A stretch of 64,000 nt of DNA from Zasmidium citrigriseum (taxonomy: Eukaryota; Ascomycota; Dothideomycetes; Mycosphaerellales; Mycosphaerellaceae): NCBI GenBank assembly GCA_002786025.1, contig NHNW01000003.1, positions 682,001 to 746,000 on the forward strand, written 5' to 3'. The notes under the pieces were generated by a model. It was not told the origin of the DNA and made no database searches. It worked only from the letters and a program-made list of their open reading frames with translations. This document shows positions 1 to 64,000 of this stretch, one piece after another (the first letter of the stretch is position 1; every line of letters begins with the position of its first letter). A program made the position numbers and the translations under genes.

Positions 1-1385
1 AAACTACGCATTTGGCTGGTATGTCCGGTGTCACTCTTGGCACGATTCTACTTGTTACTACTACCCTGGTCGTTGGTTTCACGATCTCCCTGGCTATCGG
101 CTGGAAGCTGGCTCTTGTTTGCATTGCCACCGTCCCCGTCGTTCTGGCTTGTGGCTTCTTCCGATTCTGGATTTTGGCTCGGTTCCAAGCACGAGCAAAG
201 AAGGCGTACGAGAAGTCGGCTTCTTACGCTTGCGAGGCGACTTCAGCCATTCGGACTGTGGCATCCCTGACCCGAGAAGACGATGTTTGGCAGCATTACC
301 ACCACATGATTGAAGACCAAGAAGCCAAATCCCTGAGATCGGTTCTGAAGTCCAGCACACTGTACGCCGCATCGCAGAGTCTGATGTTCTTGTGCATCGC
401 CCTGGGATTCTGGTACGGTGGCCAGCTCATCGGCAGCCGCGAGTACAACATGTTCCAGTTCTTCCTCTGCTTCTCTGCCGTCATCTTCGGCGCCCAAGCA
501 GCAGGCACCATCTTCAGTTTCGCCCCAGACATGGGCAAAGCCAAACATGCCGCTTCAGAAATGAAGACCATGTTCGAGATCAAACCCGAAATCGACACTT
601 GGAGCACAGAAGGCGAAATGATTGACACCATGCGCGGCGACATCGAATTCCGCGACGTCCACTTCCGCTACCCAACCCGCCCCGAACAACCTGTCCTCCG
701 CGGTCTCGATCTCGAGGTCCGCCCAGGCCAATACGTCGCTCTGGTCGGCGCCTCCGGCTGCGGCAAATCCACCACCATCGCCATGCTCGAACGCTTCTAC
801 AACCCCCTCGTCGGCGGCATATACGTCGACGGCAAAGAAATCTCCTCCTTGAACGTCAACTCCTACCGCAACCACATCGCCCTCGTCTCCCAAGAACCCA
901 CCCTCTACCAAGGCACCATCCGCGAAAACATCCTCCTAGGCGCCGACAGACAAGATGCCGACGTCCCCGAAGAAGCCATCATCCAAGCTTGCCGCGACGC
1001 CAACATCTACGACTTCATCATGTCGCTCCCTGAAGGCTTCGACACCGTCGTCGGCAGCAAAGGCAGCATGTTGTCGGGTGGCCAGAAACAGCGCGTCGCC
1101 ATCGCGAGGGCTTTGTTGCGGGATCCGAAGATTTTGCTGCTGGATGAGGCGACTAGTGCGTTGGACTCTGAGTCGGAGAAGGTTGTTCAAGCCGCTCTGG
1201 ATAAGGCTGCGAAGGGACGAACTACAATTGCGGTTGCGCATCGGTTGAGTACGATTCAGAAGGCGGATATGATCTACGTATTCGATCAAGGACGAATCGT
1301 TGAGAGCGGAACGCATCAAGAGCTCATTGCTGTCAAGGGACGATACTTTGAGTTGGTGAATTTGCAGAGTTTGGGGAGGAATTGA
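1..1385 (+). CDS. ABC-B (MDR/Ste6-type) multidrug transporter, C-terminal half, 5' truncated by window edge
   Basis: The frame is open from base 3, so the gene begins before the window; about 460 residues are present. Two to three hydrophobic segments (roughly residues 10-50 and 110-165 of the visible part) belong to the second transmembrane domain. A complete nucleotide-binding domain follows: Walker A GASGCGKST (about 246-254), Q-loop SQEPT, signature LSGGQ (354-358), Walker B ILLLDEATSALD (about 374-385) and the H-loop AHRLST (about 409-414). The family pumps hydrophobic compounds or lipopeptides across the plasma membrane using ATP. No intron is needed. Wobble positions are C-rich up to about base 1060, then G/T-rich to the stop. 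Substrate cannot be inferred. Confidence 0.93.
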   Translation, partial: TTHLAGMSGVTLGTILLVTTTLVVGFTISLAIGWKLALVCIATVPVVLACGFFRFWILARFQARAKKAYEKSASYACEATSAIRTVASLTREDDVWQHYHHMIEDQEAKSLRSVLKSSTLYAASQSLMFLCIALGFWYGGQLIGSREYNMFQFFLCFSAVIFGAQAAGTIFSFAPDMGKAKHAASEMKTMFEIKPEIDTWSTEGEMIDTMRGDIEFRDVHFRYPTRPEQPVLRGLDLEVRPGQYVALVGASGCGKSTTIAMLERFYNPLVGGIYVDGKEISSLNVNSYRNHIALVSQEPTLYQGTIRENILLGADRQDADVPEEAIIQACRDANIYDFIMSLPEGFDTVVGSKGSMLSGGQKQRVAIARALLRDPKILLLDEATSALDSESEKVVQAALDKAAKGRTTIAVAHRLSTIQKADMIYVFDQGRIVESGTHQELIAVKGRYFELVNLQSLGRN

Positions 1386-1855
1386 ACAGTCTGCTTTACG
1401 ACAGGGTGAGGCTGCATAGTCTTTTGGTTTGTACTTTGCATAGAAGCGATGGCGTTATTGGGTAGATTGATGGGCGTTTTTCTAGATACCAGAGCCTATT
1501 GATGAGGCTTGTATACGCCGCTCAAGCGGAGAGGAAGATGATATGAGTACGGCAGCATATACACACAACTTTTCAGAGACAACCACAATCACTCCTTCCT
1601 TCTTTGCCTCGCGACGCTGAGATGGGTTCCAGGGCACTGAACGTCCCCCGCCTCCATTGTACTTTCCCCGCCCCGGATGGAACGGATCGTCGCTGCAGGA
1701 ACAAGTTCGCCATGGAGGTCCTGCGTCCGGAGAAATCGAGCTCGGTGGATTACATCGCGAGGGAGGGCTATTGATATAAGGTACGATCGCCAAGAGCCAG
1801 CCCCATAGGTGAGCTCCTAGTCCTCTGATCTCCACTCACTGTGCTGACTTCTAAT
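1386..1855. other. Intergenic, 3' region of ABC gene and promoter of GH78 gene
   Basis: No open frame here looks like a gene on either strand. The last 100 bases carry pyrimidine-rich sequence leading into the GH78 start. Confidence 0.6.
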
Positions 1856-3895
1856 ATGACGCTGCGTTTACTATCCGCCTTGCTGCTGTCGACAGCGACG
1901 GCACAAAGCTGCTGGCGAGGCGTCGAATGCAACGGTCCCACAGAAGCAGCATTCCGTGGGCCGTGGGAGAAGAACATCTATGCTCCATCATCTCGCACCG
2001 TTCGGCCTACCACTATCCTCTCGCTCGCTGACGGAGCACCAATCTCAACATATCCTTCCAATGTTACCCTGCAAGGGAACGGCAGCGCTTTCGTCTTCGA
2101 CTTCGGCAAGGAAGTCGGTGGGGTCGTCACGGTCGATTACAGCACCACCGGCGGCTCTGGATCTTTGGGCCTCGCATTCACGGAAGCAAAGAACTGGATC
2201 GGTCTGGCCTCTGACTCGAGTAATGGAGCTTTTGCGAGAGGCACTGGAGATCAGGCTTGTGATGATGGGGCTCTTTATGATACCTTCGCTTCTGCCGGGG
2301 AGCATACCTACGAGATGGATATGAAAGACCTGCGTGGCGGCTTTCGATACCTGACGCTCTTCCTCTTCAGTAACTCGACGAGCACGAAGTTGAGTATCAA
2401 GAAGGTGAGCCTGGAGATCGGGTTTCAGCCTACATGGTCGAATCTACGGGCATACCAGGGGTACTTCCACTCGAACGACGAAGAGCTGAACAAGATCTGG
2501 TACAGCGGTGCATATACGCTGCAGACGAATTACGTTCCTGTGGACTCTGGACGCTGGGTCCCGACTTTACATTCTGGATGGGCTAATAATGGGTCTTTAT
2601 CCAATGGATCAACGGTCATTGTAGACGGAGCGAAGAGAGATCGAGCCGTCTGGCCAGGGGATATGGGTATCGCAGTCCCATCATCTTTCGTCTCGCTGGG
2701 TAATGATCTGGATAGTGTCAGGAACGCTCTGCAGACGATGTACGATCATCAAAATGCCGATGGCTCGCTGCCGGAAGCTGGACCGCCGTTGTTGCAGCAG
2801 GACAGTGATACGTATCACATGTGGACGATGATTGGGACGTATAACTACGTGCTGTACACGAATGATACGGGGTTTCTGGAGATGAATTGGGATCGATATG
2901 AGCATGCCATGGAGTACGTCTACGGTAAGGTCTTGCAGCCTTTGGGCTTGTTGAATGTGACTGGCACGAGGGATTGGGCACGAGTCGCAACAGGAGGCAA
3001 CAGTTCAGAAGCCAACATGATCCTCTACCGCACCCTCATCACCGGCGTAGACCTCGCAGACTGGCTAGGCAAAGACGATCTGGTAACGACATACCGCTCT
3101 CGAGCCGGCACTCTGGCCTCCAACATCCTCCACCACACCTTCGACCACAGCTACGGCGCTTTCAAAGACAACGCTACAAACACAAGCCTCCACCCACAAG
3201 ACGCAAACAGCATGGCCCTCCTCTTCGGCGTCGTCCCACCAAATTCCTCCCTCGCAACCTCAATCTCCCAACGTCTCACAAAGAACTGGACGCCCATCGG
3301 CGCCGAAGCCCCTGAGTTACCAAACAACATTTCGCCCTTCATCTCCTCTTTCGAGATCCAAGGCCATCTAACCATAGACCAAACAACCCGTGCCTTGGAC
3401 TTAATCCGTCGATCCTGGGGCTGGTACCTCCACAACGAAAACGGCACACAGTCCACCGTCATCGAAGGCTACCTCACCAACGGCTCTTTCGGATATCGGA
3501 ACTATCGCGGCTACGCCTACGACTCCTCGTACGTCTCGCATGCGCATGGATGGAGTAGTGGGCCGACGAGTGCTTTGACGGAGTATGTGTTGGGTTTGAG
3601 GATTACGGAGAGGGTGGGCGAGAAGTGGGTTTTGGCGCCGCAGTTTGGGGATTTGAAGACTGTGGAGGGTGGGTTTGTTACGGGGTTGGGTAAATTTTGG
3701 GCGAAGTGGGAGGTAGATGGGGAAGCTGGGTATAGGTTGGAGTGGAGTACGCCTGAGGGGACGGAGGGGAGCGTTGTTTTGCCTAGGCATGGGAAGGGAA
3801 GGGTTGTTCTTGATGGACGAAGGAGAAAGGTGAACGGGAGCGGGACATTGAAGATGGGTGGCGGACGACACGAGATTGTTGTCAAGGCAATGTAA
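1856..3895 (+). CDS. Secreted GH78 alpha-L-rhamnosidase-like glycoside hydrolase
   Basis: Single exon, 679 residues. The frame is open from 1841, but the first ATG is at 1856 and gives a clean signal peptide (residues 1-17, MTLRLLSALLLSTATAQ), so I chose it. After an N-terminal beta-sandwich region (DFGKEVGGVV, typical of GH78), an (alpha/alpha)6-barrel-like region follows from about residue 200. The segment VDGAKRDRAVWPGD (about residue 256-269) matches the position of the CPxRDE general-acid motif of GH78. RDWAR and GYAYDSSYVSHAHGWSSGPT are further barrel motifs. Many N-x-S/T sites agree with secretion. Likely role: release of terminal rhamnose from plant pectin or glycosides outside the cell. 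Substrate is inferred only. GC skew flips near base 3535. Confidence 0.85.
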   Translation: MTLRLLSALLLSTATAQSCWRGVECNGPTEAAFRGPWEKNIYAPSSRTVRPTTILSLADGAPISTYPSNVTLQGNGSAFVFDFGKEVGGVVTVDYSTTGGSGSLGLAFTEAKNWIGLASDSSNGAFARGTGDQACDDGALYDTFASAGEHTYEMDMKDLRGGFRYLTLFLFSNSTSTKLSIKKVSLEIGFQPTWSNLRAYQGYFHSNDEELNKIWYSGAYTLQTNYVPVDSGRWVPTLHSGWANNGSLSNGSTVIVDGAKRDRAVWPGDMGIAVPSSFVSLGNDLDSVRNALQTMYDHQNADGSLPEAGPPLLQQDSDTYHMWTMIGTYNYVLYTNDTGFLEMNWDRYEHAMEYVYGKVLQPLGLLNVTGTRDWARVATGGNSSEANMILYRTLITGVDLADWLGKDDLVTTYRSRAGTLASNILHHTFDHSYGAFKDNATNTSLHPQDANSMALLFGVVPPNSSLATSISQRLTKNWTPIGAEAPELPNNISPFISSFEIQGHLTIDQTTRALDLIRRSWGWYLHNENGTQSTVIEGYLTNGSFGYRNYRGYAYDSSYVSHAHGWSSGPTSALTEYVLGLRITERVGEKWVLAPQFGDLKTVEGGFVTGLGKFWAKWEVDGEAGYRLEWSTPEGTEGSVVLPRHGKGRVVLDGRRRKVNGSGTLKMGGGRHEIVVKAM

Positions 3896-3995
3896 AAGAA
3901 ACACATTGTGCAGATCCGAAGAAAATCCATTCCTCAGCTCCAAGAAGAAAAAACACGGATACCAAATTCTTCCCTCCTCCTCCATCTCGGCCCAC

Positions 3996-4455
3996 TTAGA
4001 AAAACCCGGGTCCAAACCCAAAACTTCCAGGGCCATAGCCAGGAGTGTTGCAAATCTGCCACATGCGCTTGATATCTATTGCAGTCTACCGTCAGTATCA
4101 AACCCCACGGTCTCCGACTGCGTTGTGACTTACCGCCCTCCCTCTTCCACTGACTCACACACTGATAACAAGCCCCCAAATTGGGACAGAAGTTCGGGTT
4201 GCTGAGGAGACAACCGAGATAATTCTGATCCATCGACCAACGGACGTTGACTGTGTGCTCGTGTTAGAAATGCATTTGAGTATGAGTGAGGAACGTACGG
4301 TTCCGTGGACAATTTGCCGCAGGGTTGATTGCATTGGCACAGTTCTGGTCGTTCCAGCATTGCGGCGGGACGTCGCCGGCGAAGTCGATCTCGCCTTGTT
4401 GGGCGGTTGCGAGGGCCGCGAGGCTGGTGAGGAGGACGGGGAGTTTGAATTGCAT
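3996..4455 (-). CDS. Small secreted cysteine-rich protein (effector candidate), three exons
   Basis: Exons on the minus strand: 4455-4299, 4250-4134 and 4075-3996, giving 117 residues. Both introns are convincing: GTACGT...CTAAC...CAG and GTAAGT...CTGAC...TAG, and all phases close exactly. The first ATG gives a signal peptide (MQFKLPVLLTSLAALATAQ). The mature part, about 98 residues, holds eight cysteines (in order QCW, QNC, NCP, GCL, FCP, ACYQC for two, ICN), an even number suited to four disulfides, and a Gly/Phe-rich C-terminus ending in GFGPGFF. I recognise no family. Small size, secretion signal and eight Cys are the usual profile of fungal apoplastic effectors, but host association is not shown here. 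No long uninterrupted frame covers it, so automatic callers may miss it. Confidence 0.8.
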
Positions 4456-5245
4456 TTTGGCTTTGTGGTTGTTGGAAGTAGAGACTGTCGTGCCAGCGTA
4501 CTGATGGCTTGAAGAAGGATTGACTAGCTTACCGGTGACTGGAAGAGGCAATAGGTGCTTTTATACCAAGCCCATCAAACGAGCTTGTCCGGAAGGTAAC
4601 GCTTGTCACGACTCGTCACCTTGTCACAACGTGGTGCGAAACCAGTGGGTGAGGGATGATGCTCGAGAATTGAAGTTCTTTGCGGTGTCGTGAGGCTGTG
4701 TGATACAGTTCCTGCATCAAGGTTGTCGGGTGTTCCTTACAATTCGCAGGGATACTTCGTCATCCGTGAACTTCCGCCACGAGGTGTCAGCAGGGAAGAA
4801 GGGTTTGGAGAGAGATTCTTGGAGTGTATTGAGGGGGACGTGCGATGGGGTTTGATGTTTCGTGGCAGTTCGAGGTGGTGTCAATGAGAGGTGGATGGAG
4901 AGAGACCATTCCTGAATATCGTGATGGAAGTTCAGCTGGAAGATCCCACGAATGTGTTCAGCACATGGACAGCTTCCATGGCCCATAGACGCTGGACACT
5001 TTGTTCGAGAGCCACTCTCATGAATTCTTGCATATCATCGTCGTCGAATGTACGGTTGCGGACGGGTACTGAAGGGAATGGTCTCGACCGATCGGAGCCG
5101 GATATCCGTTCACGATTACGGTAGTCATGTTTCATCGGGAGACACTTGAAACAACATAGAGATTTTGCTCATAGGTACGAAGGACCTTGTTGTTGTGATG
5201 GCGAGGTTGAGGAAGAGGTGTCGTCTCAGCAGGGGTAGATCAGGA
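4456..5245. other. Intergenic between two minus-strand genes; effector promoter
   Basis: Bases 4456 to about 4560 are the probable 5' leader and core promoter of the small secreted protein. The rest contains only short frames with no family resemblance that I can see. Confidence 0.55.
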
Positions 5246-6487
5246 TCAGTCAGCAAAACCAAGTGTCGAATGATGACCAAAGCATTTTGCCGCCACACGT
5301 CTTTCACTTCCATGAGTTAACAAGGCAACTGAGTCATCGTAACAGACTACTCGCCCGGTGGTTGAGCGATGACGTCGACCGCTGTCCGTAGGATCCAAGG
5401 TTCGTTTTGTGAGCTCCGAACCCCCTTGCCTTCTCCACGCCTCGCTGCGATTGCCACCCGGTCCCTGACATCCATAACGACGCAATTCAACTCCCTGAAA
5501 AGCGTCGCTTTTGGACCATCTCCAGGTCTTTGCTGCAGCTGCTGGATCCGAATCACGACGACAGTCCAAGGCCAACCACATCCACCCATTCTGCGCATAT
5601 GCATTGTACATGCGCCTCTTGTCCTCCGTAATATGATCAAAAGGAAGGTCAAGCTGAATGCGCCATATTGCTTGAGTTGCTTGAAACTCTTGATACATGG
5701 AGGGACCCGGCCCAGGCCAGACGTGATTGGACTGTACTCTGATTCTTGGGTGACCAGCTGAGAAGCCTCTTCGCGTAGCTATTGTACTGTGATTCTCCCA
5801 ACCTCTTTCATGCGTAGATGCCGTTGGGTCGTCCACAGTCGAACATGGACTGGTGAAGATGGTGGTCTGCACCTGGCAGCCGCGCAAAAGCCTCGCTTCA
5901 ATCCAATCCCACAGCAGTCCAATTGTGAGTGGCTCGTTAGAATACTCATGGCCTCTTCCAGAGATGAGAGGCCGTCCATTGATTCCATGCTCGGCGCACT
6001 CCCATGAGTGCCACCAGTCCAATCGCGCAATTGGCGGCTGTGAGATGAGCATTCTTCTCCAAGATGCGTGTTCACCTGCAAACGCCCGTCGTGAAGGCGC
6101 ATCCTCATTTGTGCCATCGCGTGCCCAGGGAAGCGTCTTCAGATCGTTGTATTCGCACATCCTGGACTGTAGAATGCGCCCAGACCCAGATGACGATGGC
6201 AAGCATTCCTCTGAGAAATGTAGTATTGCTGCGAAGTGAGACTGGAGGATAGGATTGATAGCGACGATCGCGCGATCTGCCGTGTCACGGTCACAGACCC
6301 GAAGAAAGAGGTGTTCCTGTAAGATATCCGAGTGGTCGATGATCTGTTTCCACCGAAGACATACCTGCTGACATTTAAGCAACACGATGGTATCGGCTTG
6401 GTGCAGGAAGTGTTCCACCAACTCCTGAATCGCAAAAAAGCGATCACAGGCGACAGTGCTATCCATGGCCGTTCCTGGAGAATTCAT
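5246..6487 (-). CDS. F-box domain protein
   Basis: Single exon, 413 residues from the first ATG at 6487; the frame is open 48 bases further upstream but without an ATG. The F-box is at about residues 14-56: FFAIQELVEHFL, then LLKCQQVCLRWKQIIDHS and the LQEHLFL tail. This matches the V-F-x-I-x-E-L-x-x-x-I-L...Q-x-V-C-x-x-W pattern common in Dothideomycete F-box proteins. Such proteins bind Skp1 and present substrates to SCF ubiquitin ligases. The middle contains SWRRMLISQPPI and LTIGLLWDWIEARL, which recur in this group after the F-box. The last 80 residues are Arg/Gly-rich and less convincing, so an unseen intron near the 3' end is possible. Substrate unknown. Confidence 0.75.
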   Translation of the reverse strand: MNSPGTAMDSTVACDRFFAIQELVEHFLHQADTIVLLKCQQVCLRWKQIIDHSDILQEHLFLRVCDRDTADRAIVAINPILQSHFAAILHFSEECLPSSSGSGRILQSRMCEYNDLKTLPWARDGTNEDAPSRRAFAGEHASWRRMLISQPPIARLDWWHSWECAEHGINGRPLISGRGHEYSNEPLTIGLLWDWIEARLLRGCQVQTTIFTSPCSTVDDPTASTHERGWENHSTIATRRGFSAGHPRIRVQSNHVWPGPGPSMYQEFQATQAIWRIQLDLPFDHITEDKRRMYNAYAQNGWMWLALDCRRDSDPAAAAKTWRWSKSDAFQGVELRRYGCQGPGGNRSEAWRRQGGSELTKRTLDPTDSGRRHRSTTGRVVCYDDSVALLTHGSERRVAAKCFGHHSTLGFAD

Positions 6488-6906
6488 AGAAGACGCAGAG
6501 GGCTTGGGGTCTCTGTGGCGCCAGAAGAGACGCACTCTGTCGGAGGAGATTGCATCAAGCCGTCGGTCCTGTCCAAGAGCGTGAGGCCACGGCGACTTGG
6601 CATCCAGTGGCTCATTTTGACCTCATCAGCAATTCAATGAGAGTATGGACAACTGAGTTGCATGTGATGTCCGATGACGAGACGAAGAGGAAGGCCATGG
6701 ACGAGCAGAACTCGCGAGGTGACGTAATATTTGGCTCACGGGCCGGCCCTTCTCTCGGCCCCTTTCTCTGTCGCGTACTCGTCGCGTCTCCCACCTTCGT
6801 GTCTGTGTTTCTCACATCTTCACCACAACCTTCATTCTCAGGACCGACGGCAACGAGTAAAAGGCGCCGCTGACAGGATAAAATTCCTCGTACATGCAGT
6901 ACAGCT
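6488..6906. other. Intergenic, no gene seen
   Basis: It lies between the F-box start and the stop of the P450, both on the minus strand. It holds a pyrimidine-rich stretch (about 6750-6840). No coding signal. Confidence 0.5.
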
Positions 6907-8584
6907 TCAAACCTGTCTTCGCCTCAATCCAAGCCAGCACTCATCCGGTTTCTTGGAGAACCCCTCGTGAGACTCGAGCTCACGCTGCCACAGATCAAAC
7001 TCATAGCGATGGAACGCCGTACCCACGATTAACGCCAATTCCATGTGTGCTACGTTCTGTCCAACGCATGCTCTCGGTCCAAATGAAAAAGGATTGAAGC
7101 AGATCTTTTGCCGCGGTGTAAGATTCTCTGGCAGCCACCTATCCGGGTTGAAATCATCGACATCATCGCCCCAGACCTCTGCGTCGTGGTGAATGGTGTA
7201 GCTGGGAACTGACAGAACCGTACCAGGCGGGAAGAGTGTGTCTTGGAACTGAACTCCTGTTGCGGATGTTACGATCCTTGGCAGACCAATAGCTGAGGTG
7301 GAATGGAGCCTCATGGCCTCATCGATACATCTTCTGAGGAACGGCAGGTTCTTGACTTCCGAGTGCGATGCGATGTCCGAATCCCGAGGAATCGCAGCAT
7401 CCAGCTCGGCTTGCAGGCGTGGGATGATTGTACCAGGCGCTGCACGTTCTCCATGAAGGATCCAATAGAAGCAAGCACAGGCCGTGTTGGACACAGTATC
7501 GCTGCCGGCAATGAGCTGCGTCAACGCCTCCGAGATCAGCTCGTCTCGTGGCATTGGGTTCCCCTTGGAGTCTTTTGCATTCACCAGCATGTCGAGAATG
7601 TCGTTACGCTGTTTGGCATCTCGTTCGTCATTCTCTGCAGCTGCATCTAGTCTCTTCGACACGGCAGCTACGGCGATTCCATGTAGGTTCTTGACGGATT
7701 GGAGACCTTTGCTGAAGAATGAATCAGGAAGATACTTTGCCCACGGTCGTAGGGACAGCATCAGACCAAGAGTCGAGCTGACTTCTCCTCGTCGGTTGAG
7801 AGTTTCGGCTCCTGGTGCGAGCACTATTGGACCATGGGGTTCCAGCTGTGCTTCACATTCATCCCGCCACTTGTCGACCATCCCGAAAGGAGCACCGAAG
7901 GCAAGGTCGCCAATGATATCGAAAGCGAGATATGTGCAGCTAAAAAAAAAGATCAAATCAGCACATCACGCTCGGTGGTTTCTACTCTTTCTGGCGACAT
8001 ACGCGGGCATCATGTTCAACTTGGCGAAGCCGTTGCTCTGAGTCGGATATGAAGCAATGCGATCGAGCTGCCTGATCCATCTTCGAAGGTTGTCGGCCAT
8101 ATGCGTCTCAAACGCGTGAACGGCACCTGGCGAAAAGGCATGGGCTATGATCTTGCGTTTCCGAGTATGCTCGACCCGATCGCGAACATTGAACACGCCA
8201 GGAACGCCAGAGACGAACGCTTCATAGAAATGACTGGACGACATCAGCAATCGACTTTGGTCGCGGAAGATCTCCAACATACTCCTTCAGGAACCCATTG
8301 CCATGAGCGTAGACCGTCTGTAAGCCCTCGGGCTGGGCAATGGAGACGTGGTTGAAGCCAATTCTGACGACTGGGCCATATTTGCGATGAGCCCAGTCTA
8401 CCCAAGCGAACTTCTTGCCATTACGCGCGCCTAGAGCGACCCAGACATTGCTGAACTTCGCCACCAGGGGACCTGGAATGTGGCGAAGATGCTTGTATGT
8501 GGTGAAGTATGGAAGGACGTAGTATAGCACCAGCCATACTGGCGCGAGGATGCTGGCTAAAACGATGTACTTTTGTAAGCCCAT
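6907..8584 (-). CDS. Cytochrome P450, CYP53-like (benzoate 4-hydroxylase type)
   Basis: Exons 8584-8283, 8233-8003 and 7939-6907 give 521 residues; introns are GTATGT...GCTGATG...CAG and GTATGT...GCTGATT...TTTAG. An N-terminal membrane anchor (residues 5-27) is followed by the hinge HIPGP. The segments GNGFLKDHFYEAFVS and DRVEHTRKRKIIAHAFSP, LAFDIIGDLAFGAPFGM and NRRGEVSSTLG are, from memory, hallmarks of CYP53. I-helix AGSDTVSNT, ExxR (EAMR) and heme loop FSFGPRACVG (Cys at about 469) are intact. CYP53 enzymes para-hydroxylate benzoate in the ER using NADPH-P450 reductase. It is transcribed divergently from the hxnX-like FAD monooxygenase across 550 bp, so it may belong to the adjacent catabolic cluster, but a separate benzoate-detoxification role is equally possible. 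Confidence 0.85.
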
Positions 8585-9134
8585 TTCTGGAGTTGCGATG
8601 GCACCGAGAGCTCAGCAAGAAACCAGAAAGGTTGATATTCCAAGAGAGGCATTTGCTGACTTGAATAGCAATGTTGCTTACTTGACTTCTCCGCTGACTG
8701 GTGAGTATCGATAGTCTCGCCTACCCAGATATCAACAAGCACTTCGACCCACTCTTGACGACTTCCTCTTCGAGTGAAGGAGGCGAGCGTGAATGACTTT
8801 GCTGATCGCTAACAGGTGAGTACAAGCACGGCTCAGGCCCCCGCCCCCACTTTTGCGGCGGACCGGAGCCTGCCAGGCCTATCTCTATTGCATTATAGAC
8901 TTTCGGTATTATCTTAGACCCGAGCAGAGATGCAGATGCAAAGCAATGCTCCATCGTTGGACATGTCAAGAGTCTGGTGTCGTGGCGAGACCAGTCTGGC
9001 CAGTGAACGATACTCAATGGTGCTTTGCTGTCGATGCCCCCTATCTACGAACCATTGCGCGTTTAATGTCGAATACGTGCCACCAAGTACACGCCTTTTG
9101 AGCGACGGATCTGGTCAATGGTACCCTGACCACG
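8585..9134. promoter_or_regulatory. Divergent promoter between CYP53-like P450 and hxnX-like gene
   Basis: This 550 bp region separates two divergently transcribed oxygenase genes. It contains HGATAR-type sites CGATAG at 8709-8714 and AGATAA (minus strand) at 8909-8914, the class bound by GATA factors such as AreA. Two such sites in 550 bp are close to chance expectation, so regulation is a guess. Confidence 0.4.
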
Positions 9135-10591
9135 ATGTTCAGAGGCATCAAAGTTCAGAAACCATTGCAGCGCCCCGAAAACGAGAGACTACATGTGAGA
9201 TCACTTGGCACCAATGGCATGCCCACAACTGATCTGAACAGGTCATCGTCATCGGAGCAGGCCTTGGTGGTCTTGGAGCAGCAATTGCACTGCTGCTAGC
9301 GGGCCACAATGTCCACGTTTTGGAGTCAGCCTCACAAATCGGAGAAGTCGGCGCTGGCATTCAAGTCCTTCCCAACAGCTCTCGAGTGCTCATCCAATGG
9401 GGCCTTGGACCAGAATTGGCCAGAATGGCTACAATACCGGAGCAGGTCACTATGCTTGGATGGAAGGGCAATGTGATTACGACACACGACTTTCATGCGG
9501 CGGCTAAGGAGCATGGAGCACCTTTCTGGGACTTCCATCGAGCCGACTTGCACGGAGCTCTGTTGAGACGAGCTCAAGAACTCGGAGTTACATTTCAAAC
9601 GAATTCAAGAGTCGTCGACATCGATTTATCAGATCCTGATATCGCAACCGTGGAGCTGGCCGACGGACGGCGAATGTCTGCCGATCTCACCATCGGCGCT
9701 GATGGGATCTTTTCAAGATGTCGAGAGATCATGCTCGGACATCAATCGCCTCCAGTAGCAACAGGAGACCTAGCCTACCGAGTGTTGCTGAGCACCGAGG
9801 GCATGCGTGACGATCCCGAGCTAGCAGCTTTCTTCGAAAATCATCATGTCAGATACTGGATGGGTCCAGGCAAACACGCCGTCTCATACGTCCTACGCAA
9901 CGGAGCCCTCCTGAACATGGTCCTTCTTGTCCCTGACGACATGCCACCCGGCGCTCCGACCATTGACGCCAGTGTCGAAGAGATGCGAGCACTATTTGCG
10001 GACTGGGACCCGAGGATACCCAAAGTTCTTCAGTACTGCAAGTCTGTACAAAAGTGGCGACTCTGTTATAGACCCGGCCTGGAAACGTCTTGGTTCAACG
10101 ATACGGGAACTTTTGCTCTCTTGGGTGATTCCGTCCATGCTACTTTGCCGTACCTTGCGTCTGGCGCCGGGATGTCTTTTGAGGATGGGGCTGCGTTGGG
10201 TTACTGTTTCTCTCGGGTAAAGAACAGATCAATGGCTGAGAAGTTGACGGCTTTGACTGTCTATGAGAAGTGCAGGAGACATCGGACGGAGAGCATTGTC
10301 GATCGGGGGAATCAACAGCAGTATCTTTATCATATCGATGATGGAGAAGAGCAGAGGGGTAGAGATGCGAGATTCAGGGCTTTCGAGCAAATTGAGAAGG
10401 AGACTAGGGACAAGGGCGTCAAGGCCGGGAGTGTTGTCTTGCCTGAGGGGCTGGAGGAGGGCTCAGATCCTTTGGCTTGGAGGAGGCATGGGGTCGGGAG
10501 TTGGTTGATCAATTACGACAGTCAGGCTGATGTTGATGCAAATTGGCCGAGAGAGGAGGTTGATGAGGGGTATGTAAGGGCATCGTTATAG
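9135..10591 (+). CDS. hxnX: Class A FAD-dependent monooxygenase, hxnX-like (6-hydroxynicotinate/salicylate hydroxylase family)
   Basis: Exon 1 is 9135-9194 and exon 2 is 9242-10591 (intron GTGAGA...CTGAT...CAG, phase 0), giving 469 residues. The first exon codes a short leader; the Rossmann motif VIVIGAGLGGLGAA starts right after the intron (about residues 21-34). The mid motif TIGADGIFSRCR (DG motif) and the late GD motif LLGDSVHATLPYLASGAG are both present. The family hydroxylates aromatic acids with NAD(P)H and O2, often at the carbon bearing a carboxylate, with decarboxylation. By sequence alone this is a salicylate hydroxylase-like protein. The hxnX assignment (6-hydroxynicotinate to 2,5-dihydroxypyridine) rests on its neighbours hxnV, M, T, R and Y. 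Cytosolic or peroxisomal location is not resolved; no clear C-terminal SKL. Confidence 0.72.
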
Positions 10592-11214
10592 GGTAGTCAA
10601 CTTATCCTGTTGTAACGTTGTGAAGACATTGATAATTGATAGCTCTCCGCGGGCAGTCTCGATCCATGAACGGCCGTCCTCTGTTTGCTTGCCACGGCTG
10701 AGCTTGCAAATGGGGAGAACACACTAGAAGAGCAGCCTGAGATGATGGCTTTTGTCTATCTCATCATCCTCCTCGGTCTCCTCAAAGCTCAAGAAATCCC
10801 TCAAAGTACTTCTGCACCCAACCCGCCGCATCCACAGCACTTTCCTTCCTTCCCTAGACAACACACAATGAAGACACCTGTTAGTCTGAACCTTCAACTA
10901 CTTGTACACACATTATGTATTACTTGACTATACGATGAGCGCTAAAGTGTCCGTACCTGCCTCTTGAAGAGGTAGAGGCCCCAGCGTCCCCGGCGGGTAC
11001 ACGAGAGAGCAAAGGATGTTGTTGGAGGAGGGAAGGTTGAGATTGGGAGTTGAACAGGTATTTATATGGCGGCGCGGACTCTTCCGCGTTCACACACTAG
11101 TGACGTATCACTTGAAGTGAACATGTTGCCTGTGACTGTCCTAGCATGTGACAAGCTGTAGTCAACGTGTTCTTGACTTCTGACTCTGAGAGTATCTAAC
11201 TACCATCCGTCCTC
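10592..11214. other. Intergenic between convergent genes, holding a gene remnant
   Basis: Apart from the hxnV-like remnant described separately, I see no gene. A TATA-like sequence (atataaata on the minus strand, about 11059-11067) lies upstream of the remnant and could be a relic of a promoter. Confidence 0.5.
10782..10853 (-). pseudogene. Remnant of a second hxnV/phenol monooxygenase C-terminus
   Basis: Read on the minus strand, these bases encode AVDAAGWVQKYFEGFLEL followed by a stop. The intact hxnV-like gene nearby ends EADAAGWVWEYFEGFLNV and stop, so about 14 of 18 positions agree. An acceptor-like TCTAG precedes the segment. No FAD-binding part is found within 400 bp, so this is best read as the 3' relic of a duplicated or relocated copy. 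A tiny live exon of an undetected gene is the alternative. Confidence 0.65.
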
Positions 11215-13243
11215 TCAGACGTTCAGAAACCCCTCAAAATACTCCCACACCCACCCCGCCGCATCTGCTTCTTCATTTACATCCCACCGTCTTACAGAGC
11301 CAACATACCCATCCGGCCTTACAATCGCAATAGCACACTCGCTCTCCCCAAGGTCCCCAATCCACTTCTCCGAGCAAGACTTCTGCCTTGTATCCTCCCC
11401 GGCCCGATCGTCGAGATACACCGTCCAGAGGCTATCTCGCAGCAAGGTTGGGAGATCTGAGATCTCAAACTCTGCCTTTGGAGTCTGCGTTATAAGGGCT
11501 GGAGTGAGGAGGTTGCTGGCTGTGAGATATCGGCTGGGACGGATATATTCGTCGGAGGGGCTTGTTGTTCGGGGCTTCTTTGTGTAGGAAAGCTCTGTGC
11601 GGGTGGACGATAGGAGTTGGTGTAATTCGTCGCAGGTCGTTTGAAGGAAAGCCTGGACAGTCTTGAGGTTTGGGCAGATAAAGTATGTCCTGAACTGGCC
11701 GAGCATTGGGATATCAAGTTGCAGGTCGCAGGGATTTGCGTCGATGTATCTCGTGGCCTTCGCCGGTGTCAACAGGGATCCTGGTTGTAAGATTGTAATT
11801 GGTGATGAGACTTGGTTGATCAAGTTGGTCGTATACTCTGCCCCAACACCTGAGATAAAGCGCACATTCTTCAAGAAGTTCTCAGCCAAAGCCTTCGGAT
11901 CACCATCATGGAACGCATTCGCATGCTCATAGTCGAAGTTTATGAGATCTTGTGCGACTTTCCGTCGTTCGTGTTCGTATGTTGCAAGTAGCTGTGGTTT
12001 GGCAAGTCCTCTCACTGCAAGATTGAGCTTCCAGGCCAGATTGAGCGTATCGTGCATTGATGTGTTCATTCCTTGGGCTGCTTTCGGGCTATGAGTGTGT
12101 GATGCATCGCCTGCGATGAAGACTCTTTGCGACTCGTCTGTGAAGCGATTCGCCACTCTCTGTCCTATTTGGTAGATACCGAACCATTCTATTGACGTTA
12201 GCAGAGGCTCAGGGAATTGGCACCAAGGCACTCGAACTCACCGACGCTGGACCACTCAAGTTTGTAGGGCTGGAAAATGAGCCTTGCCTGGCTCATAACA
12301 TACTCCTGCGTTGCCCTCTCCTTTGGCAGCCTACTGCCATCTTCAGACTTCAACTCAATGTATAGTCTCGTCATACCCCGCTCTCTCGGGATGCAAAGGA
12401 CGTTGCCATACTTGTGAGAGTACACAACAGCTTTGCTCCAAAGATCAGGAAAGTCGGTTTCAATCTCGCCGTCCAAGACTCCCCAGATGGCATCAGATGA
12501 CGCTCCTTCGGCTTTAACGCCAGGCATGGCTTTGCGGACCTGAGAATGTGCTCCATCACAACCGACCAAATAGCCACATCGAATTGACTTTTCGTCACCA
12601 GTGAGTTTGTCGTGAAATTGAACTTGCAATGTCTCGTTCTGGTCGATGCACTCTGTGTAAGAAGAGAAGGCTGCATTCCTTTTCACCTCAACACCACGAG
12701 ATTCAAGATCCTCAAGGAAAACATCCTCCACCATGCCCTGATGGACCAGTAGGATGTATGGGTCAAGCAAGTCTACCACCGGCGGGTAGTGAACTTCTCT
12801 CCCGGTTCGCCTCAAAGGAGTCTGCGGGTCCGAGCTCCAGAAGCAAATGTCATGGATTCGAACGCCCCTTTTGAGCAGCTCATCAGCCAATCTCAATTGC
12901 TTCAAAGTCTCAATCGTCTTGGGCTGGAGGCCATCTGCACGGCCAGTTGAGGTCTTGTCGGGCCGGTCATCAATAATTGTGGTCTTTGTGCCATATCTCA
13001 CGAGGTTGGCACTGGCGTTGCTTGTCAGCTACATCAACAAAGCCGGGCACTATTCACATACGCCAGCATCAATCCAGCCGGTCCAGCTCCCACAACAACG
13101 ACATCGCAGACCTCGTCATCAACACCATTGGAGTCTTTCAGCTTGCCTGGCGACATGCTGAATTCTGTCCGGGAATACTTCGAGAGATGCCCTCCATTCT
13201 GAGCTCTTTCCGCGGGTACATTTCTCTTCCGACTCGGTGCCAT
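11215..13243 (-). CDS. hxnV: Phenol 2-monooxygenase-like FAD hydroxylase, hxnV-like
   Basis: Exons 13243-13062, 13011-12242 and 12188-11215 give 641 residues. Introns are GTATGT...GCTGAC...CAG and GTGAGT...GCTAAC...TAG. The FAD motif VVVVGAGPAGLMLA is at about 48-61, the DG motif GYLVGCDGAHSQVRKA is mid-protein, and the GD motif FIAGDASHTHSP is after WFGIYQIGQR. The C-terminal 200 residues form the thioredoxin-like dimerisation domain of phenol hydroxylases, ending in AIAIVRPDGYVG and a Trp-rich tail. In Aspergillus nidulans HxnV is such an enzyme and acts on 2,5-dihydroxypyridine in nicotinate breakdown (recalled). Alone, a phenol or 3-hydroxybenzoate hydroxylase would be the default name. 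It is divergent to the hxnM-like gene over 406 bp. Exon 1 codes a charged, low-complexity leader of about 45 residues. Confidence 0.75.
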
Positions 13244-13649
13244 GGCATCCCATCTTTTCCAAAGCGACTTCAGACACCACCATTGACGTGCCGAGGATTC
13301 GTTGGCGAGATGTTGAGGATATCAGGGATGGAGCGATAGGCCGAAAGTCTGTCCCCACTCTTGCCCGAGCCCGCCCTGGAGCTCGACAGGTGCGTGAGCC
13401 GGCCAACCGGCGAGTGACCAAGCGGCAGCTTCGACCAGCAACTCCGGTTTGCTTCGGTCATCGATTGTCTGTATCTGTCAATTCGACTTCCACTATTGGT
13501 GGCTACGCTATCCATGTCGCCGGCGTTGTTTGCAGTTGCCGGCTTCACCAGCCAAGCCGATGCCACGGCAATGAGGTGTGCCACTGGATTCCTGGCTCCA
13601 GACACGCCTGACTTCAGCATTCTACCAACACGGCCAAAATTTCATCGAA
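13244..13649. promoter_or_regulatory. Divergent promoter between hxnV-like and hxnM-like genes
   Basis: This 406 bp stretch lies between the two start codons. One HGATAR site (CGATAG, 13334-13339) is visible. No other motif is recognised. The divergent pairing suggests coordinate control. Confidence 0.4.
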
Positions 13650-14698
13650 ATGGGCAAGAAGAGAGTCTTGGTTAGCTATGGTTCGCAAGTACTCCCGAGC
13701 AGATCGAAATACCGGCTAACTTCTTCGTGCTTCAGGTGTTGATATCGATGCCGTTGCGGGGTGGCTCGGCTCGTATGGAGGCGAAGACTCCACATCAGAC
13801 ATCTCTCGAGGACTATGGGCTGGCACAGTTGGTACACGGCGTCTCCTTAAGCTCTTCGACAAGTACGGCATCAAGGCGACTTGGTTCATCCCTGGGCATA
13901 CATTGGAAACATTTCCCGAGGATTGTGCCGCCGTCAGAGATGCTGGTCATGAGATTGGACTCCACGGCTACAGTCATGAGAATCCTGCCGATATGACACT
14001 TGAGCAGCAGCGCGACGTTTTAGACAAGACCTACCGCATGTTGACCGAGTTTTGTGGCAAGTCTCCTCGCGGCTCAGTCGCGCCCTGGTGGGAAACCAGC
14101 CGTGAAGGAACTGAGTTGATGCTTTCGTATGGAATCGAATACGACCACTCCATGAGCCATGAAGACTGTCAGATGTATTGGCTACGTACTGGGGACTCCT
14201 GGACGAAGATTGATTACTCGAAGAAAGCAGAGGAATGGATGCAGCCTCTGGTAAAAGGGGAGACGACTGGTCTCGTTGAGATCCCGGGATCTTGGTACAT
14301 CGACGATCTCCCACCGATGATGTGAGACGATTGTAAACTTGTCATCGAGAGAATAGCATTCTGACGGTCTGCGTAGGTTCATCAAGAAGAGCGCTAACAG
14401 CCACGGCTGGGTCAACCCACGAGATGTCGAGGCAATTTGGATGGATCACTTTGACTATTTCTACAGGGAGTACGATGAATTCGTCTTTCCAATGACGATA
14501 CATCCAGACGTGAGCGGCAGACCACACGTTTTGTTGATGCATGAAAGGATAATCGAGCATATTAACAAGCACGAGGGTGTGGAATGGGTGACAATGGAGC
14601 AGATGTGTGATGAGTTCAAGAAGAAGAATGCGCCGCCTGCTGGAGCATTGACGCCTGCATCGAGGGAAGAGGTCATGAAGCGTTTGAAATTGTCGTAG
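13650..14698 (+). CDS. hxnM: Polysaccharide-deacetylase-fold amidohydrolase, hxnM-like cyclic imidase
   Basis: Exons 13650-13680, 13736-14321 and 14377-14698 give 312 residues. The first exon codes only ten residues ([10 protein letters not shown]) and a split Gly, spliced into [16 protein letters not shown], the metal-binding Asp-rich start of the CE4 domain. The His pair is in [22 protein letters not shown] and the late HPDVSGRPH are further conserved pieces. The first donor (GTTCGC) is weak but required by frame; the second is GTGAGA. There is no signal peptide, which argues against chitin or cell-wall substrates and for an intracellular cyclic amide or imide. In A. nidulans HxnM, of this fold, opens the ring of the imide intermediate of nicotinate catabolism (recalled). 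Allantoinase/PuuE-like activity is the alternative. Confidence 0.75.
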
Positions 14699-15104
14699 AA
14701 ATGGACCAGCTGGTATATATCAATGCTCAATCTGGTGAATCGTGATAATCCATGATTTAGCGAATTGGTTCAGAGTGCTGTATAATGTGTCCTTTTTGCA
14801 AGTACGATGACACATCAAAGGCGGCATGCCCTGCGAGAGCCATGGGAGTAGACGAACTTGTTCAATATTGCCTAGCCTGAGGCGTCTAGTCGACTGCACT
14901 TTTGGCAGAACAAGGATAGGAGGTGGAAAGGGTTTATCCCACTCTTGATCACCAAGATCGTACGGCATTTTCGACACTGCCAACATTACCTCAGAAGCTT
15001 TGTAGTACATATCGTCGTTGCACATGAAGAGAGGATCCTTTTCAAGTCCATCTTCTAATCCTTCTCGAACTTAACAACATTGGTATCGACCTGAAATCTT
15101 GAAA
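14699..15104. other. Intergenic, hxnT promoter
   Basis: It contains one HGATAR site (TGATAA, 14743-14748). No coding signal. Confidence 0.45.
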
Positions 15105-16381
15105 ATGCCCTCGGCAGTCTCACCACCACCATACGCTCCTCTGCGGGACACCACTTTGTTCACGCCAGTCCGGATAGGCAAGATTGAACTGCAACACCGG
15201 ATCGTTCAGGCGCCTCTCACTCGCATGCGAGGCGTCAAGGAGAGCGATGGAGTGTACGTTCCGGGAGACTTGGCTCTGGAATACTACTCGCAGCGAGCAA
15301 GCAAAGGCGGTCTTCAATTGACTGAAGCAACGGATATTTGCCACTACGCTTCTGGATATCCCGGTGTTCCTGGAGTTTTCACAGACTCGCAGATTGCGGG
15401 CTGGAGGCGAATCACTGATGCCGTCCATGCGAAAGGAGGGTTCATCTTCTGTCAATTGTGGCACACCGGGAGGGCCTCTCCACCAAGCTTTCGCAATGGA
15501 CAGCAGGCATTCAGCTCTAGCAGCATTCCGATTTCTGGTAAAGCGCTCGATGGGGCCGAGTATGGCGACAACCCTCCGAGACCAGCGACGACGGAAGATA
15601 TCGAAGGCACCGTCAAAGCTTTCGAGACTGCGGCGAAGCGAGCTGTCGAAGCTGGGTTTGATGGCGTCGAGATTCATGGTATGCTTGAAAGCAGTCTCCT
15701 ACCGTCTTTTGCTAATTCAGATCAGGGGCAAATGGCTACCTGCTGGATCAATTCCTACATGACAACGTCAACAATCGAACAGACAAATATGGAGGTTCTA
15801 TCGAAAATCGATGTCGACTCCCACTCGAAGTTGTCAAGGCCGTCTCCAAAGCTATCGGGAGCGACAGGGTCGGAATTCGTCTTTCGCCATTCAACTACTT
15901 CCAGGATACCAAGGACAGCAGCCCGGTCCAGCATTGGACGTATCTTTGTGAGCAGCTTGTAGCCTTGCCTGGAGATCTTCGGCCTGCGTATGTGCATAGC
16001 GTAGAGCCGCGGTTCGATGAAGTCTTGGACGAGCAAGCGAAGCTGGATGCCTTGTCTGCCTATACCAACAGTTTGACGCCGGAAGCAGAGGCTACACGAA
16101 AGACCACCTACTCCCTTGATCCGCTCCGGCGGACATTGGCAAAGGGTGGCATTCGCTTCTTCGCGGCCGGCAACTTCAATCGAGATAATGCCGTGCCCAA
16201 GTTGGATGCCGATGGAGCTGATGCCATTGTGATGGGCCGATGGTTCATTGCCAATCCCGACCTGCCTCGCCGGCTGGCCGATGGTCTCAGACTGAATGAC
16301 TATGACAGGACCACCTTCTATGGAGCCGAGCCCCCACAGAAAGGGTACACGGATTACCCGTTCTTTGGCACTGCCTCCTGA
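15105..16381 (+). CDS. hxnT: Old Yellow Enzyme family NADH:flavin oxidoreductase, hxnT-like
   Basis: Exons 15105-15678 and 15726-16381 (intron GTATGC...GCTAATT...CAG) give 409 residues; the first ATG is 15105. The FMN-binding barrel begins LFTPVRIGKIELQHRIVQAP. The active-site segment created by the splice reads EIHGANGYLLDQF, with the His-x-x-Asn pair and Tyr of OYE, followed by NRTDKYGGSIENR. The C-terminal barrel has FFAAGNF and DAIVMGRWFIANPDLP. Family members reduce activated C=C bonds using NAD(P)H. In the hxn pathway, HxnT is an OYE-like ene-reductase acting on the trihydroxypyridine stage (recalled). It lies 315 bp upstream of the regulator on the same strand. 12-oxophytodienoate reductase-like is the generic name. 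Confidence 0.8.
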
Positions 16382-16696
16382 TGAGATGGAGGGCTTGCCT
16401 TGAGACCTCGCCTGGACGCTGAGAGAATGAGTGAAGTGGACCAATCCTCTGTAGATAGAGAGTGAAGTGCAAAACGAATGGCTGAGGAAAGATCGATAGA
16501 CGTGAGATAGGGGGAAAGCTTAACCCACTGCTCACCCTGCAACTCCCCCACTTTTGACATCAACCTTGAGCTTCCTTTCCAATTACACCTCTCTCTCGGC
16601 CCGAGACCTCCATTTCCTCCCCATTCATGTCAACTTCGACTCTGCCTCGCTGCTGTCAGCTCTCACCGCCTAGCACGAGTGTGCTTGGGTACCATC
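16382..16696. other. Intergenic, regulator promoter/leader
   Basis: CT-rich leader (about 16540-16660) just before the regulator start; no gene. Confidence 0.5.
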
Positions 16697-19327
16697 ATGC
16701 CACACAGTGACGCCGCTCGCTTTGCCTGCCAGTTCGAAGGCTGTGAACGATCGTTCAGCCGGCAAGAGCACCTGCAACGTCATGTGCTTAACCACGCAGA
16801 TGGAGAATTCACGTGCGAACGTTGTCGAACAGTGTTCAAACGTCCAGATTTGCTAGGTAAGTTAACCTAGGTCTCGGATCTCGTAATCGACACATCGAAC
16901 TGATGCAAGCTAGAGCGTCACATGGCCAGACATCGTCGTAAAGATGCTGAAGGTGGAACTTTGATGACTAGGAAAAGACTGTGGAAAGACGTCGACGGCC
17001 GTGTCGTCAATCGACCTGCAAAAGAAGCACGCAAAGTTTCTGCTCCAACAAATGCTGACCAAGTGCCTGACCTCGACACATCGGCATTCCCGCCTTCACC
17101 ACCGAAAAGTGCATCTGACATTGCAATATCGCCATCGTCGGCAGGACTATTTCCTATCCAAAATCAACAGCAAGACGGTACCAGACTCAATGACTTTACT
17201 TCGAACGATTTCGCATACACGGCCAATGACGACTTTCTCTGGGATACCTCTTTCCAGACTGTGTATGATTCCAATTACTCGACTGGTCCCTTCGACGACA
17301 TCTTCGCTCCCGATACGGCAAGCTCTTTTAACATGCCCTACACTACCATGAGCAACTACAATTGGCTATTCGACCTCAACTTGAACCCTACTAACGACTT
17401 CGAAAGTCTTTCGATGAACCCAACAACAAATCTCTCGGGTGTGTCCAATGAACAGAGCGATCTTACCAGCCAACCGATGGCCATGCATAGCACAATTGCT
17501 CCATCTACTACAAGTGCAACGAAGCTTCATACATCCGAGCATCCCATCACTGAGGACGATCCTGGAAAGCGAAAAGCGAGCCAAAATGCCCCAAGTCCAG
17601 AATCCACCACGCATATTACAGCAGAAGTGGCCAGGAAATCCAACAGAGTCCCAAAGGCCATCAAAGAAGCCCCAATGGTACTGTGGCATTCCACCGTGAG
17701 TCTACCACAAATTGGTGATATCGCACATGAGCGCGTGCTTGACATAGTCGAAACGTCGCGACCAGCAACACCGGACGGAAACGTCGTCACAATCGATCAT
17801 CCGCTGTTATATATGCTCAGCCTTCAGGGATGGTTGGATTTGTTCTTCCTCCGCTTCAACACCGTCTATCCTCTCATACATCCGTCGACCTTCGAGCCGG
17901 ACGAGAGGGAGCCAATTCTACTGCTGTCCATGCTCCTAATTGGCGCAACGTACGGAGACAAAGACGCACACCAGCTTGCTGTTTGTATCCACGATGTCCT
18001 TCGACCACAAATCTTTTCGAACCCGGGCTTCAGCGCGAGACCTGAACTGTGGGTCTTGCAGGCCACACTTCTCACGGAATGCTTTGGAAAGTCTCGAGCA
18101 GGCCAGAAGCAGCACGATATGAGCCATTTGTTCCACGGACTGCTCATAAATCTGATTCGACGAAGTGACTGTCAGGCTATCATTCCAGAGTCAGAGATCC
18201 ACGCCAAAGACGACATCCAGACAAGCTGGAAATCGTGGGCCATAGCAGAACAGAAGAAGAGGCTGGCTCAGCTGTGCTTTGTGTGGGATGTACAGCATGC
18301 CGTACTGTTCAGCCAGTCTCTTTGCATGTCTGCGTTCGAGTTGAGATCATCGCTTCCCTGCCATCAGAGCATTTGGGAAGCAAGATCGGCATTCGAGTGG
18401 AAGGAGGCTCAGAAAGAACAGAGTCAACGCCCCCCTCTCCTTCTCACCGCTCTGAAGCGATATCTGACCAAGTCCAGCAAGCCTACTGGTCTGAATCTGT
18501 TGGGATATGTGGTACTTCTGCATGGCCTCATGTCAATCTCATGGGACATGACACGACGGGATCAGACCTCTCTCGGCCTCGTCAGTGACACGATAGCATC
18601 AGGCTCGTGGAAAGAGCGGATGAAGCAAGCTTACGATAACTGGAAGATTGACTTCGACGAATACAACTCCACAGTGAAGGAAAGCCATTCAAGTCTTTCC
18701 AATCTGGGCCCCGAACGTTCTCATCAGATACGAAGCGGATTCGAGACCTACGTTGCTTCGCACAGTGCATTATACCATGCTGCTCAGCTTATCTTAGCTG
18801 CCGATATTTTGGATCTACAGATATATGCTGGAGCCAGACATATCTTGGGTAGACCGGTCTCCAAGGTCGACTACGTAAGGTCACAGAAGGTCGTCAAAGC
18901 ATGGGCAAGCGAAGACACGAAGCGAGCGGCTGTTGCAGCATGGCATGGAGCACAAATACTACAGCAGTCGCTGAGCGAGGAGATGGTCTCTGTCAATGGA
19001 GACATCTTCCACCATCCATGGACTTTGTTTCTGGCTAATTTGGCTGTGTGGACGTTCTACCAAGCCAGCAAGGGATGCAATGGGACTTCTTTTGATGACG
19101 AGATGATTTGGGATGTGAACGACGATATGAAGAGTCTCCTCCAGAAGATGACCACTGCTGACCCGGAGCACCTGACCGCGCATTGCAAGACGTCGACTGC
19201 TGGCTTGACGGCTGTTGTCGTGAAGCATCTGAGCAAGATCAGATGGGGCGTTATTCATGATGGAATGCTGGTTCTTAGAGGGTTGGTTCAGTGGCGTTTG
19301 ATCAATGATGAAGATAGTCGAGTATAG
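16697..19327 (+). CDS. hxnR: C2H2 zinc-finger plus fungal-specific domain transcription factor, hxnR-like
   Basis: Exons 16697-16856 and 16914-19327 (intron GTAAGT...CTGAT...TAG) give 857 residues. Two C2H2 fingers lie at residues 11-33 (C11, C16, H29, H33) and 40-60 (C40, C43, H56, H60); the intron interrupts the second finger's helix. An Asp/Asn/Ser/Thr-rich region (60-280) could be an activation domain. The fungal-specific regulatory domain (PF04082-like) starts near LYMLSLQGWLDLFFLRFNTVYPLIHPSTF, continues with LLSMLLIGATYGD and spans to about 700. A. nidulans HxnR, the nicotinate-pathway activator, has this two-finger plus regulatory-domain architecture and similar length (recalled). Its place between hxnT-like and hxnY-like genes supports the call. 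Without context it would be an orphan regulator. Confidence 0.75.
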
Positions 19328-19453
19328 ATGAAGACGGACTCTAGATCGAATTGCTGAATACGAAGTGGGCAAGAGCTTTGGGAAGAAACTCCCGACGAGG
19401 AGGTCTACATTCTAGGGAAGAGTGAACTTCAACACCTCTCGCTACACAAGTCG

Positions 19454-21147
19454 TCAACGTCCAATGTATCTCAGCTCCAAATAACGCAACGGTGGAAACA
19501 GCAAAGCTGCCCAGCTTGACCCAATGAGCAACCCCATGTCAGAGCCATCATCGCCAATCAGCTTGGAAATGGGACCAACGAAGTAGACCTGATCCATACA
19601 CAGCACCGCGCCAGCCCAACCGACAAGGAATGTGGTAAGAGCAGCAAAACCCACTGGCAACTTCGACTTGTTGTTCCAATCTGACCAGACATAGCCAACT
19701 TTCCGACGAAAGATGAGCTGCTCCTCGAGGGTCAGGACGATCCAGATCGTGATCCAATACCCCATGAGGGACAGGAAGTTTTGAAAAATGTCGTACAGAT
19801 GGTTGCGTCCCACGGCTCCGCAGATTGTGTAGATGATGACGCTCAATGTCGTCCATACCATTCGAGGGACTTTGAGGGGCCATGAACCGAGACACTGGAA
19901 GCCGAGACCACAAGCATACGTTCCGGGCACGTTGTTTGCGATGACACCCAGCATGAGGATGACGGCACAGAACTTTCCAAAAGTGTTCAGGGGATCGAAG
20001 CCTGCGACCAGGACCGCTCCTGGACTAACATCGTCTGCCGCAGCCCAGTTCGTCTGATGTGGTATGCCTGAAGCTAGCCCGATTCCTAGTAAGAGGGCAA
20101 ACATGTAGCCAAGTGTTTCTCCCAGCCAAGTTAGCAGGAATGTCAGGGGCTTGGAAGTGTCTTCGGCAAAGTAAACGAAGAAGTCGGCCCCGGCTGGAGC
20201 CCAGGACGCTGGGGCACTGAGACAAAGTGCAAACATGGACAAGCGGTTGCCCGCAACCGTTGCGGCGTTGCCCGTCGAAGGCGTCGTTGTATCGAAGTAA
20301 GGACCGGCACACCCGGCCAGAATCAACAGCACAGCGGCTTGGGGTATCCATGCGTACTTTTCGTAGACGTGAATCACTGGCATACCGACGACGGTGATGA
20401 GCCAGCAGATGACCTATCTCAGTCAGTAGTGCCCCCCTGCCTCTCGCACCGTGTAGAGACATACCGCAACAATTACCACGCCGACAGCTATCGAGACGTT
20501 GCCGTTAGCCACTGCGGATATCATCTGGCCTCCAACGACGCAGTCAATCATGCCGTAGCCGAACATGATGACTAGATTCAACAGAGCGCATATCCGGCTG
20601 GGCCACCAGCCCATGGTGTACCGCGCGATGATCTGGACCAACATCAGCTCATGAATCACAAGTACCAGGTAGACGCTACTCACCATTGATCGATTGCCGG
20701 ATTGCGGTCCAAAAGTTGCAATATACCCGGTGCACGCTGAGCCGACGAGCACGCCGAAAGTAGCACAGAGTGCAGAGTCCAGAAATGAGAGTCCGTAAAC
20801 GCTCGGCCCCAAAAGCCCGAGCGTGACATGATTCGCAGTGAGGTTGGCACTGGCCCAGAGGGAGATCATCTGAACGTATCTCGAGATAGATGGCTGTTGT
20901 CTCCATGAGCCAATGTGTTGACGTTTCGCAAGGTAGAACTTACGGCTTGTCTCTCTTCCGGCGGCACTCTCGCAACGCCTCTTGTCTCGGTCAATTCCAA
21001 GTGAAGGCCTTGCCAAATTCGTTGGTGCCATGACCTTCGCTCTGTAAGTTGGCCTTCTTGAAGGGAGGAGGCGGCATGGTCGCTGCTGTTGCTGTCCTGA
21101 ATTCGAGCCGCGTTCTTGTCGGCATTCTTCTCGACGTCAGTAAACAT
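19454..21147 (-). CDS. NCS1-family permease (purine/cytosine/uracil/vitamin type), Fcy-like
   Basis: Exons 21147-20944, 20893-20684, 20632-20465 and 20413-19454 give 513 residues; all three introns are phase 0 with GTAAGT, GTGAGT and GTATGT donors. After a hydrophilic N-terminus come about twelve hydrophobic segments. Typical NCS1 pieces are SLWASANLTANHVTLGLLGP, LDSALCATFG, ATFGPQSGNRSM, WWPSRICALLN, GYGMIDCVVGGQ and LILAGCAGPYFD. The fungal Fcy/FcyB branch imports nucleobases, pyridoxine or related N-heterocycles by proton symport at the plasma membrane. Position between hxnR-like and hxnY-like genes, where the known cluster has MFS carriers, makes a pyridine-compound importer plausible, but this is inference. 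It is divergent to hxnY across a promoter with four GATA-type sites. Confidence 0.85.
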
Positions 21148-21727
21148 TGTTACAGAAATGTTTCAGAAACAGAAAAATATTAAATCATCCACCACCAAGG
21201 CCATGAAAATGAGGCTAATCCCGTGGGTGTCTTGTACCATACCTACTGCAGGATCCAATGGCATCAATCACATGCTCCTGATTAGAAGCTTATCATCTCG
21301 ACGAGACCTTATCTCGATCCTTGGAGGTCATGCTAACTGCACTTTTGTGCAGAAAGGATGCCAAAGGCATTACAGCAGACAAGAAAGAAGGAGATGGCCC
21401 AAAGGTGGCAAGCTCGATGACAGCAACACTTCTCCCGCTTTCTCCCGCGCGAAGAAAGGTGGGGAAGAAGTTGGACCTCTTCGGCCAACGCTCGCCATCG
21501 ATAGGGAATCCAACATCGAGATAAGGCTCCTCGAAGGCCAGAACGAGAGTGCGAGCTTTCACAAACAAGTCCCCCATCTTCTCCGCGGCTCAACTTGTGG
21601 AGGTACGTTGCCTGTGAAACTGTGTTCGCCACCGAATCAGCAACCGAGAAATACCCTTAAGAACGTACAAGAGCGTTGTCGAGCCGGCAACATCAAGAAC
21701 CTGCCACAAATCAGTAATCCATTCATC
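21148..21727. promoter_or_regulatory. Divergent permease/hxnY promoter with four HGATAR sites
   Basis: Within 580 bp there are four HGATAR sites in a 235 bp core: TGATAA (minus strand) at 21290-21295, AGATAA (minus) at 21309-21314, CGATAG at 21499-21504 and AGATAA at 21519-21524. Clustered sites are how AreA-type GATA activators act in nitrogen-catabolic promoters. The frame of hxnY is open through much of this stretch, but the splice pattern and family alignment put the start at 21728. Confidence 0.5.
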
Positions 21728-22886
21728 ATGAAGCCCGAAGCAGTGACGACAGCGGTGTCTGAAGACAATCTCGAGATTCCCTTGATCGACTTCTCTGCAT
21801 TCCTTTCCGAGGACCCATCGACGAAGAAAAGTACTGCCCAGGCGCTCCTTGCTGGTTTCCAAAATGCCGGTTTCATCTATCTCAAAAACCACGGTATCCC
21901 TCAGTCAGTGGTCGAGAACACATTCGCGGAGTCGGCCAAGTTCTTTGCTCGGCCACGGGAAGAGAAGGACCGGCTAGCATGGACGACTCCAGAGGTAGAT
22001 CGAAGCCCAAAGTCGCTGAGATGCCACTGACAGATGACAGGCAAATCGTGGCTATTCCCAACCAGGCAGAGAGAAAGTTACCAACGCGGACACCGCCGAT
22101 GACATCGAGAAAGTCCGGGCGTTGGAGGGTGCTGATCTCAAAGAGTCTCTCGAAATTGGTAAGGAAGGTGAACCAGGACTTCCAAACCAGTGGCCCGGAG
22201 ATCCCGAGGGCATGGTCTTCAAGGGCCAAATGATGGACTTCTTTGACCTTTGCAAGGAGCTCCACTTCAATGTGATGCGGGCCATTGCCGTGGGACTGGG
22301 TATTGATGAGCATTGGTTCGATTCGTATTGCGATGCTGGCGACAACACTCTGCGACTACTCCATTATCCGGAAGTTAAATCTGATGTCTTCAAGAAGAAT
22401 CAGAATACCGTGAGAGCGGGAGCCCACACCGATTACGGATCAGTGACGTTCCTGTTTCAGGTGAGTGCTCTCAGAATTTGTCAAATAAACTGCGCTGAAT
22501 ATCCTCCAGGATATGGCCGGTGGCCTGCAAGTACTGTCTCCCAAAGGCACATTTGTGGACGCAACCCCAATCGAGGGCACAATCGTCGTCAATGCTGGCG
22601 ATTTGCTGGCGAGATGGAGTAATGACACCATCAAAAGCACGAAGCATCGTGTGGTAGAGCCACCGACGCAGTCCGACATGCATCCCGCTCGATACAGCAT
22701 TCCATATTTCTGCCACCCGAATCATGATAGCCTTATCGATGCCATACCAGGAACATACAGCGATGCGAATCCGAGGAAGTATGGACCAGTGAATTGGTGA
22801 GTGAGAATCCGAGTGCTGCTGTGAGCACTCGCTGACCCCATCGCAGTGGCGAGCATCTTGTACAGAGACTGAGGGCGACATATTGA
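21728..22886 (+). CDS. hxnY: 2-oxoglutarate-Fe(II) oxygenase (isopenicillin N synthase-like), hxnY-like
   Basis: Exons 21728-21994, 22041-22460, 22510-22796 and 22847-22886 give 337 residues, with phases closing exactly. The DIOX_N part has IPLIDFSAFLSED, GFIYLKNHGIP and FFARPREEKDRL. The catalytic core shows H-x-D in GAHTDYGSVTFLFQD, the distal His in STKHRVVEPP, and the 2-oxoglutarate R-x-S in ARYSIPYF. The final exon is only 40 bp (GEHLVQRLRATY). Enzymes of this family hydroxylate or desaturate small molecules using O2 and 2-oxoglutarate. HxnY of A. nidulans is a dioxygenase of this type in the nicotinate cluster (recalled). Substrate not established. Confidence 0.78.
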
Positions 22887-23092
22887 GGCGAGGGAGGAAG
22901 ATGTAGATTGGTAGTGGACGACAAGAAAAGGAGTGATGATGAGACTGCCCCTTTCCTCGGCCTTTGCACATGCGCTAGTCCGAGCAGGGTTAGTTTAGCC
23001 TAAATTGGGAGCTGACTCCACCTCCTCGTTCTTCTCACTCTCTCTCTACACGAGAACTCCATCAATCCGCGCATCGTAACAGCTGTATTGCA

Positions 23093-24040
23093 ATGAGTTG
23101 GCCGAAGTTACCTGCCAGAGCTGCGTATCTTGCCCTGAAGAATCCACAACGCCGCAACGCACTCTCTTTAGCCGTTCTGCGAGACTTGCGAGAACAGTTG
23201 GTCAAATACAATACCTCTCCATCAGATGCAAAACTTCGTGTCCTACCTCCATTTCAGCCTGGAGTACTAAACGACTTGGAAGCCATATCTAACAGTGTCT
23301 CAAGTTCCCAGCCGCCAACCGCGAAGCTAGACGAGTTGAAATGGCTGCTGGATGCGGACGAATGGCACAAACATCGCCACGGTCTACCAAACGTACTGGT
23401 ACTACGTAGCGAAGGTCCAGTATTCTGCTCTGGCCATGACCTCGGCGAGCTGCGCACACTCTCGCATGACGAAGTCAAGGAGACATTCGCACTCTGTGCT
23501 GAAGTCATGAGCCTCATTCGCAGATCGCCTGCACCCGTCGTCGGCTTCATCCAGGGCCTGGCTACCGCTGCTGGCTGTCAACTAGCCCTCACCGCTGACC
23601 TACCACTTGCTGTTGCTGGGACACAGTTTCGTTTGCCGGGTGCTTCGATCGGCCTCCCCTGCACATCGCCATCCACTGCGGTATCAAGACGGCTCGGAGC
23701 ACCTTTTACATACAGGATGTTAGCTCTGGCAGAGGCTGTGCGAGCCGATCAATTACCAAGAGGGTCAGTGGAATGTATGCCCGACGATGATGCACTGGAA
23801 GAGCGAGCTGCGCAAGTCGTTGACAAGCTTGCAAACGAAAGCCCGCCACAGTCTCAAGCTTTGGGCAAGTGGGCATTCTGGACACAACTTGGACTGACCG
23901 GCTCTTCCTCTGGCGGCGATGGCTATGAGGAAGCAGTCACCTGGGCTGGCAGGGTAATGGCTTTGCACGCGCGATCTTCCGAGGCGAAGGAGGGAATTTC
24001 GGCGTTCTTTGAGAAGAGACAGCCTTCGTGGAAGCTTTAA
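23093..24040 (+). CDS. Enoyl-CoA hydratase/isomerase, ECHDC3-like
   Basis: Single exon, 315 residues, ATG at 23093. It begins with AYLALKNPQRRNALSLAVL, the crotonase start, but carries an insert of about 60 residues before LPNVLVLRSEGPVFCSGHDLGEL, as in mitochondrial ECHDC3-type proteins. The oxyanion-hole segments are CSGHDLGEL and GFIQGLATAAGCQLALTADL. The catalytic acids of true hydratases are not obvious, so activity may be divergent. It ends 59 bp before the convergent GMC gene. A link with the catabolic cluster is possible but not shown. Mitochondrial targeting is not clear from the short N-terminus. Confidence 0.85.
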   Translation: MSWPKLPARAAYLALKNPQRRNALSLAVLRDLREQLVKYNTSPSDAKLRVLPPFQPGVLNDLEAISNSVSSSQPPTAKLDELKWLLDADEWHKHRHGLPNVLVLRSEGPVFCSGHDLGELRTLSHDEVKETFALCAEVMSLIRRSPAPVVGFIQGLATAAGCQLALTADLPLAVAGTQFRLPGASIGLPCTSPSTAVSRRLGAPFTYRMLALAEAVRADQLPRGSVECMPDDDALEERAAQVVDKLANESPPQSQALGKWAFWTQLGLTGSSSGGDGYEEAVTWAGRVMALHARSSEAKEGISAFFEKRQPSWKL

Positions 24041-24099
24041 TGTTAACCTTCTACTCTGACGACCACGATCATGATTGCTTTTATCTCCTCGCATAAAGG

Positions 24100-25746
24100 C
24101 TACCGACCATGCAACATCAAGTCTGCCAGATTCTCCGCCACTGCGTAAACCGTAGCTTGAATCGTAGCGGAGACCGGCGAAGGGAACACGCTGGCATCGC
24201 ACACTCGAAGTCCCCTGACACCCTTGACCTTTAGGCTCGAATCAACAACTTTGCCCATAGCAGCAGTCCCGGCTGGATGATGGATTGTCAAAGAGCTCTC
24301 CCTGACCCGGGCGTCCATCTCATCGTTACTGGATCCTGAAGTCAAAGGAGTTTTCCCAACCGGTGGAACTTCTGCTACTATCAAAGACTTCAAGGCCTCA
24401 GACTCGGCGAGTCTGAATGCTTTCCGGGTACCAGCTCGCAGGACATAGCGATCATGATGAGTCGAGTTGTATCTGGGATCCACGATCGGATTGTCGCCGG
24501 GGTTGCTGGATTGCAGTGAGATCTTTCCACGGGAAGTCGGCAGGAAGTTCAAAGTCATGATCGAGATATGCTCTCCGTCGACTTGGACATCGTAGCCCTC
24601 CGGTAGGGACAGGGGCATGTAAATTGCCGCTGTCCAGTGATGAGCTCGCCCAGCTAGAAGTGGATGATCGCCGGGAATGTGGGCCGCTTCTGAATCAGCC
24701 TGCAAAGCTGATCGCAGCTCTTCCTTGGGCAGAGTATCAATCGCCATCCATTCTGCTGCGAGACCTTGAAGATGCTTCGGATTCTCCATGAAGTTGACGT
24801 TACCCATGGCTAGCCCTTGCTCGACCGCTTTTGGATCCAGCTTGAACACGAGCGTCGATCCGAGATGATCGAATAAGTTCTCGCCCACGTCAGGAGAATC
24901 TACGACGGTTTCCACGCCTATCTTGGAAAGCTCTTCAGACCGCCCAATTCCGCTCAGCATCAAGATCTGGGGTGTGCGGTGCGCACCGCACGACAGGATG
25001 ATCTCTTTCTTTGCACGAAACGTCCGTCCATCTGCTAGCTGCACACCGGTAGCTTGAGGCTCGCCGTTGGAAACGTCAAACACGATCTTCTTGATTGTCG
25101 CCCCTGTAATCAACTCGACGCCTTTCAGATCATAGGCCAGAGCTGCAGGCTGTCGAGTCGGACTCCAATTCTCACACCAAGTAGAGATACCTAACGGGTT
25201 TCCGGCATTTGCGTCTGGGTTGTATTCCATACCAATCTCCAACAGCCCGTTGTAGACGGGCTTTCGCAGCGGGAACTCTCTCATGGAGGAAGACTTAATC
25301 GGTCCGTCGAATCCGTGCTGCGTCCGATCTCCATTTGGATCCCAATGCGTTTCCGAACGCTTGAAGAATGGCAGCATGCCCTCATGACCCCACCGCTGAT
25401 CACCAACGAGTTCGGCCCACTGATCATAGTCTTTCGCTTGACCACGCATCCAGAGGCCATAGTTGACTGCACTGGATCCAGAAAGAATGTTTCCTGCATG
25501 AAGCTCAATGGTGCGGTCGTTGAGATACTTTTGTTTCGGTGTGGGATAAACTTGATCCAGACCGATGTCCTTGAGCTGAGCTACACCCAACGGATTCAGT
25601 ACGAGTGGGTTGCTCCTTTCATCTGGGCCTCGCTCGATGATTGCCACCGTCAGCGATGGGTCGCCCTGCTTGAGTCTGGAGGCTACCACGCAGCCTGCTG
25701 TGCCGCCGCCACAGATGATGTAGTCGTATTCCAAAGGCGCCAACAT
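24100..25746 (-). CDS. GMC-family FAD oxidoreductase (glucose/choline dehydrogenase-like)
   Basis: Single exon, 548 residues from ATG at 25746. FAD motif YDYIICGGGTAGCVVASRL is at about residues 8-26; GMC signature 1 is NILSGSSAVNYGLWMRG and signature 2 is SCGAHRTPQILMLSG. The first catalytic His is in LTIHHPAGTAAMG. In place of the usual second His/Asn (as in GNPQATVY) the sequence reads SATIQATVY, so a Thr occupies that position. There is no signal peptide, so it is probably intracellular. The family oxidises alcohols, sugars or choline, passing electrons to O2 or other acceptors; the substrate cannot be told. Convergent with the ECHDC3-like gene. Confidence 0.88.
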   Translation of the reverse strand: MLAPLEYDYIICGGGTAGCVVASRLKQGDPSLTVAIIERGPDERSNPLVLNPLGVAQLKDIGLDQVYPTPKQKYLNDRTIELHAGNILSGSSAVNYGLWMRGQAKDYDQWAELVGDQRWGHEGMLPFFKRSETHWDPNGDRTQHGFDGPIKSSSMREFPLRKPVYNGLLEIGMEYNPDANAGNPLGISTWCENWSPTRQPAALAYDLKGVELITGATIKKIVFDVSNGEPQATGVQLADGRTFRAKKEIILSCGAHRTPQILMLSGIGRSEELSKIGVETVVDSPDVGENLFDHLGSTLVFKLDPKAVEQGLAMGNVNFMENPKHLQGLAAEWMAIDTLPKEELRSALQADSEAAHIPGDHPLLAGRAHHWTAAIYMPLSLPEGYDVQVDGEHISIMTLNFLPTSRGKISLQSSNPGDNPIVDPRYNSTHHDRYVLRAGTRKAFRLAESEALKSLIVAEVPPVGKTPLTSGSSNDEMDARVRESSLTIHHPAGTAAMGKVVDSSLKVKGVRGLRVCDASVFPSPVSATIQATVYAVAENLADLMLHGR

Positions 25747-26261
25747 CTTAGCTTGATGGAACTGCTCGAGGCACAATCCCGCTTCAATGGAAAAGGGATA
25801 AGAAACGGATGTTCGAGTCTTTAATTCGACTTCTGAATGATGCGAAAGTGGACATCGTTCAATTTAACGGATCCGGTTGCACTAAAGAGCTGAGGGTGCG
25901 ATCAGCAAGTACCAGAAGAGGTCAATGGTGACACACTTTTAGGGCTAGAAGCTTCACAAGTGGGGGCCAAGATCAAGTGCTTCGGGATTCGATCTAGATG
26001 GTCATAGGACTTCATTCTCCTGGAGCGTGTATCTAAGAATGAGCATATCAACAAAATGTAGCAGACGGAGCCGGCTGAAATCATTGAGGCAAGAATTATC
26101 AGCCTCGGTGGGGCTCAGTGAGAGCTGCATAGACTAATGAGTGACAGAACGCAATCACAACGCGAGCCGGTAAAGTATTGCAAATCCATAGGAGACAGAC
26201 AGACGCCCACGTCAAACCTGAGCTTGCGTAACCTCGTCTGGAGGAAGTTATTGGTGCTGCC
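25747..26261. other. Intergenic between minus-strand genes
   Basis: Promoter of the GMC gene and 3' end of the copper ATPase. No gene or motif recognised. Confidence 0.5.
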
Positions 26262-29200
26262 TCAGAACTTGACCCACTTCATCTGAAGAGCAATCACAAT
26301 CACCGGCAGCACGCTCACGACCTCGCCCAGTCCCGCATACTCCGGTGGAATGCGGAAGTTGACGAAAGCCCCAGCGGCCAGAAGAATGGCGAACAGGTTG
26401 TAGACGCCAGCCCAGACGAAGTTGAGGACGATGCGTCTGAAAGCCGCGTGCGACACTTCCATCAGTGTGAGCAGGCCAGAAATGTCAGGCCTCATGAGAA
26501 CAGCGTCAGATGCGCTACGAGCGACGTCGGTCCCTTCGCTCATGTGAACGCCGACCGTGGCCTGAGCCAGAGCACCGGCATCGTTACTCCCGTCGCCGCA
26601 GAATATGACGATGTTCTTTTTGTCCTGAGTCAGATCTTTCAGGTATTGCTGCTTGTCCTGTGGCGTGCATCTCGATCTAAGATTCAGGGGATTGAGGCCG
26701 AGCTCGTTACCGACTGATTTGACAGGGCCGGAATCGTCACCGCTGACAATCGATACTTCGACGCCGCGAGACAGGAGAGTCGAGACCACTGACTTGGCCT
26801 CCGATCGCAGAGTATCTGCAAGGGCAAAGATAGCCTTTGGTACGTCGTCGATGGTGAAGCAGAGGGTTGTCAGTCCACGGGACTGAAAGGCCTGGACTTG
26901 CTCAAGATGCTCGACGCCCAGCCATCTGGCACTGCCTGCTCGCAAAATCTTGCCGTCCTTCAACCCTTCAACGCCTTTGCCAACGACCGTTTCAAGCGAA
27001 TCCAGAGAGCTAGCACTGATGCCCTGATCCGTCAGGTGGATTGCCAGTGCAACAGAGTTAGGATGCTTGTTGCCACTGGCAAGTCCCACGAGTAGCGATC
27101 GAGCCTCGGCGTCAATATCAAGGTACTCTTCACCAACCACAGTCGCTTTGCCCTGTGTAAGAGTTCCAGTCTTGTCAAAGACCACGTGAGTTGCCCGCCA
27201 CGAAGACTCGATGCTTTGTGCTGATTTGAATACAACACCATGCTCAGCGCCCACGCCGCAAGATATGACAATCACCATTGGTACTGCAAGACCGACAGCA
27301 CATGGGCAGGAGACTATCAGCACGGCGATGGCATACGTGAGCGCTGTGACCACCGCTTCCGAGCCAGACTGATGTCTGATCGCCACCCCAATGCCAATCC
27401 AAATGCAAAAGACCACAATTGTTATAGCGACGACGACGGGTACGAAGTAACCCGCTACTACGTCTGCGAACTCTTGGATCCTTGGTTTGGAAAGTCTGGC
27501 TTGGTCGACCATGTCGGCGATGGAGCTGATAGTATTTTCGCCTGGTAGCCGTGCCACTCTGACATGCAATAGCCCTGCTCCATTGACAGAGCCAGCAACG
27601 ACGCTCGAGCCTTTGTTCTTTGGTACGAGCTTAGACTCGCCAGTGATCATGGACTCGTCGACCTCGGAGATACCAGAGACTACAGTGCCATCTGTGACGA
27701 TGCGTGAGTCTGGGAGTACTTTGAAGACGTCCGTATAGTGCAGCAAGCGCGAATCGACCTCTGGACCATCTTTGCCGTCTTTATCAACCAGTTTGGCGGT
27801 GGTAGGCTGCAAGGATGTGATCGAAATCGACTCGACCGCCTTCTGTCGAGCAAAAGCGCTGATGAAACGTCCAATCATGATGAGCGTCACCAGAAGTGTG
27901 CTGCTCTCGAAGAATTCGCCCGTTGAAAGTGGATTTCCAGTCATACTGTATGCGTACGCAACCACAGAGAAAATGTACGCGGCGCTAGTACTAAGGACGA
28001 TGAGAAGATCCATTTCGATTACTCGGGAGAATACCAGAGACCGAAGGGCGCTGCTGTAGAATGGCCCCGCCACAACGACCTGGACGAGCGTAGCAAGGGC
28101 CAGCGAAGCCGACTGGTACGCAACTTCATTCGGAGGCAATGGCGCCCATGCGAAGACGAGGACCGGAATGGTCAGGACAGCCGAAAAGACCGTCATCAGG
28201 CCGACATGGCGGACATGCTTAGCTCCAGCCATGATATTTGCCTGTGGTCGCAGTGGTGCGAGATCCAGTTTGAAGCCGAATGAACGCTCCAGCAAGTCTC
28301 GCGCACCGACAACATTGGCGTCGTAGGAGATGCCGAATGTATCTTCGCCGATGCGTTGAACGTCAAGAACTCCCAAAGGCATCTTCATCGAGGCGATTGT
28401 CTTGCTCTCAGCTGTAGCTTTGACGTGAACCTCATTGCCGGACGTTGACAACTTGGTCAGAACGAAGCCGGTAGCACGCCCCAGCTGTGCAATAGCCTGC
28501 TCGGATGTCGTTGTTCGTGGATCCACATCGAACTCAGCACGTGAGAGAACAATGCTGGCTTGAGCATTGGTGGCCGAAGGTATCGCATTGATGGAGCGGT
28601 GCAGTTTGGTCTCGCATCCAGTGCACGTCATTCCTTGAACGCTTAAGACAACGTGTTCAACCGAATCTTTGCCTCTTTCCAGGTCATTGGTAGAGTACTC
28701 CATCTCCTTCGTAGTTTGGATGACCTTATCCGGAAGTTTCAAGGTGTCCAACTCAACTACAGCGTCTACAGGCTTGCAGCAGCTGGACTTGCAACCTTTC
28801 GCGGTGTCTTTCTCGACCAAATCGGGGCACTCTGTGGCAACAGTCCTCTCCATGGATGGAGGTTGGCAACATGATCTGCCCGCCTTCCGCGAAGAAATAG
28901 ACTGCACACCCCGAGATCCATACTCGACTGCACTTGAGGATCCCGAAGCGGTTGTCTGACAACGTTTCTCGCGCTGTCGAGATGTCGGAGCATTTCTGAT
29001 ACGGCCAGGAGATAGCTTACGCTTCGTGGTACAGCAGGATTCCAGTCCCTGAGCGAGCAGTGCCTTACAGTAGCAGCTGAAGGAGCCAAACATCTGACCG
29101 TAGCGTCTTCGCGTTGCCTCTAGGTGACTCTTGCATGGTTCTGCTGCGGCTGTGCCGTTACCACAAACCTTCGAATCATCGGTAGAGGAGCATTCTTTGC

Positions 29201-29846
29201 GCTGTTGACACTGATCTGGTCTCTTCTGGTCATTGCAGCAACCAGCTTCCTTGCCAGAAGCCTTGATGTTCGAGGGGCTGCGACCGGTGCTGGAATCATG
29301 TTTGGTTATCGTGGCGGCTTTACAGTCCGTCACCTGGTTGGAATTGACTGCTCCTGTACCAGAGTTCGACGACGATGGAGAAGCACAGCACCCAGATTGG
29401 CAAGCTTCCGTACTGTCTGGCGCTTCCTCCAGAATGAGGCGGGGCTTGGCGGCTGAAGTCTTCTCCTCCGAGCATATGGCGGTCTCTGCGGAGCAACAGC
29501 CGCCCTCGTTCGATTCGCAGCATGTGTCCGTCTGAGCCTTAGCATCGGCTTCAGAATGATCGGTGCAGCCAGTGTCGTCCTTAGCAGGTTGAGGATCGAT
29601 GGCCACCTCGCTGCAGCCACGCATGCATTCTTGCAGCGCAATCAGGCGCAAGCAACTGTCTATCTTTCAATCAGCTGAAGTTTCTTAAGAAATATTCACT
29701 AGCTGACCGTCACAGCATGCTCCCGATGCAACTTCACTGTCCGCGCAGCAGCGAGAGCTGCCAGGCTCAGGGTGGTCCGTGGGCGGCACCTTGATGGGAG
29801 TCGAGACGGCCTTGTCGCCACCGCAGCATCCGCCTCCGCAGGCCAT
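26262..29846 (-). CDS. P1B-type heavy-metal (copper) ATPase, CrpA-like, with Cys-rich N-terminus
   Basis: Exons 29846-29708 and 29659-26262 (intron GTCAGC...CTGAT...TAG) give 1178 residues. The N-terminal 330 residues contain ten CC pairs, starting MACGGGCCGG, followed by one HMA domain with GMTCTGC. The ATPase core has the translocation motif CPCAVGLAVP, phosphorylation site DKTGTLTQGK, hinge GDGSNDAGAL and eight expected membrane segments; the HP-type nucleotide loop reads NKHPNS. It exports Cu(I), and possibly Cd or Ag, across the plasma membrane. The N-terminal cysteine clusters resemble those recalled for the Aspergillus copper-detoxification ATPase CrpA. It is divergent to the sulfotransferase-like gene. 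Copper response elements were not recognised upstream. Confidence 0.88.
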
Positions 29847-30545
29847 GATTTTGGGTTTGGTTCACTGTGGGATATTCTCTGGATGTGAAGTGTTTTTCCG
29901 GTGACTGAGAAGCTGAAGCGAAATGTCACTCGGCCACGGAAAGTGAGGTCTTGGAGTCTTGGATCGCGGTGGGTCCGCTGCCGGAGTCATCCAATCACAG
30001 GTGAGTCTGCATGCTGAACTGAATCGCCCGAAATTTGGTTAGTACTTGATTAGAGGATAGAACTAACCCTCGAAGCAGTTAAGAAGTGACGCGGGGTGAC
30101 ATCCAGTGTCAACGTGTTACAAGAATACATGATCACGTCAATCATGTGCCCGATAATTGATTTGAAAGGAATTCAAGAAATCGTGTTCTGTTGTTGGCGA
30201 GAAACATCCAAAGCTAGGTACAGTACCGTTTTTGGAAGAGACGGGCTTCAAGGCTGTCCCCAAGGTTGGACATGGACTGAGCATCAGTCCAGCTGTCGCT
30301 CGCTGGACATCAAAGAAAGGTTACGTGCACAGCCTGCGTTACAGATCCATCCTCGTCTCTGCCCAGCTTCAGCGGCAAATGCGCCTGCTTCAGGACGTTC
30401 AGCCGCTCGCCTCAGCTCGGGACTGAGTAACAAGCTTGCGCTGGGTTTCAGCTCCCATTTTGAACGCATGCATACTTATACACAGCTCGAATGACATGGC
30501 ACATACTCTGCAGGACCAAGGACCGACTCGCTCATTGCTGCCATC
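29847..30545. other. Divergent promoter between copper ATPase and sulfotransferase-like gene
   Basis: About 700 bp. I looked for copper-regulator boxes by eye and found none convincing. No gene. Confidence 0.45.
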
Positions 30546-31484
30546 ATGCCGATGTCCACCTGGCAATTCGCTCTTGCCAAAACACTCTATCCACTACCAC
30601 CGCCACCCGACAAGAGGACCAAGGATCTGAAAGTTATTTGCTGTGGACTACCTCGCAGTGGCACCGAGTCGTTGCATAATGCCCTTGAGATCCTTGGATT
30701 CTCGGAGGTCGCCCATGGCTTTCCGTGGTGGTTTCGGCACATCAACACCAGCATGATATATTACGAACTGGCGATGCTCCGAGCACAAGATCGAACACCG
30801 AATGCCGAGAATCTCAGAAAAGATTACTTCGATCTGCTGTTGGCAAACTGCGAGGCCACCACCGACGTCCCAACTGTATGGTTTTGCGAGGAGCTCCTCA
30901 CTGCCTATCCTAAGGCGAAAGTCATTTTGAACCGACGAAAGGACACGAAGGCTTGGAAAGAAAGCTTTCGCGGCTCTGTCCTACCAATGATGCAAGGTTG
31001 GACGTACTGGATCTGGAGCTGGTTCAACGCAGAGCTATTCTGGGGCATGGCTTTGACTTACGAACTGCACAGCAGACAGCTATTCAGGGGAGACTTTGAG
31101 AAAAATGCGGAGCGGGCTTATGACGATCACTTTGAGAGCCTTCAACGCCGTCTGGATCAATCCAGACGACCATATCTGAACTGGTCAGTGGAAGATGGAT
31201 GGTGAGTAGTTGTGACCACCAGTGCAGGGGATTGGTGTCTGATGCTCTTCAGGTCGCCCCTTTGCAAATTCCTCGAGAAGACAGAACCGCAAATCCCATT
31301 CCCCGAGGGCAATGTTGCTGCTGAATTCGGCCCTAAACTTATGCTTGTTGACGCACAGAGAATGCGAGCTGCGAAACAGAATGCAGCGTTGATGCTCAGT
31401 GCTCTGATGTGCCTATCCGCTGCCGTCGTTGTGCTTTCAGGAAGTGATGAGAGTGTGAAGATGAGCAAAAGGAGTGCAAGCTGA
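30546..31484 (+). CDS. Sulfotransferase-like P-loop protein (Sulfotransfer_4 type) with C-terminal membrane anchor
   Basis: Exons 30546-31201 and 31253-31484 (intron GTGAGT...CTGAT...CAG) give 295 residues. The PAPS/phosphate loop is LKVICCGLPRSGTESLHNAL (about residues 28-47). WFCEELLTAYPKAKVILNRRK is the second conserved strand, and EDGWSPLCKFL is restored by the splice, as in many fungal relatives often annotated as NAD-dependent epimerase. A hydrophobic segment near the C-terminus (LMLSALMCLSAAVVVL) suggests a tail anchor. Catalytic activity of this fungal group is largely unknown. It is the last enzyme-like gene before the + strand array. Confidence 0.8.
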
Positions 31485-32747
31485 ATCGGGACTTTGTTGC
31501 CTCTGCAATCATGCGATCGCTTTTGAATCCAAGCAGAACTACACGCTGAGCTATTGGGTCTAATAGAACTAGAGCATAAGAATACCGGAGCTAGAGTCCG
31601 GCCAATAGCTCTAAGGTGTTCTTGAGCGGCCAATGAAGGCGATAGCGTTCAGCCACTTCCTTCTGCCAAGAAGCCAAGAACGAGACGTATATTGGTACGA
31701 CAGAGTTCCAAAGCAAGAGCTCAATTTGAGCTTGAGATTGAAGCAGAGCCCTCGGAGAACTCCATAGCATTCTCCTCGAAGACATGGAGCTCAAAAGGTA
31801 GAAGTATGTTCTGCTTGACCCCCTTGACTTGGCAGCGGATTTTGCTGGTATTGGCATGCCAATGTAAGGACCAAGGCAGCACGAAGGTAGTGCAAACCAC
31901 TTCTCCGATACTTGTTTTGAAGAATTATGCCCCAAGGACCTCTGAACAGCTTTTCTCTATGCTTTACTATGCCTTGATCTCAACCTTGCTGATGCCAAGT
32001 GTGAGAGGATTTCTTGGCTCAGTACGCCCAGTCAAGGCTGAGAGGAACGCTCTCCGAAGAAGACATAACCTCTAGCGCCATATGTTGGCAGAATTATGGC
32101 TAACAACAGTATACATTGCGGTGCGAGAAATCCAATGCGGTCAGCATCTATGTCGGACTTCGCAGACCATATCCCAAACACTGAAGAAGGGGAAAGTTTC
32201 TGCCTTTTCTCAGTCGTATCCGCTTCTCAACGTAAGCTCAACACGCTCGGAGTGTAGAATCTGGGTCGAGAGAATACTCTAACATCATCTGACGTGCGTG
32301 AAGTCTCTGCCAGAAGTTTCGCCATATGACTTGACTCGACGAACATCAGGTGTGGAGATCTTTGCTAGAGATTTTCAGATTCACTTTTCTTCAAGAGTCG
32401 TATTGTGTCAATAAGGGATCTTCAGCAGCTTTCAGAAGCTTTTAACCTATCCCTAGATCAATGTGAATCTAAAAAGCGACCTAGAAGCTTCATATGTCTA
32501 GCAAGATTGAGTGAAGCAAATCTCGTGCGCTTCTAGAATCTCAAACTACTTAAGGCCTCTACTTCTTTTCTTTTGCCTTCTTCATACCATCTTCTGCACC
32601 CCATACTCAACCCAAATATCGGACCACCGCGCAGCTACATGCGACTCGGCGAGTCTATTGCTCAGTAATATATATGTGAGCAGTCTACTCCACCATGACG
32701 ATGCGATATACTAAGAACCTCGCCTAGACTCGAACACATTACCAAGA
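31485..32747. other. Gene-poor 1.26 kb boundary before the array
   Basis: More AT-rich than its surroundings. A minus-strand frame (31935-31591) is open for 114 codons but matches nothing I know and lacks a supporting exon. No terminal inverted repeats or target duplications were seen. Confidence 0.45.
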
Positions 32748-33167
32748 ATGGCGCCACTTGTGGTCTTCCCTTACACTATCGACAAGTACACCTGCAGAGC
32801 ATGCGCGCTTTATGACGACGAAGCGGCTGCTGAAGACAGAAACGATCACGTCCAACGCGCGATGGCTCTCACCATCTTCTCGTGCCCCGGCTGCATGAAG
32901 AGCTCGTGTACGGTGGAGACTCTCAGCGCACACTTCGAGGACGAAGACAGCGCCGAGAAGTGCAGGGAATTCAAAGACCTGAGCTACAACGAGATCAACG
33001 CCTCGCAGGCTTTCTGGACTCTGAAACCAAGCAACGCACCAGCACCAGGCATGATCCGCCAGCAGGCGACTATCACTTCAAGGCAGTACCTGGCGATGAA
33101 GCGAGAGGAGCTGCTGCAGCAGAACCCCCACCTCAGGGGCTCGCTTTCGATGCCCGGCCAGCAGTGA
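32748..33167 (+). CDS. Array gene 1: small twin zinc-ribbon-like protein
   Basis: Single exon, 139 residues. Cys/His spacing is C16, C19, H34, C46, C49, C54, H62, C72, that is C-x2-C...H...C-x2-C-x4-C...H...C. The same arrangement appears in array gene 3 and in gene 13 at 61.9 kb, so I call it a shared zinc-binding domain, probably two fingers. The tail is Gln/Met-rich without motif. No known family is recognised. It is the first of twelve consecutive + strand genes. Function unknown; binding of nucleic acid or protein is only inferred from the metal ligands. Confidence 0.65.
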   Translation: MAPLVVFPYTIDKYTCRACALYDDEAAAEDRNDHVQRAMALTIFSCPGCMKSSCTVETLSAHFEDEDSAEKCREFKDLSYNEINASQAFWTLKPSNAPAPGMIRQQATITSRQYLAMKREELLQQNPHLRGSLSMPGQQ

Positions 33168-33559
33168 GGGATTCGACTTCTTCAGCAGCGAGCGCGGCGA
33201 GAACTGAATCACAAGAGTTCTCGCAGACGCGAAAAGAGATCTCAACACGTCGATATTATGGAGTCTGGGGTTGAAGTTCTGATTGACATTCATTCAAGTG
33301 GGGTAGGGCAACGAAAAGTGGATTTGATTCGTCGAGCTACAACTTAGCGTAGCGCACAAGTTAAGCGCGGAAATTTGAAGTTCTCCAAGATCTTGCATCC
33401 CGTCCAAGCGTGCATCTATATCTGTTATCGGCCTTATTCTAATCTCCCAACTCTTTAGACTCCCTAGTAAGTTACCGGTCGTACTCGCTCCTTCAACCTT
33501 GCAATTTCACTCAGGCTAACAAGAGGCGATTCGCAAGACACTCAATCGCTGCGTTCGCG
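33168..33559. other. Array intergenic spacer 1/2
   Basis: Carries the 3' region of array gene 1 and the leader of gene 2. Nothing else seen. Confidence 0.5.
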
Positions 33560-34531
33560 ATGTCAGGCCAGGACGAAGATAGCACCGGGAAGGGCAACGT
33601 CGTCAACCCCACGTCGCCCAACTCACCTAATAACTCGGACGAATCTTTGACGGAACAACCATTCGAAGGCGCAGACGAGTTCGATGTCGATGCAGTCGAT
33701 CTCAGCGCCTTTGCGTCCCTAAAGAAGAGGAAAGATAAGGGTAGAAAGGACGACAATCGAAGGAGCAAACCCGAAGAGGAGATACAAAAGAACCCGACTG
33801 CCAGCAAGGGAGTACAGTGCAACAAGGAGGACATCACCACCGCGAAGAAAGAGGACATCATGCAACCCAGCCAGGTTTCCCAGTGCCCGACCCCCAACAG
33901 CACTGCACGTCAGCCCGATGCAAACCATGTTGCTGGGACTCCACAGACGCCCGAACGTGGCCATATCCAGACCGTCCAGCAGTCTACAGCATCTGGTCAG
34001 CGATCAACTTCCAGACCACCACAGCTGAACGGAAGTTTCACGTCCCAGGCATCAAGATCCCGCAACACGAACCATCAAGCAGGCTTCTCTCCCTCGGCAG
34101 TCTCGACTCCTCCAACACGCCTCAGCAGAGCAAGCGTCGCCAACAACAGCACGTCCGCGACAGGGTCCCCTGCCCGATCCACCTCAAGTACTGGCACCTC
34201 TCCTGCTCGCGCTACCGACGTCCGCCAGAGACCTACAGTCGCTCCACAGAATACCATCGTCAACGAAACGCCAGAGCAGTGGTATCAACGCTTGCAGTCC
34301 GAATTCGCTGCTGCTACGGCGGCGAGAGCTCAGCAAGTCTCCACGGATGAGGACCGAGCTCCTCGCGACGGTACTGCTACTTGGTTGATTCGCAGTTATG
34401 GAGAGGCTCCGCTCAGCCTGACCGACGGTCAGAACAGGAAGCCGCGGAGTGGATGCCCCTACGGTTGTCGAATGCCAGGCGGAGAGCATACGGTGGACTG
34501 CCCGGGTCTCATGGCAACACGTTTCGACTAG
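33560..34531 (+). CDS. Array gene 2: low-complexity protein with C-terminal CCHC-like knuckle
   Basis: Single exon, 323 residues. It begins acidic, followed by a Lys/Arg block (SLKKRKDKGRKDDNRRSK, nuclear-signal-like) and a long Ser/Thr/Pro/Gln-rich, probably disordered region (90-245). PEQWYQRLQSEFAAATAARA may form a short helix. The C-terminus holds C299-x3-C303-x6-H310-x3-C314, read as CPYGCRMPGGEHTVDCP. This tail knuckle recurs in array genes 5, 6, 7, 10 and 13. No other family is recognised. The predicted basic block and zinc knuckle suggest a nuclear, nucleic-acid- or protein-binding role, which is inference. Confidence 0.65.
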   Translation: MSGQDEDSTGKGNVVNPTSPNSPNNSDESLTEQPFEGADEFDVDAVDLSAFASLKKRKDKGRKDDNRRSKPEEEIQKNPTASKGVQCNKEDITTAKKEDIMQPSQVSQCPTPNSTARQPDANHVAGTPQTPERGHIQTVQQSTASGQRSTSRPPQLNGSFTSQASRSRNTNHQAGFSPSAVSTPPTRLSRASVANNSTSATGSPARSTSSTGTSPARATDVRQRPTVAPQNTIVNETPEQWYQRLQSEFAAATAARAQQVSTDEDRAPRDGTATWLIRSYGEAPLSLTDGQNRKPRSGCPYGCRMPGGEHTVDCPGLMATRFD

Positions 34532-35333
34532 CTCAGCACTCAGAAACAAAGAGACTTGAATCGGCTTCATTGATTTGAGACGCCTCTTTGTGTGGACTAT
34601 GAGGTCTCGCTGAGTCTTTATGGTGGTGAACAGGTCGCCCGGATGTACATGAAACAAAGAAGCGAAGGTCTTGAGACTGCAGAACGGAAAGCTGCATCTT
34701 GCAGGGCCGGGAACACCGCAGTTTGGAAATGTAGCTTGCTCAACAGAAACTCTACAAACTTACGTATGGGTGCCTTTAAGGTCGGTGCGCATTGCACAGG
34801 CCTTCAGACTTCTCGTGTCGTTCGCTGTACTCAATTTTGCATCGCGTTATACTCTGTTCCGTCTTCTATACCCATGTCCTTTGCACTTCCTTGGTCTGGA
34901 CCCGTGGTGATTTAGTGCCAGCTAATAAGGCTTCAGCCATGTTCGAGGGCGTACCAATCGATAATGCCGTAGCTGGCGTCATACCTCAGCGCTTCCTACC
35001 AGCATTCACTCGCCTGACTGCCTGACGCGGGAGAACGCGAACGTCGTTGCGATGGCAACGGCGACAGCCAGTGACTTTTTCGGCGTGACGCGGCCGTGCT
35101 TGATCTTTCAGATACTTCCCACCGCTCATCTACCTGCCCGTCCGTCGCTCATTGCAGTCCTCACATACCACGCCGACCCCGAACAGGAAACGCTCTTGTC
35201 GATACTTTGATCCACGTCAACAACTGTGAGCATGAACCCAAGGAGCATTTGAACGAACTCCAGGCTGACTTTGGTAGACCGGAAAAGACCACACTTCAAT
35301 CCCAACCTTCAAGCGACCATCCAATTCAACAAA
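34532..35333. other. Array spacer 2/3
   Basis: About 800 bp with only short frames. The last 150 bases are the probable leader of gene 3. Confidence 0.5.
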
Positions 35334-35867
35334 ATGGCTTTCTACCAACCCGCCATGAACACTCCCGCCCTCGAGATTCCGCCGTGGGTCACCATCCCAA
35401 TCTACGGTTGCTCAAGATGCCAAGTGGAGTCGGGTAGCTGGAGAAAGCTCAACGAACACGTCACACGCTCCAACAAGAGCGGCAGCTACTACACGTGCCC
35501 AGCTTGCAACGACTTCGCCACCTGCGATTCAAACGCGCTCGTGGGCGAAGAGAGCCATGCATCTGTTTGCGTGCTGTGGGACGAATGGAAGCGCCAAAGT
35601 GATGTCAAGTCGAAAGAGGAAATCATCAAGTACGCCTACTCCACCTGTGCAAAGACACCAGGCGCGGCAAATGTGATCTTGAAGTGGGACGATCCAGCGC
35701 CAGCCCCGGTCTACCGGCGGACCTCTCTGGCAGGTTTCCTGGCTGCACGTGGGACAAACACCGCAACAGCATCTGGACCGACGACGCATCTCCCATTGAT
35801 GGCCCAGCGTGCGATTGAATCTGCTCAAGACGCTGGTGCGGCTTCCGCTGATCTACCAAGCGCCTGA
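35334..35867 (+). CDS. Array gene 3: twin zinc-ribbon-like protein, paralogue of gene 1
   Basis: Single exon, 177 residues from the first ATG at 35334; the frame is open 63 bases upstream without an ATG. Ligands are C26, C29, H42, C55, C58, C64, H75, C79, matching gene 1 and gene 13. Outside the ligands, identity with gene 1 is low, so the duplication is old or the sequence evolves fast. The C-terminal half (residues 100-177) is Ala/Thr-rich and may be flexible. Function unknown. Confidence 0.65.
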   Translation: MAFYQPAMNTPALEIPPWVTIPIYGCSRCQVESGSWRKLNEHVTRSNKSGSYYTCPACNDFATCDSNALVGEESHASVCVLWDEWKRQSDVKSKEEIIKYAYSTCAKTPGAANVILKWDDPAPAPVYRRTSLAGFLAARGTNTATASGPTTHLPLMAQRAIESAQDAGAASADLPSA

Positions 35868-36923
35868 GTGTCTGGCTTTCGGTCTGTCCCACGACACACT
35901 TGGGGACGTCTCTAGTTGTGGTTGCAGCCAGAACTTGGTAACAGAGACCTGGCTGGAGTTCAACGGCTGCACTGCATGAGTTCCAAAGCTGGAATTAGAT
36001 TCGGAAACAATGGAGATCATTGGACAATGGAAAGCCAGCAAAGACTAAGAAGAAAGAAGTGCTGGAAGACTCAGGTGGGGATTGTGTGCGTAATTGGACA
36101 GACAAAGTGCATAAGGGACACTCTGATAGTAATGCGTCTTGGATGAGAGTTCGCAACTAAGAGACTAGAGGCAAGAAAACGAAGCTCTTGCAATGCAAGT
36201 GGATTGAAGTTGGCAAAGTTTGCAAGGATTCTCGTACACTGGATATCTCCTCTGCAATGAATTAGCAGATACGTCGATGTAGAACGACCCTGCTTCCACC
36301 CGAAACCTCTGTATTAATGTTGCCTCTGTTTTGGACCGTCTTGGAAGCCAGAGCTCCGCTTTTTGTTGACATTTGAAGGCCTCTGTAGTGATTGTGTTTG
36401 TTAAAAGCAGTTCTACTTTGTATAATCTGGTAAGATATCATGCTCGCAAACATGTTCATGTAATATATTAGGGACCTGTCGTTCGTTACGACGTTCAGTG
36501 AAGTCGATTATATATGATAGCCCCATGCGTGCCGAGTTTCGTTATACAGCCTGACCTTTCTCCATTATATGATTCCAATCTTGGTGTTGCCATAGCTAGC
36601 ATGTACTCTCCCAGCTGTCACATGAAAAGGGGTTGAGCTGACTCAGTCAACTAGCGCGCACCGCTTTCGCGTCGCCAACCGGCATCTTTTTGCGAACCAG
36701 CAACCCCTCCACCACTCTGCGAGGCCCAACGTCTATCACTCGCACATCACCAACAGCCGTTGTACCTCGACATCAGCGCTCAGAATACACCTCCTTAGCA
36801 CCTCAGGTGAGCACATCTCTATGGAAATGGAAGTACGCAGCCACTGACTCCCGGCAGCGACATTGAAACCCAGCCAACCTCAGATTCCTCAATCCTCGCG
36901 ACCAGACTCTCTCCGCCAGCAAG
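35868..36923. other. Array spacer 3/4, AT-richer
   Basis: About 1.06 kb, with AT-rich patches (for example around 36470-36590). No gene or repeat boundary recognised. Confidence 0.5.
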
Positions 36924-37577
36924 ATGTCTTCTCCACGGCGCGGTGGACACACCCGTGCCTGGTACAATCGAGGCTCGAACTTTGGCCCCAGTCCAAACAC
37001 GCCGGCGGCCTCGATTTCGACTGGGTCGCAGAGCAATGCGACCTCTTCGTCAGCTCAGCAGCAGCCCGTCTCCACTCCCGCGCAGGCGACTACTCAAGTC
37101 CCGTCTTCTGGCAACGGTGAAGGCTTGACAGGGGGGTTTGGAGATGCGCGACGTACTCACGCGACTGAAACTGAGTACACGACGATGGAAGCCCGGCTCG
37201 CACGCCAGCGCCTCGTTACACCCCCACCGCCAGATTGCACTGCCGTTATCGTCCGTCCAACTCCTCGAGTACTGTCTTCTCACGCAACTGCGGCAACGGC
37301 TGTACCTGCTCGCAACTCGCCTCAACATCAAGGGGAGCGTCGCCCGCAGAGTTCACCATCGGCTGTTGTTGCCCAAGATGGCTTTGCAACTTCCACGATC
37401 CGCAGCGCTGGCGGACGGCAGAGTCTCTTGGGCAACACGGGAGATGAGGAGGCACCTGAGCAAAAGCGAAAGAGGAGATCGGTGAGCAGGGAGGTTGACG
37501 ATTACCTCGCTGAGCTCGAATCCACAGATGGTGGTGCAAGTCAGCCAGAGCGGAGTGGAATCGTCGAGCATAGATAG
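36924..37577 (+). CDS. Array gene 4: low-complexity protein sharing a motif with gene 5
   Basis: Single exon, 217 residues, Ser/Thr/Gln/Pro-rich. The segment FGDARRTHATE followed by RLVTPP (residues about 72-99) matches FGTVRQTHATE...RLDTPP in array gene 5, at similar spacing. Near the C-terminus QKRKRRSVSREVDDYLAELE is a basic, nuclear-signal-like block running into a short helix. It lacks the C-terminal knuckle, so it may be a truncated relative of gene 5 or may have an unseen 3' exon. Function unknown. Confidence 0.55.
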   Translation: MSSPRRGGHTRAWYNRGSNFGPSPNTPAASISTGSQSNATSSSAQQQPVSTPAQATTQVPSSGNGEGLTGGFGDARRTHATETEYTTMEARLARQRLVTPPPPDCTAVIVRPTPRVLSSHATAATAVPARNSPQHQGERRPQSSPSAVVAQDGFATSTIRSAGGRQSLLGNTGDEEAPEQKRKRRSVSREVDDYLAELESTDGGASQPERSGIVEHR

Positions 37578-38232
37578 GAGGGTGGGTGCCTGAGCCTTGG
37601 TGCGAACGAGGGACACGCCAATGGACGCCCAAGTGAGAATCCGGGTTTTCTGAAGGACTGCGGTGCCATGCAACGTATTACACGAGCGGTCGTAATGGTA
37701 GCTGAAGCAGTGCAGAGGGTTGCGTGCAGATTGGCCAGGGATGCTGTCGTATGTCTGTTAGAAGGCGAGCAGGGTTTGGATGCTTCTCGCTAGGTCTCTA
37801 CAGAAGAACGCGCCTCATGCCTCTACTCGACATATACACAAATTGTTCCACTGGTATAACGACTGGACCAGTAGCCACTGTTTTGTTATGACCGAACATT
37901 CACTCGAAGCAAGTCACGTGAATTGTGGGGCCAGGCGTCATGCGTCGGCTTAAGCCGCAAACATTCTTAAGCCCCTCAAACAAATTTGCGACTGACCCAC
38001 GACACCTCGACAACATCCGACCTCGACAACACCCCACCTCAACTGTTATTTGATCCTGTCCTTACCACGCCCGTACCGCAACACACACTTGCCTGTTCGA
38101 GCTTTCCACTGTGTAGAATTCGAGCCTCGACAGGTACGTCTAGGCGACTTCCCTCTCGACTTCCGCAAGCTAACCACATCAGATCCATCACCAGCACCCG
38201 AACTGCCCAGCCTTTGCGACACCATCATCAAC
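37578..38232. other. Array spacer 4/5 with a leader intron
   Basis: Contains a likely 5'-leader intron for gene 5 at 38134-38182 (GTACGT...GCTAACC...CAG). A short direct repeat of CCTCGACAACA lies near 38004-38031. No other gene. Confidence 0.5.
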
Positions 38233-39834
38233 ATGTCCGGCGTCCGCTGCCTGCGCTGCATCAAGCAGAAGAAGAGGTGCGAGGGCGGTCAACCGTGTCC
38301 TCGTTGCCGCAACGCGGGTGCCGAATGCGTGCCCGAGACAGAGGGAGACTCGACGCAGCGCAAGAATGCAATGCGCCACAAGAAGCGCGGCGCACGGAAG
38401 GCTGCTGCTGCGTCCTCGCCAGCGGGTACTGCTTCACCAGCACCAGCCTCGATCGTGAGCCTCGACGAGGAAGAGGAGGAGCAGGATATGATGGAAGTTG
38501 AGTCTGACGAGGATGACATGCAGTCCGCTCCGGACTCTGTTCTCACTACCAAGCCGCGCTCCACCTCCCTCCGCACACAGGCAAATGGACCGGACTTGTG
38601 GCCTGACCTCGACTGGTCCTACGTGGGTAATGGCCAGTACTGCTTGAGAGAAGGCTACGACCAAGTCATGGCGAAGAAGCAGGCGATGACGGACCGCGCT
38701 GGCCGGCCGACAGGCGCACTCGAGCAACATGCAGGTGATGGCGCCCTTGACCCTGCTGTTCTGCTTGGATTCAACCCCAACTACGTCGTCCAGGCCTTTC
38801 ACGACGTGGAGCCGGACGCTGAACAAGGCGCCGTCAATCCACTGAATCCACTCACTGGTGAGAACGCCCAGCCGCCTCCTCCAACCGAGACTCAGCTCCA
38901 GCGGGAAGAGCTCCTTCGCCAGATCCCACCACACCCCACTTCGATTCCACAGATTCCTCAAGAGCTTCGAGGTAGACCTGAAGACTTCCCATTTGGGGTG
39001 AGAGTCGAGCGTCAAGCTCCCCCCGCGGCCCCTGTCGCACCGCGTGCAGCTGCTTCGACGCCAGCGGCTCCATCAACGCCAGCTGCACCTCCGTCTCAGG
39101 GTATTCCGGTGCCGAGGGTGCCGCCTTCTCGCGAACCAGTTCCAGCAGCTCAAGCGCGGTTTCCACCATCGCATCAGGCTCAGACCACTGTGCAGTCCAC
39201 TTCGACTTACCCAGCGCCAACACGTCCAGCTCCGTCTGCTGTTGCGGCAGCATCAGACAACATTCAGGCTGGTAATATGACGAGAATGACTACAAACATC
39301 TCCACGGCGCAAGAACAGCACGAGAACTTCTACAACCAGGTCGCCAGCATGGACCCTCCAAGCAACAGCGAGACGCGCGCCGAGAATTTGCCCGTGAGAA
39401 ACAACAACACTTCTCGGATGCCTCCTCCTCCAAGACCAGCATCAACGGCAGCTACGAGCAACGCCCCTTCTTGGCTTTGGCCAGGTGACCGACTCATGAC
39501 TGCTTTCGGTACCGTACGGCAGACTCACGCAACCGAGCGTGATCACAACGCGTACCAGTCGCCATACCCGCCCGAGCGTCTTGATACGCCGCCATTCCAG
39601 GGCCAAAACAACCAGTTCACCTCCTCTGCTCCACCTGCTCCATCAATGCGCAGCTACGCTCCACCAAATCATTCTCACGCCAACCACTTCTTCGCGCCCT
39701 TCCAGCAGCCTTATGGCTCGTACGGATATCCGGCATTGCCTCCGAATCCGTATGCGACGTACGGAGTATGCCAGGAGTGCAACTGGCCGAACGCCCAGCA
39801 CGCTGCTCACTGCTCTCGTCGTCGTGCGACGTAA
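38233..39834 (+). CDS. Array gene 5: Zn2Cys6 protein with C-terminal CCHC-like knuckle
   Basis: Single exon, 533 residues; the ATG at 38233 follows a leader intron, although the frame is open further upstream. A canonical fungal Zn(II)2Cys6 cluster is at the N-terminus: C6, C9, C16, C22, C25, C32. A basic stretch (RHKKRGARK) and an acidic run (EEEEEQDMMEVESDEDD) follow. The middle is Pro/Ala/Gln-rich and shows no fungal-specific regulatory domain, which is unusual for a Zn2Cys6 factor. FGTVRQTHATE...RLDTPP is shared with gene 4. The tail has C513-x2-C516-x6-H523-x3-C527. DNA binding by the N-terminal cluster is likely; the rest is unknown. Confidence 0.75.
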   Translation: MSGVRCLRCIKQKKRCEGGQPCPRCRNAGAECVPETEGDSTQRKNAMRHKKRGARKAAAASSPAGTASPAPASIVSLDEEEEEQDMMEVESDEDDMQSAPDSVLTTKPRSTSLRTQANGPDLWPDLDWSYVGNGQYCLREGYDQVMAKKQAMTDRAGRPTGALEQHAGDGALDPAVLLGFNPNYVVQAFHDVEPDAEQGAVNPLNPLTGENAQPPPPTETQLQREELLRQIPPHPTSIPQIPQELRGRPEDFPFGVRVERQAPPAAPVAPRAAASTPAAPSTPAAPPSQGIPVPRVPPSREPVPAAQARFPPSHQAQTTVQSTSTYPAPTRPAPSAVAAASDNIQAGNMTRMTTNISTAQEQHENFYNQVASMDPPSNSETRAENLPVRNNNTSRMPPPPRPASTAATSNAPSWLWPGDRLMTAFGTVRQTHATERDHNAYQSPYPPERLDTPPFQGQNNQFTSSAPPAPSMRSYAPPNHSHANHFFAPFQQPYGSYGYPALPPNPYATYGVCQECNWPNAQHAAHCSRRRAT

Positions 39835-40932
39835 GCCTGCCTCCGCATATGCAGAGAGCGAAGCCTTCGGGGAGGCGAGGGTTATCATGCAGGATAGCAC
39901 TTGCTGCAGGCAACCACTGCGACAGAGTTGTGCAATCACGGTCATGGATTTGTTTACACAATGATGTTTTTCTTGGATTGCTTGGAGATGAGAAGTTGTC
40001 GGAGGAGGATGATGGTGCGTTCGTCATACGCCCTGGACGGTATTCAGTGCAGACGTTTCTTTCCTTTCCTTACGTTTCCCGCACAGATCGAAGTGCAAGA
40101 CAAGATAGACGGGCGAACATTGCTGTATGCTCCAGGAAGAGTGTTACTAGGTTATAGTAGAGCGAAACGGCTGTTTCAAACAACTCAGATAACTGCCTAG
40201 AATGCTAAAAGACCACCATCATCGGCTTCTTATGCCACAATGTCTCACAAAACAACTGTACGTGGGCTTCTAGAAGGTCATCTCGTTGATTGGTTCCTTT
40301 TGTGTAGCTCGTTTCCACGGGTCTATCATTAAATGGCCCGGCAACTAAAGTTCCTCCTGCATCCAAAAGCTTAGTGAAATCGCTTCTAGGATCACTACTC
40401 ATACTACCAGCTTGAATAGCTACGACCAATTCGAGATGTCTATAAAGTACGAGAAACATCTTGTCTATACAGTTCAATCGGAACCACAGCTATACTAGCC
40501 ATCCAGCGCCCTATACCAGAATGCAGTGGGTCTTCTTCTAAGTCCTAAGGCCAGGGCCTTGCGAATGTGAAGTCCTCGGCTTAGGAGGGAAAGCCGCAAC
40601 ATCTGAAGACGACTTCCTTTCAGCAAAACCGAAAGTAGAAATCAGAAGACGAAAGGTGAATCTTAAGTCTTTCAGCAGCATTCAGGAGGATTTAGGAGAA
40701 GCGAAATTCACTTGCCTTGCCAATGTTTTGCCGGCGCAGCTTTTGCTCAAGTCTCCGACGACCTCTTCTTCTTCTAGCTGCCAACAACACCACCTTCTGA
40801 AGTTCTCCTCGCTACCGACCACGACCATACCACTCGCCAGATCTCTTCAGCATTCGATACTCGCCCTCGTCTTCGCTACCTCGATATCGACCGCCTTCGA
40901 CTCCACACGCCGACAAGTCTCCCGCCGCTACC
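39835..40932. other. Array spacer 5/6
   Basis: About 1.1 kb. No convincing gene on either strand; the last 200 bases are the CT/AC-rich leader of gene 6. Confidence 0.5.
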
Positions 40933-43712
40933 ATGACTTCCTACACCTTCGAGTCCCTCAACCTCTCCTTGACCGAGTACACAAGTCACGTCGAGAAGAG
41001 AGTGCTGTTTCCGCTGGTCAACATTGTTCAAGACATCAGCGTCGTCGATCGCGAGACCGGTCAACAGCGTCGCATGACAGCCCCGTCAAGCGTCTTCCTT
41101 CGATACGAGCCTGCAAGAGGTTGGTGCCCACAATTGATTGATTCAAACACCGCTAACGATCAAAGATATTGTGATTCTTGGCGGCAACCAGGGCTCGCCG
41201 ACTTTCGAGGCAGCCGCAGCGGACGCATTGAAATGCGCCTGCCCAACTGCCGACACGCTTGCGCACATCTACAGTGGCAACAGCCACTTCTGCGACGAGA
41301 CCAAGGCAAAGCTGAAGAGAGTCACGTCTGTGAAGGCTTTCGTCAGCGACATCGAGTTGCCGGTGTCCGAAGCTCGAGTCGTCCATACACACACTTTCCT
41401 GCCTGGAATCGATGGAAGCCTTGTGGAACTGCCACAGGGCACTGCATTCGATGTCGGCGATGCAGTCAGTATGCCTGGTAAGTAATACCGTGGTGCTTTA
41501 GAACAGAGCAACGAACTGACTCGTCCCAGACTTCGCGGTCTTAAGGACTACCCGACAAGCACCTCATGCAATCGTCAAGGCAGCAGAACTCGACACCTTC
41601 TCGTCGTTGATGCTTGACGAGGAGAATCTGCCATCGGTACTTGACGGGCAATACGAGACTGTGACAAGCACATACTGGGTTCAGGAGCTGCATCTAGTGT
41701 GCCACGACGTGGATGCTTGCGGAAATCGGGGTATCAAGACGCCGTTGAAGAAGGGGGAGAAGGTTCTCATGCACACAAGAAGCAATGATCGTAAGTGGAG
41801 CAACATTGAGATACTTGATAACTCTTCTGACCTTTTCACAGTGGTTTGGCTCAAAGATACAAAGGGGAGATGTTGCGTGGTCGCAGCAGAGGTCGCTGCC
41901 GCACATCTGATGGACATGAACGTCGAGAGCCTCGTGACCAAGAACCGACATTCATATCAACCGCAGCAAGGAGGCCATATTCCATGGGCCAAACATACGC
42001 CTAATGTGGACAAGCTCTTTCCGGGGGCCTCACAAAACCAGCAACAGCTCAATTCCAAGCAAGCTGCATTGTGCTGTCCCCGAAACAGCGTCGGTCTCCC
42101 ACAGCCACCGCCCAACACCTGGCAGCCGCCTGAGGAACGTCATGCACAAGGCGCAAATCCATTCGGACACTGGCAATTTTCCTCTGAGTACGATCGCGGC
42201 ATTGCGCAGTCATTTGGTCTCTCGAGTGCAGCTAGGACGATGTTCGCTGCTGCAACGGGGCAGCAAGGTCTCGGCTCCATCAAGATCGTTTGGGTACCAG
42301 GAGACTTCGAGGGCTCTCAAGGCGCCGGGTTTGGAGCATGCTCGCCATACATCCACATCTACATGATCGACTTCCGGCGCAAGTGGGCCTATGGGAAGCC
42401 TCGCGTTCCAATGGGAGAGTTACCACTGTATACCGGAACCGACTTGTACTGGCACGAGGCAAAAGGCGCAAATACGACGTTCTTGGATGGACTCCAAGGC
42501 CTTGCAAATCCTGGAGCCACAGCGCCTGTGACTGAGCAATCCCTTTTTGCCGATGCCTGCAAGAGACAAGGCTTTGCTGCTCGAGATCTCCCCACTCCGG
42601 TCGACAACTTGAAGCCGAATCCATCAACTCGTGCGTCCCAAGACTGGCAGCAGGCTCTTCTCCAGGCGTCCGACAGGACTGTTCGCTTGGGACAGCGGAT
42701 GACGAATGAGCATTCGATCAATGCAGGACAGCCAGCGCATCTAGCGACATCATTCCACTCGCAATTTGCAGATTGCGGGTATCACGTCAAGATGCACGAC
42801 TCGAACTACCTACTTCAAAGCCTGCAGGATGTCAAAGACGATGTGTTCCAACCCGGCAAGAAGTGGCTCTCAGTCGGACAAGCAGGACTGCCTCTCCTCA
42901 ATGCCGATGGAGAAAGCACCTTCACAGTCGTTATGGTGCAGACTAAGTCAATCTTCGAAGTCCAAGCCGTTGACATCCCCTGTCTGCCAAAGGCAATTGC
43001 GGCAGATGAGGACTTCGCACTCCTCGAGACCTTCCAGCGGCTCACCAAGGACTGGAAGCAGATTGGTGCGCGTATGAGTGAGCAAGAGCGCTCATACATG
43101 AACGGATACAATTCCATGGCCTGGAAGATCCGGCACTTGTACCGCCTTGTCGACAAGCACACGCTACATGGAGAGCAGCTCACGATGGACGAAGTGGCTC
43201 ACTTCCAGGCAAGTGTTTCAGCGAGGCCGATCACTGACCATCATCGCTCGAGCAATACCCTTCGTGGCTGTGCCCCTGGAAAGGTTGATCCGACCTCTGA
43301 CAGTACTGCGACTGTTCGAGATATCGTCGGAAATCAAGTGATCAATTGGGTTGAGTATCCTCAATGTGATAGCTACTCGGTCGAGAAGCTTCAGCAGCAA
43401 CACAATCTGCAGGAGGCAAAGATTCTCGACAGCCGCTCGCAGATGGTCGGGAAGCAAGCTAGAGAGCTGAATGAAGCCACCCAGCAGGAGGAGGTTGAGG
43501 ACAGCGGTGATGAAGCGGGCGGAGATGATAAGTACGAGCTTCCCCAGGGTGATCAAGAGGGCGAAGACGGTGGAGACACTACGATTGAAGAGTCCACCGA
43601 TCAGGGTGAGGATCAATTAGATCTCACGATTCCATCCTGGGCCCTGGAGGAGTGTGTGCTATGTGGCGAGAGAGGCGAGCACACGGACGAGTGCCCCTTC
43701 AAGCCCTTTTAG
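40933..43712 (+). CDS. Array gene 6: three-module protein with C-terminal knuckle
   Basis: Exons 40933-41119, 41166-41477, 41530-41790 and 41842-43712 give 876 residues. The third intron (51 bp, GTAAGT...CTGAC...CAG) is in frame and stop-free, so a longer product is possible if it is retained. Residues 1-330 form three repeats of a beta-rich module, each split by a phase-1 intron at the same place: after YEPAR, after AVSMP and after HTRSN. The central region (370-700) is unlike anything I recognise and has SIKIVWVPGDFEG and YIHIYMIDFRRKW. A Glu/Asp-rich linker follows. The tail knuckle is C858-x2-C861-x5-H867-x3-C871. Function unknown. Further small introns cannot be excluded. Confidence 0.68.
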
Positions 43713-43918
43713 TGCTTCAAAAAGAGGGTATTTCATCGAGCATTGCGGCATACTAGCGTCACCCAATATTGTCTCGTAACACACTTCTACAACGTCTGCT
43801 CTGTCGCTCTCGGACCTTAAGGCTCTCGATGTCCTTGAGTCTGTCTTGATATACGCCACGCACTTTACTTTGAGTCAACTCCTCTAACTCTGCGAATTTC
43901 AACACCATTCACTTGTCC

Positions 43919-44945
43919 ATGGGACAGCACGTGAAGTCGCTGGATCGCAGAGAGGCACGTGCACGACGCTCGGATAACTTTATTCTAGTCACTGCCTCTG
44001 CGCCCCTCCCAATTCCCGACACGCGTTCCTCGACGTCCAGCATCTGGTCCGTATTCAGTCGGACAACTACCATCGCCGACGGATCTGTCGACAAGGTGAG
44101 AGGATCTCATAAATCCACACCCGTGGAGCTCATCAACTGATCACGGCGGACAGGTACTCGCGCTCGAGTCGCATCTCATCACAGTTCGAGCTCCAGAGGA
44201 TCACTGTCGCAGCACTCTTCGCACTACTCCGACAACATCTTGCACAATGGCTCCACTGGCCATTACCGGCGCGCTCCTCACCACCACCAGCCATCTGGCA
44301 GTGAGGGACCCCGTCACCAATGCAAACACGTTCCTGCCTCCAGGACTGCACCTCCGCGTCGATTCCATCACATCAGGTATGTGGTATTCCGAAGGGGGCA
44401 AGTCTTACCTGCTGACCGCAATAGCGTCCGCCAACATCGCCATTTACGACGGGCGGAGATTCATCGTGCCAATCGCCAACCTCGAGGCGGGGACGATACG
44501 CACTCTGCAAGCTACCTCTTCAACTACTTCAGCGCGGGCCCCCAGCACTGCGTCAGTCCCGCAAGCCCCAACCACAGCCCGACCGCCATTGGCGCCGCAG
44601 CAGGAGGATCAGTCTAACGCCGCCGCGGTCTCTCAAACTTCAACCACTGCTCAATCTCCACCAGACGCGCTGCAGCACTCCAACCAGTCCAACGCCTTGC
44701 CCATTTCTGCCAACGCTGATTCTCAGTCACCATCAATCGCGAGCACCGAGGCAGCGGAGAAGCAAAATCGCTCAGCGCTGGAGCAAGCCAAGAACCGCTT
44801 GCCAGACTGCAAGTTCCTGCAGTGCAAGATGCCTGATGGGAAGCACTCTTACTGGTGCGTCGGATACAAGGACGATGACGAAGAGGAGAAGGAGTACCTG
44901 ATTCCGGACTGGAATGACCAGCGCGAGATGTTCTTTCCCGACTAG
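43919..44945 (+). CDS. Array gene 7: two-module protein with C-terminal knuckle
   Basis: Exons 43919-44095, 44154-44376 and 44425-44945 give 306 residues. A shorter reading from ATG 44247 is open, but the upstream exon encodes FILVTASAPLPIPDTRS, which aligns with FDLEVMVHTPLPIIGITS of gene 11, so I include it. Module 1 is split by a phase-0 intron and module 2 (LAVRDPVTN...GLHLRVDSITS) by a phase-1, 48 bp, in-frame intron (GTATGT...GCTGACC...TAG). A Gln/Ser/Ala-rich linker leads to C262-x4-C267-x6-H274-x3-C278 and an acidic tail ending MFFPD. Function unknown. Confidence 0.62.
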
Positions 44946-45812
44946 ATTGGGGAGACGAGAAGACCAATGAAGATGCATGAGAAACAATCAACACACTCCT
45001 ACAACACGACGGCTCGCTCTGGTCGAGGCCGCAGTTGGTAAGGCTCTTAAAAAGCTCAAGGGCCTATCATGATGGTAGAAGAAGCTCGAGTGGGATGTTG
45101 AACGGGTAGTGCGACTTGTGCACAGCCCTTGGTCTGCATCAAAGAAGAGACCATGGACTACGCAAACAAAGCGCAGAGGGCTTTTGGTACAAGGTGCCGT
45201 TCTTTGTCGCTCCTGTACGTAGCATACGCATCCAAGACGATAGGAATTGGTTGCACAAACGGCAAGTACAGGATTGTCGTCTCTAGGCTTTAGCAATTGA
45301 CTCTTACGAAACTTCGTCTACTTAAATATCTGGTTGTATCCCACAACAGTCGAGCTTCGTCTATTCGACATTCCGTTAAGTGAGGCACGCTTGAATTGAG
45401 CTATCCTATACTTCTCCTATGACTTTGCTACATCACTCTATACACTGTTGAATACACTCTCGTTTGTCTAAATGATTTGTATTTTGAATGTCCGGCGTCT
45501 AGTCGTGTAGCCTAGATCATGTGAATTGTGGAGCTCCTTCGCGGGCCGCCCCCTTGCCGATTCCCCTCCAAAACGCCCGCCACGCACTGCGATTTCTACT
45601 CTTCTCTTCAACGCCTCTTTGGAGTACCACACCACCTCGGACTACAAGACTCACACCGACCCTCAAAGCAGCAATCGCCACTACACCTGAGGACAATAGA
45701 AGCCCGAACTCCTTGGAAAAGGAAGCTCTTCGCCAGATACCTTCAGGTATGTGCCTCTCATGGCTTGATGACTCCCTCTGCTACCTTTGCTGACTCTTGA
45801 GATCTTGTAGCA
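44946..45812. other. Array spacer 7/8 with leader intron
   Basis: A likely leader intron of gene 8 lies at 45747-45810 (GTATGT...GCTGACT...TAG), directly before its ATG. The open frames upstream of it are not in convincing coding context. Confidence 0.5.
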
Positions 45813-47278
45813 ATGGCACAAATGGCACCCTTCTCTCATTACCATGCCTCGATGACCCCCGACAAGCGAATCCGGTCCACAGCATGGGGACCAGCTCAGC
45901 GAGTATCTGCGTGGCTCACAGGCTACACGCTGGATCCCAACATGCCCGAGGCCACGCATATCAACGAAGGCGCGCAGATCATGGTCGGAGACTTCGAGGG
46001 CCCGGATGGTGGGTCGTTACTTTTCCAACCATGTGAAGTCAGGCTAACATGGTCTACAGGCACTCGTGAAGTCCTGACAGCAGATGGCATAGTTCTCCAT
46101 GTATCGCTGCGAGAGCTTAAAGGCCGGGTCCACGCCAATGATTACGTGGACGGAATCTCGATTGGCCCCGGCGGTCAAGATCCAACGGGGCAGCACGACA
46201 ACTTCAAGGCCAGAGAAGTTGAGCTCCGGGGCTTTGTTCAGGACATGACCAACAAAGGCTGGCCAGCCGAAGTCAGAGTGACTCGGGGCTTCGTGGCTAT
46301 CAATGGCTCACCTACAAGTCCTACTGTGCCGATAAAGCGAGGGACCAGGCTGGTCCTACGAGAGCATCCCTATGAACAAGGTATGCTCCCTCACCGATAG
46401 TGCTGTTCTTGATCGCTAACGTCGAAATAGATTATATTTCGATCACCAGTCCAGATTGGCCAGAGGACGTATCCCATCGATCCACTGTTTCCACTCTTGG
46501 CTCCTCATGTTTGCCGACCAATATTGCGATGGCGCGCCATCGGAGCGCAGCTCGGGCGGAAAATGCTCGGCCGCGGCAAGTCTCTGCCCAAGTGCCAGTG
46601 CTGGACCGCACCATAAACAGCGACATGCTGCAGGAAGAGTACACACACGGTAATGCATCAGTGGCATCAGAGCAAGGTGACCAAGCCGACCAAGAGATGG
46701 AACGGGATCCCACACCGCTGGCCATGCAGCAAACCAGCGCCAATCCTATCATCGCAGCGCTGGAAGCTCTCCAACCCAATGGAACTTTTGAACGGACCCT
46801 ACTCACCGTCGACGAGTTGAAAGCGCTCGCAAACAGCGAAGACGACTGGAAACTGGAAGATCTACAGTTCCGCTTGGCCTCGATTGTCGGCAAAGAGTTC
46901 ACGTCTGGATTTGGGCCCGGAAAACTGAAGCCTTTCCTGGATCCTGCTAATGTCGACAAACTCCTACCGATCAATGACCCGATGATCAACGCCAACAACT
47001 CGACCTTCACGCCCAGAAAAGGTCAGAGCTATGTGTCGTGCCGCCTCGTCAGTGCTGCTAAGGGGCGAGAGGTGCACGAAGGTCAGGACGCTTGCCTGGC
47101 CTGTCAGACTGCTGCAATCAAGAACTGGGGCCAGAAGCGGTACTGTCAATGTATGACCGTCGTCGAAAATGACGGGACATTGATCTTTGGCGGAGCATGT
47201 TCGAATTGCGCAAACAACGACCATCCAGACGGTTGCAGTTTCCACCCGAACTACCAGCAGAAGGGTGGGGGTAATTGA
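45813..47278 (+). CDS. Array gene 8: two modules plus C-terminal DUF3716-like cysteine domain
   Basis: Exons 45813-46008, 46060-46380 and 46431-47278 give 454 residues. Both introns are phase 1 and each cuts a module at the equivalent site (after EGPD and after HPYEQ); branch sites GCTAACA and GCTAACG are clear. The first intron is 51 bp and in frame. Module 2 carries VPIKRGTRLVLREH, close to VPVGTRLRIGVRL of gene 11. Residues 200-380 are a linker with LLTVDELKAL. From about 394 a cysteine domain reads ACLACQ...RYCQCM...GGACSNC...GCSFHPN, matching genes 11 and 12 and, I believe, Pfam DUF3716. Here it is C-terminal, the reverse of genes 11 and 12. Function unknown. Confidence 0.7.
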
Positions 47279-47732
47279 GAATCGTGAGAACCGTAACCTG
47301 ACTACGGCAGACGGGCAAAGAGATAAGGAGAAACATACACTGATTCATAATCAATACCTGTTGCTTGAATAGATCTCATATCATCCCGACGCAAACGTGT
47401 TCCTCTAACCCGGGGTAGCAATGATGTATTCTTCATGTCGAAGTGACAGTGATCTAAAGAAGACTTTCTCCGTCTGGCCTTTGAGTTTCGGTGAGATCGG
47501 CGGTAGGCTTCAGTGTTGCTTTCAAAGAAGGACGTGCTTTCCGGCTCTTTCGTCTTTGACATATCGAATGATGTAGACGAGCACCGAAGGCGTTGTAGAA
47601 GCTACTTGAGTGCCCACGAAATGGGAGATGGTATTCAATTTGTTTGCACATAGTTTACTTAAGAGACCAATCTCGCTAAAGCAAGTTACAGCAGGTCCCA
47701 GAGAATCGCAAAGAGGTGCAACATAAGTGATC
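47279..47732. other. Array spacer 8/9
   Basis: No gene or repeat seen. Confidence 0.5.
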
Positions 47733-48320
47733 ATGAGCTCCAACATCAAGCATCTGGCGGCCGCTTATGGCTCTGAAGCACTCGTCACGATCGCTTTCCA
47801 AGCCCTTAACTTCGACGGCGAGGAGGTTGAGATTGAAGCCGGCGCACGCTTGAAGATCGGTGTTCAGCAGACGGAAAACAGAATATTTGAGGCGATGCTC
47901 GGCAATTTGGTCCTTTCTGTGGACGGAGATGTACTAGACAAGTGCAGTCGTCCCCTCGACCCAAACGATACACGCCCTAGCACGCAACTGGTCGGCAGCT
48001 TTGCTAGCCGCAACTACGACCTGAGAAGCTACGTCTCTGACATGCAAAAGCTGGGCGAAGATGCTCTAGTTGTGTCAACGTCGAACGTCGAAGCCAAGAG
48101 GTCCAACAACCACGCCATTACAGTCAATGTCGGTTTCTGCGAGACACTCAAGATTACGAAACTACCGGAGACATCAGGCATGGCTACTTGCTCATTCGGA
48201 GGAGAGGTTTTGCGTGTAGATCAAGCGGTGCTGGAGACCAAGACTGTGCCGACAGATGAGGCATTGTTCAAGTTGGCAAGGGCAGGGGAGAGCACCACAT
48301 CAACGTCTGCTCGGGAGTAG
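47733..48320 (+). CDS. Array gene 9: intronless two-module protein
   Basis: Single exon, 195 residues from ATG 47733. Module 1 (LVTIAFQALNFDG...AGARLKIGVQQTEN...LVLSVDG) and module 2 (YDLRSYVSDM...ITVNVGFCETLKI) resemble those of genes 6-12, but neither is interrupted by an intron. It lacks any zinc motif and ends in a Ser/Thr tail. It may be a minimal family member, a retrocopied piece, or a degraded one; an upstream exon was not found. Function unknown. Confidence 0.6.
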   Translation: MSSNIKHLAAAYGSEALVTIAFQALNFDGEEVEIEAGARLKIGVQQTENRIFEAMLGNLVLSVDGDVLDKCSRPLDPNDTRPSTQLVGSFASRNYDLRSYVSDMQKLGEDALVVSTSNVEAKRSNNHAITVNVGFCETLKITKLPETSGMATCSFGGEVLRVDQAVLETKTVPTDEALFKLARAGESTTSTSARE

Positions 48321-48800
48321 CAGATCCGGAAAGCAGATTCTGGCTGGTGATCACTAGGTGGATCTCCTGTTCTTCATGCTGATATGGAATTGTAGTCACA
48401 TACTTACAGAAATGAAACGATATTGCAAAGCCGAATCATGGTCCACGTCCGTAAGGCTGCTGTCTTAGGCGATACAGGGATCGTTGTCACTCTGAAACAA
48501 ACTTGCCTAGTACTCCGTAACTCCCCTTTACCGATACAGCATTTAATGTTTCCAGAACATAGATTTTCGTGGCTGTAGGTGAGACTTGAGAGCTCATGTT
48601 CATTCATCTCGCGGGCTTTCATGTGAATGTCGGACCGGCCCGCGTTGCGCGTCGGGATTTCTTGACACTCAAGCCCACACTCAAACCCCTTCTCAAATTC
48701 CTCTCCCAAGTATCCGCCATCCCAAAGTCGAACTGCCAGAGGCAAGCTGCACCCATTGACTTCCGCCGTCCCAAATTGCGCCACCCCTTTTCTCGTCGAT
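48321..48800. other. Array spacer 9/10
   Basis: No gene on the + strand. A minus-strand open stretch (48934-48404) has no supporting features. Confidence 0.5.
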
Positions 48801-50052
48801 ATGGCAGCCAATCCAGGCCAAGAGTTCGACCTCGAGAAGTTCTCGACGCTGTCGCGCAAGCGAGACTTCACCCTCGAGGTGAGGGTCCGAGAGTCCCTCC
48901 CCATTCGGCACCTCATCCACGGCAACTCTGCCAACGTCGCTCAGGGGCGTTTGGTACGGATCGGAGTTCACGTCGTCGACACAGGTGAGAGGCTCTTGCG
49001 ACTGATCGTACATGCAGCGCACTGACTTGCATCAGACTTCTTCCAGATAGCCCTTGAGAACACTCGCGAGTTCGTCTACCGCGCTCAGGGCGACGACCTA
49101 CGCCGTTGCGTCGAGGCTACCGAGCGAACCACAACCGCAGCGACCAAGGAGGCCGGGTGGGAGGATCGCACCACCGAGCCGTTCGTGAGCCACGGTCTAC
49201 TGGAACTGACGCAGACGATCAAGTTGCGCAACCTCGCTGGCGATCCAAAGGAGTTGTTACCGGGAACCTACTTCCATGCGGGCTCGTCTCACCTCTTCCC
49301 AAGCAAGTATCCACTTCCTGCATCTTCGTAGGCCTTTACTAATACTGCGTAGACCACGAAATCATCACGCCATACACCGAGCCAGGTGCCCCCTCCAACT
49401 CACCGCAATACTTCCCCGTGTCTCGAGATGTTCACTTCTCCCTCTTTCAGAGCGGCTTCTTCATCGCTTCGAGTGGAGCGCCTATCCATCTTGGCGACTT
49501 CAGCAGGGACCTCACGGCTGAGGATGATACCAAGACGATCGCGCTCGTGGCGTGGGAAGACTTTGTCGGTCACGGAACCGCGCTTGATCCAGTTCCGGTT
49601 CGGGAGATGGAGGAGGTTGATCAGATCTTCAAGTCCAACCACTCACCCTGTAAGTGTCCTCAATTACACATTTGGAGAAGCCTTTACCAACGTCAGCAGT
49701 GTTCTGGTGCCGCAACAAGTTGGGCATCACTTTCGTCCATGCTCCAGAGACTCCCACTAGATCGAAGCTGGTCAAACCAAGTGTTGCGGGCGAGCCCAAC
49801 ATTGAGCTCATTGCTAGACAGCGCGGCGTTCTGGACTGGGACAATCCGAAGATGGAAGACTACTCGCTTGCCGTAAATGAGTCGCAGAACACCGGAGGGC
49901 CACACCCTCTGCTCTGGGAAGACGAGGAGCAGTGCCTTCATTGCCATCACTTCTTCAAGAACCACGATGAGCAGTGTCCATTTGGCGGCAAGAGGTATAT
50001 GGCGCAGCGGGAGGCGGATCGTGAGGCTGGCTTTACATTTCCGCCATTGTGA
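48801..50052 (+). CDS. Array gene 10: three-module protein with C-terminal knuckle
   Basis: Exons 48801-48984, 49036-49302, 49353-49649 and 49697-50052 give 367 residues. All three introns are phase 1, each within a module: before DFFQIALENT, before NHEIITPY and before VFWCRNKLG. The second intron needs a GC donor (AA|GCAAGT) with branch CTAAT and TAG acceptor; no GT choice keeps frame. The third acceptor is a NAGNAG (49697 or 49700), so Ser-Val or Leu may follow. FTLEVRVRESLPI and DFFQIALENTREF align with genes 11 and 12. The tail has C329-x2-C332-x6-H339-x3-C343, then a basic helix-like end. Function unknown. Confidence 0.68.
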
Positions 50053-50702
50053 GAGTATGATTCGGTGCGACACGAAGGACTACCTTTGTTTACGCTGGTC
50101 GATGGTGTTCAGGACAGTCTGAAAGCGGTGCTGCGTTGGGTTTCATATGTTGCTTTGTTGTAAAGACCGGCACGGTGCTCTATCTGTCGAGTGCCTTTGG
50201 TTAGATTCGTAAAGGTGTTCTAAATGCCCTGCCGCATCGTAAACGGAAATCAAAAGACGATTTTCAAGCTCAGAATGTTGTTCTCTTCAATCAAACTGCG
50301 CAATTCTAGAACAACTTCGAGATAGTCACTGCTACGAATCAGGACTGGCTCTGATGACTGACGGGGGTAGCGGCGCTCTACGTAGATCTTTACGATTGTA
50401 ACCCACTGAGGCCAGAATCCCGCAGCAGAAAGACAGACAGAGCCTGGTATTGTCTCGTCGCTAAATGGAATCATTGATCCCCGTGAAAGCACTAGTGCGA
50501 TGGCGGAAAGTTTCCAGCCAAATCACGGGCATTGTCTTGTCCGAATCCGGCACCCTTCCAGCTAATTCCTAATGACTTGACCTCTACGTACTTCCCATTA
50601 CTGGGATGCAAACTACAACGCCCTCGAATATCCATCTCGTAGCGGTAGATCTTCCGGCATTGCAGATCACAATCGTCAATCCCAGCCACGTCAAACAGCG
50701 CC
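50053..50702. other. Array spacer 10/11
   Basis: About 650 bp without a gene that I can support on either strand. Confidence 0.5.
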
Positions 50703-52138
50703 ATGCCTCCTGGAATGCAACCTGATGTATTCTCTCTGGACGAGATGAAAAACATATGTAAGAATTTCTCCGACTTACCATGGGCGGTATGATGCTAATC
50801 AGTCCTCGTAGCTCGCAATCCATACAATTTCGACTTCGCAGAGATAAACAAGATATATCGGTCAATCGAATACCACAACTATCAAGTCTCTAAACTCGGA
50901 TCTGGCCTGCAGACGTTTTTTGCACGTGCCAACTCTGGCCAACTTTTCCCACCTACCACAGACCCGTATTTCAACGTAACTGTGCCTGGATCCAAGAAAG
51001 AGATCCACCTATGCAAGGGCCGCTATTACCTCGCTGCAATGTTTGGCGCATGTGCACCTTCAGCAGCTGACAGGACCGGCTCAGAGGCGTGTAGCAAGTG
51101 TCAGAATAGTGCGAAAGGAAGATACAAGACATGTCGCCAAGCTTTCGATGGGGCCGGTAACCCCATTGCGTCCGGAGCTTGCATGTCTTGCTACTCTACA
51201 GGTCACTGGAAAAAATGCAGTCTTTCCAATAGCCCAGAAGCTGCTCTGGAGGACGAGGATATGAACGCCGATGAGGAAGAAGACGCATATGAGTTGGATT
51301 TCGACGTCGAAGAATATCATCACCTTTCGACGACCGGCAAGTTCGATCTTGAAGTGATGGTGCACACGCCGCTTCCAATCATTGGAATCACGTCCGTAAC
51401 CAAGGCTAAGGTGCCTGTTGGAACTCGTTTGAGAATTGGCGTTCGTCTGCCCGGTACCAGTAAGTCATTCAACGTTGCTTCACGGCAAGCTCTTGCTGAC
51501 TGGAAATAGATTGGTACCAGATCGAAGCCATTGGTCATCGAGATTTCCTGTTCACTTATAAAGCCGACGCAGAGGATCTCCGTTTCAATGTGAAGACAAC
51601 CGAGCTCACAGAATGGCTTGCAGATGCTCCGGCAGGAACGTTTCAGCCAGGAGATATCCACATCTCGAGCTTGATGCGTATCTGCACGGATATCAGGTGC
51701 CGCAATCTAGCAGGAGTACGCGAGGATATTCCGGCTGGCTTGATGATCTTTGCTGCAGAAGTAAAGCACTTGCCAGGTTTCACAGTCTTCTTCTTCCTCT
51801 CCGACCACCAAGGCGGTGTAGAAGAGAGACAATTGTTTCTGCTACCAGAATGGATGATGGACAGACATTTAGCCCTGGGGACTTTCGAGTACGCCACTGA
51901 TGCTCCAAAGCGCTACTTTTCAGGACTCATCGACTTCACTGAGCATGACGACGAGCGAGATTTCTGGACCACACCATCGAACGATGTCCCCGTATGTGGC
52001 AGCCTCGGCCAGAGTATGATTCTTCCAGCTCGAGAGGAGGTCAATGTCAACATGAGGAATCCGCAAATGCTTCTCACCTGGGGCTTTAATTCACGCGGAG
52101 AGCATTTTGTCGAACTAGGCCAGCAGCTGCAGCCTTGA
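50703..52138 (+). CDS. Array gene 11: DUF3716-like domain followed by three modules
   Basis: Exons 50703-50757, 50812-51459 and 51510-52138 give 443 residues. The 55 bp first exon encodes MPPGMQPDVFSLDEMKNI, which aligns with the equally long first exon of gene 12. Residues 20-80 (FDFAEINKIYRSIEYH, LGSGLQ) also match gene 12. The cysteine domain has C112, C115, C126, C142, C145, C154, with CRQAFDGAGNPIASGAC. An acidic linker (162-185) leads to module 1, FDLEVMVHTPLPI...VPVGTRLRIGVRLPGT, split by a phase-1 intron before NWYQIEA. Two further modules are intronless: residues about 265-345, and 350-443 containing SGLIDFTEHDDE. No signal peptide. Function unknown. Confidence 0.72.
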
Positions 52139-53011
52139 TCTCTGTTCTCCTCCAAACAACAAACTCAAGGCAGGCAGGATGATGTACAGCGACGTTGCAC
52201 AAAGCAATTGCGAGAATATTGGCTTCAATAGATCAGGTACTTCAGCAAAGATCTTCTGTCATGTGTTGCATGAAGGCAGGTAGATTCTCGTGCACCAATT
52301 CCCCAACGTCTTTCCTTGCAAAGATCAAATGTTCTTCGTCCAATGCGAAACCTTGTGCGCTTGGCTTGTAAGACAGGTCATCATACTACATAGCTCATGT
52401 ATCAAAGAAAAAATCAAGAAGTAGTTAAGACCGCTTGTGAATCTCAAAGACACACGCACCGCTACGAAGCGGTCTGTAGAAAAGATCCATAGAACAGGGC
52501 GGTCGGGCTCCGACAAAGAGGCATCATTGCTATAATAGCTTACCAGAAAACCATTACTTTCTATCCGCCATGAGAGAGTGTAGATGTTCATTGATCACCT
52601 CTTCCTTCCAGATGCGACTACGTGCTTCATGAAGAATACTAGGCCGCCGGCGGGCATTAATATGGACTACATTAAGAGTAGCACTTCCGCTGTCAAACGC
52701 TGTATCGCGTATATACCCTTCCCATTATATCAATTCTGTGCATGGAGTTATACGGCATGTGTGAAGAGCCGTCGCCATCGACCTGGAGATTCACATGTTG
52801 CGCTAAGTCACTAGCGCAAAACTCTAAATCGCACCTTGAAATATGCGCCTCTGCTTCCGACTTTGCATCCACCTCACAACCGCGACACCTGAGATTCCGA
52901 CTTGTAACTCTGCCGCACCTACTCCTCGACGCATCGTCCTTCTCGACTTCACAGTAATCGCACCTCCACGAGCACTCCGCGCTATCCTCGACACCAGTGA
53001 AAACCGCGACC
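52139..53011. other. Array spacer 11/12
   Basis: About 870 bp. The end is a CT-rich leader for gene 12. No other gene seen. Confidence 0.5.
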
Positions 53012-54573
53012 ATGGCCTCGATCGCCCCCACCAATGTGTACACTATCCAAGAGCTGGAGGCTCTGGGTAAGTATTGGCCTCGACCCGTCCTCGAACATGG
53101 TTCTAACATAACTCGAAGCAAACGAGATGCGCGCATACGACCTGGCGGAGATCACCAAGATCTTCGACAGCGTCAAATACCATGGCGCAAGCAATCTCTC
53201 GCGACTCGGCAGCGGGCTGACCATCATCTTCGACGTCCGCAATCAAGGCTACCTCTCCCCGCCGATGCATGACCCTGGCCTGAACACCGCCGCCTCGAAG
53301 CAGCACATCACACTCTCGGGCGGCAGAAACTACCTCCGGGCGCTCTTTGCGCAGTGCGCTCCCTCGGCTAAGACTTACGAGGGAAATAAGGCCTGCAAAG
53401 GCTGCCAGAATGTGGGAAACAGGAGGTTCCTGTCCTGTAGACAAGCCTTCGACGCGAATGGGGTCGCTCTCGCTGGAGGCGCTTGTGGGAATTGCGACTC
53501 GCTGTCTCGTGGTAGTAGCTGCAGCTTCCACGAGAGCAACAACAGCTCGGCCTCGACGGCCGCGGCGGCGGGAAGTCAGGCGGCAGGCATGGGAAGCTTT
53601 TCTGCAAACCAGCCTCGAGACGCAGCCTCCCCTTCAAGTTCCACGGCGACTCACAGAGTGAGCCAGCCGAGCCGCAGCGGTGCAAACAGCACCACTTCGC
53701 AGACTCTGGTCCAAGCGACTGCTTCAAGTGGATCATCTACCAGCAACTTCCCCTCCGAGTTCGACAGACTGCATCGATATGCGGAATACAAGATGTTCGA
53801 CCTCATTGTGAAGGTCGAGTCGCCAGTCCTCGTGATAGAACTGCTAACCGGCAAGAACTTCAATGCTCCTGTTGGTCTGGAGCTGAGGGTCGGTCCTCGT
53901 ATCCCAGGAACCGGTAAGCCCCTTAATCGACATTCACAACTTCATTCGCTGACCCAGTGTAGACGCTTTCCAAGTCAAGCAGGGCGGCCTGGAATACTTC
54001 ATGCACCGATCAGAAGGCAAAGAGCTTCGCACCAAGACCACTCCCACCCAGAACACTCTATACTGGGCCGCTCAGCTTTCGGGCTCGTTCACACCGGTCG
54101 CCGACAGGCACATGTATAGCTTCTTGCAGACGAGCAAGTCGATCATCTGCCGCAACACCAAGGGCGAGAAGCAGACCATCCACCCTCGCACTCTCCTGCA
54201 CCAAGGCCAAGCTCGCTACCTGCCTAAGTGCGTCTTCCTCCAGTACTCGCACGTGGACCGAGACAATATTCACCAGATCTTCGAAACCTTCTTTCCTCTG
54301 CCTGGATTCACGTTGGAGAAGCTCATCGAGGACGGTACCCTCATTCATGTCAACGGCTTCGGAGTGACTCCTGTCGAAGGTTCAGTCGACTTCACGGAGC
54401 GTGATGTCCTCGTTGGCAAGACGGTCACTGTGGAGGAGGACATCGTGGCTTGCGGACCCCGTCTGGAAGAGGTTTTGCTAAAGAAGGGCGAGCGTGTCGA
54501 TGTCTTGGTGGTGGGAGGCTCGAACCAGCTCACCTGGGGCAAGACATCGGACGGACGTTTGTTTGTGTTTTGA
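53012..54573 (+). CDS. Array gene 12: DUF3716-like domain followed by three modules, paralogue of gene 11
   Basis: Exons 53012-53066, 53119-53913 and 53963-54573 give 486 residues, with the same intron positions and phases as gene 11. The N-terminal part (YDLAEITKIFDSVKYH, RLGSGLTIIF) and the cysteine domain (C111, C114, C125, C141, C144, C153; CRQAFDANGVALAGGAC) align with gene 11. A Ser/Ala/Thr-rich linker (155-235) differs completely. Module 1 FDLIVKVESPVLV...GLELRVGPRIPGT is split before DAFQVKQ; the third module has GSVDFTERDVLVGK, matching gene 11 SGLIDFTEHDDE. It is the last array gene; the next gene is a convergent P450. Function unknown. Confidence 0.75.
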
Positions 54574-55901
54574 CAAGCTGGAGGAAGCACAGAAGCTGAC
54601 GAGTGGTCTTTCTTTCTTGGATTCTGGGTTGATCACTTTCAGCGTGGAGTTTTGTTGTGGCTTTGGGTTCGCATAGATCGAAGCATACCCAGTAAAAGCA
54701 AGTCGCGAGCGAAGGATTTGCAGCGTGGACAAAATATGGAGCTGACGGGGACGAGTTTGAGAATGGGGCTCCAATACCCACTACCTGCGGCTGGCAGACT
54801 TTGAAGTTGAAGTCTCACTATGGAATATGTGGATAGAAGACCTCAACTCATCATGTTGTTTCGCAAATTTAATTGCTACCCTCCTTCTTCCACTCGAATT
54901 TGTTATAAGAGCTCTCTGGGCGAGACATGCTAATAGGCCATCGAAGACCTTGTCAGACCATGGATCGTTGTCCACAAGCCTGGAGATAGTTCGAAATGTC
55001 TCCCACTTTGACCAGAACACCGAGAGTACAACAATGAACTCAACAGCTCCACCCCAATCGTCACCGCTGCATCGCAAGCCCTTCTCAATACCCAAACAAC
55101 CACATCAGACCCAAGATCCCTCCCCCGGCACCGAGCCTCCGTCCTAACCTAACTTTCAATAGCGACCACTCGCTTCCACCTAAATCTGCCGAGCCTACAG
55201 ATCCCCAAAATCCTTCGCACCCAAATCGGGTAGCAGCGAAGCCCGAACTCCGCCAATCAGCAGATTGCCGATCGCACTTGCCTCGTATTCACATACTTGT
55301 CGCGTGGGCAGGACGCTATAGTCAATAGTGTTCTTGGAGAATACGAGAGGTGTGACGTCGATCAAAAAGAAATCACAAACATTTGAACACTAAAAGTTGT
55401 ATTGTTTGGATCAAGTGAAGTCCAAAACGCCCATCCCACTAGCTTCAACGGTGAGGCTGGGCGTGAGAAAACGGTGGCTTCGGCTCAACGGGCGACAATG
55501 CTTCCGTATCCGTAATAACGGTCAAGCCCCAGCCTCGTCATCGGTACCACGGGAATGAGGGCTCACCGTCTTCACGGATGTGGGATGCGGACCAAATGAC
55601 GTTCGTTGTGGGTTTTGCAAGCGGATGGTTCTACCAAGGATTTTGGGGTTGTTGGTGAGGTCTGAAGAGCCTCAAATTCGTGTCGTTGTTGTGGGAGTTG
55701 GGCTGGTTGTAGATGTCAGACTTTCGAGATTCATGATTATAGTAGATAACCATACAACAAAATAACAAATGGGTCGAAGCCGCAGCACCGATGCAGGCAT
55801 TCTTGACAAACACAGTCGTAACCGATTTCCTCCAAACGCTCACAAGCCTCTAGACGCCCTCTACCATGATGATGAACGCCAATCACACATAAACACACAG
55901 C
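54574..55901. other. Intergenic between convergent array gene 12 and P450
   Basis: About 1.3 kb, no supported gene. Small frames (such as one at 55034-55147) lack context. Confidence 0.5.
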
Positions 55902-57794
55902 TTAGACGCCATGAGCATAAGCCTTCCACTGACCCGAAGCCTGCTCAGTAAGGCCATCCCAAGCAAAAAGCTCCTCGCCAGGTTTCCTGCACACATCCCA
56001 GCGGGATTTGCACTCCTCAGGGCTATCCTTGATCAGATTGCCACCTTCAGGACACTCCTCCATAATATACCGCCTCTTCTCCTCGCTCCTGACTTTGACG
56101 TCGCACTTGAACGGTTTGCTCATGGTGATGACCCAAGGAGCGGTCTCATACCATGGTAGAGGAGCGCCTTGGCCGCGAGCACCTTCGGGGCGTTTGATGT
56201 TGAACGCCCAGAGCATCGAGCCGATGAGTGTTGTGAGTTCGCAGTATGTGAGGTCGACGCCGGGGCAGGAGCGGTTGCCGTAGCCGAAGGAGCGGTCGCC
56301 GACCAGGTTGGGGAATTCGGTGAGGGGCTCTTTGTAGGTTGGGTAGGAGGGGTCGAGGAAGCGTTCGGGGTTGAATTCGGCGCCGTTGGGGTAGACTGAT
56401 TCTTCGCGGGAGATGAGGCTGGAGATTGGTTAGAGAGTGTAATTTTGGGGAGATGGGATAACACTTACTAGTGGTTGGCGTGCAGAATGGCGCCTTTGGG
56501 AATGTGGTAGCCTTCGTAGACATCATCCTCAAGAGCGACGTGCGGTACACCAAGGGGAGTGGCTTGTCTCCAGCGAAGAATTTCCTTGACAGTTGCTCGG
56601 AGTCGGGGAAGATTTGGCAGGTCTTTGACCTCGGGAGGGTATTCGGGGCAGACTCGGTCGATTTCTTCCTGGACCTTGACTTGCCATGATGGGTAGTGGC
56701 ACATGGCCAGGAAGAAGGCGTGAAGTGGGCCACCCACAGTGGCGATGGCGACGAAAGAGCTGGAGCCGATGGCGTGGGCAGCCTCGTGGAAGTCCAAATG
56801 CTCGGTTCCCTTCTCATGCTCAGCCCAGAGCTTGCTCCAGCAGTCGGCGACACCACCGTTATCAGCTCGGTTCTTGACATCCTTCAAAGCCTCGCAGAAA
56901 GCATCGGTCATCTCTTGCTTCCTCAACTTCTCTTGCACTTTGAAGGGCGAGATGGCTTCCGGCAGGTTGGCGAGGAAGGTGAGCTTGTTAATGATCGGAC
57001 CAGCTGGGGAGACAGCCTTGAGAATGACAGGGATGATGGTGAGCAGCTTGCTTCCATGCTCAGGATCAGCCCAGGCAACGCTGGCAATGGTACGGGCGCA
57101 GTGGACAATCATGGCCTCCGACCAACGATCAGGCTGCTCCAACACTCGTCGCAGGGTTCGCTTGTTCTCAACCGCTGGCCAGCCGTAGAAAGCCTTGGGG
57201 TTGGCATGTCGCATGATCAGGTGCATGAAGTTCTTGTATCGTCGGAATTGCTCGCCGTAGCCCATGAGTGGCAAGATTTCCGATCCCTCTCTCACACCAA
57301 TAGCAGCTGGGAGCTCGTTTCGGTCGCAGTAGTTTCGTTGGCGGGTAACGAAGAGGTCTTTCGCGATCTTGTCGGTCTCGATCCAGATGTGGATGACGCC
57401 CATAACCTTCCACTCGTAGATAGGCCCCATCTTCTTGTGCAAACCGCCGAAGTGCCATGCCGCTTCAATACCCGGTGCAGGAACGTCCCAGAATCGGCCG
57501 GCATAGGGAAGACCTGTTGGAATCAGCCATAGTCCTGAATGATTGATCTTGATATTGCTGACCTGGTAATCTTGGAAGAGGCTTGACGCCGGCTGGTAGT
57601 TTTTGCTTGCCCAGACCGAAGAATCTGGCGAATATGGGGAGGAGGAGTAGACAAAAGAAGATGTACTTTGGCTGAAGAAACGAGAACTCGGTGTTGACGG
57701 ATACGGAGTCTGCCTTGGGGGCAAGGCTGGCAGTGGCGTTGTCGTTGACAGCATAGAGCATCTGCTCACGCACGCCTTCGACCAGCGAAGCCAT
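55902..57794 (-). CDS. Cytochrome P450 with altered I-helix oxygen-activation motif
   Basis: Exons 57794-57563, 57513-56469 and 56418-55902 give 597 residues. A membrane segment (YIFFCLLLLPIFARFFG, about 49-65) precedes the hinge KPLPRLPGLPYAGRFW. ExxR is EILR, the PERF motif is NPERFLD, and the heme loop is FGYGNRSCPG. The I-helix segment reads SSSFVAIATVGGPLHAFF, so the usual AGxDT acid is replaced by Ala while the Thr is kept. The C-terminus is extended by about 100 residues past the heme loop and is rich in charged residues. Family not assigned; substrate unknown. Some such P450s occur in secondary metabolism, but no backbone gene is nearby. Confidence 0.85.
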
Positions 57795-60700
57795 GATGGA
57801 TAGTCGTCGTCGCTGGACGTATGCTGCTGCTGTATAGAGACAGAGAGGGTAAAGAGACTAGTAATGCTTTCTGGAAAAGGTTCACCTGGAGCGTTGACGG
57901 CGGCCGGGGGGTGCAACGGCCCTCTTATCGCAGCGCGCTGGGACACACAGACCTACCGACGCAAGGCCTGGCACACAAGCGAGACTTATTCACGGCGTGG
58001 CACAGGGAAGGGAGTCGCATTCTTGGTGCCGGGCGCAGGCGAGATTCAGAGCAATGTTGGGTGGATTGGGGTGCGATGGCCGTGTTGCGGACAATTTGGC
58101 GGAGAGCCGTCTGACGCTGGTATGGGTTGCTCGCGCGCCTGAGACGTGCAGTCGCAGCGCTGTGCCAAGTATTGACCAGCATCCCATCAAATGCCGCCTA
58201 ATGATTGGCCGGGGCTGCATGAATATGCGGGATGGGCGACGCTAGGGCGAAGGAGCGCGGCTTCAACGGCCGGGCGCAAAATTAGAAAGACCCGAACCCT
58301 GCCCGTTTTGCATCTGCACCCTCTTTTGAGTCTCTTCTGGACGACCTGCGCCATGCTACACCACACGCGACCAGCAAACTCCTCCGCCGCTCTGCTTGTC
58401 GTGTCTCGTCTCGTACAGGCCCGTCCGTACGGGATGACGTCCAGCCTCCGCTCGGCACCGACGCCCATCGCCATCGCCATCGAGATGCTGCTGCGGTGTA
58501 ACAGGCCGTGCCAGTCCAGCCTCAACGTCCGGCCGCAGTAATCAATCCTCCATCAATCCTCAATCAATTGCCTGTCTAATTCGGAATCTGCTCAGTCGAC
58601 CTCATCGACTCAGTCTGGTGCCGTCTTCCACGTAAGACCTCTCCTGTATGATCCTCCTCCACGTAAGAGGCCTCCTCGGTGGTGCTTCCGCCCAAGATTA
58701 ATTCTCCGCCGCTGAGTCGCGCACTCGCCCTTGAGACAATCACCAAGTTTGAAAGGCCATCCATCAAATCTCACCCGCAGCATCTCACACCGAATCCCCT
58801 ACGGAACCGAGCACCCGCTCAGTGCACACCGAGCCCGCAATCTGCAAGGGAGCGCTGCGCTGATCCGGTTCTGTGACACTGCCTGGTCGTCCAGCTATCC
58901 ACTTTGGGAAACCACCCACGCCCCAACGGCGCGTTGCACAGCAGAGTTGGCACGCTCAGTCCGCGTGGTGGCCTCATGGCTGTCCTCATCTCTCTCGTGA
59001 GAGCTTGCCAGGATCGTGCGGCTCTGGGGGAGTAAACACCTAAATGTTAACTTAAGAAGTGAAGGATGTCCTTCCTTCGGTGAGATTTGTTGTTGCTCAG
59101 GCAAGTTGCTTTCCTTGCGGTGCCTCGCTAACGACATGACTGACAGCCGCATTGTGCTCAGGTACGACGAATCCTTCGAATTGGCTGCCGGGGGAGAATT
59201 CTCGAAAGGCTTCGGTAGAGTCTTGTATCCATACTTTTCATCGTTCATCGCAATGCATCCTCTTTCCATATCTTGGCAATTTCCATTGACGTTTCATGTT
59301 GACATAGATCGAGTCGACATCGTTCCGAAAGGCTGTCATCTGCCAAAGTCACAGATCCACAAGGGCCCTCCTTTGCCACGCATCTTCTGAGTCGTTTCAA
59401 GATTTACCTTCCTTTCATCGCAGAACTTTCGTCGGCTTGCCGGGACAGCACATTGATCTGGCCCTAAGTCGACAAGGAGGTGATGTTTTCCGACAGAGGG
59501 CAAGATCTCCGTAATCCGAAGCGACAGCTTAACGACTTTTGTAACCCTTGCAACAAGCACCTCCAGTCGAGTCGACGTCGGAAAAGCGAAACCTAAACGA
59601 ATGCGTGCACACCTAGGAAGGAGAGCGCTGCTGGCCAAATTCGTTCCACGTGGTCAGCACTAGTGCCAAGCTTGACCCAACCTCACCTTGTCGATTCGGT
59701 GTCCTTTACGAGTATGCAGGGGTCGAATTCGAATGATATTTCTTCCAGTCAGCGATGGCTACGTTGAGAAGGCTGAAGACTGGACTGCAACCCAGGTCTC
59801 CTTTCCATGAGTCGGAAACCGGACATTGTGGGCTGATGACAGGACTCGTTAGGGTAAAGGGCTGCTTTGGCCATGCACCGTCAGCAAGCGAGAGCATCTC
59901 AGTACTGGCGCTGGACGTTTTCGGCTGTCCAAACCCATTTCTGGAGTTCTGTGCTTTCTCGCGCCTCTCGCCTTTGGAACTCCATTCTTCGGCATTGAGC
60001 CTGGCGGCATGCTTCAGGCCTTGGCCCCGACCGTCGATTCCCAACGCCCAAGACCATGACCGTATGGCTACCATTGACGAAAGCTGACGTTCTGCACGTT
60101 TGGTCTGCGATATACACGAATGATCGAAGTCATCGCTCCGGGCCATCCGGAAAGTTGGCGAGCAAGTCACGACTGTCCCAAGAAAGAAGTCGAGAAGGCG
60201 GACGGAGCTCAGCAGTTCATTGCTGAAGGAAGGAAGATGTCTTGATACCATCTGGCCATGGCTACAGACCAAAGCTTCTTCCTTCGTACGCCCCTGAAAA
60301 CTTCTCCTTGTGGATTGCATGACGTTTCCAATGCTGGTTGGCCACCTCCGGGGCTAGAGAAGGAGAACTACGGCCGGCTCAGAGAGATATGCATCCACAG
60401 CTGGCCATGCCGCGAACCAGACCCAGACCGAGATTGACGAAAAGGCCACTCCCTACCCGCTACTTCCTCAGAAGATGATGCAGCCGCCGGCCGACTAGGA
60501 ACGGTCAGCAAATAGCTCATGCCAATGCACTATATCGTGCTCTCGCCCATCCACGAATTCCGTGTCTAGTCGCTACTGTCTTCTTGCGAGACTCCTATGA
60601 TTCTGCGCTAGCCAATCGAACCAACCACTTTGGACCAGGACCAACCTTCTCGATCATGTCTTTGTCTGGGTCTTTATCGAAGCAATGAGTCGAAATCGTT

Positions 60701-61933
60701 GTTGTCTGCAAGATCAACTGTCGGCTTTCTTTGATGGTGGATGAACAAAGCAGATCCCTTCGCTTATCTCAAGTCCTAGCTCGGTGTCGAAGGTTTGGAG
60801 TAGTATCGCTGTTCCAATCTCTGGATCACCAAGGACTAGCAGCCATGCATGTTCCTTCTGCTTTGCAATTCCTGGTGGGAGCTGCGTCGTGCCGTGTTTG
60901 CGCGTACTGCAGGCCGGTCAACGCGTTTGCCAGAAAGGATTCAAAAAGGTTGGTATCCGACTGCCTGAGTCTCCTAACCATCATCCTGTTCTACAGTATG
61001 CTCCCGTCGTTTGGATCATCGATCCTGGTTATGTATTCGGTATATCCCTTCTCCTAACTTTATAGCAGCAGCACCAGGGGATTCTGCGTTGGCGTGTTGT
61101 AGCAGCCAGGACAATCGCATCGCCTTCCCGCCTCCGACCTTCGGCAATTTCCGCCCGACTTTCACTCGCCAGCCCCCTTTCACATGCTACAACATCGATG
61201 CACGTACTCGACCACCACGCCCATGGCGGAGGGACGGATCTTTTTGGAGCGATGACGAGTATCCATGACAATGACTACAGCATGCACATCTCCTGTTGTC
61301 CCTCTTCGCCGTCCATCGGCACGGCATGCCGTCGTCGCCGGCCTATTCAAACTTCACCTGCCATTGAACCGTGTTTCGAGCAGCCAATCGGTGGCCAGCC
61401 TTCGACCTACTTGAGGTCGCTTCATGCCTCTGTTTCTACTTCTTCCTTCTGCCACCACTCGCAATCGACACTGGCCTCCAAGACCCCATCAATACCCCTT
61501 CCGCGCTGGTCGCCGACACCTTCCACGGCTCTGTTGAAGCACCAGAGAGCCTTCAACGACCTCGATACGACCAACTTCTGCTACTTCTGCAGTTTGCGTC
61601 TGCTGGCCAGCACGCACTGTAAGTGCACCTTCTGCCACTGCCCGCTTCAGCATGTGAACTTGTGCTGACCAACCTCTGTTAGGTACTTTAATCTGTTACA
61701 CTTCTATTATCATCGATCTCACATCTGTGCCATACTTCGCAGTATGTGGCTTTTACAACATCACAACACCCCTATACGAACCGGACTCGACTGACCAATC
61801 TCTAGACAACCTGCCAGTCGCTCTTCAGTCCGTTTATCTCTTGTCGGACTCGTCCCTTCCAGAATTTGTATGTGAGTATCGCAGGCTTGAATGTGAGCGC
61901 CATGCTAACCCATCATAGCACGGTCCAGTCATC
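57795..61933. other. 4.1 kb gene-poor stretch with spliced 5' leader of gene 13
   Basis: Several open frames up to about 200 codons exist on both strands (for example 60320-59706 minus) but show no domain, splice support or codon pattern I trust. Two good intron patterns upstream of gene 13 (61619-61682, GTAAGT...GCTGACC...TAG; 61872-61918, GTGAGT...GCTAACC...TAG) suggest a long spliced 5' leader. A short repeat of TCCACGTAAGA occurs near 58626 and 58657. Confidence 0.5.
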
Positions 61934-63088
61934 ATGACCAAGTCTTCCAAATTCCAAGAGCACAACCAGGCCCGTTTGCAGCCTCTCATACCCACTCGCG
62001 GGGGCAGCAAGGGCAAAGATGGCCTCACTGACTACCAGCGCCGAGTGATAAGCACGATTGGGCGAGGTGTCTTCCTGTGCGACTATTGCGATTTCCGCGG
62101 ATCATGTACGCGCGACATGCAGACACACTTCAGGAATGCCGATCCTACGGGCCGGTCTCCAAAGCGGAAGGATTGTAAGAAGTGTTTCCGAAGGTTCTGC
62201 CACTTCAATGGCGAGAAGCAGCACGCTTGCGATCCGGCCCTGCGCAATCCCAACGCGGACCGATATGTGCCTCCAGTCCAAGCCCAAGATAACACCGGCG
62301 GGGTCCATGGCCAAGTTACTCCACCTTCCAACCAAATGCAACCAAGCTATGGCACGCCCGCTTCAGCACAGGTTGCGAATGCTGGCCCTATTGTCATCGA
62401 CCTCACTCAAGACGCGGACACCGCCGATGAGCTTACCAGCGAAAGCTCATCCATGTCCCAACACAGCAGCTGCTATGACAACGACAACTCTTACGGCCAG
62501 ATCACTTCACACCAGGAGACTCCAATCATAGCCAATGAAAGCTCCGAAGATGAGTGGGAGGCAAACCTTAGGGCCGAGCTCCTTCAAGAGATCGCCGCGA
62601 TGGATCAAGAGCGCAATGGAAACGTGCCAGATGTGGCGAGCTACGGCACGAGCGCTCTGCCACCACAGCAAGCTGTGAACGGCACGCAAGCAACTCCCCT
62701 CACGCAGTCTAACCAGGACTCTGGCATGTACCCACCAAATCAACAGTCGCAACACGCAAAACCTGTCAACGGTGGTGTGGGCTTGATTGCGCAAGGACGT
62801 CACCTCCTGAACAGTGACGCAGAGATGCAAGGGCAGAACCAAGATCAGTCAGAGGATCTCATGTTCGATCAGAACGATGCTCTCAGCACTCCAGGTCTCA
62901 CCCGAGCAAGCACCCCAGAAACGCTGAGCGAGGCTGTTACTCCTCGGGCCCCAGAAGACAGCAGCTTTGGCGATTACTCTCGCAAGAATGAACAGGCGTG
63001 CTCCTGTCCTGAAGGAGATCACCATTGGTCCTGTCCGCTCTTCCCATGGCATGATTACACCGACATTGAGGCCTTCTTGGAGAAGTAA
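61934..63088 (+). CDS. Gene 13: twin zinc-ribbon-like protein with C-terminal knuckle (dispersed array member)
   Basis: Single coding exon, 384 residues. The N-terminal domain has C49, C52, C58, H65, C81, C84, C89, H97, C99, the same order of ligands as array genes 1 and 3. The middle (100-340) is Gln/Asn/Ser-rich with an acidic helix-like piece (SSEDEWEANLRAELLQEI). The tail has C356-x-C358-x4-H363-x3-C367 followed by PLFPW, as in array genes 2, 5, 6, 7 and 10. It therefore joins two building blocks that are separate in the array. Two leader introns are likely upstream. Function unknown; nuclear action is inferred. Confidence 0.7.
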   Translation: MTKSSKFQEHNQARLQPLIPTRGGSKGKDGLTDYQRRVISTIGRGVFLCDYCDFRGSCTRDMQTHFRNADPTGRSPKRKDCKKCFRRFCHFNGEKQHACDPALRNPNADRYVPPVQAQDNTGGVHGQVTPPSNQMQPSYGTPASAQVANAGPIVIDLTQDADTADELTSESSSMSQHSSCYDNDNSYGQITSHQETPIIANESSEDEWEANLRAELLQEIAAMDQERNGNVPDVASYGTSALPPQQAVNGTQATPLTQSNQDSGMYPPNQQSQHAKPVNGGVGLIAQGRHLLNSDAEMQGQNQDQSEDLMFDQNDALSTPGLTRASTPETLSEAVTPRAPEDSSFGDYSRKNEQACSCPEGDHHWSCPLFPWHDYTDIEAFLEK

Positions 63089-63616
63089 TCATGTCGGGGA
63101 GTCGTTGCGACGACTTTCTGAGCCTGCTATACTCGTCAATGCCAGGGCGATGGCATGAATTCACTTCGACGCTATCTACGACACACCGAAATACCGTCAA
63201 ATACCACGACAAGGAGATGACTTAGTCGTCACCTGCAATGGCCAAGCCGGAAAATCAGTTGCGCTAGTTTCGGACCACATCTATTAAGGCAAAGCAGACC
63301 AGAAAGCGCAAATACAAGAGCGCAGAATTCGTAGGTGAGGAAGACCCGCACTCGACAGAGAAGAAGTCATCTCGTCTTGATCGAAGACTGAAGTAGGTCT
63401 TTGACAGACGAAGAGCTGGCTCGGACAGAAGGCGAAGTCGAAATGGCCCCTAGGAAGAGCGCAATTGCCGTGCATTTCTTTCCGAGCGGTCTTCCAGACA
63501 TAGCATTGGCTATGGGTCAGAAAGTTGAATAGGATGAAGATTTTAAAATGGATCTCTGTAGCTTCAGTTTCATTAAAATCCCCTACAAGTTACCATTGCC
63601 CTTGCTCATGTGTCCT
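63089..63616. other. Intergenic between convergent gene 13 and SDR
   Basis: No gene seen. Confidence 0.5.
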
Positions 63617-64000
63617 TTACCACGGCACTCCCTTTCCATTGTAGTATGCAGGGTGCTTATCCTCCCAGCCCGGCACATGAATGTTCAGGAACTGTCCGTT
63701 GTGCGCCGGCGTCGTCTCGTTCATGATTCGCAAAACTTCCTTGACCCCGACATGAGGCTCGAGATCGGCGTAAGAAGATCCCAGATCTGTCTTCAGCCAC
63801 TGTTCAGACGTCAGTGTCACAATCTCAAGTACGATGTTGCTCATGATGACTTACGCCAGGGGTGATCAACAAGAAGGTAAAGCCCTCATCTTCCTTCTCG
63901 TGGGCGTAGAATTGATTCATCATGCTAAGAGCCGCCTTCGAGATACGGTAGCTGTGGGCCGCGCTTGGTGGCCAGTCGCGGACTCTTGCGATCGAGCCAA
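63617..64000 (-). CDS. Short-chain dehydrogenase/reductase, C-terminal part, cut by window edge
   Basis: Two exons are visible: beyond 64000-63855, and 63799-63617 (intron GTAAGT...CTGAC...CAG, phase 0). The visible 109 residues contain the catalytic SYRISKAALSMMNQF (Tyr-x3-Lys), then FTFLLITPGWLKTDLGS, the usual SDR segment after the active site, and end in a short tail. The N-terminal Rossmann part lies outside the window. Such SDRs oxidise or reduce alcohols and ketones with NAD(P). Substrate cannot be told. Confidence 0.85.

Follow-up and report, generated by a model that had tools for sequence, protein, structure and literature searches.

Twelve genes lie in a row on the plus strand at positions 32748-54573 of the window, that is, the whole stretch of 64,000 nucleotides of Zasmidium citrigriseum DNA analysed here. 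They raise the question of whether they constitute one gene family and what kind of proteins they encode. The original prediction described twelve consecutive plus-strand genes over 22 kb, surrounded by genes differing in strand. Both statements were reproduced: the gene models run from the first ATG at 32748 to the last stop codon at 54573, exactly the ends predicted, and the strands of the flanking genes are mixed. The models of the array are completed by 13 introns of 46-54 bases each, 12 with GT-AG and one with GC-AG boundaries. With codon usage learned from 14 ORF pieces in the flanks that have Pfam support, the proposed frame was the best of six for all 13 genes tested (g1-g12 and the downstream g13), the narrowest margin being that of g4 (0.03 versus 0.02). 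The array is genuine. The odds of about 1 in 2000 given for a single strand are arithmetically correct (2^-11), but the run was singled out with hindsight, and a common strand is what tandem duplication would lead one to expect anyway.

A P450 gene on the opposite strand separates g13 (61934..63088, +; 384 aa) from the twelve-gene run, and the gene set probably extends past this P450 gene to g13. BLAST searches of 40 kb to the left and 60 kb to the right of the window gave no hit beyond the array with an E value below 0.04. Weak matches there were an ORF at 64037-64510 for g10 (E 0.048) and an ORF at 101542-102858 for g4 (E 0.098), both on the minus strand. No shared promoter words were found in the 400 bases upstream of the 13 genes, and none in the control. 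The repeat scan of 30-64 kb revealed a 30-base inverted pair, 77% complementary and 15 kb apart.

The first of the twelve, g1 (32748..33167, +), is a single exon of 139 aa with two Cys/His pairs ("twin zinc"). A twin Cys/His pattern resembling it was recognized by eye in the alignment in g3 (35334..35867, +; 177 aa) and at the N-terminus of g13, where C2H2 matches in Pfam were all below the cut-off; the C-terminal knuckle of g13 lies at ~62999-63034. g2 (33560..34531, +; 323 aa) has a low-complexity body with a KKRK stretch and a C-terminal knuckle at ~34454-34501. g4 (36924..37577, +; 217 aa), whose coding signal is the weakest, is of low complexity with a KRKRR stretch. No Pfam match over the cut-off was found for g1-g4. 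g5 (38233..39834, +; 533 aa) carries an N-terminal Zn2Cys6 domain (PF00172, 22.9 bits versus a cut-off of 21), a WPDLxWxYxGxGxYC stretch and a C-terminal knuckle at ~39769-39813.

The genes g6-g12 contain the beta-rich modules. g6 (40933..43712, +; 876 aa) has four exons (40933-41119, 41166-41477, 41530-41790 and 41842-43712) encoding three modules, a conserved core and a C-terminal knuckle (~43653-43694). Each module is split by a plus-strand phase-1 intron: 41120..41165 in module 1, 41478..41529 in module 2 and 41791..41841 in module 3. g7 (44247..44945, +; 216 aa, two exons, phase-1 intron 44377-44424) consists of one module, a low-complexity region and a knuckle (~44808-44858). In g8 (45813..47278, +; 454 aa, three exons, phase-1 introns 46009-46059 and 46381-46430), two modules precede a C-terminal DUF3716 domain (PF12511; 47063..47245, +). 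g9 (47733..48320, +; 195 aa) is a single exon with two module-like stretches, recognized by eye. g10 (48801..50052, +; 366 aa, four exons) has three modules and a knuckle (~49933-49977), and its introns 48985-49035, 49303-49352 (the GC-AG intron) and 49650-49699 are phase 1 throughout. DUF3716 precedes the modules in g11 (50703..52138, +; 443 aa, three exons, phase-1 introns 50758-50811 and 51460-51509; DUF3716 at 51081..51224, +) and, followed by a linker, in g12 (53012..54573, +; 486 aa, three exons, phase-1 introns 53067-53118 and 53914-53962; DUF3716 at 53385..53531, +).

All 13 introns of the array are thus in phase 1, and 11 of them fall at one apparent point of the module. In frame-checked, Pfam-supported flanking genes, phases 0, 1 and 2 were observed in 1, 4 and 5 of 10 introns, respectively. 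The comparison for phase 1 (13/13 versus 4/10) gives a one-sided Fisher value of 0.002, in which the array introns are non-independent if duplication copied them, as is proposed here. The flanking introns were obtained from a scan that listed 22 rows, checked against the frames of Pfam-supported ORFs, and those kept were 9195-9260, 15679 (phase 1), 16857, 31202, 20414, 13012, 12189, 8234, 7940 and 56419 (phase 2). Rows were dropped as out of frame (9195-9241, 14322 and 27016, plus 15679 and 56419 when read in their other phase), as lying opposite other genes (21620, and 4251 already before the frame check), or as array-side or leader rows near g13 (60996-61928). The same scan, applied to the array, picked up 5 of its 13 chosen introns and missed the other 8, as it requires open flanks of a fixed 60 codons and strict signals. 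Candidate introns at 36807, 44096 (phase 0) and 45747 precede start codons and were excluded from the 13.

A common position is also suggested by the residues around the introns. A hydrophobic-x-x-G pattern, defined post hoc, is present 12-13 residues upstream of 8 of the 11 module introns (background 5.4%, p 1e-8), and of 5 of 8 when the BLAST-obvious trio is removed (p 2e-5). Intron-anchored windows of 20+20 residues outscored locally shifted (z 8.3) and random (z 5.5) windows; after removal of g11, g12 and the first module of g10, z was down to 2.6, 1.6 or 0.3 depending on the window.

Structure prediction was proposed as a check on the module. In P0121, a Zasmidium cellare relative of g6, one module (residues ~25-94) folds with pLDDT 71-87, and the model is confident for this module only, 802 of the 899 residues being below pLDDT 50. 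The predicted module is a small barrel of the SH3-like kind (five or six strands, ~60 residues), and its structure matches are SH3 / bacterial SH3b domains with identities of 3-17%. The "beta-rich module" is therefore probably an SH3-like barrel. On this model, intron 1 of g6 falls between the predicted strands 53-59 and 65-70 of module 1, a site read here as an n-Src-type loop. Pfam SH3 models gave no match at E<=1 in 10 array proteins; g6 and the orthologue pair were likewise negative at E<=5, and g9 at E<=10. The profile comparison envisaged for the modules left them unlinked with the shallow profiles available: the best hhalign probability was 0.85% in 10 comparisons, and the best hmmsearch score was 3.7 bits (g9) versus 1.2 for the top of 260 shuffled decoys. 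We infer a common ancestry of all modules.

The relatedness of whole proteins is uneven. Strong BLAST links were found only among g8, g10, g11 and g12, for which homology is firm. Weaker matches suggest homology of g6 and g12 (43 aa, E 1e-4), g4 and g5 (48 aa, E 3e-5), g2 and g7 (E 0.004), and g8 and g9 (E 0.004-0.009). Against the other array genes, g1 had no match better than E 0.6 and g3 had none at E<=1; together with g13, they appear tied to the set by their Cys/His spacing alone. The parts that the twelve genes were said to recombine are present, but homology across all twelve was not confirmed. The description as a modular gene family is borne out for g6-g12, by BLAST and by the common intron site and phase, and is weak for g1-g5.

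The zinc parts bear on how far the set extends. DUF3716 is confirmed by sequence profile in g8, g11 and g12: against a curated cut-off of 22 bits, whole proteins scored 23.5 (g11), 20.6 (g12) and 18.4 (g8), the last two below it, and the six-frame genome search gave 26.2, 24.7 and 22.9 bits, respectively, all over it. A C-terminal CCHC knuckle (C-x1-4-C-x4-6-H-x3-C) is found in 7 of the 13 proteins (g2, g5, g6, g7, g8, g10 and g13) versus 0.003 expected by shuffling, for a pattern defined after looking and with the g8 knuckle being the end of DUF3716. An origin of the knuckle by separation of one half of DUF3716 was considered and rejected: the two look alike by eye, yet six C-termini have no DUF3716 match in Pfam.

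It is possible, though on balance unlikely, that the family comprises g6-g12 only, and that g1-g5 (and g13) are unrelated same-strand orphans with convergent zinc patterns. The missing BLAST links of g1 and g3, the lack of Pfam matches over the cut-off in g1-g4 and the lack of DUF3716 matches in the knuckle stretches are consistent with this. It is opposed by the knuckle common to both sides of the division, since the pattern occurs in 8 of 539 ORFs of at least 100 aa in 164 kb and 7 of these 8 are array genes or g13, as well as by the g4-g5 and g2-g7 matches and the single strand throughout.

The genes tested appear lineage-specific, as predicted. Among 7,994 scored candidates, g6 has just two relatives, P0121 and P0122, both from Zasmidium cellare, and the g10-g12 alignment as a query found none among the candidates scored, while a control flanking gene had 522 relatives in the same kind of search. 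In their own genome, g3, g9 and g13 each match only themselves at E<=1, and g2 has no other match below E 0.07. The confinement of g6 relatives to Zasmidium among these candidates indicates that g6, at least, is genus-level and old. The paralogues are 24-42% identical (BLAST matches of at least 100 residues), and no direct DNA repeats of at least 24 bases were found in 30-64 kb with 14-base seeds; the duplications are thus old, and a recent tandem expansion is rejected for lack of such repeats. The claim of rapid diversification survives only in that g6 has changed somewhat more quickly than one gene of the flanks (50-55% versus 67-68% identity to the Zasmidium orthologues).

Within g6, identity is 26-39% in module 1, 49-66% in modules 2 and 3, and 56-77% in the core. 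In the annotated Zasmidium orthologues of g6, the C-terminal knuckle is missing. The low conservation of module 1 might fit a recognition head, but the linker (25-38%) and tail (31-44%) are as divergent, and weak constraint on module 1 may be a sufficient explanation. A combinatorial recognition locus, in which half-module exons would be swapped between neighbouring genes at the n-Src-type-loop introns and heads recombined on zinc tails, is an improbable reading; if true, a single genomic site would supply every species with a recognition repertoire of its own.

The proteins were also predicted to be non-enzymatic. No Pfam enzyme domain over the cut-off was found in 11 of the 12 genes, scanned whole, or in g10, scanned as two pieces. 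The g6 core (residues 361-760) gave no meaningful match in Pfam or PDB sequences and no fold was assigned to it, so the set is at most probably non-enzymatic. Across three lineages, at 56-77% identity, this core retains numerous positions occupied by His, Cys, Asp and Glu, as would be expected if it were a novel enzyme in a cluster for an unrecognised biochemical pathway with the other genes as accessories. This seems very unlikely, as the core resembles no enzyme in those searches and the other genes resemble binding modules.

Hardly any probability is given to descent of the genes from a mobile element or virus, as remnants or after domestication, with gag-like zinc knuckles, a reading suggested by the C-terminal position of the CCHC knuckles. 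Direct repeats are absent from 30-64 kb, no transposase or reverse transcriptase turned up in a scan of the array genes plus 20 ORFs from the flanks, and the introns are short and of normal fungal type. In Zasmidium, g6 and the flanking gene have their orthologues on contigs of matching size (1,031,926 and 3,401,490), and the knuckle spacing is unlike the retroviral one.

The preferred reading, held tentatively at somewhat less than an even chance, is an old, genus-level locus of soluble adaptor-type proteins, built by duplication of an SH3-like module gene and by zinc parts. An ancestor gene whose SH3-like module was interrupted at a set position by a phase-1 intron would have been duplicated in tandem to give g6-g12 on a single strand. 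Half-module exons, each comprising the second half of one module and the first half of the next, would have been added or lost; as every intron is in phase 1, such gain or loss keeps the frame, leading to differing module counts. Zinc parts (DUF3716, the CCHC knuckle, twin Cys/His and Zn2Cys6) would have been joined to modules, or would stand alone in g1-g5 and g13. Both the exon shuffling and the membership of g1-g5 and g13 are presumptive. The SH3-like modules would most likely engage protein partners, with the zinc parts contacting nucleic acid or other proteins, and the products would be regulators or scaffolds. No transmembrane stretches were found in the array proteins by a crude hydropathy scan, in which the N-terminus of g7 was mildly hydrophobic. 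Soluble protein- or nucleic-acid-binding adaptors are the function suggested, and the nucleic-acid or regulator role originally listed is compatible with the data.

Clusters of orphan genes are common in fungi and can rarely be linked to one another. One intron site with one phase may be a marker of descent that outlasts sequence similarity, and with such an internal marker the origin of an orphan family is testable across a handful of Zasmidium genomes. The nearly unstudied DUF3716 gains a context, and a fungal case of exon shuffling would be at hand if half-module exons do move.

Several known systems can be compared. The retroviral CCHC knuckle has the spacing C-x2-C-x4-H-x4-C, unlike that of the array, and no zf-CCHC match was found with Pfam in the proteins scanned. 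The g5 N-terminus shares its cluster with the Zn2Cys6 fungal regulators, but g5 has no Fungal_trans (PF00172 alone at E<=1) and instead has a low-complexity body and a C-terminal knuckle; many genuine Zn2Cys6 proteins also lack Fungal_trans. Copies of the fungal domain DUF3716 in the array are divergent: they score 22.9-26.2 bits, as against 42-57 for the three on contig C101. They are also fused to modules, which were not seen by eye in the C101 proteins. The name DUF3716 was absent from the literature searched; PF12511 is reported in one gene from a set of four in Colletotrichum sublineola that had no matches in databases.

Allorecognition, one of the candidate roles first suggested, would make this an incompatibility locus, where allelic mismatch of fast-changing recognition proteins triggers a response. 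This is improbable: Pfam detected no HET domain in the array proteins scanned, no HET place lies within 150 kb on the contig among the 150 scored of 282 genome candidates, and the g6 core is well conserved between lineages, even if change is quicker in module 1 than in that core. PADLOC profiles matched 0 of 9 proteins or exon translations, which says little about fungi as the library covers anti-phage systems. In a Neurospora study, lineage-specific genes cluster with HET genes, and allorecognition genes without HET exist (PMC10684091). Those clusters likewise bring together genes that lack relatives and have few known domains, but they are mostly near telomeres with HET genes, whereas the array occupies 714-745 kb on a contig of 1.30 Mb, with HET unseen nearby among the candidates scored, and its genes are partly related to one another.

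Twelve consecutive gene models (g1–g12), all on the + strand, fill positions 32748–54573, while the flanking genes lie on mixed strands; the twelve-gene array of the original prediction is thus real. It is also apparently lineage-restricted, and modular in part. The window itself spans 682001–746000 of contig C72. The flanking genes are of ordinary kinds. On the left are an ABC transporter, a rhamnosidase, a P450, FAD and FMN oxidoreductases, a fungal transcription factor, a permease and a dioxygenase, and further an enoyl-CoA hydratase, a GMC oxidoreductase, a PCA1-like P-type ATPase and a sulfotransferase; a P450 lies on the right. The transcription factor gene, whose proposed start is at 16922, probably has an upstream exon, because an intron-like stretch (16857–16913, +) is in frame with this start and its relatives have an N-terminal C2H2 domain.

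Single-exon models were obtained for g1–g5 and g9, and the other six genes (g6, g7, g8, g10, g11 and g12) together contain 13 introns of 46–54 bases. The intron ends are GT-AG in all but g10 intron 2, which is GC-AG, and a branch-point-like motif was found in 12 of the 13, being absent from g10 intron 3. At each place, 2–18 frame-open intron choices exist, the chosen one included, and the chosen donor always had the top or joint-top consensus score. Codon usage placed the proposed frame first in all 13 genes, g13 included, for g4 by a bare margin. Intron-like stretches are also seen directly 5' of the starts of g4, g7 and g8 (36807–36857, 44096–44153 and 45747–45810, respectively), and they are possibly 5'-leader introns or upstream coding exons.

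A thirteenth probable member, g13 (61934–63088, +), lies past the right P450 and combines a twin Cys/His N-terminus with the C-terminal knuckle, a CCHC pattern. Just 5' of it, an ORF (61066–61665, +) has a Cys-rich C-terminus which also fits the knuckle pattern; it may be an upstream exon or leader of g13, with introns at 61619–61682 and 61868–61918. BLAST of the DNA outside the window, 40 kb on its left side and 60 kb on its right, revealed nothing better than E 0.04.

The proteins were proposed to recombine a small set of parts, and this holds in part. When the 12 array proteins were compared with one another by BLAST, g11 and g12 matched over their full length (E 3e-44), g10 matched the second half of both (~1e-14), and the g8 C-terminus matched their first part (2e-15 and 2e-9). 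Weaker matches link g4 with g5 (3e-5), g6 with g12 (43 residues, 1e-4), g2 with g7 (0.004), and g8 with g9 (0.004–0.009). However, g3 had no match to other array proteins at E ≤ 1, and g1 nothing better than E 0.6. Single-protein searches of the genome (44.4 Mb, 148 contigs) were performed with seven of the 13 proteins (g12, g6, g13, g9, g3, g5 and g2). At E ≤ 1e-3, six matched only themselves or array members; g13 matched itself only, and g12 brought in g8, g11 and, weakly, g10. The Zn2Cys6-containing g5 had one further match, of Zn2Cys6 type (8.5e-4), and twelve more up to E 0.1, 11 of these twelve on the Zn2Cys6 part.

New relative to the original prediction are the intron signature and the identity of the beta-rich module, which is predicted to be SH3-like. 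All 13 array introns are in phase 1, and 11 lie within modules; the other two, which correspond to one another, are intron 1 of g11 and intron 1 of g12, both following a 55-base exon. Ten frame-checked introns of Pfam-supported flanking genes have phases 0, 1 and 2 in 1, 4 and 5 cases (one-sided Fisher 0.002). A hydrophobic-x-x-G step, a pattern picked after looking at the sequences, lies 12–13 residues upstream in eight of 11 module introns, against a background of 147/2,745 positions (p 1e-8), and in five of eight (p 2e-5) without the trio of BLAST-supported modules (g11, g12 and the first of g10). Gapless 20+20-residue windows at the 11 introns exceeded shifted ones (z 8.3 for local shifts, 5.5 for random places). 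Without the trio, z was 2.6, 1.6 and 0.3 for three windows, and profile-profile tests of the modules, with shallow alignments, were negative; common descent of the g6–g12 modules is therefore likely, not proved. No paper was found that treats exon shuffling and intron phase in fungi together with SH3.

The flanking transcription factor has 522 protein relatives, so fungal proteins are well represented in the searched database; its best named ones are from Zasmidium cellare (67–68% identity). In contrast, g6 had two matches among 7,994 scored candidates (E ≤ 10), P0121 from Z. cellare ATCC 36951 (54%) and P0122, Z. cellare PRZ48_007412 (50%), which agrees with the proposed lineage specificity. 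Both are on contigs equal in size to those of the transcription factor orthologues, the second being PRZ48_007421. Provided that the tags are numbered sequentially, there are eight genes between g6 and the transcription factor in this Z. cellare assembly and eleven here by our count, which hints at gene gain or loss. Between the two sequences named Z. cellare, identity in the transcription factor is only 74%, and the comparison thus spans three lineages; one assembly may be misnamed, because the proteins differ by 26% there (P0002/P0003) and by 40% in g6 (P0121/P0122). Conservation of g6 is lowest in the linker (25–38%), module 1 (26–39%) and tail (31–44%), middling in modules 2 and 3 (49–66%), and highest in the core, residues 361–760 (56–77%). 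The array is older and partly more conserved than the rapidly diversifying family first pictured.

The favoured reading is that the array encodes soluble and possibly nuclear adaptors or regulators, in which SH3-like modules would bind proteins and zinc parts would bind nucleic acids or proteins. A crude scan found no transmembrane stretches, the g7 N-terminus being mildly hydrophobic. Basic stretches resembling an NLS occur in g2 and g4. A 43-residue stretch of g5 is shared (40% identity, E 0.0013) with an uncharacterised 994-residue ORF on contig C59 (399460–402441; L040), which has about six FHHxGxGxW-type repeats by eye and no Pfam match above cut-off. The genome has a large repertoire of HET-domain places, at least 150 (scored, among 282 candidates).

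DUF3716 (PF12511) occurs at six places in the genome, three in the array (g8, g11 and g12) and three on contig C101 (209269–213539 and 265703–265858; L022, L028). Two of the C101 genes have an N-terminal stretch that is chromodomain-like by eye, with no Pfam support. Among 5.39 million papers searched, none names 'DUF3716' and one names PF12511, which it reports from a strain-specific Colletotrichum sublineola gene without database matches (PMC5225507). The C101 copies are nearer to the Pfam profile (42–57 bits) than the array copies, and by eye they have different partners.
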